Shown piece by piece: positions 1 through 64,000 of a DNA stretch of 64,000 bases. How positions within the stretch are numbered: the stretch's first letter is position 1; each line of letters opens with the position of its first letter. The stretch spans positions 1,288,505 through 1,352,504 of the forward strand of contig KN832560.1 of the NCBI GenBank assembly GCA_000827205.1, written 5' to 3'. The notes beneath the pieces are model-generated. The model did no database searches, was not told the DNA's origin, and was given only the letters and a program-made list of their open reading frames with translations. Source of the stretch: Plicaturopsis crispa FD-325 SS-3 (Eukaryota; Basidiomycota; Agaricomycetes; Amylocorticiales; Amylocorticiaceae). The position numbers were made by a program, and so were the translations under genes.

Positions 1-534
1 ACAACAACGACTCGGAGGAGCCACCTAAGAAAAAGCGCAAGAGAGAGAAGACGACGACTCGAAGCAGTATCGCTCAGCTCATGGGCCTTGATGCGATCAC
101 GTCACGTATCATTGCCTACCTTGCCGTTCAGGTCAGTCTGCTCACGTCACTATACGACGGTTTGTGATAATGCTCTAACGTGTGTGTGACAGGTGCGCTT
201 TGCGCTCTCCAACGTCGGGTCCTGGAGGGACAGCGACGGCGACTTCGACTATATCGAGTTTTACCACAACATCATCGACTTTTTCGAGAACCCTGCCGGC
301 CCAATCGCTGCCGCCGCCAATCAAGAACTCCTTGACTGGTGGACACTGTAAGTTCCGCAGCTTCATAACACTGCTTTCATCTGACTAACGGCCTTTGACA
401 GGAGGATCCTGAAGCCGGTCAATGCAAAGCGGCTGCCAGGCCAGATCCGCAACCGCGCTTCAGCATCGGTTTCAAGGCTGGCGGCGCAGCGTGCGGCGAA
501 GGAGCTTGCGGCGGCGACCCAGGCTGCGGCGTAG
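1..534 (+). CDS. DUF6698 family protein, 3' end only
   Basis: The 5' part lies outside the window. Three exons can be read: 3-131 (in frame from base 3), 193-347 and 402-534, with GT-AG introns between them; the stop is TAG at 532-534. The visible product begins with a basic patch, PPKKKRKREK, that looks like a monopartite nuclear localisation signal. It continues with AYLAVQVRFALSNVGSW, a DGDFDY...FYHNIIDFFENP block and LLDWW, followed by an Ala/Arg-rich tail. This order (VRFALS, W-R-D-x-DGDF, FY-NI-DFFE, LL-WW) matches my memory of the C-terminal part of DUF6698, an Agaricomycete family of unknown function often found in many copies. A nuclear location is inferred only from the basic patch. 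The exon frames join cleanly, so the gene looks alive. Confidence 0.72.
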
Positions 535-1428
535 TAGAACACCATTTTCATTCATTTAGCTCGTAATCTCTCTCTATTGGTATACTCTACACTACTCCTA
601 ATGTCTGAATTCATTCACTCGTTTGCCATTTGACCTCCCGGCTGCGCTGCCTTTGCGAATCAAGTAAAATTATGATATGGTAGCTCAGATTCTTAATCAA
701 TCTCGAAACGCTGCCCATCTTTGTTGCACTTGAGCACAGAGCTCATCATTGTGAATCCTTACAAGACTACGCAGTCTACGAAATAATCGCCATCCTATCG
801 CGAAGGACAGAATCTTTTGGCTACCTCGGTATGACTATCCAACGCCATGCAATCTCGAGCAGTCTTTTCTATCTGTGACCTCGGTATGACTATCCAACGC
901 CATGCAATCTCGAGCAGTCTTTTCTATCTGTGCAGAAGAGCTACAATTGTTCGTCCTTCTGCATAGGTCTACAAGGCCTTGCAACACTGGAAATATATAC
1001 ACCCGTTCGAAATGCTTGAAATAATGTGACATTTCAGAATGAGGAGATCTCTTATATGGCGCTACAGTGGCGGTTCGGAATATTCTACATGTTCTACATT
1101 TTCAGCACCATATAAAGTCCATATAAAGCTATATAGGTATCTCCCAGATTCCCTGATGGATATAAGCATCGTTGACCGACTTTCAGATCTTCCTGTTCGC
1201 ATACCGGTTTCTCTCTTCATCGCTTTCGATCGCATATCTAGGCCTACGCTGCACGATACTATACACAGGATACCATATTGTCAAAACAGGTGCGTGTCAT
1301 GACTTCGTTCGTCGTGACATTTACTCAACGATGAGTCTGATAGCTAATAATCAGCGAACACCATATTTTGTTGCGCATACCTCTACAACGCGATCAGCCT
1401 CTTTTTCGACGGTTCTTCCTCGACTGTG
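535..1428. other. Intergenic region before the first DUF6699 gene
   Basis: No convincing gene. It holds a 55-bp tandem duplication (823-932). Nearer the next gene, around 1108-1135, there are TATAAAG-like stretches (TATAAAGTCC, TATAAAGCT) about 300 bp upstream of the ATG at 1429. These could be promoter elements, but nothing else supports that. Confidence 0.5.
823..932. repeat. 55-bp tandem duplication, two copies
   Basis: The 55 bases at 823-877, starting ACCTCGGTATGAC and ending TTTTCTATCTGTG, are repeated immediately and without visible mismatch at 878-932. The lack of divergence points to a recent replication-slippage or unequal-crossover event, or to a small assembly artefact. It does not overlap any supported gene. 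Confidence 0.9.
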
Positions 1429-1859
1429 ATGAACAGTGCCTCGTCCAGCCCTCCTCAGCCAAATCACCGACGAGCCACAGCAGGTCGATCTATCCTCCGT
1501 GTCAAGTCTCCGGACTGTCTGCACTCCGCCCAAGATGACGCCAAACATCAAATGGACCCCATGTCAGACGTTACTCAGCGGTTTCAGAATCTCGGACGGC
1601 CGCGAATGTCTCTAGAAGATTACTACGGCCATTCGGTTTCAGGTTCCCAATCCGTCCAGCCTTCGCAGGAAACAGGTCGTGCTGGAGGTAAGTGCGATGC
1701 GCCTTTTCTGTCGTCGCCGTTCTGATCCACACTACAGTACGGTTTGGTCCCGATCCGGTGACGAGTGATGAGCGGACGTCTCCCCCCAGCGTTCTATTCG
1801 AGGAGGAGGTAGCGGAGTTTGTCTGTGGGCCCTTCTGCATCAGGAAAATCACTTCGGCT

Positions 1860-4190
1860 ATATAGACCATGTCAAAATAAGGCCATCTATAATAGCCACT
1901 TTGTGTAACTTTGTAGCTATAAGAGCTATAATAGCTGTTATATCTAACAGAGGCAAAATATAAAATATTTGAGCTTGATCTTGCTGCTATAATAGCTCTT
2001 ATAGATGCTTCATACACTACCAAAAACAAAAACTCGAAGCTAGTTCATTTGAGCGGGGAAGTAAGTGAGCAGAAGTGGAACTGAATGCCGTATAGAAATT
2101 TCTATGGGCATGTCTATGTGTCGGGAAAAATCAAGGCGTCAAATAAGGAGAAGCGAAATCGGGCAATATGAAAACGCGTAAGGGCTTGGGCATTGTCGAG
2201 AACGCGCAAGCGTGGGCGTTGTCGAAAATGCGCACGGACATCGGCGTCGTTGAGAATGAATGTGCACGGGCGTGGGTGCCGTCGAGAACGGTAAGGGCGC
2301 GGGCGTTGTCGGAAACGCGCACAGGTGTCGCGTCGTCGGAAACGCGCACGGGCGTCGGTGTCGTCGGAAACGCAAACGCGCACGAGCGTCGGTGTCGTCG
2401 GAAACGCGCACAGGCGTCGGTGTCGTCGAGAATGTGCGAGGGCGTGGGCGCCGTCGAGCACGGTAAAGGCGCGGGCGTTGTCGGAAACGCGCACAGGCGT
2501 TGCGTCGTCGGAAACGCGCACTGCAGGTGCTGGCGTTGTCGAAAATGCGCGCGGGCATTGGCGTCGTTGAGAATGTGCGCGGGCGTGGGCGCCGTCGAGA
2601 ATGGTAAGGGCGCGGGCGTTGTCGGAAACGCGCACAGGCGTCGCGTCGTTGGAAACGCGCACGGGCGTCGGTGTCGTCAACAATGTGTGCAGGCGTGCAC
2701 GTCGTCGAGAATGTGCGCGGGCACGGGCGTCGTCGAGGACGTGTTCGGGCGGGGGTGTCGTCGAGGAAGTGTTCGGGCGGGGGTGCCGTCGAGGACGTGC
2801 ACGGGCGCAGGCGTCGTCGAGGACGTGCGCGGGCGCAGGCGTCGTTGAGGACGGGCGCGGGCGCAGGCGTCTTGAGGACGGGCGCGGGCGGGGGCATCGT
2901 CAAGGACCTGCACGGGCGCAGGGGCCGTCGAGGGCCGGCGCGGGCGGGGGCGTTGTTGAGGACGGGCGCGGGCACCCATCCACGATGTACGCCGGGTGGG
3001 TGTGCTCATGCAGGTGTAGCGCGAGCTGTGTGCTGGGGTGCATTAATTAATTATGCTGGAAGATCTGGGAAAAACAAAGGTATTTACACTCACCTGTTCC
3101 ACAACCTCTTCGCAGACACCCGCTACTCTAAGTTCGTCCCTAGCTCTGCGGACGCGGACGGTTGTGGAAAACTGCAAAGAGGCAAGATAAGATGAAATAA
3201 TGGACTTGTGAAAATTCGACGAAAGTCGACGCGCGGGAAATTAGCGTGGGAATGATTGCAAGACTCTGCACATTGATGCCACGTCAATTTTTCATTCTGT
3301 TCTTTACTCTCAACGCTCATACTCATTGTCTTGGACAACAACAATTCACTACCTACTCACCCTCCTCAGTTTAGGACTGGGGTGATCCCAATTTATTGCA
3401 TTCAATGTGAGTACCAGTATCTTTCTTTGTTGTTGAAAACATGCTCACAAGCTACAGCTGTCGCACCGCGTATCGTGGAGTTCGCAATCGTTGCCGGCGC
3501 CCTTTTAGTATAAACACCCCTCCCAAATGCTAACGCTCACGCTAGCTTGTGCCCCACCACCGGCAATCTTGTGGGTAGCTGGGCAATGTGAGCTACGATG
3601 CGGGGGCGCTGCTACTTGTTCGGCGGTAAGTGTACTCCCCCCTCTCTACTCCCTCTCGCAATCCCTAATTTTCTCCCTTATCCCCTCAGGACGTAGCTCG
3701 AACCTATGTTACTAACATTATGTTGCATGCAGAAACCATTGTGCGTCTTTGCGGGAGTGGCCGTGCAGTGGGAAGCGGAAGGTGTGGTGAGTTGTAGAAC
3801 AAATTTGCAAGTGATGATGTGCTAACGACCCTGTGTTCGCTGTTTGTGAGGGTAAGAATCTTACTGGTCATGATTGCATTGTGTGGGCTACAATAGTAGA
3901 TTAGTACTTGTATTAAATTAGCACAAATAAATTGATTTTGAACCTACTTCTATATGTGCACTTAGAGCTGTTATAGCTATTATAGCAAGGGAAAATGCTG
4001 TAAAATCACTAGAATCTAGTGTAACTATACGAGCTATAATAGCACATCACCCAAAAGGTGCCATCTATCCGGTGCTATATAGTTGGCACCTACCTATGGT
4101 GTCTATGTGAACTATATGAGCTATATAGCAACTTAGAGCAATTTAGAGCAACTTATAGCAACTTTGGAACCAGTTTGATTTTCCTGATGT
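1860..4190. mobile_element. Insertion of about 2.3 kb with AT-rich ends, class unknown
   Basis: This block separates two parts of a DUF6699 gene that are contiguous in all other copies. Its outer 150-200 bp on each side (about 1860-2010 and 3960-4190) are AT-rich and full of the near-palindrome GCTATAATAGC and variants such as AGCTATAAGAGC and GCTATTATAGC. The centre holds a 28-bp GC-rich minisatellite (2168-2975). From 3000 to 3850 there is ordinary-looking sequence with several GT..AG-like pairs but no recognisable protein. I see no transposase and could not fix exact ends or a target-site duplication. A non-autonomous DNA element (MITE-like or Helitron-like) is the best guess from the mirrored AT-rich ends. 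The boundaries are approximate. Confidence 0.45.
2168..2975. repeat. GC-rich 28-bp minisatellite, about 29 units
   Basis: By eye the block divides into about 29 imperfect units of 27-28 bp (a few longer), with consensus roughly GTCGTCGAGAATGTGCGCGG followed by GCGTGGGC. A higher-order pattern is visible: the unit series beginning GCCGTCGAGAA(C/T)GGTAAGGG, then GTTGTCGGAAACGCGCACAG, recurs near 2278, 2450 and 2591. The last units (from about 2725) drift to GAGGACGTGCGCGGGCGC. Because 28 is not a multiple of three, every frame runs open for long stretches and gives Arg/Ala/Val-rich or Pro/Arg-rich translations on both strands. I treat those as artefacts. Confidence 0.9.
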
Positions 4191-5108
4191 GGCCTAAGCC
4201 GCCACTCGGAGACTCACAAGGCCATCGACTTGCGCCTAAAGAGGACCGCCAGCAGCCCGGTCTACGCCTACCTCGACCTAGGTTAGCGCGACTAGGAGAC
4301 CCGCTTGACAATATGAAGGAAATTGTCCTCAGCCCTTGGTTAGTGGGCAATCACTGTATGTGGCCTCATCTTTACTACTGAGAATTACACCTGAGACTCA
4401 TGGGAGGCATCTATTTCAGACGGTCCTGCTTTACATCCCCTGCTACTTCCACACGTGCAGGCATTGCCCGAGATCAACCCAATCCTAAGGTCTTTGCAGC
4501 CGAATGACGATCCTAGTCGACACCACATCAAATGGGATATCTTGTTTACATCATCTCACGCTGGCTGCTCCCACGACGTGTCTGTCCATGAATGGATACA
4601 GTATCTCTTTTCGCCCGCTACTTTCCCTCGTCTCCGGGAAATCACTCTCGTATCGAGGTCTCTACCATGGACAATCCATGTCAGCGCCAAGAATGTCAGG
4701 GCAGGTGTTACGTGCGGCGATGTTCTCCACCAGATTTACGCCGCTCTGCACAAGTTCGCAGTGCATGAGGACAAACAGAAAATTTCACCGGCGGATTACG
4801 AAGGGGTTGTGTCAGCGGCTCAAGCCAATCGCAGGAGAAAGAACGACAGTGGGGAGTTCTTGATACCCTATGAACGCGCCGCCATGCGTCGAGTTGACTG
4901 GCTTGGACGGGCAACAATCTTCGCGGGTCTAGATCGGGACGAGGTGCATGTTGCAGACAGGTTCGGCGCCGCCATGCCAGCCGTGTTCATCTTACAGTTC
5001 CAGGAAACTGCGATTGCTGTGACTACCCGCAACGATGGTACCCCCTCCTCTACATTGTATATGGTTTCGTCCCGGCCTCATCATCTCATAGGGCGTGTGG
5101 GCACATGA

Positions 5109-5443
5109 CAACATATACGAGAGCTTTGGCTCGCATCGATGCTTAGGACTACTGTCTTCTGCGGAGATCTAGGATCCAACGTCCTATATCTTAAGACTTT
5201 TGGAAAGAGGATATCATTTTAATTGTTTGATTCTTTGTGAGTTCCCGCATCCCGCCCTTCGGATTCTCTCGACATTTATTGTGTAGCTGTGGATGCTCGA
5301 TGTGTATAGACAATAAGGATCCGCGGGATCAATAATTGTCAATAGAAGACATAAGGTATGAGCATAAGTATCGACGCGAGACCTCACATGTTTCACCGCC
5401 AGTGCCACATTCTTTCTTTAGCCCTCGATCCTGCTATCGTGTT
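5109..5443. other. Intergenic spacer
   Basis: 335 bp between the DUF6699 copy and the first DUF6535 gene. No gene, repeat or RNA recognised. Confidence 0.5.
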
Positions 5444-8400
5444 ATGGACTCAGCTGTTGTGTCTGACATTCAGCAGCATGGTGTTTCTCACATGCTTCCT
5501 AGACCCAGAAACACGAGTATTCACACTGAGGACAGAGTGACAGGGAATACTCCTAGGATAACACACGGCGGCTTAGATCCTGAGATGCCAGTCAGCTCTG
5601 CCTCTCTATCTCCGCTAAACCTCTTGCACCGATTGACACATTCTGCCCGCCGAGGAACAGTGCCCCTACCCCCTTCCCATAATGACAATGGACAGTCCCT
5701 CTTTGTAGGAAATCCAACATCACATCTTGATGGGGGACATCTAAGCATACATGCCCCTTTCAAAGAACAGTTTGGCCATTCACCTGGTAAAGATTCTGGT
5801 CATTTCAATCCAGGTGAGTCACATAGTTGTTTTATTTTCATCCTCTTATACTCAATGCCTTGTTTTACAAGACCTAGATTCTGTCAAAGATATTCCAACA
5901 AGTAGCCTCCCAACTGGTCTTGGAACTGATGCTCAGATATGGGATACCTATCTTGAGGAGGCCACAAAGCATGACAAAGATGATATAATAAGCTGGAATC
6001 AGATTTTGGATGTAATATTGATCTTTGTGAGTCCCCTTTGTATTTGGCACGGTCCAGAAGCTTAACCCCTTGCAGGCTGCATTGTTCTCTGCTATTCTCA
6101 CTGCATTCATCATTGAGTTTTATCAAGGACTCCAGCCAGATCCACAGCAGACTGCTGCAGCTCTTCTACTAAACATCTCCCAGTCATTACAGGTGCTGAT
6201 CCATAATGCATCCGGCTCTGTTGATGCACCCACTGCTACTATGTTTTCTGCTGAGGAGTTTTCAGTACCTGCAGGTGTACTTGGAGTCAATATCCTCTGG
6301 TTTTCAAGCTTGACTTGCAGCCTTGGTTCTGCTATGGCTGCCATAGTTGTCAAACAGTGGCTTCAGTTTTACAATGCCAGTTTGGGCAGTGGGACACCAT
6401 ATGATTATGGTCATCAGCGCTAATACCGTTACAATGCTCTCATAGCATGGCATGTGCCTGGCATTATCTCTACTTTGCCATTGCTTATGCATCTATCTGT
6501 GATACTATTTTGTGTTGGTTTGGTACTGCAGCTATGGCAGATCAATAAGCCAGTAGCTTGCATAGTATTGGCTCTAATTACATTGTTTCTTGTGAGCTAT
6601 TTGGTTACTTTGCTTTTGCCTTTGGTATCATCTGCATGCCCATACAAGAGTTCAGCTCTTGTATTGTTGCAGCAGAGTTGGCATTACTTGAAGGAGAAAA
6701 TCTCAGAACTATGCCATCAACTTGGTATATTGTTGAGGGGTGTATTGCTCAAATGTCACATTACTATTGCTGGTGCCAATGTGCATGCTAGGAAAAGAAC
6801 CAAAAGAGTATATATATATGGTCAAACAGAGACAAAGAACATTCAAGACCATATATTTGATCTTGATGTTGATAGCATCCTTTGGTTATTGAAGTTTTCA
6901 AGAAAGCAGGAAGCAGTAGATCTAGCTCTAAAGTCAGTTACACATCTTTCCTACACCGAACATATGACACAGCAACTACTGGGTAGTAATGTACCTGAGG
7001 CACTTCTCCAAAGAGCTTTTGTCCCCTTGCCTTCTGAAGATAGTTATTGGTGGAAAAATCTGCATGTAATAAATTCCGGTCAAGATATTTTTACAAGATT
7101 ATCTGAGTCAGCACCATATATGAATGCACTTGTTTCCTTTTGGAGGCATCCTGTTTATCTCAAGGCAACTTGTCCTGTGCTAATATCTGAGCAGCATACA
7201 GTGACACCTCCCTTCTTGCTCTTTGGTGATTGGATTTTCCTTTGGACATCATTAAGAGAATCAAAGATCAGTGGAATACAAGGCATTCAAAATGACGGGT
7301 GGGATATAAATGCTTTTGCCTGTCTCATTTGTGCTGAGATGCATTATCACCATCTACAGTTTGGAGATGATTCATTTGTCATTAACTCAGGAATAGATAA
7401 AAAGCAGTGCAATATTTTGCAGGAGGTCCACATGTTACTTTCTGCTGTATCTAAGGATTTGTGGACATCAGCTAGTGCGGAAACAACAATTCTCCTAGTG
7501 AAAACACTGCAGTATGCTCTCAGAGTCCAAGATAATGCCAATATGATGGTTCACAGAAAGGAAACATTTCTTTCTATCCTGGAACTTTTGGAAAATCACG
7601 GAAAATTACCAGAGACAATTCTATGCGAGTTGGTTATCTGCTTCAAACTGTTTTTATCAAAGACAAAGGGAGAGCGGACACAACTTTTAATTACACCTGA
7701 TTATCCAGACAAGCGAAGTGATTGTTTATCTTTGCTTAGTAATATTCTTTCTGAGATAATTGTAAATCATTTGGTGGCAACTGCTCAAGCTCAAGACTTT
7801 GAGGTTGAAAGTTCAATAGTTGAAAAAATGTTAGCATGTCTATATAAGGTTGTACTTCAACAAAATGTACCACCTTTGAGTCTACATGCTGTTTTTATAA
7901 ATGTACCCCAGCAATATGTTCACTCATTTATACAAGGTCTAGTAATACAGAGATTTGGGAAATGGACCACAATACACTGTGTTACATGGCTTGTTGTCAG
8001 TTGACCTTTTGTGCAAATTTATGCACAGGAACAGCATTTCAATGTCATGCAAACAGGACATCATTATTATCTTGACAAGGTTACTTGAATGCAAATGGCC
8101 TTCTGGAAACTTGCACATTGTTGCCACAAATATCCTCGAATTTTTGGCTAGCAGTTTATCAGACAATCTGGAAAATCTTGAACATCTACACAAGCCATTA
8201 GAAAGAAACTGTGATCCTTCCCACCTTCAAAACTCTAGGTTGATGGTCCAAATAATGTGTAAAAGTGTTAGTGCTGGGCTCAGAGCTTGTTTGCGCACTG
8301 AGGACGACAAGAGATTGTTTTTGGAGCCCTTCCTCAAATTTGATGTTGTGGGGAAAGTGGTAAAGGCTATAGATTTGGATCCTCATCTGAATCACACTAT

Positions 8401-8683
8401 ATACGATGACTGGGTGGTGTTGGCCGATGAGTGGTCTCTAGGCATTGCAGAAAGCAATAAAGTACCAGGAAACACAGAACATTCCGTGTGCACTAAACTA
8501 AGAGATGAACTTATGCTATTGGAGCCAAAGGTACAACATGCCAGAGAAAATGTCATATTTTTTCCACCCATTGACTCAGACCAAGCAAACATACAAGAGC
8601 AATTTAACTATTCTGACAATCATGAAAGTTCTCAGGTTCATGAAGAGAATATCACCATTATTGAATGCATTGAACTTGACTGA
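5444..8683 (+). pseudogene. DUF6535 membrane protein gene, copy A (damaged)
   Basis: The exon structure is 5444-5813, 5872-6026 and 6076-8683; the first two introns are clean GT-AG introns whose phases match copy B. The product has a disordered Ser/Pro-rich N terminus, then the DUF6535 core: IWDTYLEEATKHDKDDIISW, a first membrane helix through LFSAILTAFIIEFY, LQPDPQQT, and three more hydrophobic helices (LWFSSLTCSLG, about 6475-6540 and about 6550-6630). A long C-terminal part without a recognised domain follows. An in-frame TAA at 6421-6423 interrupts the core right after YDYGHQR, where copy B reads on (YAHRRQYRYN). A one-base shift near 7985 separates the last 700 bp. The remaining frame is long and conserved, so the damage looks recent or is a sequencing error. 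The gene is clearly AT-richer than the kinase gene next to it. Function of the family is unknown. Confidence 0.75.
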
Positions 8684-9336
8684 AGATACATATGTGTAGT
8701 AGTATTATTCAAAAATCAATTAAATGAAAATTTCAATTACAACCAAACTTGAGTTTGTATAATTCAGTGCCTACAAAAATTTGGCGGTGTAAGCTGTGCT
8801 GGTTACTAACATTGTAAAGTAGTAAGACAAAGGTAGGCTAACATTATATTTGGTAGAGCATAGCAGGCTGCTATGTTTAGCTATATCTAATAAGTATGAA
8901 GACATGTAAACATGAGGAAGAGAGACAAGAAAAAGCTTTACAGCACTAGCCAGCACTGTGGTGTATCCATGCTTTTGATGTTGACCTGAATTACAAGTAC
9001 CCACGAGCACACAACGAAGTTCTAAGAATTCTAAAACAAGCCATAGGTCGACGAACAAATTATGTGATTTAGTATGTGAAAAACACACCGGCGAAAGGTC
9101 ATACAAATAAATATCTAGGGCGCGGACACGATGAAGGTATGTTATCGAGGAGATACGAAGTGACATTGCCATCAATCGCACAGCGTTGAGGGTCGAATTT
9201 GAAGTATAGGTTTCGCGGCGTCGTGGGTTGTACAAGGAGGGAATGTACGACTGTAGGGGAATGTGCATAGGGGTCTCAACTCCGGAGACGAGGGGGCGGC
9301 TGTAAAGCGGATGGAGGGCAGCCACGCCAGGCGCGG
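8684..9336. other. Intergenic, convergent 3' ends
   Basis: About 650 bp between the 3' end of DUF6535 copy A (+) and the stop of the kinase gene (-). The first part is AT-rich. Nothing else recognised. Confidence 0.5.
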
Positions 9337-11277
9337 CTAGTGAATCTCTTCGCACGCGATGCTCGCTATACCCGCCCGATCGACTATATGACCATTGCCG
9401 TCCACCTCACCCTCCTCTTCCTCTTGCTGATCTGCAATTTCCCCGTGTGCGGAATCGCCGTCGACATCCTTCGCCATGACGGGGACGACCTTCTTGGACT
9501 CCTCCTGCACACCGCCCGTCCACTCTTCCGCGAGGACATCGCGAACGCGTGCTCGTCTGCTCGTGTCTCGTTGGAGAAGCCGGTCGACGACTCTACGCAG
9601 CCCGGCGCTGAGGCCCATATCGGTGCCGTACAATTCTGCGTCGGTGGACAACGGATTGCTCCAAGGTGAGTCTACATCCTGGGGCCACGTATATTCACCC
9701 TTCGCGATGCGCATCAGCCAGCGCCGCCGGCCACGGCCAGTGCCGGCGTCCTCCCGCTGCACGCCGTCGTGGTCGTGCACGTCCTCGCCGAACGGTAGCC
9801 GCCGCGTCGCCATCGCATATAGCACGACGCCGCAGGCCCACGCATCGGTTTCGCGGCCGTCGTACGGCTGCCCGGGTATCACCAACTCCGGCGCAGCATA
9901 CGACTCACTCCCACACCGCGTCGTAAGCTGCGGTGCAGCCGGGTCGATGAACCGCGCAAGCCCGAAGTCGGTCAGCTTGATCAACGGGTACGGCGGCGGT
10001 GGGACGGGGTCGGAAGGTGCCGTCGTGAGCAAGATGTCTGTCGCTCACCGTCAGATAGGGGTAAGAAGATAGCAGACAAAGGGAGGGGACGCACTCTCGA
10101 GCTTGATGTCGCGGTGGACGAGGCCGACGCCGTGCATCCAGGCGACGGCCTTGCACAGCTCGCTCCACATGCGGCGAACCGTATGCTCGCCGAGGTTGGC
10201 ATGCGCAGCATCGGCGTTGACGAGGTCGAAGAGCTCGCCGCCGGGCAGATGCTCTAGAACGAGGACATGGTGTGTAGGCGATGTGAACGCAGCGAGGTGA
10301 GCGACGATCATTGGATGTGAGATATGCTGCGGACAAAAAAATCAGCACAGGGGGTAAGGGCACCTGGAGATCAGGGAGGGACTCACCCGCAGCACCTCGA
10401 CCTCGCGCACGAAGCTGACGCGGGTGCGGTTATCTGATCGCGAGGTCATCTTCACCGCTACTAACCGACCGTTGCCGCTTTCCGGGCGGACGACGACGCT
10501 CTCGCAGGGGCCGTCGCCGTCACGCTCGTCCAGGTACACGCTCCTGGCGCTCCCGACGCTCGCATTGCGCTCGAGGCCGGGATTCCTCTCCTTGTCCCGC
10601 GCCTTGATGACGGGCCGCGTCCCGTCGAGCGGCGTGACGGTCTTGCGGCGCATGCGTCTCGGGCGGGAGGGCAGCGCGTCGGCGGCCGCGAGCCAGACGG
10701 CGGAGAAGGTGCCTTGGCCAAGCACGCGGATGAGCTTCAAGGTGAGTGGTGGATCCGGATCGGCGATGACGGTGCCTGGTCCCAGGACGAACGCAGGCTT
10801 CACATCAGGTGGACGCGGCGTAATCTCGGACTCGCTTGGGGGGACCGGAGAGCGTCGATCGATGGGGGATATGGGCGAGGGTGTGCGGTCGAGATCGGGG
10901 GCGACTTCGCCGTGGCGAATAGATGTGTGTCGAGAGGGGAAGAGGCGTGAAAGGAGATGGGGTGGTGAGCGGGATCGAGAGGCCGGACGAGAGGGGTTGT
11001 ATATACTTGGCGGCGGGGTGGGGCGGGCGTCGATGGGCGAGGGTATAGCGAAGAAATCGGTGTTCAGCGAGGGCATCTTTCGCGGAGGCGGGCTTGTCTC
11101 GTATGAGGACGAGAAGAATGCGTCCGTCTTCGAAGACGTAGGCGGGGAAGTCGGCGGGGATTCATCGAAAAAGGTGGATGCGAGCGACGAACTGCTGAGA
11201 TTGCTCAGCTGTGAGCGTGCCGACGACGAGGAGGCGCTCGAAGAAGACGAAGACGTGGGTGAGAGCGCAGACATCAT
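9337..11277 (-). CDS. Serine/threonine protein kinase, intact copy
   Basis: Three exons on the minus strand, 10387-11277, 10095-10326 and 9337-10037, join in frame to 607 residues. Residues 1 to about 150 are Ser/Pro-rich and disordered (SSSSSSASSSS, SPPTSPPTSS). The catalytic domain follows: glycine loop GQGTFSAVW, VAVKM lysine, HRDIKLEN catalytic loop (reconstituted across the second intron), DFG in KLTDFGLARF, and YAAPELV. An insert rich in Arg and Asp lies between the loop and the VAVK strand. The C-terminal tail is acidic. The layout is that of CAMK-type kinases such as the yeast YPL150W/Kin4 neighbourhood, but I cannot place it in a subfamily. It acts as a protein kinase, probably cytosolic; substrates are unknown. 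I chose the ATG at 11277 (MMSALSP); an in-frame ATG 24 bases further upstream also exists. A decayed duplicate lies at 24.77-26.24 kb. Confidence 0.88.
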
Positions 11278-13090
11278 CTTGTAAGTTACACTGCAGCACA
11301 TCAGGTTCCAAACTGCTCGCAGAAACAGTAAATTACTGACGTTTATTGATTGCGAATATACACGCTGTGGTCATCTAGACGGCGCAGAGAGCAATTGCAG
11401 CTTGCGCCTGCCAAAGCACGGAGGTGATTGTCGTGAGTATTGTTTCTGCACGCAAAGACACTCGTGTAAAGGCCTGTTGAAGCCAGAGCGAAAGGAAAGA
11501 GAGACAGGCGCAGGCGCTGAGCGACGAAGATGAAGACAAGATGAGAAAGTTGACCGTCATCGCGAAATCGAAATTCGGCCCTCCTCGGGTCGGATCTCGG
11601 AAGGAGGCTCTTGCTGCGCGCCGCCAATCCAACCTGAATCCAACCGTTGCTGATGTCGCGACTCGCCGTAGGGCAGGGTGTAGGCCCTGCTGCTGCTGCT
11701 AGAACAGAAAACCTCTCGCTACGGTGGAGCTGTCTGCAATGAAATCACGGATTCTCAGCACAAAGAAGACACTCTTTTACATACCTCAACCGCAACGAGG
11801 TCGATGACTCGATAGCCTCCGGGACAACAGTGCACCTCGAGGCCAAGAAACGAGCTGGAACGATGTGTTGCGGGCAGACCACATTCATGTAGCGTGTTAC
11901 ATACTGGTGTCGACGCTGAAGCTGGAAAGAAACAGGACAGCGGCTGTCCGTATGCGCCGGTACGGCATGAACGAGGTATCGGTGAGTTTTGCTCGGTACG
12001 ATCCACTGTCACGAACGCGTAAATCTGACCTTCCCTGTGGTGTTATCTTGACCTATCCGTATGTCAGGAGTTTTGGTGTCCGCACCGTGCTGTATTCCGC
12101 TCATGTCTCACCTCCGGGCGGCCAAGGAGGAGCGGCTCGACGCGCGGGCGGTTCCCCCTAGTCGATAACCGACGGCTACGACATGGAACAAGAATTTGCA
12201 GCTGTGCATCGCGCATTTCTCGCTCGCAGACCGTGCGCGACAGGAAACAGTGATGTCCGGGCTCGAGTGGGCGAGTGGCGGCAGGTGTAGCCGCTCCTTG
12301 ACCTGATGCCGACGGCTGTGAGCATCGTTGGCGACCTATATCCCTGTATGCGTGATTCCTGATGACCTATGTGTGCTAGGTGGCATTCCTTTTCGAGATG
12401 TAGACCAAACGAAATTGATCAACGTGCGTCAGAATCCCTCGAAGTGACTGTCACCTCACGCTACAACGTCAACTACCACAGGGTCAGCACATTATTCTAC
12501 CTTCCCGAGCCACTTCGTTGCTTGACCGGCCATTCGCCTTTGGTCATCATCGGTTCGTGTGCCCAGGCGCACATTAGCGCTGGGTTTAAACCGTGCTGGT
12601 AGCAATGCGGCTACACCACCGCTGGTGTATTTCACATATATCATCAGGAGGGTGTGGCCAGGAAGGCTTTTCATACCTCAATTCTGTGACTGTTTTGATG
12701 TTAAAACAGTGCATGCTCGTACAGGCACCTGAGGATGTCCGATCTCTGAGTTTCGTTCACGGACATGGTCAACTCTCTGTATTTTCCTTAGGTTGAATCA
12801 CACGACTAAGGTGATCAATGCTCGCAGTTTGTAGAAATACTTACAGTGGAGCTCGAAAATACTGCACACGATTATCTGCGGTTATCACTTCTGCGATAGG
12901 TACTCAAAATGTTAGCATGTGAGATGAGTTTGTTCAATTTAGCCCTCTTGGCATCAACCTGAGGACATGAAAAAAGTCATAACATGAAAAAAGTCATAAC
13001 TTATGTCTATGAACATATGGCTCCAAGTAGCTCTGCTAATATCTCCTGTGCTATTGGGTGCTATGTCTATGTAACTTACTGGACAATTAA
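11278..13090. other. Long intergenic region, nothing recognised
   Basis: About 1.8 kb upstream of the kinase gene. Short open frames exist on both strands, but none resembles a known family, has family-like composition or is repeated elsewhere in the window. It probably contains the kinase promoter near 11280-11640. Confidence 0.5.
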
Positions 13091-13425
13091 AGGCCCCGGG
13101 AAGCTCACCCATTTTCGTGTCCGGAAATAGCATATTTGAGGGCCCAAAATCGGCCATTTTCTTGTCCGGAATAGCATATTTGAGGCCGATTTGAGGAAAA
13201 TTTTGGCATATACATGTCCGTTATAGCATATTTGAGGGCATGCGCGCGGAGCGCGCCGAAAAATTTTGACATGTATGTACCCCGCCGGAGGTGGCGCCCC
13301 GGTTGTCACCTGTGTATAGTAAACCCTTGTCCGAATAGCATATTTGAGGCTAAAATTATAGCATATTTGAGGGCCAAATTTGGCCATTTCGGCGGACACG
13401 AAAATGGATGAGCTTCCCGGGGCCT
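13091..13425. mobile_element. hAT-like MITE with 8-bp target duplication
   Basis: The element is 335 bp. Its ends are inverted repeats of about 33 bp: the left end begins AGGCCCCGGGAAGCTCACCC, and the reverse complement of the right end begins AGGCCCCGGGAAGCTCATCC, with one mismatch over the stretch up to ATTTTCGTGTCCG. The element is flanked by the direct repeat ACAATTAA at 13083-13090 and 13426-13433. An 8-bp duplication is the hallmark of the hAT superfamily. Inside, the motif TAGCATATTTGAGG occurs five times, on one strand, as expected of subterminal transposase-binding repeats. It has no coding capacity. It sits in the 3' flank of DUF6535 copy B. The perfect target duplication suggests a fairly young insertion. 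Confidence 0.85.
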
Positions 13426-13612
13426 ACAATTAAGGACCATGGTCAACATTGTTGGGTTCTGGTCCATAGCTTAGACAATTGTGTCTATGACTTAGAGTAA
13501 CCTTACAGTGGCTTACTTATGTTTATCATCATGTAAAGCACTACTATAAGTATGACATCAATCATATGCATTTACCTTGCTAGACTACATCGTGATAACA
13601 TGTACTAGGTAC

Positions 13613-16600
13613 CTAACTAACTCTGATATCATTACTACCAGCTACAGATAGGTCCACATTCTCTGTTTGCTCAAACTGCACAATGTGGATAGGTCGCTGC
13701 ATTGGAGATGTATCTGTGAAAGACAATGCTAGCCCTGGTGCATGTGTCACAACTGTTTGCTCTGGTAACAAGTCTGGCATATACCCTGCTGTATCTTTCT
13801 GGTGACCACTATGCTGGTCCTTAAAAGATTCAAGGCCATCACGCAGATACTCAGCATGAGCTAATTCACTTTCTCCAGGTTTTGATGTCATAGTACTACT
13901 TGTAGTATACCAATAGTCAGATAATGCAATCCAATTCTGGATGCATTGAGTCAAATCAGAATTGAGCTCAAGTGCCTTTATGATCTTTTTAGGTATCTCT
14001 GACTGTATGAATGATGTCAAGAACATTTGCCTGTCATCTTCTGATCGGAAAGATGCCCTCAATCCAGATGCAAGGCCATTACATATGAGGGCAATGAAAT
14101 GTTTTTTCTCTTGTTTTTCATGGGTCATATGTTGTACAGAGGACATATTTTTCTGCAGGTGCCACAATTTTTGCACAAGCTCATCTAGCATATTGCCAAA
14201 GAATGGAACAACTTTTTCAGCAACTAGATGCAGATTTCCAGGCCATTTAGATGAAAGTAATTCTGTCAATATATTGATAATAACTTGTTGGCTATCTGAA
14301 GAGAGACTACCCTTATGTATCCATTGACACAACAAGTCTGACATCCACACCACGGAATACATTGTAGTCCATTTGGATTTAGATAATCTGATTGTAGCCA
14401 TTATCCTTATGAAGGCATCAGCATATGAACCAGGTAGTGCTAAAAAGACATGGTCACAACTGGTGGATGGTATATTCTGCTGAAGCAGACTTTCATAGAG
14501 ATATTTGACCATATTCAAGATACTAAGATCAATCAGTGTTGAGCCTTCTTCCACTTCAGCTAATTGAGATGTGATTATGTTGCCAAGTGTTTGGCTAAGA
14601 AAAGTAAACCATTCTTTGCGTGTGAGTGGAAGGCTTGACATATGGATAAAGTCTCTGCGTGCAGCATTTGTCTGAAGTGAAAATAACTTCAAGAAAATAG
14701 CAATCTCCTGAAGGATTTCATCAAAGACCATTTTTCTTGAATTCAAAAGCTTGAGAATGATAAGAAATGACTCCTTTCCTTCTATTACAGTGTCTAAGCT
14801 TTTGCTATCTGTAAGGATGAATCCAAGAGTCTTGATCATAAGACACAATGTCTCATCGTTAACACACACATTTTTATCAGATGGTTTTGAAAGAATGAAG
14901 TGAATTTCTTGCAATAAATTGCATTGTTCTTGTTCAATGCATGTCACTTCATATGAATCATATCCAAACTGCAAATGTCGATAATGCAATTCAGTACAGA
15001 TGAGAGTGACAAAAGCATCAATGTTCCACTCATTTTGGGACATCTCATAATGGTTGCCATTTGATTTCTTCAGAGCTTGCCATAGAGATACCCACTGACC
15101 AAAGAGTAGATCAGAAGGACCCTTGTTATGTTGTACAGATATTGCAGGTAAACCACCAGGCCCAAAATATTGAGGATGCCTCCATATAGTGATGAGAGAT
15201 TTCATGTAAGTGTTTGACTCTGAGAGCCTTTGAAAGATATCATCCGTAGGATGTAAAACATTTAGATTCTTCCAGAAGTAACTATCTTCACTGGGAAGGG
15301 GTGTGAAAGCTCTTTGGATCAGAATATCTGGTATTTCGTGATCAAGCATTTGGGCTATCATTTTACTTGTATAGCTTAGCTTTGCAATAGACTTCAATGC
15401 TAAATCGACAACTTCCTGCTTCTGTGATGATCTTAAAAGCCACATTATGCCATCAATGTCAAGGGCGGTTTTGTGCCTTTCAATATTTTCCCATTCTGTT
15501 TGGCTACTTCCACTATGGTGATATGCATGTTTTTTGGCCTTTTGATCTACATGCTTTTTTGCTAGAGACATCTTATCACATTTTAATGTGTTGTCAAAAA
15601 CCATGATAGCTTGACTAAGGAACATCCACAGCTTTCTACGAGAGTATTGCCAACTTTGCTGTAGTAACAACAAAGCAGAGCTTTTATACGGACATGCAGA
15701 GAATATCAGAGGCAAAAGCAAAGTGACCACATAGCATGTTAGAAATAAAATGATCAAAGTCAACACAGCAGAAGCCACAGTGTAGTTAATTTGCCAAAGC
15801 TGTAGCACCAAGCCAATAAGGAAGAGTACAACAGATAGATGCATGAGCAGTGGCAAAGAAGAGACAATGCCAGGCACATGCCAAACTATAAGAGCATTAT
15901 AACGATACTGTCGGCGGTGTGCATAATCATATGGTGTGCCACTGCTAAGGCTGAAGGTATAGAACTGGAGCCACTGCTTGACAACCATGGCAGCCATGGC
16001 AGCACCAAGACTGCAGGCTAAGCTTGAGAACCAAAGAACATTGACTCCAACCACCCCTGCTGGCAATGTTCAGCAGTGGAAACAGAGGCACTTTGAGAAG
16101 AGAGCCTAGGCTCATTCTCAGCTAATGCCTGCAATATTTGAGTAATGTTGAGGAGAAGTTCTGCTGTAGTCTGCTGTGGATCTGGCTGGAGATTCTTGTA
16201 GAACTCAATGATGAATGCAGTGAGAATAGCAGAGAAAAGTGCAGCCTACTTCCTAGTGAGCCTTGCAAACTAAAATCTGAAGTCAGAGAAACTAACGCAC
16301 AAAGATCAAGATCACATCCATATTTTGGTTCCACCCCGTTATGTTGTCTCTATCATGTTGTGTGGCCTCCTCGAGATAGTTCTTCCAGATCTGAGCATCA
16401 ATCCCTAACCCGGGCTGAAGATCATTGGGAAGAAGGTTCTTAACAGATTCAGTGTCTTGTAAAACAGGCCGAATCAGTGCCATCGGATTGCCAAGCTAAA
16501 CTCACTTACCTGGGTCAAATGTACGAGATTCCTTCCCTGGTGAACGACCATACTGGTTCACTGGCGGCAGAGGAGCATGAATACTGATGTGGCCACTGCC

Positions 16601-16930
16601 ATTCGGTCGTCTGTCTGTAGTGTGGCCTCCAGATGGTGTCGTAGCACTGCTATACTTGCCGTCGTCGTGTGATGGGGGCAGTGACATAGCCTCGCCTCGG
16701 ACAGTGCTTGTTAAAGCGCTCGGCGAACGAAGTGGCGACAATGGTGAGCTCTGTCTCTCTCCAAATTGAGGCATCATACGTGCCTCCAATCCTCCTCCCT
16801 CCTCAGGTTCAGCATTTGTCGTATTCCCTGCGTGGTTGTAGACAGCAGGAGCTGTGTTGGCCATAATGTCCGGAGTGCGGAGCTCTTGTTGATCAATAGT
16901 GTTCGCGTGAGCATCGTCTGCCCCCGCCAT
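13613..16930 (-). pseudogene. DUF6535 membrane protein gene, copy B (one frameshift)
   Basis: Minus-strand exons are 16510-16930, 16301-16455 and 13613-16245; intron positions and phases equal those of copy A. The N terminus (MAGADDAHANT..) is disordered and ends FDPDTESVKN. The core reads IWKNYLEEATQHDRDNITGW, then LFSAILTAFIIEFYKNLQPD. More membrane helices follow (VLWFSSLACSLG and the hydrophobic stretch up to CPYKSS), then about 650 residues of helical-looking sequence without a recognised domain. Between ..VSTAEH and PAGVVGVN, near 16066, copy B lacks about 7 bases compared with copy A, which breaks the frame once; downstream about 810 codons remain open. Either a recent lesion or a sequence error would explain this. 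It faces copy A, with the kinase gene between them. Family function unknown. Confidence 0.75.
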
Positions 16931-17421
16931 GTCTTGAAGGGTCTTTTGAGGAGAGCAAAGGCAGAGGGGAATGGGCGGAACACCTGGTGAAAGGGATGAA
17001 TGATGAGCGTAGCTGAGTAGTACGTCGCTATGCCATAGGCCTTGTATTTTCCGACGTCTTCTTTGTGGGCGCGTGCACATTCATCGCGACGAGCTGAGTA
17101 ACAAGGACGTTTGTAATTGTGACCGTTGTGACTTGTTCATAATTCGTAGACGTCTCGACTCTCGACTGTCTACCGAGCTCATCGTTCACGCGTTCAGCTT
17201 GAGAATACTCGGTCGAACTTACTTAGCATTCATTGCGAGCAAAAACTCTACTGTCGATTGTGTATTGCGACTAGCAGGCAAGCAACGAGAACAACAACGG
17301 CGAACAATGATGCAAGGATAGCCAGTGAATTTGTACCCGACGGCAGTTGTATGGTCATCATCTATCTTTGAAACGAGATGATAAGTATTGCTGGAAGGAA
17401 CTGCCAAAGCTGACGCACCAT
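16931..17421. other. Intergenic; left edge of a segmental duplication
   Basis: No gene seen. From about 17100 the sequence matches 30440 onwards (for example CATCGTTCACGCGTTCAGCT and CTACTGTCGA-TGTGTATTGC), marking the left boundary of the duplicated DUF6699 + cerato-platanin segment. Confidence 0.6.
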
Positions 17422-18741
17422 TCATGACCCTCCGAATGCCAGCTCTTGAGAGTGTAGGATAAACGCCGCAGGTAGGTCGGTGCCAAATCTATGTGCGACA
17501 TATGCATCATCACGGTCTAGCCCTCTAAAGAAAGACTTGCTGGCAAGCCAATCAATTCTCCTCATGGCGGCTGAAAGTCGCATCAAAGATGCTGCCGGCT
17601 CTCCGTGCGCGTCTTTCCTAGTGCGATGGTGCACGTACGCTGCCTTGGAAGCGTCCAGTTCCGACGATGCGAGGTACCGAATCTCATTCTGGCGGACGAC
17701 GAGCAATAGATATGAGTATATTGCATCGATAATGTCGCCACACGTGACGCCAACGTTAGCGTCCTCGGGGTTAGCGAAGATGAGCCATGGGAAAGACTTG
17801 GATAGAATGTAAATTTTGCGCAGTCGCGGAGACGTAGCTGGTGAATGCAGGTACTCGGACCAAGTCGTTTCAGAGACAGCGTGCGAGCAACGAGCGTAAG
17901 TTGAAGGAAACACCATTTCCCAGTTGATACGATGTTGGTTAGGTGATTCGTTCAACGAAGGCAGTCGGAGCAGAGGGTTGAGCTCCAGACATGTGTCTAC
18001 GTGAGGTAGAATTGTTGGTTGCAGAACGAGTCCATCTGAAATAAGAAGTATCGGCACCAGGTAAGCTGTATGAAGGCAGGAACGAAAACGTTTGCACGAA
18101 CAAGCATTACCACTTAACCAGCGACTGGCAACAGCATCCTTGAACACGTCGCGAGAGTAATCCGGCTGATCGCGCCGAGGTCGAGTGAGAAGTGAAATGG
18201 ATTGCCGATGAGGCCGACGGACGGCACGCGAGGGGGTCCGCTCTGAAGAGAATGTTACTGCTTTCTTGTGTGCGACGCTCTCGGGGCCGGCCTCAAGAGG
18301 CATCGAAGCAGAAGCAATCAAGCCTCCCTTAGTAAGGGGTGGAGGATGAGGGCCTGTTGTAGTCAAACCGGAAACGGGTACGATTTCTTCCTCACGTATG
18401 GACGGCCTTTTGTTCTGCTCATCTCCGTCGTTGCGACGAACCGTGGCGTCGCGTTGGTTATTCAAGAGTCTGGCACGTCTCATCAACTCGTCGGAGAGTC
18501 CCGTGGGCTGGGCATATTCGGAGCTGTCCGCACATGCTCGAGGTCCATAATAATCCTCCCGTGACATGCGCGGGCGCCCGAGTTTTTCAAAGCGAGCGTT
18601 GATATCTGCGAGGGGATCCTGTCTCTGTTCCGGAGCATCTCGTGGACGTAGAGGAGAATTTGTGCGTGCCAGGCGGAGGATCGGAGGGCCTGGCTCTGCT
18701 TTTCGGTGATTCGGTTGGAAACCAACGGCAGCGCTGCTCAT
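17422..18741 (-). CDS. DUF6699 family protein, copy 2
   Basis: Exons 18111-18741 and 17422-18035 give 414 residues if the 75-bp intron (GTAATG..TTTCAG) is removed. The intron is a multiple of three and has no stop, so an unspliced form adding 25 residues is also possible. N terminus: FQPNHRKAEPGPPILRLART, then FEKLGRPRMSREDYYGP. The middle is variable and ends with RPRRDQPDYSRDVFKDAVAS-RWLSGN. The C-terminal DUF6699 domain carries LELNPLL, HRINWEMVFPS, SPATSPRLRKIYILSKSFPW, GVTCGDIIDAIYSYL, AAMRRIDWLASKSFFRGLDRDDAY and LHSQE. The ATG at 18741 was chosen because all copies start shortly before the QPNHR block. Function unknown. It is the closest relative of copy 5, as part of the same segmental duplication. 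Confidence 0.82.
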   Translation of the reverse strand: MSSAAVGFQPNHRKAEPGPPILRLARTNSPLRPRDAPEQRQDPLADINARFEKLGRPRMSREDYYGPRACADSSEYAQPTGLSDELMRRARLLNNQRDATVRRNDGDEQNKRPSIREEEIVPVSGLTTTGPHPPPLTKGGLIASASMPLEAGPESVAHKKAVTFSSERTPSRAVRRPHRQSISLLTRPRRDQPDYSRDVFKDAVASRWLSGNACSCKRFRSCLHTAYLVPILLISDGLVLQPTILPHVDTCLELNPLLRLPSLNESPNQHRINWEMVFPSTYARCSHAVSETTWSEYLHSPATSPRLRKIYILSKSFPWLIFANPEDANVGVTCGDIIDAIYSYLLLVVRQNEIRYLASSELDASKAAYVHHRTRKDAHGEPAASLMRLSAAMRRIDWLASKSFFRGLDRDDAYVAHRFGTDLPAAFILHSQELAFGGS

Positions 18742-19440
18742 CACAGGTCGTGAATTCGGGGGAGACTGTGACGGCCGTGAAAAGAATGGGTGCGTTTGAT
18801 GGGGGTACAGTCGAATACCAGCTGCAAACACGTTTGAACGAATGCAACGAATTGGGTTGATAGGTCGGAACGCACCTGTACAGCAGCGTGATCTCCAAAG
18901 GGTAGCAGGCTGAGAGATTCTGGATAAATGGAAACGACAGCACAATGCTTTAGAGGCGCGAGCGATCTGGGGGATTACAGATGGCTCTGAATGAGAGGGT
19001 GTTTATGTCTGTTCGACATTATGGATCAGTATTTCATATCGGCGCCTGCGAGCGGTGACACAAAAGACTTGCCTGATACCTTTGGAGGATTCCGCAGAGA
19101 TAATAAGGGCGTGAATAGGAGCAATCACAACAATAGTACTGAGCAGAATGATGTATGCTGATTCAGAGCGAGTCCGTACTAACAAATACACCTGCAATAT
19201 CAGCGACTTCAAGCAAGCAAAATCATCAGTCTTTCGCCTCTCTACCATGGATACTAGGAACTCACCCGATCTTAGAGAAAGGTCGAGGAAAGTTTTGGCT
19301 TCGACCATGATATCGATAGACGAGAGCAAGTCGCAGCAGTGTCGCCGCACCGTGAGCGTCAGTTGATCGGACCGCGAAATCACAATTGGGCAGAACATTA
19401 AGATTACCGGGGATATTTCGGAAAGTTTCCGAAATTCGAA
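18742..19440 (-). promoter_or_regulatory. Conserved leader upstream of DUF6699 copy 2
   Basis: The region about 18990-19390 is shared with the upstream regions of copies 3, 4, 5 and 6. On the coding strand it runs from a block containing GATCGGACCGCGAAATCAC (plus-strand sense) at 19360-19388, through ATCATGGTCGA..GC.A..ACTTTCCTCGAC, a GTGAGT donor-like site, an acceptor-like TTGCAG, a hydrophobic-coding-like block, and CAGGCAAGTCTTTTGTG. It could be promoter plus 5' untranslated exons, or the remains of an ancestral upstream small gene. I cannot tell which from sequence alone. Confidence 0.45.
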
Positions 19441-20690
19441 AAATCCCTCCAGGCCGATTCTGGTCAATTCATCTGGACGTATTTTTCTTGAAAGTTCCCT
19501 TCAGCCAAATCGTGCAGTAAATTCCTGGAGGACCAATGATCCACGCCTTTTCTTGATAAAAACCATTGAGTGGTTTCAGGTGCATTTTGCCTTGAGGGAA
19601 AATGAAGGTTATCCAGCTTGATCTAAAACATCTCATTAATGTCTTAAGCCACATTTATGCAAAAATGCCTTCATAGATTTTGACCTTTATTGAGATTCAG
19701 CTAGATATGTATCAATTTCCATGGAGTGATTTCGCACACAATATTCGTGGACCGGTTTTGGCCCTGAATTGGGTTCAAGACTTACACATATGTCGGGAAG
19801 AAATTACAGATTATAATGATTTTGAAAACGTCCACTTCATTCGACACTGTAGTCTAGCGGCTCAGCGCATAGCGGATTTGGTATGGTCCCTCGTAGGCGC
19901 TCGTTCGAACCGCCCTCGCTCGTATGCTTATATTTTTACAGCCCCTCGCTATGGACTAATCGACNNNNNNNNNNNNNNNNNNNNNNNNNNNNNNNNNNNN
20001 NNNNNNNNNNNNNNNNNNNNNNNNNNNNNNNNNNNNNNNNNNNNNNNNNNNNNNNNNNNNNNNNNNNNNNNNNNNNNNNNNNNNNNNNNNNNNNNNNNNN
20101 NNNNNNNNNNNNNNNNNNNNNNNNNNNNNNNNNNNNNNNNNNNNNNNNNNNNNNNNNNNNNNNNNNNNNNNNNNNNNNNNNNNNNNNNNNNNNNNNNNNN
20201 NNNNNNNNNNNNNNNNNNNNNNNNNNNNNNNNNNNNNNNNNNNNNNNNNNNNNNNNNNNNNNNNNNNNNNNNNNNNNNNNNNNNNNNNNNNNNNNNNNNN
20301 NNNNNNNNNNNNNNNNNNNNNNNNNNNNNNNNNNNNNNNNNNNNNNNNNNNNNNNNNNNNNNNNNNNNNNNNNNNNNNNNNNNNNNNNNNNNNNNNNNNN
20401 NNNNNNNNNNNNNNNNNNNNNNNNNNNNNNNNNNNNNNNNNNNNNNNNNNNNNNNNNNNNNNNNNNNNNNNNNNNNNNNNNNNNNNNNNNNNNNNNNNNN
20501 NNNNNNNNNNNNNNNNNNNNNNNNNNNNNNNNNNNNNNNNNNNNNNNNNNNNNNNNNNNNNNNNNNNNNNNNNNNNNNNNNNNNNNNNNNNNNNNNNNNN
20601 NNNNNNNNNNNNNNNNNNNNNNNNNNNNNNNNNNNNNNNNNNNNNNNNNNNNNNNNNNNNNNNNNNNNNNNNNNNNNNNNNTCAAGAGGA
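19441..20690. other. Unmatched insert with sequencing gap
   Basis: The paralogous segment at about 32.7-32.8 kb lacks this stretch, so the left duplicate carries about 1.25 kb of extra sequence, of which 19965-20681 are N. The visible 19441-19964 is AT-rich and unlike its surroundings; no protein recognised. A repeat or mobile element that defeated assembly is a reasonable inference. Confidence 0.5.
19965..20681. other. Assembly gap (717 N)
   Basis: A run of 717 undetermined bases. Any open frame through it is meaningless. The true gap length is unknown. Confidence 0.99.
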
Positions 20691-21208
20691 GACCGTACAT
20701 CCATCCTTCGACTATTATACGCTGGCTAGACACGGGCACGGGACTTCAACGACCGGGACGCGACTCAGATTCGCTGCCGTAGGAGTTACCTGGCGCTAAG
20801 AGCAATACGGGGAGGGCAATCTGGGGAACGAAAGGCTGCAGCTCGATGAGAGCTCAGAGCTGGCGTAGGCCATGGTCATGTTAAGTTCGTGGTGCGGCGC
20901 GGCAATCAGCATTTCTGCAACGATGTTAACGCTGACTTCAAGTCCGAGTAGCCTCATGCCGTTATGCATACGACGCATACGTTGTGTGTACAAACGACAC
21001 AAAAAGTGCGGCAAAGCCGAAATATGGTGTCCAAATTGTCCATCACAAAAGTCCAAGTCCAAGTCCAAGTCCGAAGCAACCCTACTTATACACCCACATA
21101 CGCCGCTAACTCTCGTCCACCGCTATTACTCTGTGACGAGACACTGATTAGTGGCTGAGGTATGCGAAAATCGAATGAAACTTGCCTTTGCATCGTCTTA
21201 ACCTGCGT
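20691..21208. other. Duplicated intergenic segment
   Basis: It matches about 32820-33521 in the same order, including GACCGTACATCC, CGACCGGGACGCGAC, GATGTTAACGCTGACTTCAA and a short AAGTCC hexamer array (about 21048-21073 here, 33367-33387 there). The right copy contains a 183-bp MITE that is absent here, so this is the empty site. It is the 3' flank of the decayed cerato-platanin copy. Confidence 0.7.
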
Positions 21209-21640
21209 TTACAGTCCACACACCGACTTGTCCACTTGTGCCACGTCCGCCTGCACGATCCCGCGTCGCCTCCCAGCCCATTCGTCAATGCATTCATCGC
21301 CTCCAGTGACAAGTTGAACCCATCCTCGGCATGGTCGATTGCCAGCACATTGATGCTCGTCTGGTTCCCGCTGTCGCTCGTGTACGAGCTTCCAGCACGT
21401 CCCACAGCTCGCCGAGTTCCATCCCCCAATTGCTGCAGCGCCGCCGATGTATGGGTCCGAGGGGAGCCCTCCGAACGTGTGGTACTTGGACTCGAGGCCG
21501 TGCGAGCCGTCAGAGCACGCGACGGTGTCGAGCGAGGTCGACGCGACGTCATAGGTGCCGTCCCAGGATATCTGGTCGGCGACTGCGAAGGCGGGGAGGA
21601 GGAACACGGCGAGGGCAGCGGCGAAAAATGTGGATTTCAT
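21209..21640 (-). pseudogene. Cerato-platanin gene, decayed copy
   Basis: Start and end match the intact copy at 33522-33956 closely: signal peptide MKSTFFAAALAVFLLPAFAV, then ISWDGTYDVASTSLDTVACS, the PYIGGAAAIGGWNS block, CGTCWKL, and a C terminus ending VDKSVCGL. The middle no longer reads as the family; it looks broken, with about two breaks. The lesions are few and identity with the intact copy is very high, so the copy is probably young. Intact family members are small secreted proteins of the fungal wall and surroundings that bind chitin oligomers and act as elicitors. This one should be treated as a fossil. Confidence 0.8.
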
Positions 21641-21789
21641 GATGATCTCGTGAGTAGACTTGTTGCGTAGGATATAGGATCTGGGTTAGGGGAGAACTGA
21701 CGACGAGTGGATAATGAACAGGACTTGAATGTACCAGCCTTTATAGAGCATTACAGTCATCGCATATACCAATTATTTGCGGCTTGGGC

Positions 21790-21985
21790 ATCGTCGAGCG
21801 ATTTGGTAAAACCCGTCGTCGGTCTCGTCTATGGCGAGTACGTCGAAGTTGGTCTTATTCCCGCCAGCGCCCGAGTACGTGAGCTTCCAGCACGTCTAGC
21901 AGCTTGGGGAATCGTACTCTGTGATACGGACGCGCTACCGATGTTCGGTAACGTGGGCAGCCAGTCGTAGGTGGTCGCGTCACAA
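21790..21985 (-). pseudogene. Fragment of a third-type cerato-platanin gene
   Basis: The stretch is clearly alignable with the middle of the intact gene at 35137-35562 (for example CCCGTCGTCGGTCTCGTCTA and GAGTACGTGAGCTTCCAGCA), rather than with its neighbour at 21209-21640. No ends of the gene remain. It is a fossil fragment with several breaks and is clearly older than the neighbouring decayed copy. Confidence 0.75.
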
Positions 21986-23924
21986 TTGCGCGTGTGTACC
22001 GGACTCCAAGATTCGGTGTCGACTATTTCGCGTCGTCTGCTTGTTGTCGTCGAACGGACGTCGCACTGATCAGGATCAGCAGTGGTTCAGGAAAGCACAT
22101 GGCCGCGCTCGGGGACGCCGCATTATAGTAGTATGTCATATTCACTTCTCACTAGATCGCATCGCTGAAACGACTTGCTTGCATGCCTCTTCTCCACAGG
22201 GCACGGCGTGGCGACAACGGAGATGTGCAGGCCCAGTCTGCGTCTACAGCAAGCCAAGGCGGCGGAGGCGCGATACGTGATCGCGCAAGCAACACCGAAT
22301 TACGAACGTACAACGAAAACAGTTTAGCCGGAGATATTGGCATTGCATTTGCACTCGTCATGCCGCCGCTCGGAGCCGAAGGTGCTTCGATATCCAGGTA
22401 TATAAGGTGAGCATTTCAGTGTCTTGTCCTCCCTCCGCTTGCCATGCTGGATGCCGATGTACGGGCCTTCGTTGTTGATATTTTGCCTGCTGATGTTGGG
22501 CGTATCCTTCACAGCTCCATCGACGGGCCGGAGAAGAGGCTGACATCTACGGCGCGAGTAAAAACGTGCGCTCATATAGTTTCGGGTGCGCTCGCGGTCT
22601 GACTAGTTTGCAGACAGGGTCGAACCTTCCTTGATATGCTCCCTCAGCATACCGTCGATTACACAAGGGCACTGCACGGAGTTTCCCATATCGGCGGCTA
22701 CGATAGTCGCAGAAACGAGTAACTATGAAAATGACATGCGTCAGTGCATTGTGTTCAAGTCTTCGTTGAAAAACGCCTGATTCCCACTGATCACGCAGAT
22801 TGTTCTGTGGCCTCTTTAGGTGCTGTTGCACTCGCTAGAAGCACGACGCTGGCGTTGGCGAGCAACCTGCGGTTAGTCGTGTAGATTATGTGCGGGTGTC
22901 GATGGTGCTCATAAAAGTTCCCTCCAGTCGAGGCGCCGCACGGCTGGAGGCCGACGGCGTCATGGCGCCATGGCGCCATGCCTGGTGCCCAGGGACAAGC
23001 ACCCTCTTTCTTTGTGGAAAGAAGCACGGCGTCGTCTGCGTTGGGCGCTCCCCCTCAGCGGGCGGCGCACGCACGCGGGTCTTTGAGGGTTTCGGTATTG
23101 TCCTTAAATTGCGCGGGCGCTCGACGGCTTTTGCGGTGTTTGGGATGTGCCCTCGTTGTAGGTGGCAATTCTGTCGCCCGGGTGGTTTCGTTGTCCGGCG
23201 CGCGCACCGTGTCCTATTGCGGGAGAATACCTCGTGCTCGAGGAAGAGGTCAGAGGAATGATCGACGTCATCCGCTGTATGGCGCTCTCCTGCGAGACGC
23301 GAGACTCGGTGCCCTCTGCGAATTCACGCATGCGACGCGGCAGAAGGCGCAAAGTCTGTTGCGGCCCTCGCATGTTTGCGTTGTCCGGCGGCGACTGACT
23401 TGCCCGGTTTCAGGACGTTGTGGTCAAGAAGGCGGTCCCCGCACCGCGTGTCGCTGCTGGTCCGGTTTCGTGCGCAGCTTGAAACCTAGACCGCAAGGTG
23501 AGAAGCGCACCCACGACTGCGAGTACGTAGATGACAGATGTCTTCGCTGTGCAGAGCAGGCATGTAATCAGAAACGGAATGCAGTACACTTGTCTACGCA
23601 CATCTCCACAACGTTTATGCGAATGGATGTCTGACTTAAAATCAGAGTGGTCCAGGGGAACGATAATTGTATATTTGAGTTCACTACTACACGCAAAGTA
23701 TCTCAGACCGTTCGCCTTTTTGACCGCGCGAAGCCTGGCCGTAGATGAGATCGATGAGATGCGGTCCTTCGTCGAGTGCAAACACGTACGTGTCTCCATC
23801 CTTCAAATCAGTCAAATCCAACAGATGCGACGGTGTTCTTCAAAGAGTACAGGACAGAGGCACTCGAGAATGCATCGCGAGCCTCGCAATAGCATCCCCG
23901 TGGATCGCGTATCCTGCAGACGCG
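21986..23924. other. Long region without recognised genes
   Basis: About 1.9 kb. The longest open frame (22978-23634, +) is Arg/Cys/Gly-rich, has overlapping frames on both strands and looks like none of the families nearby, so I do not call it. A perfect 20-bp palindrome lies at 22961-22980. Nothing else stands out. Confidence 0.5.
22961..22980. repeat. 20-bp perfect palindrome
   Basis: CATGGCGCCATGGCGCCATG equals its own reverse complement. It may be chance in GC-rich DNA or a hairpin/cruciform site. No gene context. Confidence 0.9.
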
Positions 23925-24600
23925 CCTGCGAACAAGAACGAAAATTAGCAAAAATCATCGCAGCCCATCAAAATCTGCTCTGACCGGCGAACACGTCGGT
24001 CGCCCGCCTCGAAACCTTCCACGTAGGACGGCATAGGTATTTCCAATATAGACCCGGTACAGCTAAGTACCGCCAACAAGAATGAAAATTGTCTTGCGAC
24101 ACGAAAATCGCCGTCGCCCACGAAGATCGGCTCTGACCGAAAGACGCGCACGCCGTTCGCATCGATTCAACGCACGTAGCATGGAATAGGGATCCCTCAT
24201 GGAGGGCCGATGCATAGAAGCACCGCCGATTAAAAGTGAAAATCGCCTACTCCGCGAAAAATTCGTCACCGCCCGCCCCCATATATGCTCTGACCAGTGA
24301 CAGGCGAACGCATCCGCCGCCTGCCTCGAAACGTCGCACGCAGCACGGCGCGGGTATCCATGGAAGGCCAGTGCACACAACGGCCGCCGAAGAAAAATAA
24401 AAATTGCCGTAAAACACGAAAAATCATGGCCGCCCACGAAAATCTGCTCTGACCGGCCAACGCACCGACCGCTCGCTTTAAAATAAGAAACGAGGCATGG
24501 AATGGGTGTTCCCCATTGAGGACCGGTGCACAGAAGTACCGCCGACGACAAACGAAAATCGCTTCGAGACGCGAAAATCATCCTTCGGCCGCGAGAACAA
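23925..24600. repeat. Diverged 156-bp tandem repeat, four units plus a partial
   Basis: Units start at CTCTGACC near 23978, 24131, 24288 and 24447, giving periods of 153, 157 and 159 bp; the tail of an earlier unit is visible from about 23925. Shared blocks in order are CTCTGACCGG, GCCTCGAAACG, CATGGAATGGG-like, GAGGACCGGTGCACAGAAG-like, ACCGCCGA and GAAAAT-GCGACACGAAAATC-like. Units have diverged by many substitutions and small indels, so the array is old. It abuts the breakpoint of the duplicated kinase gene. No coding signal. Confidence 0.8.
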
Positions 24601-24766
24601 ACGCGCGCGACTAGACAAGAACGCACGGGGGGAGAGTGGCACCTACAACACAGAAGCGTTCCCCAGCGAAGGCGAGCGATCCCGCGAAGACTTGCCGTAA
24701 AATGGCGAAAACGCCGACAAGCACGACGCACGCCGTGCCTAGCGACGGTGCTCACCAGCATGGTCC

Positions 24767-26240
24767 TTCCACGCGCTCAGCATCCCGCTGCACGCCGTCG
24801 TGATCGTGTACGTCCTCGCCGAATGGCAGCCGCCGCGTCGCCATTCCGTAGAGCACAACGCCGCAGGCCCACGCATCGGTTTCGCGGCCGTCGTACGGCT
24901 GCCCAGGTATCACCAGCTCCGGCGCAGCATACGACTCGCTCCCACACCGAGTCGTAAGCGGTGCAGCCGGGTCGATGAACCGCGCAAACTCAAAGTCGGT
25001 GAGCTTGATTAGCGGGTACGGCGGCGGCGGGACGGGGTCGGAAGGTGCCGTCGTGAGCAAGATGTCTGTCGCTAATCGTCAGGTAGGGGTAATATAGCAG
25101 ACAAAGGGAGGGGACGCACTCTCGAGCTTGATGTCGCGGTGGACGAGCCCGACGCCGTGCATCCAGGCGACGGCCTTGCAGATCTCGCTCCACATGCGGC
25201 GAACCGTTTGCTCGCCGCGGTTCGCGTGCACAGCGTCGGCGTTGACGAGGTCGAAGAGCTCGCTGCCGGGCAGGTGCTCCGGGACAAGGACATGGTGCGT
25301 AGGCGATGTGAATGCAGCGAGGTGAGCGACAATCATTGGATGCGAAATGTACTGCAGACGAAAAAATCAGCACAGTGGAAAAAGGGCATCTTTAGATCAG
25401 GGACTCACCCGCAGCACCTCGCCGACCTCGCGCACGAAGCTGACGCGGGTGCGGTTGTCTGATCGCGAGGTCATCTTCACCGCTACTAACCGACCGTTAC
25501 CGCTTTCGGTGCGGACGACAACGCTCTCGCAGGGGACGTCGCCGTCACGCTCGTACACGTACACGCGCGTCCGACGCTCGCATTGCGCTCGAGGCCGGGA
25601 TTCCTCTCCTTGGTGACGGGCTGCGTCCCGTCGAGCGGCGTGACGGTCTTGCGGCGCATGCGTCTCGGGCGGGAGGGCAGCGCGTCGGCGGGCGCGAGCC
25701 AGACGGCGGAGAAGGTGCCCTGGCCGAGCACGCGGATGAGCTTCAATGTGAGTGGTGGATCCGGATCGGCGATGACGGTGCCTGGTCCCAGGACGAACGC
25801 AGGCTTCACATCAGGTGGACGCGGCGTGATCTCGGACTCGCTTGGGGGGACCGGAGGCGTCGATCGATGGGGGATATGGGCGAGGGTGTGCGGTCGAGAT
25901 CGGGGGCGACTTCGCCGTGGCGAAGAGACGTGTGTCGAGAGGGGAAGAGGCGTGAAAGGAGATGGGGTGGTGAGCGGGATCGAGAGGCCGGACGAGAGGG
26001 GTTGTATATACTTGGCGGCAGGGTGGGGCGGGTGTCGATAGGCGAGGGTATAGCGAAGAAATCGGTGTCCAGCGAGGGCATCTTTCGCGGAGGCGGGCTT
26101 GTCTCGTACGAGGACGAGAAGAATGCGTCCGTCTTGGAAGACGTAGGCGGGGAAGTCGGCGGGGATTCATTGAAAAAGGTGGATGCGAGCGACGAGCTGC
26201 TGTGATTACTCAGCTGTGAGCGTGCCGACGAGGAGGACAC
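24767..26240 (-). pseudogene. Second copy of the kinase gene, truncated and decayed
   Basis: This segment is highly similar to 9767-11235 on the same strand. It keeps the Ser/Pro-rich N terminus, the GQGTFSAVW loop, VAVKM, HRDIKLE and YAAPELV blocks and the same intron positions. It has lost the C-terminal tail, since similarity ends near 24780, and the first residues, since similarity ends near 26240, abutting DUF6699 copy 3. A one-base deletion relative to the intact gene near 25856 breaks the first exon, and there are small indels near 25550-25620. The activation-loop DFG reads DFE (LTDFEFARF), which would cripple magnesium binding. The DFG change and the decay are seen directly; loss of activity is inferred. 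Confidence 0.85.
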
Positions 26241-26252
26241 ACCATTTTTCCG

Positions 26253-27529
26253 TCAATTTGCGCCGATCGCTGTTTCATGAGAATGCAGCACGAACGCGGC
26301 TGGCATGTCGATGCCAAATCTCTGCACGATATACGCGTCATCTCGGGCCAGACCCCCAAAATATATGTTACGGGCTAGCCAATCGAGCCGCCTCATAGCG
26401 GGCGAATGTTTGAGCAAGGATGAGGCGGGTTCTCCGTGGGCATCTTTCCGGGTGCGATTGGCTCGGTACGCGACTGTGCAGGCCGTGATTTCGAGCGGTG
26501 AAAGGGCCTGAACCTCCCCCTCGAGGACGGGAATGTACAGGTCCGAGTAAATTTCATCAAGGACGTCGCCGCATGTGATGCCAATGCTGGCATCTTCTGG
26601 GTTGACCTGAATGACCCACGGGAGAGACCTACACACGATATAGATCTTGCGTGTTCGGGGAAATGTTGCAGGGGACCGCAGGTACTCCGACCAGGCCTTT
26701 GCAGACACTTCGTGGGAGCAGCGCGCATACGACGAGGGAAATACTATCTCCCAGTCGATGCGATTTTGCTGCTGCGCCTCACCAGAAGGCGGGCATAGGA
26801 GAGGATTCAAGTCCAGACTTGTATCGACATGGTGAAGGAGTATCGGTTTGAGAACTGGACCATCTACACGTTCATTCAGTGACAAGGTTCGCATGTTATA
26901 GTGAGTTAGAGGGACGAACGACCCGGTCCAGCTAACCAATGATCGACGATGGCATCCTTGAATGCATCCCGAGAGTGATCCGGCTGATGTGTCCAAGGCC
27001 GTAGTAGAGGTGAGCCGGATCGCCGAATAGGCAGTTTCGCGACAGGTCGGGTGGTCCTCCCTGAAGGAAGCAGCCGTTGCTCATGTGTGTAGTCGAAGAG
27101 GGACGCTGATCTCCCGCCGATGGGAGAAGCAGGACCTCGGACTGCGATGAGATATGTCTCGAAACCTTGTCGCCCTACATTAATCTCATGCCGAAATGGC
27201 CGCTTGTCATGCGTCATCAGGTCGTTTTCGTCTGTTGTGGCACTGGTAGAAACTACCGGCTCATTATCGTGCCTTCTTAGGTGGGATGGTCTGGGGAGAG
27301 GGACCGACTTTGTGATGCGCGCGTGAGGACCATAGTAATCTTCCCGTGACGTTTGCGGGCGCGCGAGCTTTTCGAACCGGGAGGTGATGTCCGAGATGGG
27401 GTCTGCTTGACGTTCAGGCTGCTCTCGCAAATGCCGTGCGGGGTCTGGGATAGTAGTGCGAAGGATGGATGGGCCCGGCTCCGCTTGTCGATGATTTGGC
27501 CGAGACGAGCTAGAGGCGAGGGTACTCAT
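26253..27529 (-). CDS. DUF6699 family protein, copy 3
   Basis: Exons 26923-27529 and 26253-26863, with a 59-bp intron, give 405 residues. N terminus: SRPNHRQAEPGPSILR, then FEKLARPQTSREDYYGP (the Gly of GRPR is Ala here). The linker ends HQPDHSRDAFKDAIVDHWLAG. DUF6699 domain: LDLNPLL, NRIDWEIVFPSSYARCS, SPATFPRTRKIYIVCRSLPW, GITCGDVLDEIYSDL, PAMRRLDWLARNIYFGGLARDDAY, and a final LHSHE. Its 3' end lies about 13 bp from the edge of the kinase pseudogene, so the duplication that brought in the kinase ended at or just past this stop codon. Function unknown; the gene looks intact. Confidence 0.82.
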
Positions 27530-28377
27530 GGTCAGAATAGGTTTTCGATGATAGCAATGGCAATGGATTGCTGGGCTGATGCGTATCAACGACGTGATAT
27601 GCCAAGGTTGATTGTGGGCTGTCAAAAGGCATTCTGAACATAGGTCTTCCTTGAGGATCCTAGATTTAAACATACGTACGTGTTGCAGAAATTGACCGAC
27701 GTGATATCGAACCCTGTGCATATATGTGCCAGAACGTGACGGAATGCTGTTTGACGAATGCGAGGGTTTGAAGCAGGGCGTTGGATGAAAGGTCGGCTGC
27801 ATATGACTTTTAACCGTTGGGTGACTACAAAAGGCGCGATAGGCACAAAAGGCTTGCCTGGATGTTCCGGAAGGACGTGAGAGGGACGGAAGCATAATAA
27901 TAGTATAGATGCAAAGTAATCCAGACAATAGCAGTGAGTAGCGTATGCGAATTGGAGTCGACCCAAAGCAGTCGGTAACAAATAACCTTGCACAATAAGC
28001 GGCAGCCGAAAAATCGTCAGTCTGCCTTATGCCATAATGAGGAGATGTTCACGAGTGCTTACCTAGAGCACAATATCGGTACTGAGACGACAGTTTCGAC
28101 AGCCTCAAGGAATGTGTAGCCAGGACAGTGTCGCACTGTGAGCGTCAATCAAGCGTCAATTGATCGGACCGCGAAATCACAATTGGGACTCGGACCCTTT
28201 TGCAAAGTGCATATTAGCCTGATGACGGACTGTCTATATGAAACAAAACTGAACAACAAGTACCAGCTAGAATTGCTATGCCAGACATCAAAACGCGCGA
28301 CAGCTTTGTCTTCTGGCCCAGGACAGCGCGCAGTGAGAAGTGACAAAAGCTGGGGGTACACATCGAGGACGTACCGC
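27530..28377 (-). promoter_or_regulatory. Leader region of DUF6699 copy 3
   Basis: This is the spacer between the copy 3 start and the copy 4 stop. It contains the shared leader: the block CAATTGATCGGACCGCGAAA at 28158 onwards, CTAGGTAAGCACTC-type donor context on the coding strand, and the CAGGCAAGCCTTTTGTG version of the second donor-like site around 27843-27860. It has diverged more than the leaders of copies 2, 4 and 5. No separate gene called. Confidence 0.4.
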
Positions 28378-29679
28378 TTATGCTGCCTTGATTGCGGTGT
28401 CTTGTGAGTGCAAGACAAAGGCCCCAGGCATAGCGACACTAAATCTCTCTGCGATATATGCGTCGTCACGACTAAGTCCGCCGAAGAAAGTTTTGTGCGA
28501 GAGCCAATCTAGTCTCCTCATGGCAGCCGAATGTCTCATCAATGAGACGGTAGGCTCTCCATGCTCATCTCGCCTTGTCCGATTGTGGTGATACGCTGCA
28601 TCAAAAGCGTTCAAGTCGGATGGAGGCAGCACTCGAATTTCCTCACGGACCACCCTCACATATAGATACGAGTAGATTTCATCAAGAACGTCGCCACACG
28701 TTATGCCCACGTTGAAATCCTCGGGATTGATGTGGATGATCCAGGGGAATGATCGTGATACGATGAATATTTTGCGTAGTCGAGGAAAGGTGGCGGGAGA
28801 GTGAAGGTGTTCGGACCAAGTCTTCTCAGACACAGTGTGTGAGCAGCGCGCGTAGGATGAAGGAAACAGCATTTCCCAGTTGACGCGATGTGAGAATGTT
28901 TTATCTAATAGAGGTGGGCAGAGCAGGGGGTTCAGTTCTGGACATGCGTCCACATGCGGGAGCAGTAATGTTGGAAGGACTGGTCCATCTGCCAGACGAA
29001 GTCTCAATCGATCATGCCCCGTGCAGAAACAGAAACAGAACATACAATTACTCCCGGTGAGCCAATGATTGACAACGACGTCTCTAAATAGATCGCGAGA
29101 GTGGTCTGGTTGATCCTGCCGTGGGCGTCTCAGTGGTGTGACAGATCGGCGACGCGGCCTACGGGAGGCGGGCGGTGGTTTCTTCTCTGAAGGAAAGGTT
29201 GCTGCCTTCCTATACACAACGTATTCGGGGAGGACCCCAGACGCCTTCGAGTTTGAAGCAACCAGTTCTCTGTTTATAAGTGAATTAGGATAAGGTCCCA
29301 CCAAACCTGGACCAAAAACGGGTACGAATTGTTGCTGGTAGAGGAACGGCAGCGTGTCCTGCGCAATTGCATCGATGCGACGACCTGCTACATCGCGTTG
29401 GCTCGTCAACAGACCGTTGTGTCGTACTAGGTCGGGGATGCCACCTGGCTGTGAGGGCCTAGCGAGATGGTCGTGGTGCTCCGAGCGAGCCCCGGGCCCA
29501 TAACAGTCCTCCAGTGACATCTGTGGGCGTCCAAGCTTTTCAAAGCGAGCATTGACCTCTACGAGGGCGTCCTCTTTCTCATTCGAAGCATCTCGCGGAC
29601 TCAATGGAGAGTTCGTGCGTACCGAGCGAAGGATTGTGGGGTCTGGCTCTGCTCGGGGGCTGGTGGGAGCGGTGCTCAT
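28378..29679 (-). CDS. DUF6699 family protein, copy 4
   Basis: Exons 29052-29679 and 28378-28988 give 412 residues; the 63-bp intron is a multiple of three without a stop, so intron retention would stay in frame. N terminus: SPRAEPDPTILRSVRTNSPL, then FEKLGRPQMSLEDCYGPG (the motif's first Tyr is Cys here). A linker with QQQFVPVFGPGL and a basic block PRRRSVTPLRRPRQDQPDHS precede DLFRDVVVNHWLTG. DUF6699 domain: PELNPLL, HRVNWEMLFPSSYARCS, SPATFPRLRKIFIVSRSFPW, GITCGDVLDEIYSYL, AAMRRLDWLSHKTFFGGLSR, LHSQD. Most similar to copy 6 at 50.4 kb (same QQFVPVFGPGL linker), although that copy lies on the other strand 21 kb away. Confidence 0.83.
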   Translation of the reverse strand: MSTAPTSPRAEPDPTILRSVRTNSPLSPRDASNEKEDALVEVNARFEKLGRPQMSLEDCYGPGARSEHHDHLARPSQPGGIPDLVRHNGLLTSQRDVAGRRIDAIAQDTLPFLYQQQFVPVFGPGLVGPYPNSLINRELVASNSKASGVLPEYVVYRKAATFPSEKKPPPASRRPRRRSVTPLRRPRQDQPDHSRDLFRDVVVNHWLTGSNCMFCFCFCTGHDRLRLRLADGPVLPTLLLPHVDACPELNPLLCPPLLDKTFSHRVNWEMLFPSSYARCSHTVSEKTWSEHLHSPATFPRLRKIFIVSRSFPWIIHINPEDFNVGITCGDVLDEIYSYLYVRVVREEIRVLPPSDLNAFDAAYHHNRTRRDEHGEPTVSLMRHSAAMRRLDWLSHKTFFGGLSRDDAYIAERFSVAMPGAFVLHSQDTAIKAA

Positions 29680-30754
29680 CGCGGAAGTTGTAAGTCCACT
29701 GTCGGGGCTAGAAAATGACGAATGTGTCGAGTGAGGCCCAGCCGATGATGGCTGCGAGATGCATCTTAGTGTCAACGAAGTATGGCTAGTAAGTTGGAAC
29801 GCACATGCGCAGCAACGCGATATCCGGGATAGCACAAAGAATGCAGCTATGTATTCCAGAGATATTCGATGTTAGCAAGATATTTCTGAGGGTTCGAGCG
29901 ATGAGGGGGATTGCAGATGGTATTGAATGGGAAGATTTGAATGACTGCTCAGCGTTATTGCTCAGTATTTGATGCCGGCGACTGCGATCGTAAAGACAAA
30001 AGACTTGCCTGGGAGCTTGAGAAGATGCTACAGAGATAAATGGAGTGCGAATTCGAGAGCAGTCGCAACAATAGCACTGAGCAGAACGATGCATGCTAGT
30101 CATTCAAAGCAAGTCCGCGACAACTACACCTGTAGCAGCGACTTCAGCTAACATGATTATAATTATTCTTCCACTTTTGTATCGTGGGCACCGGATACTC
30201 ACATAGTCCTAGAGAAGATGCTGAGGCAAGTCCTAGTGTCGACCATGACATCGATAGAACGAGAGCAAGTAACAGCAGTGCCGCCGCACGGTGAGCGTCA
30301 GTTGATCGGACCGCGAAATCACAATTGCGACTCGGATCCTTTGGCATGCCGTGCCTCAGAGGCTCTTCTTCATCCTGACTTCGTCAGCTAGGTAACAAGC
30401 ATACTGAAGCTTGAAAGACATTCGCGACCAATCTGATATGCTCATGGTTCGTACACGTCTCGACTGTCTTTACCGAGCCCAGGACAGGCATCAAAGTTCA
30501 AACCCGTTGATATTTTGCATCGTTCACGCGTTCAGCTCGAGGAGACTCGTTTGAACATACTTAGCATTGCGAGTAACAGCGCTACTGTCGACTGTGTATT
30601 GCAACTAGCAGGCACGCAATGAGACCAACAGTGGCGAGCGATCATGCAAGTATGGTAGCGGATTGGCACTCGACGGCAGTCGCATAGGCATTGCACATCC
30701 TTGAGATGAGATTATCAGTATTGCGGAAAGACGATGCCGATGTTGACGCACCAC
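29680..30754 (-). promoter_or_regulatory. Leader region of DUF6699 copy 4
   Basis: About 1.1 kb. The conserved leader spans roughly 29940-30330 with the GATCGGACCGCGAAATCAC block at about 30304 and the CAGGCAAGTCTTTTGTC site near 30000. From 30440 on the sequence is the left edge of the second copy of the segmental duplication (matching 17100 onwards). No independent gene recognised; a short hydrophobic frame at 30144-30347 (LLLLALVLSMSW) is part of the leader. Confidence 0.45.
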
Positions 30755-32061
30755 TCAAGACCCCTCGAACGGCAGCTCTTGAGAGTGCAAGATAAACGTC
30801 GCAGGTAGGTCGGTGCCAAATCTATGTGCGACGTACGCATTATCACGGCTTAGCCCTCCAAAAAAGGTCTTACGAGCAAGCCAATCGACTCTCCTCATAG
30901 TAGCTGAGCGGTGCAATAAAGAGGCAGCCGGCTCTCCGTGCGCGTCTTTCCTCGAGCGATTGCGCACGTATGCTGCATGGAATGCCTCCAGATCGGTCGA
31001 GGGGAGGTCCCGAATATCTTTTTCGCGCACAGAGAGATATAAATACGTGTAGATTGCATCGAGGACATCGCCACAGGTCACGCCGATGTCGACGTTTCCG
31101 GGGCTGACATTGATGAACCACGGAAAAGATTTCGATATGACGAAGATTTTGCGCAAGCGCGGAGATGTAGCAGGAGCACGAAGGTATTCGGACCAAGTCT
31201 TGTCAGACACTTTGTGCGAGCACCGGGCGTATGACGGGCGGAACACTATCTCCCATTGAACGCAGTGTTGCTGCTGAGACGACGAAGGCGGGATAAGCAG
31301 AGGGTTTAACTCTAGGCAAGCCTCAATGTGGGGTAGCATCATGGGCTGCAAAACTGGGCCACCTGGGAAAGGTAGTGTCAGTTGGATCGTGCCGCTAGCA
31401 GAATTGAAAATATAAACGAACAACCATTGCTAGCTAGCCAGAGACCGGCAACAGCATCCGTGAACACGTCGCGAGAGAAATCCGGCTGATTGCGCTGAGG
31501 TCGTCTGAGAGGTGGAACGGATTGTTGATGGGGTCGAGGGACAGAACGCGAGAGGGTCCGCTCCGAAGAGAATGCTACTGCCTTCTTATGTGCGACGTTC
31601 TCGGGGCGGACAGCAGGGGGCATCGGAGCAAAAGCAATAGGGCCTCCCTTGGTAAGAGATGGAGGAGGAGGGCCTGCTGAAGTCAGGCCGGACAAGGGCA
31701 CGATTTCTTCTTGATATACGGACGGCCTTTTGTTTCGTTCGTCCGCGTCGCTGCGACGAGCCGCCACGTCGCGTTGGCTATTCAAAAGTCTGGCATGTCT
31801 CACGGAGTCGTCGGAGAGTCCCGCGGGCTGGGCATAGTCGGAGCTGTCCGTGCATACCCCAGGCCCATAATAATCCTCCCGTGACATGCGCGGGCGTCCG
31901 AGTTTTTCGAAGCGAGCATTGAGATCTGCAAGGGGGTCATCTCCCTTTTCCGGAGCATCTCGTGGACGTAGAGGAGAATTCGTGCGTGCCAGGCGGAGGA
32001 TCGAAGGGCCTGGCTCTGCTTTTCTATGATTCGGCTGGAGACTGACGGCTGCGCTGCTCAT
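30755..32061 (-). CDS. DUF6699 family protein, copy 5
   Basis: Exons 31425-32061 and 30755-31362 (62-bp intron) give 414 residues, the same length as copy 2. N terminus: LQPNHRKAEPGPSILRLART, then FEKLGRPRMSREDYYGPGV. Linker: KRPSVYQEEIVPLSGL and KKAVAFSSERTLSR, ending PQRNQPDFSRDVFTDAVAGLWLASN. DUF6699 domain: LELNPLL, HCVQWEIVFRPSYARCS, APATSPRLRKIFVISKSFPW, GVTCGDVLDAIYTYL, ATMRRVDWLARKTFFGGLSRDNAY, LHSQE. Both domains align over their length with copy 2, and the flanks do too, so the pair arose by segmental duplication. Two adjacent ATGs (32061, 32064) could serve as start. Confidence 0.83.
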
Positions 32062-32820
32062 CATAAAGGTTGTGAATTTGACAGCGACTTTTGAGGCCGT
32101 GAACCGATTGGGTACGTTTGTTGAAGGCGCAGTCGAATGCCAGCTGTCAAACACGTTTTAACCGATGCAGTGTGTCAGGATATGGGTCGGAACGTACCTA
32201 TACAGCGGCAAGGTAGCGGGCTAATGGATTCTGGATAGATAGAGACGACAGCACGATGCTTGAGAGGCTCGAGCTATCTGGGGGCTCTGAAGGAGAAGGT
32301 GTCTAGGTCTGTTCGACATTATGGATCAGTATTTCATATCGGCGCCTGCGAACGGTAATACAAAAGACTTGCCTGAGAGCTTTGGAAGATATGGCAGAGA
32401 TAATAGGAGTGTGAATAGGATCAATCACAACAATAGCACTGAGCAGAACGATGTATGCTGATTCAGAGCGAGTCTGTAGACTCTGTACTAACAAATGCAC
32501 CTGCAATATCAGCGACTTCAAACAAAATCATCAGCCTTCCTACCATAAGTACCGGGAACTCACCCGATCCCGGACAAAGTTCAAGGAAAGCCTAGCGTCG
32601 ACCATGATATCGATAGACCAGAGCAAGTATAAGTAGCAGCAGTACTTGTCGTCGCAGTGCAGAGTAAGCGTCAGTGTGGATCGGACCGCGAAATCAGACG
32701 CGGATCCTTTCTTTCGCACTGTATGTCACAGTGTCCTTCTTCATCTTGACTTCATCTGCTATGTTCTGTCTGGACTTAGGATGCATACTCTACCTATATA
32801 GACTATGCGGGCTCGGGTGG
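32062..32820 (-). promoter_or_regulatory. Leader region of DUF6699 copy 5
   Basis: The shared leader runs about 32300-32700: the CAGGCAAGTCTTTTGTA site near 32368, a hydrophobic-coding-like block at 32400-32520, a GTGAGT donor-like site near 32560, and a shortened form of the GATCGGACCGCGAAATCA block at 32679-32696. Beyond this lies duplicated intergenic DNA. Confidence 0.45.
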
Positions 32821-32887
32821 GACCGTACATCCGTTCATCGACTATTCTACGCTAGCCAGAACCAGGTATCATAGTACGGGACTTCTA

Positions 32888-33070
32888 TGTCGGAAATTTC
32901 CGGACCGGATTATAATGCATTATAATTTAAGCGTCCGATTCAAACCCCGTTAGAACGCGTTATAATCCCGTTACAATCCCATTAGAACGCCATTAGAACC
33001 GGATTACAATGCATTGTAATGGGATTATAATCGGACTCTTAAATTTGAACGGACTCCGAAATTTCCGACA
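32888..33070. mobile_element. Tc1/mariner-like MITE with TA duplication
   Basis: A 183-bp insertion that the paralogous segment near 20740 lacks. It begins TGTCGGAAATTTCCGG and ends, as reverse complement, TGTCGGAAATTTCGGAG, and is flanked by TA on both sides (32886-32887, 33071-33072). The inside consists of AT-rich near-repeats such as GGATTATAATGCATTATAAT and CATTACAATGCATTGTAATG-like stretches, able to fold back. No coding capacity. TA target duplications and short inverted ends are typical of Tc1/mariner-derived MITEs. It inserted after the segmental duplication, or was already polymorphic at that time. Confidence 0.85.
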
Positions 33071-33521
33071 TACGACCGGGACGCGACCCAAATTCGTTAC
33101 CGTAGGAGCTACCTGGTGCTACGATCGATACGGGGATGGCAAGCTGGTAAACGAAAAATTGCGGCTCGATGAGAGATTAGAGCTGGCGATGGCGATGGCC
33201 GTGTTAAGTTCGTGGTGCGTCGATTAGCATTTCTACAACGATGTTAACGCTGACTTCAAGTCCGAGTAGCCTCATGCCGTCATGCATACGATGCATACAT
33301 TTTGGGCACAGACAACACAAAAAATTGCGAACAAGTCGAAGTGCGGTGTCCAAATTGTCCATCAGAAAAGTCCAAGTCCAAGTCCGAAACGACCCTACTT
33401 ATACACCCATATACACCGTTAACTCTCGTCCGCCGCTATTACTCTGTGACGAGACGCAGATCAGTGGCTGAGATATGCGAAAATCGAATGAAACTTGCCT
33501 TGACATCGTCGTGACCTGCGT
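33071..33521. other. Duplicated intergenic segment, right copy
   Basis: Matches 20755-21208. Includes the AAGTCC hexamer run. It is the 3' flank of the intact cerato-platanin gene. No gene. Confidence 0.6.
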
Positions 33522-33956
33522 TTACAGTCCACACACCGACTTGTCCACCTGCGCCACGTCCGCCTGCACAATCCCCGCGTCGCCTCCCAGCCCATTCGTC
33601 AGTGCATTCATCGCCTCCAGTGACAGGTTGAACCCAACCTCGGCATGGTCGATCGCTAGCACATTGATGCTCGTCTGGTTCCCGCTGTCGCTCGTGTACG
33701 TGAGCTTCCAGCACGTCCCACAGCTCGCCGAGTTCCATCCCCCAATTGCTGCAGCGCCGCCGATGTATGGGAATGAGGGGAGCCCTCCGAACGTGTGGTA
33801 CTTTGACTCGAGGCCGTGCGAGCCGTCAGAGCACGCGACGGTGTCGAGCGAGGTCGACGCGACGTCATAGGTGCCGTCCCAGGATATCTGATCGGCAACT
33901 GCGAAGGCAGGGAGGAGGAACGCGGCGAGGGCAGCGGCGAAAAATGTGGATTTCAT
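33522..33956 (-). CDS. Cerato-platanin family secreted protein
   Basis: A single uninterrupted frame of 144 residues. Signal peptide: MKSTFFAAALAAFLLPAFAV, probably cut before DQISW. The mature protein has ISWDGTYDVASTSLDTVACS, GLPSFPYIGGAAAIGGWNS, CGTCWKLTY, INVLAIDHAEVGFNLSLEAM, and ends VAQVDKSVCGL. The four cysteines expected of the family (in VACS, SCGTC and SVCGL) are all present, giving two disulphides. Cerato-platanins are expansin-like six-stranded barrels without enzyme activity; they bind chitin oligomers, self-assemble at surfaces and are sensed by plants as elicitors. Length is that of typical members. It is part of the segmental duplication with the decayed copy at 21.2-21.6 kb. 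Expression is likely strong and growth-stage dependent, but that is family knowledge only. Confidence 0.93.
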   Translation of the reverse strand: MKSTFFAAALAAFLLPAFAVADQISWDGTYDVASTSLDTVACSDGSHGLESKYHTFGGLPSFPYIGGAAAIGGWNSASCGTCWKLTYTSDSGNQTSINVLAIDHAEVGFNLSLEAMNALTNGLGGDAGIVQADVAQVDKSVCGL

Positions 33957-35136
33957 GATGATCTCGTGAATAGACTTGGTGAGTACGATACTGTGATCTG
34001 GGTAAGGGGAGAGCTGACGACGAGTCGATAACGAACAGGACTTGAATGTACGAGCCTTTATAGAGCACTACGGTCATCGCATATACCAGTTATTCGCGGC
34101 TTGGGCATCGCTTCTCCCATCTTTCTCATGGACGATCACCAGGCCGCTGTACACATCGGACACAGCGATGCGAAGACTAGGCTTCAAGGTCAGACTGCCG
34201 TTAGTGAAACGGTCATATGAGTCCGGGCGGGGATGGTTTGTCAGCGCATCGCTCTGCGTACAGACCGCTGAAACCCGTTTTTGCAGAACTTGGACGCCTG
34301 GATGGGCTTGGCCGACCGCATTCGAGGCTGTCATACGCAGACTATTCAATTTCCAGCCGTATGGCCATTGTTCTCGGTCAATACGGAGGTCATTCGACTC
34401 GCCGTCGCAGGCGGTGCACACACCATGTGGAGGAACAAGGTTGCGTCCACGATGCATCGACCGTGGGCCCGAACGTCGAAGGTGGGGTAGGAAGGCCGAC
34501 ATTGACGCGGTGTCGGACGTAATCCGTGCAGTGTACTTCGGATGTACCCACCGTATGTGCACCCAAACTTCCCCACAGCGTTGTCGAGCCTTCCTTGCCG
34601 GCGTCTGATCCGAGTACTTGAAGTTTCACTTAGAGCCCTGGTAAGCATTCGCCATTTACCCAACTTACACCATCAACGACAGAGGAGCTCATTGAGACGT
34701 CACAGTAGCAAATACGTAGGTGGAGATCAGCCGTGGCACAATTCCAGCGCTCAACCTTGCCATGTCCGCGGCGATACGGCAGAAACTCGGCGTATTCGAT
34801 CCTGATTCTTCGCCAGTACCACTGGCCTACGCATTCCTAGAATTTTAGCTGAGGGGCCAGTGGTTTGATCTTACGAGACTCTATGCATGCGAAACCAGAT
34901 GCAAGGGACATTTCCTCCAAGTCCATTCGCTACACACAAAATACAAGCAACGTAAGTCTTCCCAACAGTACTACTTCGTGTCCACCAATATTCGACCCCT
35001 TATCCTTACCATTGTTCTTCGCAGGGGTCATCAATAGTCGCCACTGCGGGGCGCTGTAAACGGCACATCGTTAGTTATCCCCCGCTGCACACGCAATATA
35101 GAAATACCAACCACCTTCGCGCTACGGTGATGATCT
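33957..35136. other. Intergenic between two cerato-platanin genes
   Basis: About 1.2 kb. Its first part (to about 34110) still matches the left duplicate near 21641-21785, marking the right end of the segmental duplication; the CCTTTATAGAGCA-type stretch near 34055 is a likely TATA-containing promoter of the gene at 33956. The rest shows no gene. Confidence 0.55.
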
Positions 35137-35562
35137 TCACATCCCGCACACCGACTTGTCGACCTGCGCCGCATCCGCCTGCACTATGCCCAAATTTCCA
35201 CCCTTCCCGTTCGTCAGCGCATTCATCGCCTCGAGCGAGAGGTTAAACCCGTCGTCGGTCTCGTCTATGGCGAGCACGTTGATGCTCGTCTTGTTCCCGC
35301 CCGCGCCCGAGTACGTGAGCTTCCAGCACGTCCCGCAGCTCGGGGAGTCGTACTCCGTGATGACGGACGCGCCGCCGATGTACGGGAAGTTGGGCAGCGA
35401 GTTGTAGGTGGTGTAATAGGGCTCGAGGACGCCAGAGCAGATGACGGTGTCGAGGGACTCCGACCCGTTGTCGTAAATGCTGTCCCACGACACCTGAACA
35501 GCGGTGGCGAATGTGGGGAGGACGGCGAGAGCGAATGCAACTGCGGAGGATGTGAATTTCAT
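35137..35562 (-). CDS. Cerato-platanin family secreted protein, divergent paralogue
   Basis: 141 residues from the ATG at 35562; the frame extends further upstream to 35613, but MKFTSSAVAFALAVLPTFAT is a textbook signal peptide and the homologous start. Mature part: VQVSWDSIYDNGSESLDTVI, LPNFPYIGGASVITEYDSPS, CGTCWKLTYSG, INVLAIDETDDGFNLSLEAM, ending AAQVDKSVCGM. All four cysteines are kept. It differs clearly from the 33.5-kb gene, so the two represent older paralogues. A fragment of this type survives at about 21.8-22.0 kb, which means the ancestral duplicated unit held both types. Role as for the family: secreted, wall- or surface-active, chitin-binding. Confidence 0.93.
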   Translation of the reverse strand: MKFTSSAVAFALAVLPTFATAVQVSWDSIYDNGSESLDTVICSGVLEPYYTTYNSLPNFPYIGGASVITEYDSPSCGTCWKLTYSGAGGNKTSINVLAIDETDDGFNLSLEAMNALTNGKGGNLGIVQADAAQVDKSVCGM

Positions 35563-36394
35563 GACGACTCGAGGACAGGTGAGATAGGATGAATGTCTTT
35601 GTGAATAGGACAACTAATCCGATGCTTTGCAGTCATCCTGCGCACAAGCCTTTATACCAATGCGCCCGCCCGCGTTCTCCAAAGGAGTGGGCTGCTACAC
35701 CGGTCTCGGCCACCTACTACGCTCTACGTGATCTCACAGCGGATACAGTCCCCCGCCCCGCAATGTATTGGGATCGTGGAATGGATGCCGCCGCCCATCT
35801 TTGGACTGCTCGAGTGCTTTCATAGACCAGAAGAAGGTCCTTACAGCGGCAATTTGGTACAGACTTGGCATTCTCTGAGCACATCCCGGCAAATTTCTCA
35901 CTGGTTCCTCCCTCGGCGCGCGCGCCTCTTGGTCGCATCCATGTCCCGTGGTCGAATTCGAATTTCATATTCGGTCATGTGTATTTCAGAATGCGAGTAG
36001 AGTGGATAGTTTGTAATCTGGGCTCGCACTGACGCCCATAACTTGCATGTAGGCGTGCCTATATGGACGCCGTCCCTGTCGCTTCGGAACGAACATCATT
36101 CAATCCTGCTCCGGGCTCGACTCGAGCTTTCAATGGCTACATGTGCAATGCACCTTCTTCGGCCTGAAATGAACGCAAGCTATGCACACGCCGGAAGGCC
36201 ATGCCGTGAACAACGGCGGAGGGGAATCGGCGTGAAAGTGAGTCGTTAGCGATCCTCATTTGCCGGCATCGACGCTGATTATTTGTGTAATGCTCGAAGG
36301 GATGTCTGTATTATTATTATGAATGGGTCAAACAAACGCAACGAGCGACAGGATGAAGCTTTCGATGTCCATTGTCCATGAATAAATCCAAAGC
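35563..36394. other. Intergenic region
   Basis: No gene found. A CCTTTATACCAATG stretch near 35650 may be the TATA region of the cerato-platanin gene. Confidence 0.5.
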
Positions 36395-36886
36395 TTAATC
36401 GAGGAGGGTCGCGTTCAAAGCAGCCGCGACGCGCTCCGTGAAGTCCTCCGAGGTGCTGTCGACAACTGCGAGACAGTCGACGCGGGCGGTTCCTACACAC
36501 ACAATTTGAGTTATTACCGACACGAACATCCTGGTCATAGGGGTTGAGCTCACCAGCACCGTCGTAACCCGCTCCGCAGCGGTCGTACGCCTTGCCTGCG
36601 CGGTGGGCCAAACTGGTCAATCGAACGAAAATGTCAGCAGGACGTGAGGGGTATTCGCGTGAACTGCAACTCACGCAATGCACTTGTTGTTCCAGGTAGT
36701 GCAGAATGCATCAACGTCGGTGCTGTTGTTGGGGATCTACGGGAATACTTTTGATCAACATGCCTGCAACATGCCGCAGAGGAAACAAGGACGTACGGCG
36801 ACCTCGCGGGTGACATCCGCACCCTGGGCAACTTGCAGAGCGGCGAAGAGACCGACGGAGAGGATGGCAACGGCGTTGGAGAACAT
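36395..36886 (-). CDS. Small secreted cysteine-containing protein
   Basis: Four short exons (36797-36886, 36675-36736, 36554-36612, 36395-36492) with clean GT-AG introns of 52-62 bp join to 102 residues. It begins with a signal peptide (MFSNAVAILSVGLFAALQVA, probably cut after QG). The mature part has a Cys pair around TTWNNK, then an RCGAGYDG block, a DCLAVVDS block and an acidic C terminus (NATLLD). Four cysteines in total could make two disulphides; NNST and NAT are possible N-glycosylation sites. I do not recognise a named domain. Consistent splicing and a strong signal peptide make it a real gene. It is a candidate effector-like or wall-associated small secreted protein; function unknown. 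Confidence 0.78.
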
Positions 36887-39108
36887 TATGAGACGTTAAT
36901 GGGTGGTGAGTTTTGATTGCGGGGAGATCGTTGGATGGTCTCTCCACAAACCAAGTCTATGTTTTTATAGCAGCACGTTGATGACGGAGCTTCCAGACCG
37001 TGACTGATCCGTCCTTACTATGAAGGCCCTGCGTTGATGGAAACTGACACAAGGGCAAAAATGGCCGTTTGAAACGTTGGTCAGCAGCGGGCGATTCAAA
37101 TGTTAGAGGGGCGGTGAGCCACGAATGATGGATCTTTGGATGCATGTGTGCGGGCAGCGGTTACCCGATGCACGCAGGCTAGCGATATTAATATTGATAT
37201 TCAGTAGGGTCACCCGTTGCAATAGGGTAGAATAGGATGCAATAACTTTCTAAGCGACTGAATTTCGGGCTTCCTCCCCTTCACCTCGGCCAGGGCTTGA
37301 TTCGCCTCGGCCAACGAGACCGACCTTGCGCGTCGACCCATCAGCGCCGCACCAGGCCGCGCCTACTTGGATCATTGTAGACATGCTGGAGTTTCAGTCA
37401 CGATGTTCCTTGCCCACAGACACGACATTCGACACGATCCTGAAATGAAATGCGCGTGATAGTAAGCCAACGCAACGTTTGCAAATGGGCGAGACTCGCC
37501 TGGTGGAGTATTTTTGCGCCGAGTGCGGGATGTATGTCGTTAAGCATCGCTAACCTTGCAGCGCATCCTGCTGTTGGCGAGACATGTCGCGTACGCTCGG
37601 CATGAGTGCCCCGGCACACACACACACAGTGGTCCGTAATTGTCGAGCAACGTCCCTGAATTCTGGCCTGCTACTATGCTCACGCGTAATATACAGCCCT
37701 GCGAGAAACAGAGGGTTAGTGATTGAGCCTTGGAAACGATGATTGTGCATCTACTCACCTGCGAGATCCCAACCTAGAAGCTCAGTGTCAAGTGATGCAT
37801 CCCATAGAGATAGTTCGCACTACGGAGTCCACACGCCGAAAAGATTCACTCGTGCGCACCTGCCGAAGGCAAGGGCGCTACGGTTGGAAGGCAAAACATG
37901 AATAATTGAGTGGTGGATGCGGATGTTGGATACAAGTGTAGGGGTTGCAAACTTGCGATTAGGCTAAAAATCCGATAGATAGTAATGACGAACAGGTTCT
38001 ATTTTCCTCCCCGCCCTCTACGACGAAGCCATTGCCCGGTCTTCACCGTTCAATCTATATCTTGAATCCCAGGGCGTTCATGCATGCGACGTGCCTCTGG
38101 ACGAGTTCTCTGCATTTTTCGTCCGCGTGTGCAGGGTCCGCGTTGAGAAAGCAGTCATCCCGGGCCGACTTAGTTTCAGGGCACGCGCAGCATCTGTTGT
38201 TGGTCACGGACTGTCAGGTTTGTAGCACCGTAGGAGTGTCATTACACGTACGGTTTCAAGCCCTGCGGATTGAGCGGATTAACTTTGGGGTCTGTGGGGT
38301 CAAATGGTTTCGCTGGTGCGGAAGACCACAACGACTTGATCTGCAAATTCTTGTTATGTTAATTGTGGTCCACCTTGTACGGATTCGTTCGCACATACAC
38401 TTTCAAACATGCCCAGCAACGTTCCACCCTCCGTGCAGCTCTAAAACCAGGCTCAGAGGTAGTAAATGGGCAGCAAGTTTCGCCGTCGTGGAAGTTGCAC
38501 GCAAGAGGAGAGGACGAGACCGGAATGACCAAGCAAAAGGGCTCAGGGGGAATGAGTGAAATGGGACAGCGCCCCTATACACGCCTCTGGAGTCCCGGCC
38601 GTAGCCCAACCGTAGCCTGAACGAAACTGCCAGACGAAACGGCTCATACTTTGCTGACCACTTCATGTATTTTACAGGTGAGTACGCGTTGGAGTACAGG
38701 AGCCCCAAAACTGACACACAATAAAAACAGCTGTATTTTGTGGCATCTGTGTCAGACTTGAGTCTATGAAATTCCGAAGAGCATGGACTTGAACCCACCG
38801 CAAGTTTCAAGGACTCCACCAGCTGCAGGATCACCGGTCACCGGAGAGAGCAGAGTCGCCTTGCTTCAAATCACCGTTATACTCGGCATGCTCTATCGAC
38901 GTGCTCGATGAAGAGTGTATATCGACTTGGGCGTGACCAGCGTTATGTTTTGCGGCTGCGCTCACCTCACGATCAATTACAACAGCTCTGATCCCTCTAT
39001 CAAGCTCGAGAGCCCGCGAAAACAACGAATGATATATGCAAGGTGACAAGGATATGCAAAACGACAGCACGATAACAAGAAAACAGGTTCATGTTTTACA
39101 GCATCAGA
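36887..39108. other. Long intergenic region, nothing recognised
   Basis: About 2.2 kb. Only short frames, none with family-like composition. A TATGTTTTTATAGCAGC stretch about 75 bp upstream of the small secreted protein gene may hold its TATA box. No RNA gene or repeat seen. Confidence 0.5.
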
Positions 39109-42100
39109 TTACCGCTTTCTCTTGCTTCCGGTCTCCACCCCAGCAACATCGGGCGTGTTCGCTTTGCTTGCGTCCAGCGGATAGAGGACGCCATCCAACG
39201 CCGCCTCGACATCTGCGTAACGCGCACCCATAAGCTTTGCGAGCTCGGTGTCCCCTGGCGCGATGCTAGCCAAGAACTGCTTCGCCCGCGTGTGCCGCTT
39301 TTTCCATTCCGCATGCTGCTGGACCTTGGCCACGGTCACGCTCTTCGCGTTCGCGTTTCTCGTGCGCGGGGCCACAAGGCTAATCACGTCTGCCGCATCG
39401 GAAATCCGCTTCTCAATATGCGCGCGCTGCTCCTTGGGCACGGGCACCCTACCCCGCGACATGGACGTGTCCGCCATGAAATGGTCGAGCTTGTTGCATT
39501 CTGCGCACCCGCAGCCAATTTTGCGAACTTTGGTGTTTTCGGTCGGTTTTGCTCCGAGGACGTGGTGCAGATGCAAGCCGACCAGGATCCGGAAGAACAG
39601 GCCAAATGGTTCGGTCTGCATGTCGATTTCGTGGTCTTTCAGCGCCTTGCGAAGGCCGTTCACGACGGGGACGTATACCGTAGTAAAGGCGGTGGGAACG
39701 TCTTCCTTCAATGACGGTGAACTGATGATTTTATTGAATAGCGCGCCGCACGTATTCCGATGGCCCGCGGAAATGCACAGGTCGACGATTTCCATGACGT
39801 GTGCGACCAGTTTGGAGGCCTTAGGCGATTCCTCTTGCCCGCGGTAATCGAAGACCGACGCATCCCACTGCAAGATGGCACCACGAAGACATTTCTCCAT
39901 GACCTTTTCGAAGTCGGCTAAGCGCTTTGAGTCTCCCGGTGTCACTATTGTGTCCCGCTCGCTTTCCAGAGATTCCGCTAGCATCGCCCAGAAGTTGTAT
40001 ATAGATGAAACCTTCACGACCTGTGGCAGAACGCTGGAGTGTAGGATCAGTTGAGTGTGTTTTGCGCGGGTGACCAGATCACCTACATATCTGAGATGAA
40101 GGCAATGCGCCCGCTTTGGGCCGCTTCGACAAAGTACGCCACATCCTTTTTTGTGGGTTTTGGGTCTGAGGTGAGGACGTGACTGGTTTGCGCCTTGCAC
40201 CAACCAGTCACCGTGTCTCGGTCCCCATCAACCCTGGTTATAGCATTGACAACTGTGTCCAGAAATGTGAACCCTTCCGTCATGCTTTCCCGTCTAGTCA
40301 GCACACGTTCGAACCTAAAAATGGAGTCGAACCATTAGATTATTGGTGGTGATGCATACGGCCAGAAGGATGGAGACACACGCAGGTCGCACTCGCTCAA
40401 ACGAGAACTGCTTCCATGCCTTGAGGAGTCGTGGGTGTCCGAGCCCCGCAAAGCTAATGCTTTCACCGCCAGCGTTCACGGCTTTCTCCCATAAAGATAC
40501 GTCATTCCATGTAATGGATATATCTGCAATCGCACATGCAGCTGCGATGTGTTTAGGCCCTAGGCTGCCGAGGACTTTATCGACGAGCGCCTCCTCTGCA
40601 GACGAACGGGCAGCGGTGACGGCTTTGAGGAGACTCAGCGTGTATTCTTCCCCGCCGCGCGATAGCAGGTACGAGATTTCGTACTCGGCTGGGAGGAAAA
40701 CGAGTGCTGTGCGATGGTGATCTATCGGTTCGTGATGGATGTTAGCCTGTGAAACTTCGCACTGGGCTGCAACGCAGTGGACATACCAAACCGCCAGCCA
40801 CCCGAGTCCTGACAGACGTGGTAGAGTGAGCGACATAATATTACATTTAATTGGGCGTTCTCACCTGATCGACTTCTTCATCATCGGGCTCTCCTAACTT
40901 GTAAAAGCCGTCCGGTATTATTTGCTTTGATTCGACGTCAATGCTAAGATGAGGGATGGGGTTCCGGTCGATGTCAGCAACCGAGTGCGAGTCAACGTCC
41001 AGGCCAGTTGTGGGGTCAAGGCAGTCCCAGAAGTCGGTGGACGTGTTCTTGGAGGGATTCGGTTTCGGGGGATGCGCATCACCGTCCTCGTCCTCGTCTG
41101 TGGCGTAATCAAGATATTCGTCGTCGTCGTTCCTCTCCGGATACCCATGTCCGTATATTCGCGTCTCAAGCTCTACCAGAAATGCTTTGAACCCCGTCTT
41201 CGCACAAACCGCCTTCGCGAGCTGCACCTTTCGCGCATCTGCTGGTTCCATACGCCGCACACTGTTCGCACTAGAATAGTTGTGCTTCAGCATGTACGCG
41301 ACCATTTTTACCTCGTCCGCTTCCTCTGCATATTCGCTGGCACCCCATCGCTGGAGAACTCCGTATAGCGCGCGGACCGCATGTATGGAATCGTATGGGC
41401 ATGGATGGGTGTGCCTGAGGTCGTAAACAAGGGCGAGACGGTATCCAGATGTTACTGGCTTCATCGTGGGCGCGGAATCAACGTGCCAGGACAGTAATGA
41501 CGCGGCTGACTGGGAACCGGGCCCCATGTCGAGAATTTGTGGGGAAGACGAAGGCTGGGATACTTCTAGGCGCCCGCCTGTGTAGCGCGACGGCAAGGCA
41601 ATCACAATTTTTGCGAAGGTGTTTTCTGGCCCTGGTTCTTTGGGCCTAGCGCGACGAGCGAGATGGTGTTAGTGGTACTTTTCAATCCGGATATTCTGTG
41701 GAACGTACACTTTGGGTACTGGATATCTTGCCGTAGTATGTGGTTAGCTTGCGGCGCGAATTGAACTTCAAGTAATACATGTAAGCGTACCTTGATCCCT
41801 CTTTCTGGACGATCAACTTTCGGAACACACACTTGGGAGTAGAGACACTCTGTGCAATTCCCAGCGCAGCGCTAACCGTCCTAGCGACGCCATGGACGTA
41901 CTCTGCCCACGCCGCGTTTCCAAACGTCACCTCATCGGCACCCGCCTCCCAGTGGGTGAGCCCCTGGTTTGAGTACTTTGTTTGCAGACTCCAGAATTTC
42001 TCCATCGAAACGCGTGTGATGAGTTTTTCGGCGAAGCTCGCGTCAAGGGGCAACATGACGCGCCCTTTGCCCGCAATGTGGATCTCTGGATCGGGTGCCT

Positions 42101-42309
42101 TGGGAAGATAGGACGAATAGGCATACGCGCCTTCCAACGCGGATGTGAGGTCTGTCTGCGGGTGCATATAGGTTGCTGAATGGTTATAATCTATAGTATT
42201 TCGTCCAGCGTAGTACCCGAAGACGACGTACCCTGAGATTGTGGTTGCAGAGCAAATCTGAGTGGACATCCGAGACCTCATCTTCACTACTCGTAGCAGT
42301 ATTCTCCAT
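39109..42309 (-). CDS. Large 2OG-Fe(II) oxygenase-like protein, active site apparently lost
   Basis: Multi-exon minus-strand gene. The first exon, 42232-42309 (MENTATSSEDEVSD..), joins exon 41791-42155, which carries the family N-terminal region (EIHIAGKGRVMLPLDASFAEKL, AAWAEYVHGVARTVSAALGI, KLIVQKEGSR). The oxygenase core continues from 41645 down to 40866 (PENTFAKIVIALPSRYTGGR, VTSGYRLALVYDL), and a long helical C-terminal part of about 500 residues follows to the stop at 39109 (KTGSKRKR-like basic end). In relatives the first metal-binding motif HxD stands between the YEKG- and PENTF-like blocks and the second His in a D-x-EHEV segment before PVTSGYR. Here the first is not found and the second reads DSAPTMKPVTSGYR. 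The Arg that binds 2-oxoglutarate remains. One small exon near 41700-41770 is uncertain. I infer a pseudo-enzyme; regulation unknown. Confidence 0.7.
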
Positions 42310-43267
42310 GGCTATAGCTGCCAGAATAAGTGCCGTTTGAGAGCACACGAAAGTTTAGACGGACAAAATTGTTGCGCGTCCGAGTTGGCGCGTCGTTGGG
42401 CACCGCGTATAGGGGCTTTGCACCGTCCTAATCTAGACCTTCCCCTAATCAAACTGCCCAGCTTCCGAGTTTCAAGTTCAATCTCGTTCACTCTTCAGCA
42501 ACGTCCTAAGTTTCAACATATTTTCGCAAGAGATCCAACAAAGATCCAACGTGAATATGTTGCTCAACCCCCCAATGAGTGCTCGTGCGACGTGTGCCCA
42601 TAAACTTGCACCTTGAGGTGTGTTTTTCTGCTTGCGATACAACGCGGCCGGTACTGCCGACTGAAAGCATCATATTCATAGGTGGAATACTAGACTTGTC
42701 AGTCCTTGTGAAGCATACGGCTGTTGAACTAGGAGCTCGCACGTCTTGTTCAGGCTCTTCAAAGAGCCATGTTACGGACCGTCGGCCTACAAACTTCCAC
42801 CCTTGGCACCCTCGACGCAACGATGTTCGATTCCATCAGAGGTAGATGCACTCTGTCGATCTACTTGCAGGTAGCGCTCATTCTCGATGCGTCTTCTGGG
42901 TGATGCGTCCGCTTAATTTCCACTGTTGGTAGGTCCCAGAGCGCGCCTCCAGGCATACCAGAACATGCCACGTGGACAGAGAACATACATTAACCTCTGA
43001 GGGTTTTTGGCCGTTCGCTGCTGGCTTTACGATAATCCCGGGTCACACCAAGGGCACACGAAATGGCACGTCTTCTAGCCAATCGCAGGACGCAGGTGTA
43101 CATGTCCCTTCGGATAAGCATGGAGCAAATATCGTATTTGGAAGCGCTTGTTCAGGTATTTACACAACGAATAAAATTCCCAATTGACGTGGCGGCTCTC
43201 TTGTCTCAGCCATCTGCAAGCCCTTGTCCTCCCTGATTTTTCTCGTGCTCTTTCTACGTCTCCTGCT
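42310..43267. other. Divergent promoter region
   Basis: About 960 bp between the starts of the oxygenase-like gene (-) and the P-type ATPase gene (+). It should hold both promoters. No gene or distinctive repeat; a CT-rich stretch (CTTGTCCTCCCTGATTTTTC) lies just upstream of the ATPase ATG. Confidence 0.5.
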
Positions 43268-46200
43268 ATGGATAGCACGAAGGAGGAAGCCTCAGAACCT
43301 CCAGCTCAGGATCAACCGTCCGCCCGAAATGAAGACATTGCGGCGGCAGCCCGTGCCGTTGCGTTCCCGGAGGAACGTGAAGCCCATGACGAAAAGCACA
43401 TCGGTGGAAGGAGACCCAAGGGTGCGGAAATGAACCGCGAGCTCACACAGGAAGACAGAGATCTCGCAGCTGCTGGATATGAACATCTCGATGAACAAAG
43501 AACGAAGCAGAACGCCCGAGAATTGGACAATGTCGATATCACCGAGCACGCTTTGTCCTTCGAGGCAGTTCAGGATGCTTTGAAGACCTCGTTCTCCGCG
43601 AAGGACCCGGCTAGCTCTGCGGGACTCACTTCTGAGGAGGCCCGTGCAAGGCTCGCACGCGACGGACAAAATATTCTGACCCCTCCGAAGAAGAAGTCGG
43701 CGCTGAGAAAGGTTTCGTCCCCCTCTCAAGAGTGCGGGGCCTCAGCTGATCGGCTTTATTTACAGTATTTTGACTGCTTGATGACCATGTTCAATCTTCT
43801 TCTGATCCTCGCTGGTCGGCTTTTCGTCATTCGTCGTCCGAGCATGGATTGACTTTCACTACAGGTATTCTGGAATACATACTCCTCGGCATACAATTCA
43901 AGGTACGGCTCCCCAGCCGCTTTATGTGGCGGGTCTAACAGTCCTATTTGATGCAGGAAAATTTCCAGAATACTTATCTCGGCGGAATCTTGATCGCTGT
44001 CGCGTTTCTCAATGCGTTCATTGAGTTTTACCAGCTTCAAAAATCCGAAGCAATCCTCGCGTCCTTCTTGGCCATGATTCCGCCCTCATGCCGTGTTGTT
44101 CGCGACGGTACAATCTCGTCCATCCCTGCGGCGGAACTAGTCAAAGGTGATATCGTGCTTCTGGTACGTGCATGCCCCTGCTTGCAGACGTCCTTAGCAG
44201 AGCTAACCATCGGACAATAGCGCGTTGGCGACAAGACACCGGCAGATCTGGTACTATTTGCGGCGAGTGATCTGAAAGTCGACAACAGCAGTTTGACGGG
44301 CGAGTCTGAGCCGCAAGAGCGCGCCCCCCTCCCTACTGGCTCTAAATCCAGGCCGGTTGAAGCAGAGAATCTGGTCTGTAGTCTGAATTGGTCCTTGCCG
44401 ACTGCTTCTGACCGTCTCATAGGCTTTCAACTCCACATTAGTTGTGAACGGCGAAGCATGGGGAGGTAAGAGGTCGCTAAACCGTTGCATGTTCGCCGCT
44501 GAAGCCGTTGCCTTTACAGCTGTCGTTCGAACAGGAGATCATACGTTTATCGGTCTAGTGATTCCATCTGTGTGTTACACCGTCCGCTAACACAAATCGT
44601 AATGCAGGCCAAATCGCTGCCCTCACTGGCGGGGAAAGTGGCAACCAGTCGCCTCTCGGGGTGGAAATGTGCGTCAGTCGGCTAAACATACGTGGGCTGT
44701 CTAACAACAACCTTCTAGTGGCCGTTTTGTCATGATGGTCTCGTCTATTGCTATCATATTCGCGATCGTTTTCTTCGTTGTTGGCATTACAACAGCCTAT
44801 AAGGGCAAGGCCGCGCAAACCGTCACATTTGCAGTTTCTATCCTAGTGGCGTTTGTTCCTGAGGGATTACCATCTGTTGTAACGCTTCTGTGAGTAGCTA
44901 TACGCTCACCATCTCTCGGGAGCTAGACCTGATTATGTGCAGACTTTCTATAGCTGCGAAGAGGATGGCAAAACAAAATGTCCTCGTCAAAGATCTCCAG
45001 GGAGTCGAAACTCTGGGCTCAGTAAGTAAACATGCCGGCCTTTTCTCATTTTGGATGCTTATGCCTCACGTAGCTTACTTTGCTTGCCACCGACAAGACA
45101 GGCACGCTCACTCGAAACCAGATGACAGTGATTATATTCCCAAATCTAGTTGACTACTCCAAATATTCACGATACGGTTTAGGTTACAAATGTCTGGAGC
45201 GGCGGGAAGATGTATTCGGCTTTCCAAGTACGTCGCTTGCGTCTACAAGGTGCCCTTTGCTGATTAGTCCACGCAGTCAAACAACGACGACCAAGATACG
45301 GAGAAGTTCTCTATCGAGGCCCCCGGCATGTGCGAAATGGTGGACATTGCAGCCCTCAACTCTCGTGTCAAGTTCGATAAGACAGACGTGCCCTTCGATC
45401 AGAGAGAAATACTGGGCGACGCTACTGAAACTGGGCTGACGCGCTTCGCTGGCCGCCAGCTTCCGCAATACGATGAGCATCAGAAACGATTCCCTAAGGT
45501 TTTTGAGATCCCGTTCAATTCGACAAATAAATGGGCGTTGGTTATCGTACGTGTCTGTTTCTCTGAATCTGGTTTACACGACTGACTATAGTTGACAGCT
45601 GAACAAAGCGCATGCGAAGGGTGACCTTACTGCATACATCAAGGGTGCACCTGAGCGTGTTTTGGCGAAGTGTTCTACATATCTCAGAGACGGTCGAGAG
45701 ATACCAATCTCAGATGAGTTTCGCGCGCTGTACGACGAGGCTTACGACGTACGCCACGCCGCACTTCTGTTCCCTGTGCGAAAATTCTGCTAACATGGTG
45801 ATCGGTAGTACATGGCGTCTCGTGGGCATCGCGTCATCGCTGCTGCTCAGGCTCTGCTTCCACAGGACACGTATGGAGAAGATTATGCCTTCTCTAAGAA
45901 GGAAGGGGAATACCCCAGTACCAATTATTGCTTCGTTGGCCTTGTGTCTTTGGAGGACCCTCCGAAGCACGGCGTTCGTGAAGCTATCGGTGCTCTCCGT
46001 CTGGCAGGCATCAAGGTCATGATGGTCACTGGTGAGGCATACATAGGTTTCCAATACGCATGCTCTGACGCTATCTCAAATACAGGAGATCACCCGAAGA
46101 CTGCCGAGGCGATAGCCCGCAAGATAAACCTCATACTTGGTGACACCAGAGAAACTCTGAGTGCGAGGACCAATCGCAACATCGAGGATATCTACGAGGA

Positions 46201-48479
46201 TGAGGTGAACGCAGTCGTGGTCCATGGGGATGATATAGATCGTTTGGAGGGCTGGCAGTGGGACCAAAGTGCGCGTCTCTTGTCTACCATTACCATTGGC
46301 ATGCTAACGAAGTTGTCTAGTCTTTGCCAAGCAGGAAATCGTCTTCGCGCGTACCTCCCCGAAGCACAAACTTGAGATTGGTAGGCTAACCGTGACTATC
46401 GCAGGTGGCAGCTTTCTCACGGCAACGTTACAGTCAAACGCGCTCAAGCCCTGGGACATATCGTGGGAGTGTAAGCGTGTCCGTTGGTTTTTTTTCCTTC
46501 ACTACTTACTTAGAGTTACCAGAACGGGGGACGGAGTAAACGACTCGCCTGCACTGAAGAAGGTGCGTTCCCATCTAAAGCCTTGGTTGTTGGCGAAATC
46601 GTTACTTACTTAGCCCGCATGCAGGCTGACCTCGGGATCGCGATGAATATATCTGGGTCCGATGTCTCTAAGGAAGCAGCAAACATGATATTGCTCGGTA
46701 ATATTTCTCAACTGCACGTCTGGTATATCAATGCTCACTTTACTCACACTATTTCAGATGATAACTTTGCTTCCACCGTCAGTAAGTGGTCTTAGATCGA
46801 ACACCGAAACAATGCGGATTGCTGAAGCATCGTTCTTAGAGGGTGTCGCCGAAGGCCGACAGATCTTCGTCAACCTCAAACGCTCTATCCAGTATGTCCT
46901 CGATGCTAACAGCTCCTGCTACCGAGGACCTGACTACTTTGATTGACTAGATACACGCTTTCTCACAGTACACCTGAAGTCATCCCGCAACTTTTATGTA
47001 TGTCAAAAGCACCTGTCCTTCAAGCTGCTGAGCAAGATCTGACCGTGCAACAGATGTGGTGGTGCCGGTACCACTCCCACTCCCTGCCATCCTCATCCTT
47101 GTCATCGGTGGGTGTCTCTGATTCTACGCGTAGAAAGTTCAAAAGCACTGACGATTGTGAAGATCTCGGCTTTGAGCTCTTTGTCGCTGTAAGTGGGACA
47201 TGCACGTCGCTGTTCGTCTTGACTGACAACCCTCCTACTGGCAGCTGTCATTTGCTTGGGACAAACCAGAAACGGAAGATGGCCTCATGCGCATGAGTCC
47301 ACGTAAACCTGGTTAGTGCTAGTTACGCTACCCAATCCGATCTACTAACGAGTTCCATCGTGGATTATATAGTTAACGACAGGTCTATCCGTTCGATAAA
47401 GAAGCGGGCTATGCGGCGCACAAAGACGCTAGCTCGCGATACCGAAACCCTTCAGCCCATACCACCGGGTCGCGTGTCCGCAGGTGTGGCCAAGCTCAAG
47501 GCACCATTCACGCGAGCCTTTTGGGAAGACGCGCTGGAGAGTACAGACGGTGAGACCTTGGTGGACGCTAAATTGCTGAGCTATGCGTACCTGGAGGCGG
47601 GACTCATCGAGATGATCGGAGCGTGCGTTTCATTGTTCTCTCTGCGCGTATGAGTAGTAAGCTGCGGACTGACGAGGTTTTTGGGGTTGGCAGCCTCGTC
47701 GCGTACTTCCTCGTCTTCTTCAAGAGCGGCTTTTCACCCAATGATTTGCGCAGAGCACAGCTCCAGATTTCTAACCGTTCGTTTCCATCTCATCCTCAAC
47801 GTCTAGGTGCTGAGTGCTCTTTTGACCTCAGCGTACTTCACAAAGAGTAGCCCGGACTTTGTGAATAGCTGTGGACAGATTCTCGATGCATCGAAGCAAG
47901 TCGACGCTTTGGCGAAAGCCCAGTCAATTGGTGCGATCCTAGATATACATGATTTCGGGGACAAGGCTGATATCCACTGAGCAGTGTACCTGTCAGTCTT
48001 CATCATGCAATGCTTCAACGTAAGTACTCACTCTCTGTCGCTACCCTTCTCACACTCGCACCACCAGGTCTTCGCCGTCAAAGCGAAATTCGCGTTCCCC
48101 TTCGGCCGGCGCGTCGTCGGGAACGGGTGGAACTTCGCGGGCATCCTCGCGGGCGCGTGTCTCGGGATGTTCGTGATCTACACGCCGCCCCTGCATGTCG
48201 TCTTCGGGGGCACGGACGCGCTGTCGCCGCTGTACTGGCTCGTGCCCGTTGCGTTTGGCGTCCTGCTGCTCGGGTGGGCAAGCGTGAGGGTGCTGCTGTT
48301 GAAGAAGTCGATCGAGAGCGGGAAGGTGAAGGATATCGCGGGGCTCATGATGTGTACGTGCACCGTTATCGAATTTGAAACGCATGCCGCTCACGGGAAT
48401 ATCTTTCAGTCCCGACTATGAGGACGATGAGCATGCGCTCGAAGACACATTGAATATTACGGCGCACCTGAATGATTAG
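43268..48479 (+). CDS. P-type ATPase, Na+/K+ (type IIC) alpha-subunit-like
   Basis: More than twenty exons splice into a complete P-type ATPase. Motifs in order: a cytosolic N terminus, EEARARLARDGQN, the first helices (LMTMFNLLLILAGILEYILL), LKVDNSSLTGESEPQ (actuator TGES, about 44275), FVPEGLPSVVTLL (PEGL, about 44860), LLATDKTGTLTRNQM (phosphorylated Asp, about 45080), KGAPERVLAK (about 45640), TGDGVNDSPALKK (hinge, spliced near 46525), a C-terminal helix bundle (PLYWLVPVAFGVLLLGWASV) and an acidic end, HALEDTLNITAHLND. These are the signatures of the Na+/K+- or H+/K+-type ATPases rather than fungal ENA or PMA pumps. It pumps cations across the plasma or an internal membrane at the cost of ATP. 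All junctions I checked keep frame, and the gene looks functional. It ends 64 bp from the converging MCP1-like gene. Confidence 0.93.
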
Positions 48480-48543
48480 TTACAGAGACTAGGGTATATA
48501 CACGTCCATATATCGTGAAGAAGTAGCACATGTGTACAGTAAT

Positions 48544-49347
48544 CTACAGCCGGTATATAGCAGATTGGGTGAAAGCGGCGAGATATCTCTCTGCCACCGA
48601 CGCGAAGGTCATCAGCGGCTCTTGCGAGAGGAACACCAAGCCCGAGATAATCGACACCGCCGAGCCCAGCGCAATGATCCTCGACACTTCCTTCTTCATT
48701 CCGCCAAACGTCTTTCTCAGGCGTGTATTCCAGATCGTGCGCATGCCCTCCGTAGAATGGATAGACATCCCGCCAATGAGACCGAGGTAGAGGAACCAGC
48801 TACGCCACGGGAACGCGCGCAGGCCGACCTTGACAAATTCGTAGTCGAGCTCCGCGGGGCCGACGGCGAAGATGGGCGCGCCGGGGAGGGCGGGGCTGAT
48901 GCGGTGCGTGAAGTAGTGGACGGGGAGGAACGCGAGGACGCCAAACGCCGAGACGGTGAGGAGGCTGGACAGCGGGCGAGGCGGGCGCTCGGGCGGTGAC
49001 AGTACACGTTTCAGAATTGAGGCTAGGATATGGATTACGATGGGCGCTTTGACAAGGTACGTTTCGCCGAAGGGTGTCTGGTAGTACTCGCGCCCCAAAA
49101 GCTGCAAGGCGAGAGTGTTGTGAATGATGGCACAATTCGTATACCACCTCAGACTCACCATGACCTGCGACGCGAGCGAAGAACCGCCCAAGTTTGCGAG
49201 AACGGGCGCAGAGAGGTGAATGAGGAGAAACGTCGTGATAAATGGCGCGGTGCCATGAGCAATGTTGGTTAGGTATGGGATGGCTGCCTTCCTATACCCC
49301 GCCAATGCGCCGCTGGAGAATGGTCCTGACGAGACGCCCTTGTCCAT
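48544..49347 (-). CDS. MCP1-like mitochondrial membrane protein (DUF1691)
   Basis: One exon, 267 residues from the ATG at 49347 (MDKGVSSGPFSSGALAGYRK); an upstream in-frame ATG at 49392 would add a hydrophobic start. Several membrane segments are visible, with the conserved TNIAHGTAPFITTFLLIHLS, LLGREYYQTPFGE, a proline-rich loop, PVHYFTHRISPALPGAPIF and GMSIHSTEGMRTIW. These blocks match fungal MCP1/DUF1691 proteins. In yeast, Mcp1 is a mitochondrial outer membrane protein that recruits the lipid-transfer protein Vps13 and influences membrane lipid balance. The role here is by homology only. Its 3' end converges on the ATPase gene with 64 bp between the stop codons. Confidence 0.75.
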   Translation of the reverse strand: MDKGVSSGPFSSGALAGYRKAAIPYLTNIAHGTAPFITTFLLIHLSAPVLANLGGSSLASQVMVSLRWYTNCAIIHNTLALQLLGREYYQTPFGETYLVKAPIVIHILASILKRVLSPPERPPRPLSSLLTVSAFGVLAFLPVHYFTHRISPALPGAPIFAVGPAELDYEFVKVGLRAFPWRSWFLYLGLIGGMSIHSTEGMRTIWNTRLRKTFGGMKKEVSRIIALGSAVSIISGLVFLSQEPLMTFASVAERYLAAFTQSAIYRL

Positions 49348-50411
49348 GGCTACCTTCAAGTCAAAGAAAACGATGATGAAGGTCGGGAACAAGAGGTAAA
49401 TGTCGACGATAATTGTCGACTCTAGGCAAGCTGGTCTATCGGACGCGTCGCCTCGGCGTGCTGTCTAGGGCCAATCAGAAGGCGGGGGATTCACTCGGCC
49501 CGCCCCGAAGCTACTTTACTCTTCTGCTGCATTCAGGCTTCATACAATTCACGCCTACGAGGACTGCACTACATATCTATGATTTTGCTCTACAACCGTT
49601 GGACTAGGACATAGCGACTCCTGGACCAAAAGCGACGAAATGGCTCTGCTGCGCGACACAACAGAGCCTGAGGAACGTCTAACCATGCACCTACGGAAGA
49701 GGTGTATTTTCCACAATCGAGAGGTTTCGGCCACCGGTGTCCTCGTCTGACGGCCGTCCGCAGAGTAGCACAAAGAGACCAGGAACTGCCGCTGAGAGTC
49801 GATATTGGATGTACGCGGTGTCCCTGTCAAGTCCCTACTTGCACTCGTATATCGACATCATGGTCGACGCTAGGACTTTCCTCGACCCCTTCTCTAGGAT
49901 TAGGTGAGTATCCGCTGTCCAGGGTACATGGTGGAAGACTAATTATGTTGGCTGAAGTCGCTGATATAGGTGTATTTGTTACGGACTTGCTTTGAATTAG
50001 CGGCCATCGTTTTGCTCAGTGCTATTGTTGTGACTGCTTTCGAATTCGCACCCATTTATCTCTGTATCATCTTCTGAAGCTCTCAGGCAAGTCTTTTGTG
50101 TTTCCGATCGTAGTCGACGACATCAAATACTGAGCAACGACATTGAGTAGTCGTACAAGTCTTCTCATTCAACACCATCTGTAATCCCCCGCATCGCTCG
50201 AACCTCCAAAGTATCCTGCTACTGTCGTTGTATATCTGGGCCACGTAGCTGCATCCACCCTGCTATCTCGGATATCTTGTTGCTGCACAGGTGCGTTCCG
50301 ACACATTAACCAAGCTTCGTCGACACTGAGGTACCTTTCACAGCTATCGTCGACTGTGTTTCATTCGAGAAACCAGCCTTTATTGTCTACAGTAGACTTA
50401 CAGCCTCAGCG
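49348..50411 (+). promoter_or_regulatory. Leader region of DUF6699 copy 6
   Basis: From about 49835 to 50110 this matches the leaders of copies 2, 4 and 5: ATCGACATCATGGTCGACGC, CTAGGATTAGGTGAGTATCC, GATATAGGTGTATTTGTTAC, and the CTCTCAGGCAAGTCTTTTGT site at 50081-50100. Here the leader is on the plus strand, so it moved together with the gene when that copy was inverted. 49348-49830 shows nothing recognisable. Confidence 0.5.
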
Positions 50412-51729
50412 ATGAGCAGCGCTCCCGCCGACCCCCCTCAGCCAAACCATCGACGAGGAGAGCCAGGCCCCTCGATCCTTCGCTCGACACGCACGAACTC
50501 TCTACTGGATCCAGGAGATGCTTCGAATGAGGGAGAAGACACCGTCGCAGAGGTTAATGCTCGCTTTGAAAAGCTTGGACGCCCGCGAAAGTCACTAGAG
50601 GATTATTACGGACCCGGGGCACGCTCGGAGCATTCCGACGATCTCCCTAGGCCCTCACGGCTAGAAGGCAGCTCCGGCAAGCTCGTACAAGACAACACGT
50701 TGACGAGCCAACGCGACATGGCGGCTCATCGAAGCGATGCAACTTTGCAGGGTGCATTGCCGTTCCTCTATCAGCAACAATTCGTACCCGTTTTTGGTCC
50801 CGGTTTGAGCCCGTATTCTCTTCCGTTCATAAACGGCGAAATGATTACTTCGGCTTCGATACCGCCTGGGGCTCTCCCCGAATACATCGTTTACAGGAAG
50901 GCTGTAACGCTCCCTCAAGAACAGAAACCGTCGCCTCCCGTCCGCAGACCTTGTCGCCGATCCATTCCACCTTTAAAACGCCCACGGCAGGACCAACCGG
51001 ATCACTTTCTCGATGTATTCAGAGATGCCGTCATGGATCACTGGCTAACTGGGAGCAATCGTTCGTCCCCTTTCTTTTTCTACGCGTAGCGTGATTCATT
51101 GGATCCTACCTATGTCAGATGGACCAGTCCTTCAGCCATTATTGCTGCCTCATGTGGAAGCATGCCTGGAGCTGAACCCCCTGCTTAGCCCACCTTCACC
51201 GGATGAAACACCCCAACATCGCGTCAACTGGGAAATGTTATTTCCGTCATCATATGCGCGCTGCTCGCACACTGTGTCTGAGGAGACCTGGTCCGAACAC
51301 CTCTATTCCCCGGCTACCTTTCCGCGACTGCGCACAATCTTTATCATATCGCGATCTTTTCCCTGGATCATCGATGTCAACCCCGAAGATGTCAACATCG
51401 GCGTAACGTGTGGCGACGTCCTCGATGAAATCTACTCGTACCTGCATGTCAAGGTGGTCCGCGAAGAGATTCGGGCTCTTCCTTCATCAGATTTGAGCGC
51501 TTTCAATGCTGCGTATCAAAAAAATCGTGCGAGGCGAGATGAGCATGGAGAACCTGCCATCTCCTTGCTGAGACGTTCGGCTGCCATGAGGAGACTAGAT
51601 TGGCTTTCCCGCAAAACTTTTTTCGGCGGACTGGATCGCGATGACGCGTATATCTCAGAGAGATTCGGTGTAGCCTTCCCCGCGACGTTTGTCTTGCATC
51701 CACGAGAGACCGCCGTCAAGGCAGCTTGA
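50412..51729 (+). CDS. DUF6699 family protein, copy 6
   Basis: Exons 50412-51060 and 51119-51729 (58-bp intron) give 419 residues. N terminus: PPQPNHRRGEPGPSILRSTR, then FEKLGRPRKSLEDYYGPGAR. Linker with LPFLYQQQFVPVFGPGL and a basic PCRRSIPPLKRPRQDQPDHF block ending DVFRDAVMDHWLTG. DUF6699 domain: LELNPLL, HRVNWEMLFPSSYARCS, SPATFPRLRTIFIISRSFPW, GVTCGDVLDEIYSYL, AAMRRLDWLSRKTFFGGLDR, and LHPRE at the end. Closest to copy 4. The intron donor is either GTTCGT after GGGAGCAATC, which I used, or a GC donor four bases upstream of it. Function unknown; looks intact. Confidence 0.83.
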
Positions 51730-52227
51730 GCAAGACGTCACCAACATTCACTCTTAGCATTTTTCGATACCCACGCGCAATCCTTGACTAGGAAACACTG
51801 TCGCCCGTTTCTTTGTCCTTGGCTTAGTACTTGATATCGCTAGCTCGTGCTTGTTCCTCGGAATCCGTAGTGTCCTTGGTGCTATCTGCATCAACTTGAG
51901 AACACGTACATACCTTGTACTGGTGATTGTAGATGAAATACAACGGCCCCAGGCTTTGTAGTACGAAGCACGTCGACATACTAGGAGACCCTTGTACAAT
52001 TTCGACGTCGACGGTCGGATACAAGTGTCGAATACAAGGGATGGTGCCCCGCGCGCCAACGGGCTGCAGCGGCGCAGCTCAAGTTGAAGTACTGGAGACT
52101 CACTTTGTCTTCAGCCTTCAGCTTCAATCAATCATCCGTGAATCTGTGGCAGCATAATACACAATCCTACGCCACTACTTATGAGGGAAAGTTCATATCT
52201 GTGTCGTATTGAGGGAAGACACGTATA
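51730..52227. other. Spacer with a duplicated promoter-like segment
   Basis: Between the converging 3' ends of DUF6699 copies 6 and 7. The stretch of about 51930-52125 is similar to about 53862-54095, just upstream of the carboxypeptidase gene (shared: AGCACGTCGACATAC, AGGAGACCCTTGTACAATTT, CGACGTCGACGGTCG). It has no role as a promoter here, so it looks like a copy left by a rearrangement. Confidence 0.6.
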
Positions 52228-53552
52228 CTATACTATGATATCGATTGGCACGGCATCCGCATCCTGCGACAGCAGAACAAAGGTTGCAGGCATAGCACTA
52301 TCGAATCGCTCCTTCACGTATGCGTCGTCAGGCTCGAGCCCGCCAAAAATAGTGTTACGAGCAAACCAATCGACTCTCCGCATCTCATCGGAGTATTCGA
52401 GCAAAGTTGACGCAGGTTCTCCATGCTCGTCTCTCTGGCTGCGGTTGGTTCTATAGGCTGCCTTGAAAGTGTCCACCTCCGAGGGGGACAACTCTGCCAG
52501 CTCTTCGTCCAGCACTGCGTCGTATAAGTACGAGAAGATCTCGTCGAGGACGTCCCCGCACGTCACACCGGCTTTGGTGTCTTCGGCATTCACATGGATC
52601 GTCCATGGAAAAGATTTCGAGGTGAGGAACATCTTGCGTAGTCGGGGGAAGGTAGCCGGCGAATGAAGAAGATCCGACCACGCCTCTTCAGACACATCCC
52701 GGGAACAGCGTGCATAGGAGGGCAGATATATCATGTTCCATTTGACACGATGCGACGGTGAAGTGTCGTCGACAGAGGGTGGGCAAAGGAGGGGGTTGAG
52801 CACCGGACGGGCATCAACGAGAGGGAGAGTCCAGGGAGTAAGAACCGGTGCATCTGAGACGACATGTTCAATAATCAGCGTGCATGCAGCAACAAGCTCG
52901 GTCACGTACAGCCACTGCCAACAAGCCAATGAGTTACTAAGATATCCTTGAACGCGTCCTGAGAGTAATCTGACTGCCGTCTCCGAGGTCGTTGAAGTGG
53001 CTTGCCTAAGTATCTTGCAGTTTTAGCGATGGCGACTGGAAGGTATCTGTTTGTAGAGACGGACACCGCACCAGATGCGAAATACTGAGGACGGGGTTTA
53101 GACTGCGGTGATCCAGAGAACATGGATGTTCCTTTCATCGGGGGAGGAGGGGGGCGACCTGCAATAGCGGAACGTGCAACAGGCCCTGGTGGTTGCTGGT
53201 GTACAAACGGCCGATGTTCGTCCCTGACTGGACCGTGGCGACGGCCTACGACGACATCCCGCTCAGCTGCTAGGACATTGTCGTTTGGAAGGGACTGGCC
53301 AGTCGGGTATGATAGCTCTGGCAAAGGATCCGACTTCCCTGCCTTGGGCCCATAGTAATCTTCGCGCGACGTCCGTGGACGCCCGAGTGTTTTCGAGCGA
53401 GCAGTGTTGCTCAATGCAGGATCACCGTTGCGTTCCGGATCATCTCGTGCGCGCCGAGAAAGCTCGGATGTCGAGGTTGGCACCCGGAGGATCGATCGAC
53501 CTGGTATTGCCGTGCGATGGTTCGGCTGGGGCGGATGGGCAGCGCTGCTCAT
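52228..53552 (-). CDS. DUF6699 family protein, copy 7
   Basis: Exons 52910-53552 and 52228-52853 (56-bp intron, GTACGT donor) give 422 residues. N terminus: HPPQPNHRTAIPGRSILRVP, then SKTLGRPRTSREDYYGPKA. The linker is proline-rich (SAIAGRPPPPPMKG) and ends LQRPRRRQSDYSQDAFKDIL, then HWLVG. DUF6699 domain: PVLNPLL, HRVKWNMIYLPSYARCS, SPATFPRLRKMFLTSKSFPW, GVTCGDVLDEIFSYL, EMRRVDWFARNTIFGGLEPD, LLSQD. It is the most divergent of the contiguous copies and shares the GRSILR variant with copy 1. No shared leader is evident upstream. Direct repeats of about 200 bp lie on both sides of it. Confidence 0.82.
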
Positions 53553-54113
53553 GGAAAATGGAGGGCGCGTAGTTGAGATGTAGGTCGCAACGAAGTGGAC
53601 GTATGTGCACGCTCAGATGGCACGTTAGTTTGAGGGCGTTGATTAGCTGCAGTAGAACATGTCGTTGAGCATCGTCATTTTTTGCAAGGCAGATACGGCG
53701 CACCTTTTGTGTATATTCTAAAGATCCTATGCGTGATATTGTGCAGAACAAATGTAGATGTGCGATAGAAAACAAAGAACAGAGCGTAATAACAGAAAAC
53801 TACGCGAGGTGAACGGTGAATGAGGCTTATATCGACATACAGACACACCTTATATTCGTGACGATATGATTACAATGGCTCCAGGCTTGGTAGTACAAAG
53901 CACGTCGACATACGAGGAGACCCTTGTACAATTTCGACGTCGACGGTCGAATACAAGCAGTACAAGTCGAATACAAGGGAAGCAGCCGCGCGCCAACGCG
54001 CTCCACGCGAAATACACGTGGGGCCGCAGCAGCTTCAAGCACACAAAACTGAGCGCTAGCTTGTCTACAGCCTTCAAGCTTCAACCAAGGCTCTGTAGCT
54101 ATAGTTGTTTCAG
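53553..54113 (+). promoter_or_regulatory. Shared upstream region of DUF6699 copy 7 and the carboxypeptidase gene
   Basis: About 560 bp between divergent starts. The right half (about 53862-54095) is the promoter-proximal original or copy of the repeat seen at 51930. It contains the palindrome CGACGTCGACGGTCG-like core. No gene. Confidence 0.5.
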
Positions 54114-56296
54114 ATGTTTGCCCTGTCTTTGCTACGGCTGATTGTTTTGCTTCAGACAATATTTTCGCCTGGCATATATGGTGCGCAATACCATGACCAG
54201 AGCACGCCGCGGCTGAACGACGGATTCAAGCTGCAAGAGACCAAAGTCTCTCCGCACTTGCCCGGCCATCAGCCAGCATTGCTGCAGCTCTCCCTTCTCG
54301 ACAGCTCGCATGATTTTTCGACGCTATCGCACCCCGCGTTCCCGCGTCATTCTGTGCGCATAAAGCACACAGAATTTTGCGATCCGACAGTCAGGTGAGT
54401 CAGTCCAACCTGAGTGAGGTATCTATTCGCGCATTGACGCCGGTATACCGCTGATAGGGCGTATACGGGCTATATCGATATTGAAGCAAGGCACCTCTTC
54501 TTCTTCTACTTTGAGAGTCGGAATGATCCCGCGCACGACGATGTACTGCTCTGGTTGAACGGCGGTAATCTCATAATTCACCTAGATATGTATATACGTC
54601 AACGTGCCTCATGCGCCGTCACACAGGTCCAGGAGGCTCGTCTACACTGGGGATGCTCATGGAGCTTGGACCTTGTACCATAGACGGAGCCAACCAGACG
54701 AAATTCAATCCATACGGCTGGAATGATCGCGCAAATGTGCTTTTCTTGGAGCAGCCTGTAGGCGTCGGCTATTCGTACGCGGACTACGGCGAGACTGTTG
54801 TGCGCATTCCACATTTCTCTCCGGTCTATGACACGACCTCACGCCGGCTATCTTTTCTTCGCAGACCACCACTGAAGAGGCGGCAAAAGATGTCGCGGCA
54901 TTCATGGCAATATTCTTTGAATCCATAGAAGGTCTGAGCGGACGTGCATTCAGTATAGCGGGAGAATCGTATGGGGTCAGCATGGACGCGTCAACTTAAT
55001 TCTCGCGCTCGTGGGCTTATTCGAACTGTAGGGCCGCTACGTCCCCCTTTTTGCGGCCGAGATCTACGACCAGAACCAGCGGTTAGAGGCGGCTGGAATG
55101 AACCGTATCAATCTGTCTTCAGTCATGATAGGTAAGGCAAGTCACATTTCGCTCGTCGATCGACTCTGACACCCGCGGCTCGTAGGCAATGGCATTGTGG
55201 ATCCCTCTTAGTAAGTCTTGGTCGTAATGCAATATCCCATAGGCCACAACGATTCACCTCATGGGCCAGCATGTCATCCGCGTATCACGAGATCCAATGC
55301 ACAAATACATCAGGATCGCCGCCTGTACAGAGCATCGCGTACGTTGTCCTCGACCCGTCACGCTCAGCGTGATTTCTTATCGCGCCATATTCTTGCCAGA
55401 GCCTGTGTGCGCATGAAACAAGCCGTATGCGACTATTTCCTCTACACGTATACCGGTCGTAGCTAAAAGGGAATCTCTCACAGCTCCCACGATGTGAAAA
55501 AGCCTGGCGCGACAACTGCATTGACTCCTTCGACGAGATGAACTGCCGCGCCGCACGCACGTTCTGTAGCACAGAACTCATGGGCCCTTTCGAATCTACA
55601 GGTAAGCTGTGGTCAAGCCACCGTCATCTGTGTGATCACTTATCTAACCATGTCCAAGGTCGAAGCATGTACGATATACGAACGGAATGTATTGGTCAAG
55701 TACAGGACACACTATGCTACCCCATCACAATGTATGGACTTCCTGCTACTCCCCTACAATCTCCTTACTGACGCGACATGACAGAAACATAACAGCGTAC
55801 CTCGACTCCCCCTCCACCCGTGCCCTCCTCGGCATCCCCGAATCCTTCCCGCCGTACAAGCCCGTATCTTGGCGTGTCAACTCGGCATTTGACCTCTCCG
55901 GTGACGAGCTCCGTCCGAGCCACCTGCATCTCGCAGCGCTGCTTGACCGTGGCGTGCGGGTCCTCGTCTACGCGGGGATGTACGACATGATATGCAACTG
56001 GGTCGGCAATGAGCGCATGGCGCGTGCGCTGGAGTGGAATGGCCAAGCTGAGTTCGGGCGCAGTGAGCTGAGGAAGTGGATCGTCGACGGTGAAGAGGAA
56101 GGGCTCGTGAAGCAAGCGGGGAATTTGGCATTCGTTGCGGTGAAGGATGCGGGACATATGGTACGTTGTGCTGCCGTATCGTCTCAGATTTGAACCGCTG
56201 ACGATTTGACTTCGTCAGGTTCCGTACGACAGGCCGCGCCAGTCGCTAGCTCTCGTCAACACCTGGTTATCCGGGACACCGTTCGAGGGCCGTTGA
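54114..56296 (+). CDS. Serine carboxypeptidase (peptidase family S10)
   Basis: About eleven exons that all join in frame. Signal peptide: [20 protein letters not shown]. Then a propeptide-like region, [20 protein letters not shown] (substrate-binding entry), [15 protein letters not shown] (oxyanion region), [27 protein letters not shown] with the nucleophile Ser, GNGIVDPSY, several Cys for disulphides (EIQC, CEKAW, FCSTE), [14 protein letters not shown] with the catalytic Asp, and [15 protein letters not shown] with the catalytic His. The triad is complete. Such enzymes remove C-terminal residues in the vacuole or outside the cell at acid pH. The signal peptide shows entry to the secretory route; vacuolar versus secreted cannot be decided. 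No defect seen. Confidence 0.93.
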
Positions 56297-56826
56297 TCTT
56301 ATGAAGGGACGTATTCAGGTACTCAAGAAACTTCTGCGTTGTTTATGAAGGGTACGGGATGATCGTGATATTGCTAAGCTATCATTGCTAGCTTGTATGT
56401 CAAGTATATCCGAAGAGGCTGTAAGTAGCAGTCGTGACTCGGTCTAGTCCGTTTTTCAGTAAGAGCGCAAATGCTTCCCTGTTTACAACGTCGTAAGTGG
56501 GAAGTCGAGTCCAAGAGATTCCGAGAAGAGTGGGGGCGGCATACTGTACAGAAAGATTTAACAGTTACAGGGTACGTTAGCGAAGATAAAGAAAATGGAG
56601 AGTCCCGAAACCACTGAAAGCAAGGGCAGAGGAAAGCGAAGGGGAAGTGCGTCATGTCCAACGCGACGGCAAGATATGCAGAGAGACCAAGGAAATGAAA
56701 CGGCGTAGTTTGGAGTGCCATAATATGCAGAGCTACGTGAAGATGTGAGTTAAGCCAGAAATCGTATGGCGAGCGTTCCAAGGCGGACGTACAAGGGAAC
56801 CATTTGACGGAGAGGTGAACAGAGAA
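56297..56826. other. Convergent 3' flank
   Basis: 530 bp between the stops of the carboxypeptidase and the membrane protein gene. No gene recognised. Confidence 0.5.
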
Positions 56827-57784
56827 TCAATGATCGAGCTCTTCAATAAATTTTGTGCCGCCCTCGAATGTCCGTATAGTCATGCCCGACTGGGTCGACA
56901 TATGCCGCGACGATTCTCGTATAGGCGTATACGCGCCCTCAGGAGAGGACAGCACATCGGGCGACTCGCTACGCATCGATCCTGTGACACTGACGTGTCT
57001 TGTGGGTGATGCGACGCGATCCGGAGTACGTGACTGATTCGGAAAGGCGTACGCAGACCCGGGGGAATACAGGTCGACGTGAACGCTCGAGGCAGACTCC
57101 ATCTCCCGGTAAGCCTCCGCAGTGCTCGGCGAGTCCGGGCGGCTTCGTGAGGGCGGCGCCGCAAATGACACGCCTACGGGGGGTGAGGGGCCCGCGTGCT
57201 CAAGATGCCGGTCAGCACCCTCCCCGCGAACCTCCCAGTCGTCACCCGACGCCGCCTGGGTCCATCCCTGCCCTCGCACGCCTCTGCCTATCCGCAAAGC
57301 ACCGGTTACCCTGTCCTTCAACGACTGTGGAGTCGACGTATCGCTCGCGGAATAATTGAACGGGGACGATGATGCTAGATCGTTTGCCCGCTGCTGATAA
57401 TGATGTGTTCGTGCACGACGGAGCTCACGATCTCGCTTGCTCGGTTCGTGGTTTCGTAAGAGGTAGAAGACCGCGCCACACGATACAATGATTATGAGAA
57501 TTAAGCAGACGATGAGTGCAATGAAACCTATGATTGACCAGAAGGGAAATTAGCCAACTGCAAGCAATACAGAATGTCCCTGCACCAGGTCTGCAGGTAT
57601 ACGTACCTCCAGATGAACCATTTATTTCAGGCATCTTCGACATGGCAGCACTCTTCGGAGGACCCGTAGGTGCCGGCTGGGATGTACTGGAACTTGGGAC
57701 TGGTGTCGACGATGGTGTCGGCTGTATTGTGAGCGTGGAGAGGACCACGTCCACCGTTGCGGGTGTTATAGGTGTCGTAGGCAT
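56827..57784 (-). CDS. Single-pass membrane protein with Ser/Thr/Pro-rich ectodomain
   Basis: Exons 57607-57784 and 56827-57527 join in frame (phase 1) to 292 residues. Residues 1-60 are Thr/Ser/Pro-rich (STLTIQPTPSSTPVPSSSTS), as in O-mannosylated stalks. One strong membrane helix follows, FIALIVCLILIIIVSCGAVF, with the intron just before it. A basic stop-transfer stretch comes next (KRDRELRRARTHH), then a disordered Ser/Pro-rich cytosolic tail of about 200 residues ending FIEELDH. No N-terminal signal peptide is evident, so the helix may act as a signal anchor, or the true start is upstream (57835 is an alternative). The architecture resembles fungal wall-stress sensor or mucin-like proteins, but no WSC domain or known family is present. 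Function unknown. Confidence 0.7.
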
Positions 57785-58387
57785 TGTTTCGTGAAAATTC
57801 GTGGTCAGATGCAGTATCCGAGGGCGTGTCTCCACTGACGTCGATGAGAAGAAAGCGTGCGATCCGATAACACAAGTCCCAGGATACTCTACAAGGTATC
57901 AAGAGCTGCTCCAAGTGCCCCGCATAAAAGAAAAACTGGACACAGACAATGCAGACGTGGTAGAACGAGACGAGAACGAGACATGCACCGACGTGCAGGT
58001 CCTCGTCTATGGCGGACAGCGGGACCAAATTGGAAAACGGACGCGAAATGAAGCGCCGACATCCGAGTCCGTCTTGCACAAAACGGTCACTATTTATCTG
58101 CGCACAAAGGACTGTCTTGCTCTCTTGCTGTGGACTAGCGCCTCGGTTTCTCTTTGTCCACAACGCAGCGTGTGTCTTGCCAGCCTCGCGACAATTTCAA
58201 TGGGCTTTTTCCGGCAGTTTCGCGATTTGTACTCGTCGAGTTGCTTTACCGGTCGTGCACTGGCCCGTCGGGGTGGCCTCGGGATGGCTCGCTCATAGTA
58301 GCGACCAGCAACCATTGTCCTTGAGAGTATAAGACAGCAAAAACACTCACTCATGGCCAAACTTCTACCCACCAACGCGCTATCGCT
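57785..58387. other. Divergent promoter region
   Basis: About 600 bp between two divergent starts. An open frame runs through part of it on the plus strand but shows no family similarity. Presumed to hold both promoters. Confidence 0.5.
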
Positions 58388-60548
58388 ATGTCCCATACCC
58401 CGACGCCTCTCAATTACGCGTCCGACCCGCTTTTGCCCAATGAGATATTGCAGGAGCTGCGGCTAATCTACCGCGAATGGCTAGAGCACGAATCGTGCGA
58501 CTCCGCCGTGATGGTAAGTTCTTCACTTTCGGCCCTGAGCGCCGCTAAACGTGTCTTTGTAGGGCTCAGATTTAGTGGCCAAGCATACCGAGGATCTGCG
58601 TTTTGCGGACAGCCTCTTTGTTCGTTTAATCAAGGCCGCAGACGCGTTCGAGGAGTACCTACGCGTCATTAAGACTGTCTTGGGTGCTACTAAGAAGGAT
58701 GCTTATGGCTATGATACGGCACGTTGGCAAAAGCGTCTATTTTCACTGTAAAGCTTACAACTTGAACAGAAAGCCATTGTTCCAGGGGTGGCTGCCCATA
58801 CGCTTCGTACCCGCAGGCGCCTTTTCGTAGCCCGGTCGTTGACGTTCCCCCCTCCGGATATATATACTGAGGACAATCTCGACAAGGCGGTATGTGCGAT
58901 TACTCGATAACCTTGTGCCTGCTCACAAGGTCTCACTCTCACAGATCAAACTCATGCCCGCAGCATGTTCAGTGTTTCGACCGTGCGATTTCTTCGATGG
59001 CCTGTCGGAGATACGTCCGGGACACCACGGATGGGCATTTGTGTTTCGTCGAGAGCTAGAGCAAGAATTATTTGGACGCGAGCGTTTCCAACTTATTCAT
59101 GTAGATGAACAGAACAAGAAGAAGTTCTTTGGCGTATACACAGCAATGCGATGGTCAGAGGGCGACATGAATGGACCCGAATTCCTGACTTTGAAACCTA
59201 AAGTGCGTCCTAGTCCGCTCTCGAGTAGACGGCAAAGTTTTTGACCCCATCTGTTCACGTCTAGGTCCGTGAGGCTATCATCATGCATCTAAGCATTGGC
59301 AGAGCCTCTGATGTTGCACCTATGCTCGCCGCGTCCCAAACGACCGTCTCGTGTGTCATCCTCCGCTGTGTGATGGGCGTCGAGCTTCCCTTAGAAAAGG
59401 CTGGACTGTTAGCTTCTGTCGGATTCAAGGACTTCTTGGAAGAGACCCGCGTCCGGCGCTTTCAAGAATACGACGAGAATCGCTTTCGGTACATTCAAGA
59501 TAAGCCTAATTCTTTCTCGAGGGGGACCGTATTTTCTGCTCCCGTCGCGCCAATTCCGCCAAAGCTCGACCCCAGCAACGCGCTACCTCACGACCCATAC
59601 ATGCAAGGACCTGGTAGCCGTGCCGGAGCCCCTCGCCGTGGAACTCCTCACCAGACGCCACCAAGCCAACACATGACTATCGCTCAATCCAACACGCCTC
59701 AAGGACTCGGTACTCTGCCCCAAGCCGCCACGGACAGTTCAGGGAGGCGCCTCAGCATCCCCCAGGCTGCATCTCATGACCCTGTGCCGCCTCCAAGACA
59801 CTCGTACAATCCCACTCCTTCCGCTTCAGAGGCTTCCCAGTCGGACGGTCCATCAAGCTGTCACGGTGGATCTCAGCACGGAAGCGATCATGTTCCTGCC
59901 ATTCCTCGAAGCCCCCTTCACTTCGGGCATGGCCACCCTGGGAATGCCTATGGACAGGGACCGAATATGCAGGAACCGCAGATCGCACCGCCCAACCATG
60001 TCAATCGCCCCGTATTCCAGTCGAATGGATATCCCCGCGCGCAGCATCACGGTTCGCAGCCAAGTTGGAATCCTCCTCCACCTTCTTACTTTGGCCGCCA
60101 ACTCCAGAACACTGCGTATCCAGGCATGGTCCGCTCAAATCAACATGTGCAGCCACAGACGTCTGGGATGGTCCGGCACGTGGGTGCCACCAACACGAAT
60201 GTCTATTCTACTCTAGCGCATAGCAACGGCTCAAATGCGACACCGCAGAGATATCCTCCTCCCTACGCCGCCCCGCCAATTGTTCACGGACGCGCGCTCA
60301 AAGATAATCCGAATTGGGCGCCTGCGCCGTTTAAACATGAAGTGCGGATGGCGAAGGGCGATCGAGCGCAGGCGCCCCCTGGAATCATGATGCGAGGGCC
60401 TGCGACATCCGTTAGCGGAGCTCCGCGTGCGCAGCTGCAGCCCATACGCACATCCCCTGCGCAAAGATACACCGTCCCCCTGCGCAAGATTTCTGAGGAG
60501 AAAGATAAGGATGCTGCGACGGGCGGACAGGAAAACGCTGGGGCATGA
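58388..60548 (+). CDS. Protein with folded N-terminal half and long disordered tail (DUF6697-like?)
   Basis: Five exons (58388-58513, 58563-58718, 58770-58889, 58945-59202, 59265-60548), all phase 0, give 647 residues. The second intron begins GC (ACG|GCACGT) and ends CAG; every alternative I tried hits a stop. Residues 1-180 are helical-looking (LPNEILQELRLIYREWLEHE). At about 195-255 there is a compact block: FVFRRELEQELFGRERFQLI, KKFFGVYTAMRW and LTLKPKVREAIIMHL. This faintly recalls the Agaricomycete DUF6697 block (YxGxY..., then LPxxVK), but the match is weak. From about 330 on it is Pro/His/Gln/Ser-rich and surely disordered, ending with an acidic and Lys-rich tail. Function unknown. 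Confidence 0.7.
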
Positions 60549-63269
60549 AGACAAAGAGGAAGTTCCTATCGATCGGTGGCGTCTGCGTTTATCTTCTCTC
60601 GATCTGCTTGTTTTGTATTCACTCACGTTGTGGAGACCGTCAGCTTTTGACGATACAATATATTTCAATTAAAACAATGGCTTGCGCTCGACGGGGCTCG
60701 AACACGGGATGCGTCGGCATTCAATGGGCGCATTCGATCGGTTTGGATCTCAGTCGCTTCAGCGCCCGAAATCTGCGGACCCAAAAAACGGACGATTACC
60801 CGGCATTTACACTTGCCCTGTGATATATGCGATGTTTGCCAAGGGGTAAAAAAAGGGTCACCGGACTCCGGTGAACTATGCCTCTTCGAGAGGCGTCGGG
60901 GCACCGCGCATCCGTCTGCCCTGATGTTATCGTGCGTCAGATTTATTTATCAGCTCCGCCGTCTGGTTCCGCGCTTGCGTTGCTTTGTTCATTGAGGTCG
61001 AGGCTCACAGGTCACCAGATTCTCGCATCCGTTCAACGAGGGGCCGTTCGCCCAGGAGCCGCGCACATAGAAGTCCATCCGTCTCTCGCTCAGGCTGCTG
61101 TAATATCGTCGCAGATACTTTGCTTGCTCGCTAGGGTGGGGGGCGGTGGGATCTTCGATAGCTTCATCATTGGACCCACGGTCGAGCACAATGTCCCCTC
61201 ACGAACTGCGTCCGCTAATGCGTGCTAGAACGTTATCCCGAAGGCCGAAACTCGAGCGCCCAAGATGACACCACACACACCGCTCAGCACATCAGGCTGA
61301 CATAGATAATACACACATATGGCGGCGTGCGGCGGTGTTAGGTGACGGACTGGTATGCTTATAGGACGCGCTGTCCAATGGAGATTGATGCGACTGCTGA
61401 ATTGCGACCAATTACCCGGACGAAAACTTGGAGACATCGCCAAAGTGCGAGCGGCGAACACAACAATATTTACGCACAGTGATGATGCCAGACTCTTTTC
61501 CAATCCATCATATACAGCGCGACGTACAATCCTATGCGGCCAGAGGCGGTGAAAAGGACTGAAAATTGGTGCCATGGAAAGGGTCACATCGTCACGGACA
61601 GCATAATTAATGAGATCTCAAGCACGAACTCGGAGATGCGTGCGGGGCTGCAAAATGGCTTTGCCGAGAGCTTGCCATCCGAGTTCGAATTCTAGCACCT
61701 GATTGGTAAATTATGATTCACTATCGAGTACCGCGCCCCTGGCCTACCGCTTGCTATCTACTTGCCACTGGTACTTCAAAGCTGAGACGCACCTTTAGCA
61801 CACGCAATCATTCGTGTGCAATTTCTGCGGCGTTACACGAATCACCGGCGGTGTGCGAGTCGTGATACGCTCCATAGGTTGTTGTCGAGGTTCGGGCGTT
61901 CAGTATCGCAAAGAAGCCTGACCGCGTGTGAATTGGCGCGCCATCTCTGTTCGGCAACTATTCGGTGCTTCTCTGGTTCAAGATGGAAAAGTTGTCTGCA
62001 AGCGGTGCCAATCATCCCCTCGTCTACGGAAAGTTTGTGCCTCTTTCGTCTGCGGGCCTTTCGTTGGAGAAGGAAAGAAAGCCTAGAAGTCGTCAATATC
62101 AGAGATGCGTTTTCTCCCCTCCTTTTCGCCCATCACAGGAGCTGCGAGCCTCGTGCTTTCTACAGGTCGCGACCCATGAGGCTAGCCTGAGTCCCCGAGA
62201 CGTCCAGAGATCCTGGGGGCTGGCCACGTATGATATATTTTCGAAGACACCGAAAGGAACGCCAAACGGCAATTATCGGCCCGTCTCAAGCTGGTATGTT
62301 TCGAATGGCTTATTTGGAGAACGAACGAAGCTCACGCGGTTAGATGTGAGCCGGGCTCGTTGGCTATTCTGTGGTGTCGAAGCCATAGAGCGTTCTCGAG
62401 GATGGAGTACTGCCTTATAGCACCGGGGGACATCGTAATTTTGATAGTGATCAGGCTTTTTTGACGGTGGCGGGTACCAAGCCTGGTGCGGATGCCCTCC
62501 CGGTCTTTCAATTTGCTTTGTCCGCCTCTTCAGGCTGCCAATGATTTAGTCGGTTCATGATCGTTCATTGTTCTCGACGCAAGCGCTAATGAACTTTGTC
62601 AGTTTTCATGTCGATTGCATCAAAGGAGGCAATTCATATAGTTTTGGGTGCAGATCCAAAGGAAAAATCCCCCAAGTCGCCGCGGCCTCATCAAAATAGG
62701 GTCAAAAGTTATTAGATTCGGAGTTGTATAATGCAGGCACATGATGGCTGCGAATAACGAGGGCGCCACATAACGCTGAGGGACTTTCGGGGGGTTGTGA
62801 GTTCAAACGCTATCATTTTACGCACTTTTCGTGGTTTGAAGAGAGCTGAAATGTTCTGCACCGTTAGGAACGCCGATGGCATACACTTTGAATGGGCGGG
62901 ACCTGCACATTTGCTGTACACCGGAATGAATGCCGTCGAGACCCCTCGATCATGATCGAGATCCAGAGGGTGAGCTTGATGAGGATATCAAGCGCCAGCA
63001 CACCGGCAGGCATTGTGACATATCCCCGCTCGACCTCAACTAATTTGCCGGTCAGTACAATAGCCATTTGCGCCCAGATTCGCCGAGAGATTGACATTTC
63101 CACTCCGAATGCGATACTGGCAAAGGGTCGTCCGCGAAGCAAGGAGAAGGCGGGTGGCTTTTAAAAGGACGAAACACGAAGATCTCTCGTTCTCTCTCTC
63201 CACCTCTTCCGCACCTCAATATTTCACCGGGCCCCTTCGACGCCCTTCACGACATTTGACGACTACAAA
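60549..63269. other. Long intergenic region upstream of the HMG gene
   Basis: About 2.7 kb without a supported gene. A CT-rich stretch (TCTCTCGTTCTCTCTCTCCA) at about 63180-63205 directly precedes the HMG gene, a common feature of strongly transcribed fungal promoters. Transcription-factor genes often have long upstream regions; that is the simplest explanation of the empty space. Confidence 0.5.
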
Positions 63270-64000
63270 ATGGCACCCGTCTCCGGTCAGGTAATGGGCT
63301 GGCAGCCAGACATGTCGGAACCGAACGAGATAGTCGACATCAATACCCAGGTAAGTGTCTGCCTTGAAGTCTATACGAGATCTGACCAACGCTTCATGGT
63401 CTTTGCCCAGTATCAGCACTTTCCAATCCCATCTAGTCCCGACTCATCGATAGGCACGATCGAACCACATAGCCCTATTCTTCTCTCCCGTCCTCGAAGG
63501 GTTGCCCCCTCCACCGATCGTCGCGCGCAGCGCAATCTGACGAAAAACCCCGACTACGTCGCTCGGCCCCGGAACTCGTTTATCATCTTCCGCTGCGAAT
63601 ACTCGGAGCTAAACGCCATAGCAAACGTCCCAGCCAAGGCCCGCCGTCCGAAACACAGCGACAAAACTCTCTCAAAGCGTGCAGCGGAAGTGTGGAAGAC
63701 GATGTCTGACGCGCAGAAGCAGCCGTACCACGAGATGGCGCAGTCCGAGCGGCTGGAGCACGCAGAAAAGCACCCATCATACAGATTCCAGCCGTCGAAG
63801 AAAACACAGCGCCAGGGCTCGCGCGATTGCCAGCGCCAGCCATCGCGGGCGGCGTCCAAGCCCCGGAGCCTCAAAACCCCCAAGGCTAGCTCGGGAACGT
63901 TATCTGGGGAGGAATCGGCTCCTCCACCACATTCGCCATCGTCGTCGTGCGCACCTAGCCCATCTGTATCGTACCCGCAGCAGCGCTCGTCGTCTGTTCC
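63270..64000 (+). CDS. HMG-box transcription factor (MATA_HMG type), 5' part
   Basis: Exon 1 63270-63350 (MAPVSGQVMGWQPDMSEPNE), intron 63351-63410 (GTAAGT..CCCAG), exon 2 from 63411 to beyond the window. The HMG box runs from about residue 80 to 155: YVARPRNSFIIFRCEYSELN, KTLSKRAAEVWKTMSDAQKQ, PYHEMAQSERLEHAEKHPSY. The RPxNSFIxFR start and WK.MS...K.PY...A box are those of the fungal mating-type-like HMG class, which bind the DNA minor groove and act in sexual development and differentiation. After the box a basic, Ser/Pro-rich region begins (QPSKKTQRQ). I cannot say whether it is a mating regulator; position outside any recognisable mating locus argues for a general developmental regulator. 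The 3' end is missing. Confidence 0.9.
   Translation, partial: MAPVSGQVMGWQPDMSEPNEIVDINTQVSVCLEVYTRSDQRFMVFAQYQHFPIPSSPDSSIGTIEPHSPILLSRPRRVAPSTDRRAQRNLTKNPDYVARPRNSFIIFRCEYSELNAIANVPAKARRPKHSDKTLSKRAAEVWKTMSDAQKQPYHEMAQSERLEHAEKHPSYRFQPSKKTQRQGSRDCQRQPSRAASKPRSLKTPKASSGTLSGEESAPPPHSPSSSCAPSPSVSYPQQRSSSV

What the first reader, a model, noticed from the sequence alone, without database searches (positions are those of the whole stretch)
1429..53552. Seven-member DUF6699 gene array in 52 kb
Seven copies (1.4-5.1, 17.4, 26.3, 28.4, 30.8, 50.4 and 52.2 kb) share one design: a short conserved N-terminal motif, a variable linker, a basic linker motif ending in WL-G, one intron at the same place, and the DUF6699 domain. 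Copies lie on both strands, some are near-identical pairs and others diverged, and one is split by an insertion. This is a birth-and-death pattern typical of recognition or conflict genes, but no function is known for the family.
Basis: partly seen in the sequence, partly recalled or inferred. Interest (0 to 1): 0.75.

Follow-up and report, generated by a model that had tools for sequence, protein, structure and literature searches.

The report
Mushroom gene array with membrane-protein partner
A wood-rotting mushroom carries a cluster of duplicated genes of unknown function that keep being copied and broken, and four copies in the region sit directly in front of a second gene, for a membrane-type protein, that appears to have been copied along with them; what either gene does is not known.

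Summary
The observation largely holds. Seven DUF6699 genes lie in the window, about 0.05 being expected by chance, with one phase-1 intron at a shared place. The genome is Plicaturopsis crispa FD-325 SS-3. Corrections: no pair is near-identical (best 70% protein identity); the array reaches beyond the window (11 of 26 DUF6699 loci lie in 146 kb); copy 1 is split by a 2.35-kb inverted-repeat DNA element. Selection is purifying in every region (omega about 0.54 mid-linker, 0.21 domain); strains could not be compared.

The two families diverge in step (r = 0.98, six comparisons among four pairs), so the pair was duplicated as a unit; only one pair looks whole. The array's N-terminal motif resembles one in core DUF6699 proteins of other mushrooms. 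The domain folds confidently but matches no solved structure well; the few weak matches are ubiquitin-like. Best reading: birth-and-death expansion of an adaptor-like gene seeded by a two-gene unit. A recognition role is possible, not shown.

The parts
1429..5108 (+). DUF6699 copy 1, interrupted: exon-1 5' part from 1429, TIR element inside, domain exon 4419-5108; upstream member of pair 1
1838..4189 (.). Inserted DNA element with 14-nt terminal inverted repeats and an internal GC-rich ~28-nt tandem repeat array
   Evidence: (first part at 15 other genome places)
5444..8683 (+). DUF6535 gene of pair 1, 335 nt downstream of copy 1; frame broken (a stop at 6421-6423, frame change near 7.95-8.0 kb)
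13613..16930 (-). DUF6535 gene of pair 2, directly downstream of the 17.4-kb copy; frame change near 16.05 kb (lesion or assembly error)
17422..18741 (-). DUF6699 copy w17 (417 aa, one phase-1 intron of 66 nt), upstream member of pair 2; equals NCBI P0003
26253..27529 (-). DUF6699 copy w26 (406 aa in my model; NCBI P0004 384 aa)
28378..29679 (-). DUF6699 copy w28 (equals NCBI P0001, 414 aa; frame also open through the 57-nt intron); the stretch taken begins 5 codons further upstream, at 29694
30755..32061 (-). DUF6699 copy w30 (equals NCBI P0002, 415 aa); its block duplicates that of w17
49766..49834 (-). Possible short remnant of the 3' end of a DUF6699 domain (23 residues, 61%, E 0.005; weak)
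50412..51729 (+). DUF6699 copy w50 (419 aa); block 49836-51855 is an inverted duplicate of 28255-30271
52228..53552 (-). DUF6699 copy w52 (422 aa; equals NCBI P0005)

Best explanation
The locus is a lineage-specific birth-and-death expansion of DUF6699 genes in Plicaturopsis crispa that was seeded by a two-gene unit: a DUF6699 gene followed, on the same strand and 0.3-0.5 kb downstream, by a DUF6535 gene. SHOWN: four such pairs on this contig (two in the window), the two partners diverging in step; single DUF6699 genes multiplied further without the partner by tandem, inverted and segmental duplication; copies and partners decay. SHOWN BY PREDICTION ONLY: the DUF6699 protein modelled is a ~200-residue, low-confidence (presumably disordered) tail plus one folded domain. 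INFERRED: DUF6699 proteins are intracellular adaptors. The tail holds a short docking motif (S-x-(E)D-Y-x-G type, shared with core DUF6699 proteins of other mushrooms), the domain (possibly a ubiquitin-like beta-grasp fold with insertions) binds a partner, and in the paired copies that partner is the DUF6535 membrane-type protein, perhaps made from a shared read-through transcript. The variable linker is a loosely constrained spacer. Unpaired copies keep the domain under purifying selection and may vary the dose or the partner choice.
For: Array and design. Pairs: DUF6535 matches at C7:1246843+, 1294580+, 1304295-, 1382023- against DUF6699 at 1245018+, 1293031+, 1306013-, 1383617-; gaps from DUF6699 stop to the first likely DUF6535 ATG about 335, 491 (or 341 with an upstream ATG), 472 and 531 nt. 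Step-wise divergence: identities DUF6699/DUF6535 34/38, 33/36, 38/41, 43/47, 47/46, 53/53%, r = 0.98; the 1245-kb pair is the outlier in both trees. In the fork of five DUF6535 proteins that holds them (support 88/99) four are paired. Tail and folded domain: (domain pLDDT 90, pTM 0.89). Motif: 13 of 33 non-P. crispa proteins whose domain starts at residue 150 or later, and 6 of 7 P. crispa ones; 0.20 of 40 expected after shuffling. Purifying selection. Read-through transcripts involve 717 of 9,073 transcribed loci (7.9%) in P. crispa, with a mean inter-ORF distance of 364 nt (PMC4503453, section 9 read).
Confidence: 0.5

Rival explanations
1. A recognition/conflict cluster: DUF6699 and DUF6535 form a nonself-recognition or cell-death module (DUF6699 as adaptor or receptor, DUF6535 as membrane-linked transducer), and the array supplies variant specificities.
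For: Lineage-specific expansion with decay. A relative of the paired DUF6535 proteins carries a C-terminal WD40 propeller region (P0108, 33% over 79% of the query); another, more distant DUF6535 protein also carries WD40 repeats (P0120). P0103 ends in a NADAR-like stretch (Pfam E 0.011, below the curated cut-off) and P0104 in a similar tail by eye, with no Pfam hit. Fungal NLRs and incompatibility systems use WD40 sensors and, in cases, adjacent gene pairs (search listings and abstracts).
Against: Purifying selection in all regions tested. No NACHT, NB-ARC, HET or HeLo-type domain in the Pfam rows shown for 29 window ORFs (of 123 listed) or for the DUF6699 and DUF6535 proteins scanned; for P0108 and P0120 only the best 25 rows were shown. 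The WD40 segment of P0108 gave no internal BLAST match, so it lacks the highly alike repeats seen in some fungal NLRs. No strain data.
Confidence: 0.2
2. Passive regional duplication: the neighbourhood is duplication-prone, and DUF6699, DUF6535, kinase and cerato-platanin genes were copied together without selection for copy number.
For: Kinase block 9752-11232 / 24783-26237 at 92% and cerato-platanin block 20749-21793 / 33072-34110 at 90%, against 76-77% for the DUF6699 blocks. Several copies are broken.
Against: Six window copies remain open reading frames with domain omega near 0.2 at protein identities of 45-70%, so they have been kept under constraint for long.
Confidence: 0.25
3. Gene conversion, not independent retention, shapes the array: paralogues exchange exon 1 and domain pieces, so trees and dN/dS mix histories.
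For: w17/w30 have synonymous difference 0.16-0.33 in windows lying in exon 1 against 0.32-0.69 in the domain, with a step at the exon boundary; exon 1 dS 0.28 against domain 0.87. w28/w50 also rises, more gradually, from 0.13 at the start.
Against: A sharp step in one of three profiled pairs only; it does not explain the gene pairs.
Confidence: 0.05

Closest known systems
DUF6699 (Pfam PF20415) core proteins of Agaricomycetes (e.g. Pleurotus P0012, Hohenbuehelia P0016, Mycena P0020)
   Same: Same domain (about 30-44% identity), long proline-rich or presumably disordered N-terminus, S-x-D-Y-x-G type motif in many but not in Mycena
   Different: Many core proteins carry TPFIPP and a proline-rich tail; the array copies have their own exon 1, form a clade of P. 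crispa rows and are tandemly multiplied
DUF6535 (Pfam PF20153) membrane-type proteins
   Same: Downstream partner at four loci; same domain
   Different: Seven of eleven DUF6535 loci found in this genome are not next to a DUF6699 locus; some relatives elsewhere carry WD40 or NADAR-like tails
het-S / NWD2 type adjacent gene pairs of ascomycetes (titles and abstracts in search listings)
   Same: Two unlike genes side by side, one of them acting on membranes
   Different: No NLR or HeLo domain in the proteins scanned here; amyloid motifs were not searched for; this fungus is a basidiomycete; function untested

Membership tests
DUF6699 (PF20415) | Pfam domain above the curated cut-off of 24.1 bits | tested here: met
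   All seven window copies 81-94 bits; three of them also by hmmscan
DUF6535 (PF20153), partner genes | Pfam domain above the curated cut-off of 23.9 bits | tested here: met
   Two window genes and two more on C7
Ubiquitin-like (beta-grasp) fold | Clear structural match to a ubiquitin-like domain | tested here: inconclusive
Fungal NLR / heterokaryon-incompatibility genes | NACHT or NB-ARC domain, or HET/HeLo effector domain | tested here: not met
   None in the Pfam rows shown for the DUF6699 and DUF6535 proteins and the 29 window ORFs scanned; other window ORFs not scanned
Fungal NLR / heterokaryon-incompatibility genes | Positive or balancing selection and strain polymorphism | tested here: inconclusive
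   Only the between-paralogue part was tested: omega below 1 in every region. Polymorphism among strains could not be tested
Birth-and-death gene family | Lineage-specific duplicates together with pseudogenes or interrupted copies | tested here: met
Conserved two-gene unit | Adjacency kept in other species | not testable with these tools
   No other fungal genome was available to search; contig lengths of relatives give no support

The most novel reading that the evidence does not exclude
DUF6699 and DUF6535 are the two halves of an undescribed intracellular recognition or cell-death module of mushroom-forming fungi: a beta-grasp adaptor with a disordered docking tail, encoded just ahead of its membrane-anchored partner, with spare adaptor copies evolving new partner specificities in an array.
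Probability: 0.15. Interest if true: 0.75.

Novelty: new variant of a known kind. Interest (0 to 1): 0.42.

Why it matters
DUF6699 and DUF6535 are Pfam families of unknown function; the named relatives found here are, to my knowledge, all Agaricomycetes. No paper in the held library names DUF6699 or PF20415, and one names DUF6535 (search listing only). A repeated, co-diverging gene pair gives a concrete, testable hint of a partner for DUF6699, and the confident domain model plus a shared short motif say which parts to test. If the pair works together, two families of unknown function collapse into one question.

Tried and rejected
Near-identical recent pairs: rejected. Positive selection in linkers: looked for by pairwise NG86, sliding windows and one-ratio ML; not found. 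The fixed omega = 1 runs also fixed kappa at 2, so the likelihood gaps (17 for the mid-linker, 60 for exon 1, 201 for the domain) are not clean likelihood-ratio tests. The omega values quoted are the early estimates printed in the run logs.

Partner search next to unpaired sisters: no DUF6535 in the fetched flanks of C6:559 and C2:3064, and no DUF6699 in the fetched flanks of the C16 DUF6535. No protein named for P. crispa appears among the 35 DUF6535 hits, so its copies may be unannotated; not followed up. The DUF6535 tree includes one short long-branch row (D9_421) that makes its rooting unreliable; a further DUF6535 piece on C11 was left out of that tree.

Literature: listings only; one paper read in part (PMC4503453, abstract and section 9). 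That NADAR belongs to NAD/ADP-ribose conflict systems is from one abstract in a listing and recall.

Full report
WHAT IS THERE. The window is contig C7:1288505-1352504 of a 33.2-Mb fungal genome. Protein matches on a contig of the same length, 1,834,389 bases, name it Plicaturopsis (Plicatura) crispa FD-325 SS-3, Amylocorticiales. Pfam DUF6699 gives 27 matches genome-wide, 26 loci after I merged two pieces of one C6 locus; seven are in the window and eleven lie in C7:1245018-1391532. These are lower bounds: P0008, a P. crispa protein, is not in the genome as held. With 26 randomly placed loci, 0.05 are expected per 64 kb, and seven or more have a probability near 1.5e-13.

THE SHARED DESIGN. 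Six window copies and the C7:1383 copy make uninterrupted two-exon models with a phase-1 intron right after the W-L stretch (56-66 nt in the six window copies) and GT...AG ends. Five of six NCBI proteins are identical to these models; P0004 (w26) has a different exon 1. The array's exon 1 is found at nine loci: seven in the window, C7:1384 and C6:1033. Full-length protein identity among the six intact window copies is 45-70%, so none are near-identical.

HOW THE ARRAY GREW. Blocks repeat in direct and inverted order: 17180-19382 with 30518-32696 at 77%, 28255-30271 with 51855-49836 inverted at 76%. Unrelated neighbours were copied too: a kinase block at 92% and a cerato-platanin block at 90%. 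Copy 1 is interrupted at 1838-4189 by an element with 14-nt terminal inverted repeats; its first ~110 nt (57 in one case) occur at 15 other genome places. Degenerate or partial matches lie at C7:1391 and C6:1036, and the C6:1033 match also contains stops. The w17/w30 pair shows a step in synonymous difference at the exon boundary, a sign of conversion.

SELECTION. Pairwise NG86: exon 1 dN/dS 0.24-0.52 in 20 of 21 pairs (one not computable), domain 0.06-0.30 in 24 of 28 (four saturated). One-ratio ML: exon 1 about 0.46, N-terminal part 0.40, mid-linker 0.54, basic stretch 0.30, domain 0.21. Two of 57 sliding windows exceed 1, over three pairs. This is constraint, weaker in the linker.

THE PARTNER GENE. 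DUF6535 gives 18 matches, 11 loci. Four, all on C7, begin 0.3-0.5 kb downstream of a DUF6699 gene on the same strand: window 4.5/6.1 kb, window 17.5/15.8 kb, C7:1245/1246 and C7:1383/1382. Identities within the two families rise and fall together over the six comparisons (r = 0.98), and the 1245-kb pair is the outlier in both trees. The six comparisons are not independent, and duplication as a unit suffices to explain them; they show shared history, not shared function. Only the 1383-kb pair looks whole: both members of pair 1 are broken, the pair-2 DUF6535 has a frame change, and no exon 1 is recognisable for the 1245-kb DUF6699. In P. crispa, read-through transcripts over tandem genes were reported at 717 of 9,073 transcribed loci, with a mean gap of 364 nt (PMC4503453, section 9); whether these pairs are among them was not visible.

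THE N-TERMINAL MOTIF. The array's 'S-x-E-D-Y-Y-G' resembles 'S-x-D-Y-x-G' in core DUF6699 proteins. The pattern occurs before the domain in 19 of the 40 proteins whose domain starts at residue 150 or later (6 of 7 from P. crispa, 13 of 33 others), against 0.20 expected after shuffling. The pattern was chosen after looking, the proteins are related, and all eight Mycena proteins with TPFIPP lack it, so the ratio overstates the case. In the P. crispa genome it was found within 1.6 kb upstream of the domain in 8 of 24 loci; copy 1 keeps it on the far side of the insertion (read), and w28 has a variant.

RELATIVES. The array copies, C7:1383 and P0008 form one clade (100/97), sister to C6:559, C7:1245 and C2:3064 (96/89); core proteins of other mushrooms lie outside, and P. 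crispa's own core-type copies are C4:989 and C7:1387 (38 rows, 23 from the genome and 15 of the proteins found by then). A metagenome protein, P0062, is 83% identical to P0008, so relatives of that copy exist in another organism or strain. All named DUF6699 hits are Agaricomycetes by my own knowledge. DUF6535 relatives include one close to the paired group with WD40 repeats (P0108), a more distant one with WD40 (P0120), and a NADAR-like tail in P0103 (E 0.011, sub-threshold) and, by eye, P0104.

VERDICT. Real array, lineage-specific, kept under constraint while copies come and go; the striking addition is the co-diverging DUF6535 partner. I commit to an adaptor-and-membrane-partner reading at 0.5, with the recognition version at 0.2 and passive regional duplication at 0.25.

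Noticed in passing
window 9337-11370 (-) and 24783-26237: A protein kinase gene and a 92%-identical partial duplicate block 15 kb away, next to DUF6699 copy w26
   Followed up: partly
window 20749-21975, 33072-34110, 35136-35571: Three cerato-platanin copies; the first matches Pfam only in part, two blocks are 90% identical and lie beside the duplicated DUF6699 blocks
   Followed up: partly
window 19965-20681 and the end of L034: Runs of N: assembly gaps or withheld stretches
   Followed up: no
C9:424680-424801 (L030) near the short DUF6535 frame at C9:421036: The same inverted-repeat element family as in copy 1 lies about 3 kb downstream of a truncated DUF6535 frame on C9
   Followed up: no
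L014:1520-2530 (C7:1243.5-1244.5 kb): GC-rich repeated stretch upstream of the C7:1245 DUF6699 domain, where exon 1 would be expected
   Followed up: partly
C6:1033 copy (L022:2245-3319; NCBI P0074): The DYYG motif is expanded into short tandem repeats in this copy
   Followed up: no
P0008 and P0074 (NCBI contig of 1,938,800 bases) against C6 (1,877,716 bases): P0074 is 100% in C6 but the NCBI contig is longer, and P0008 is missing from the genome as held: part of that contig seems absent here, with one more DUF6699 copy
   Followed up: partly
window 2170-2973: GC-rich ~28-nt minisatellite inside the inserted element
   Followed up: no
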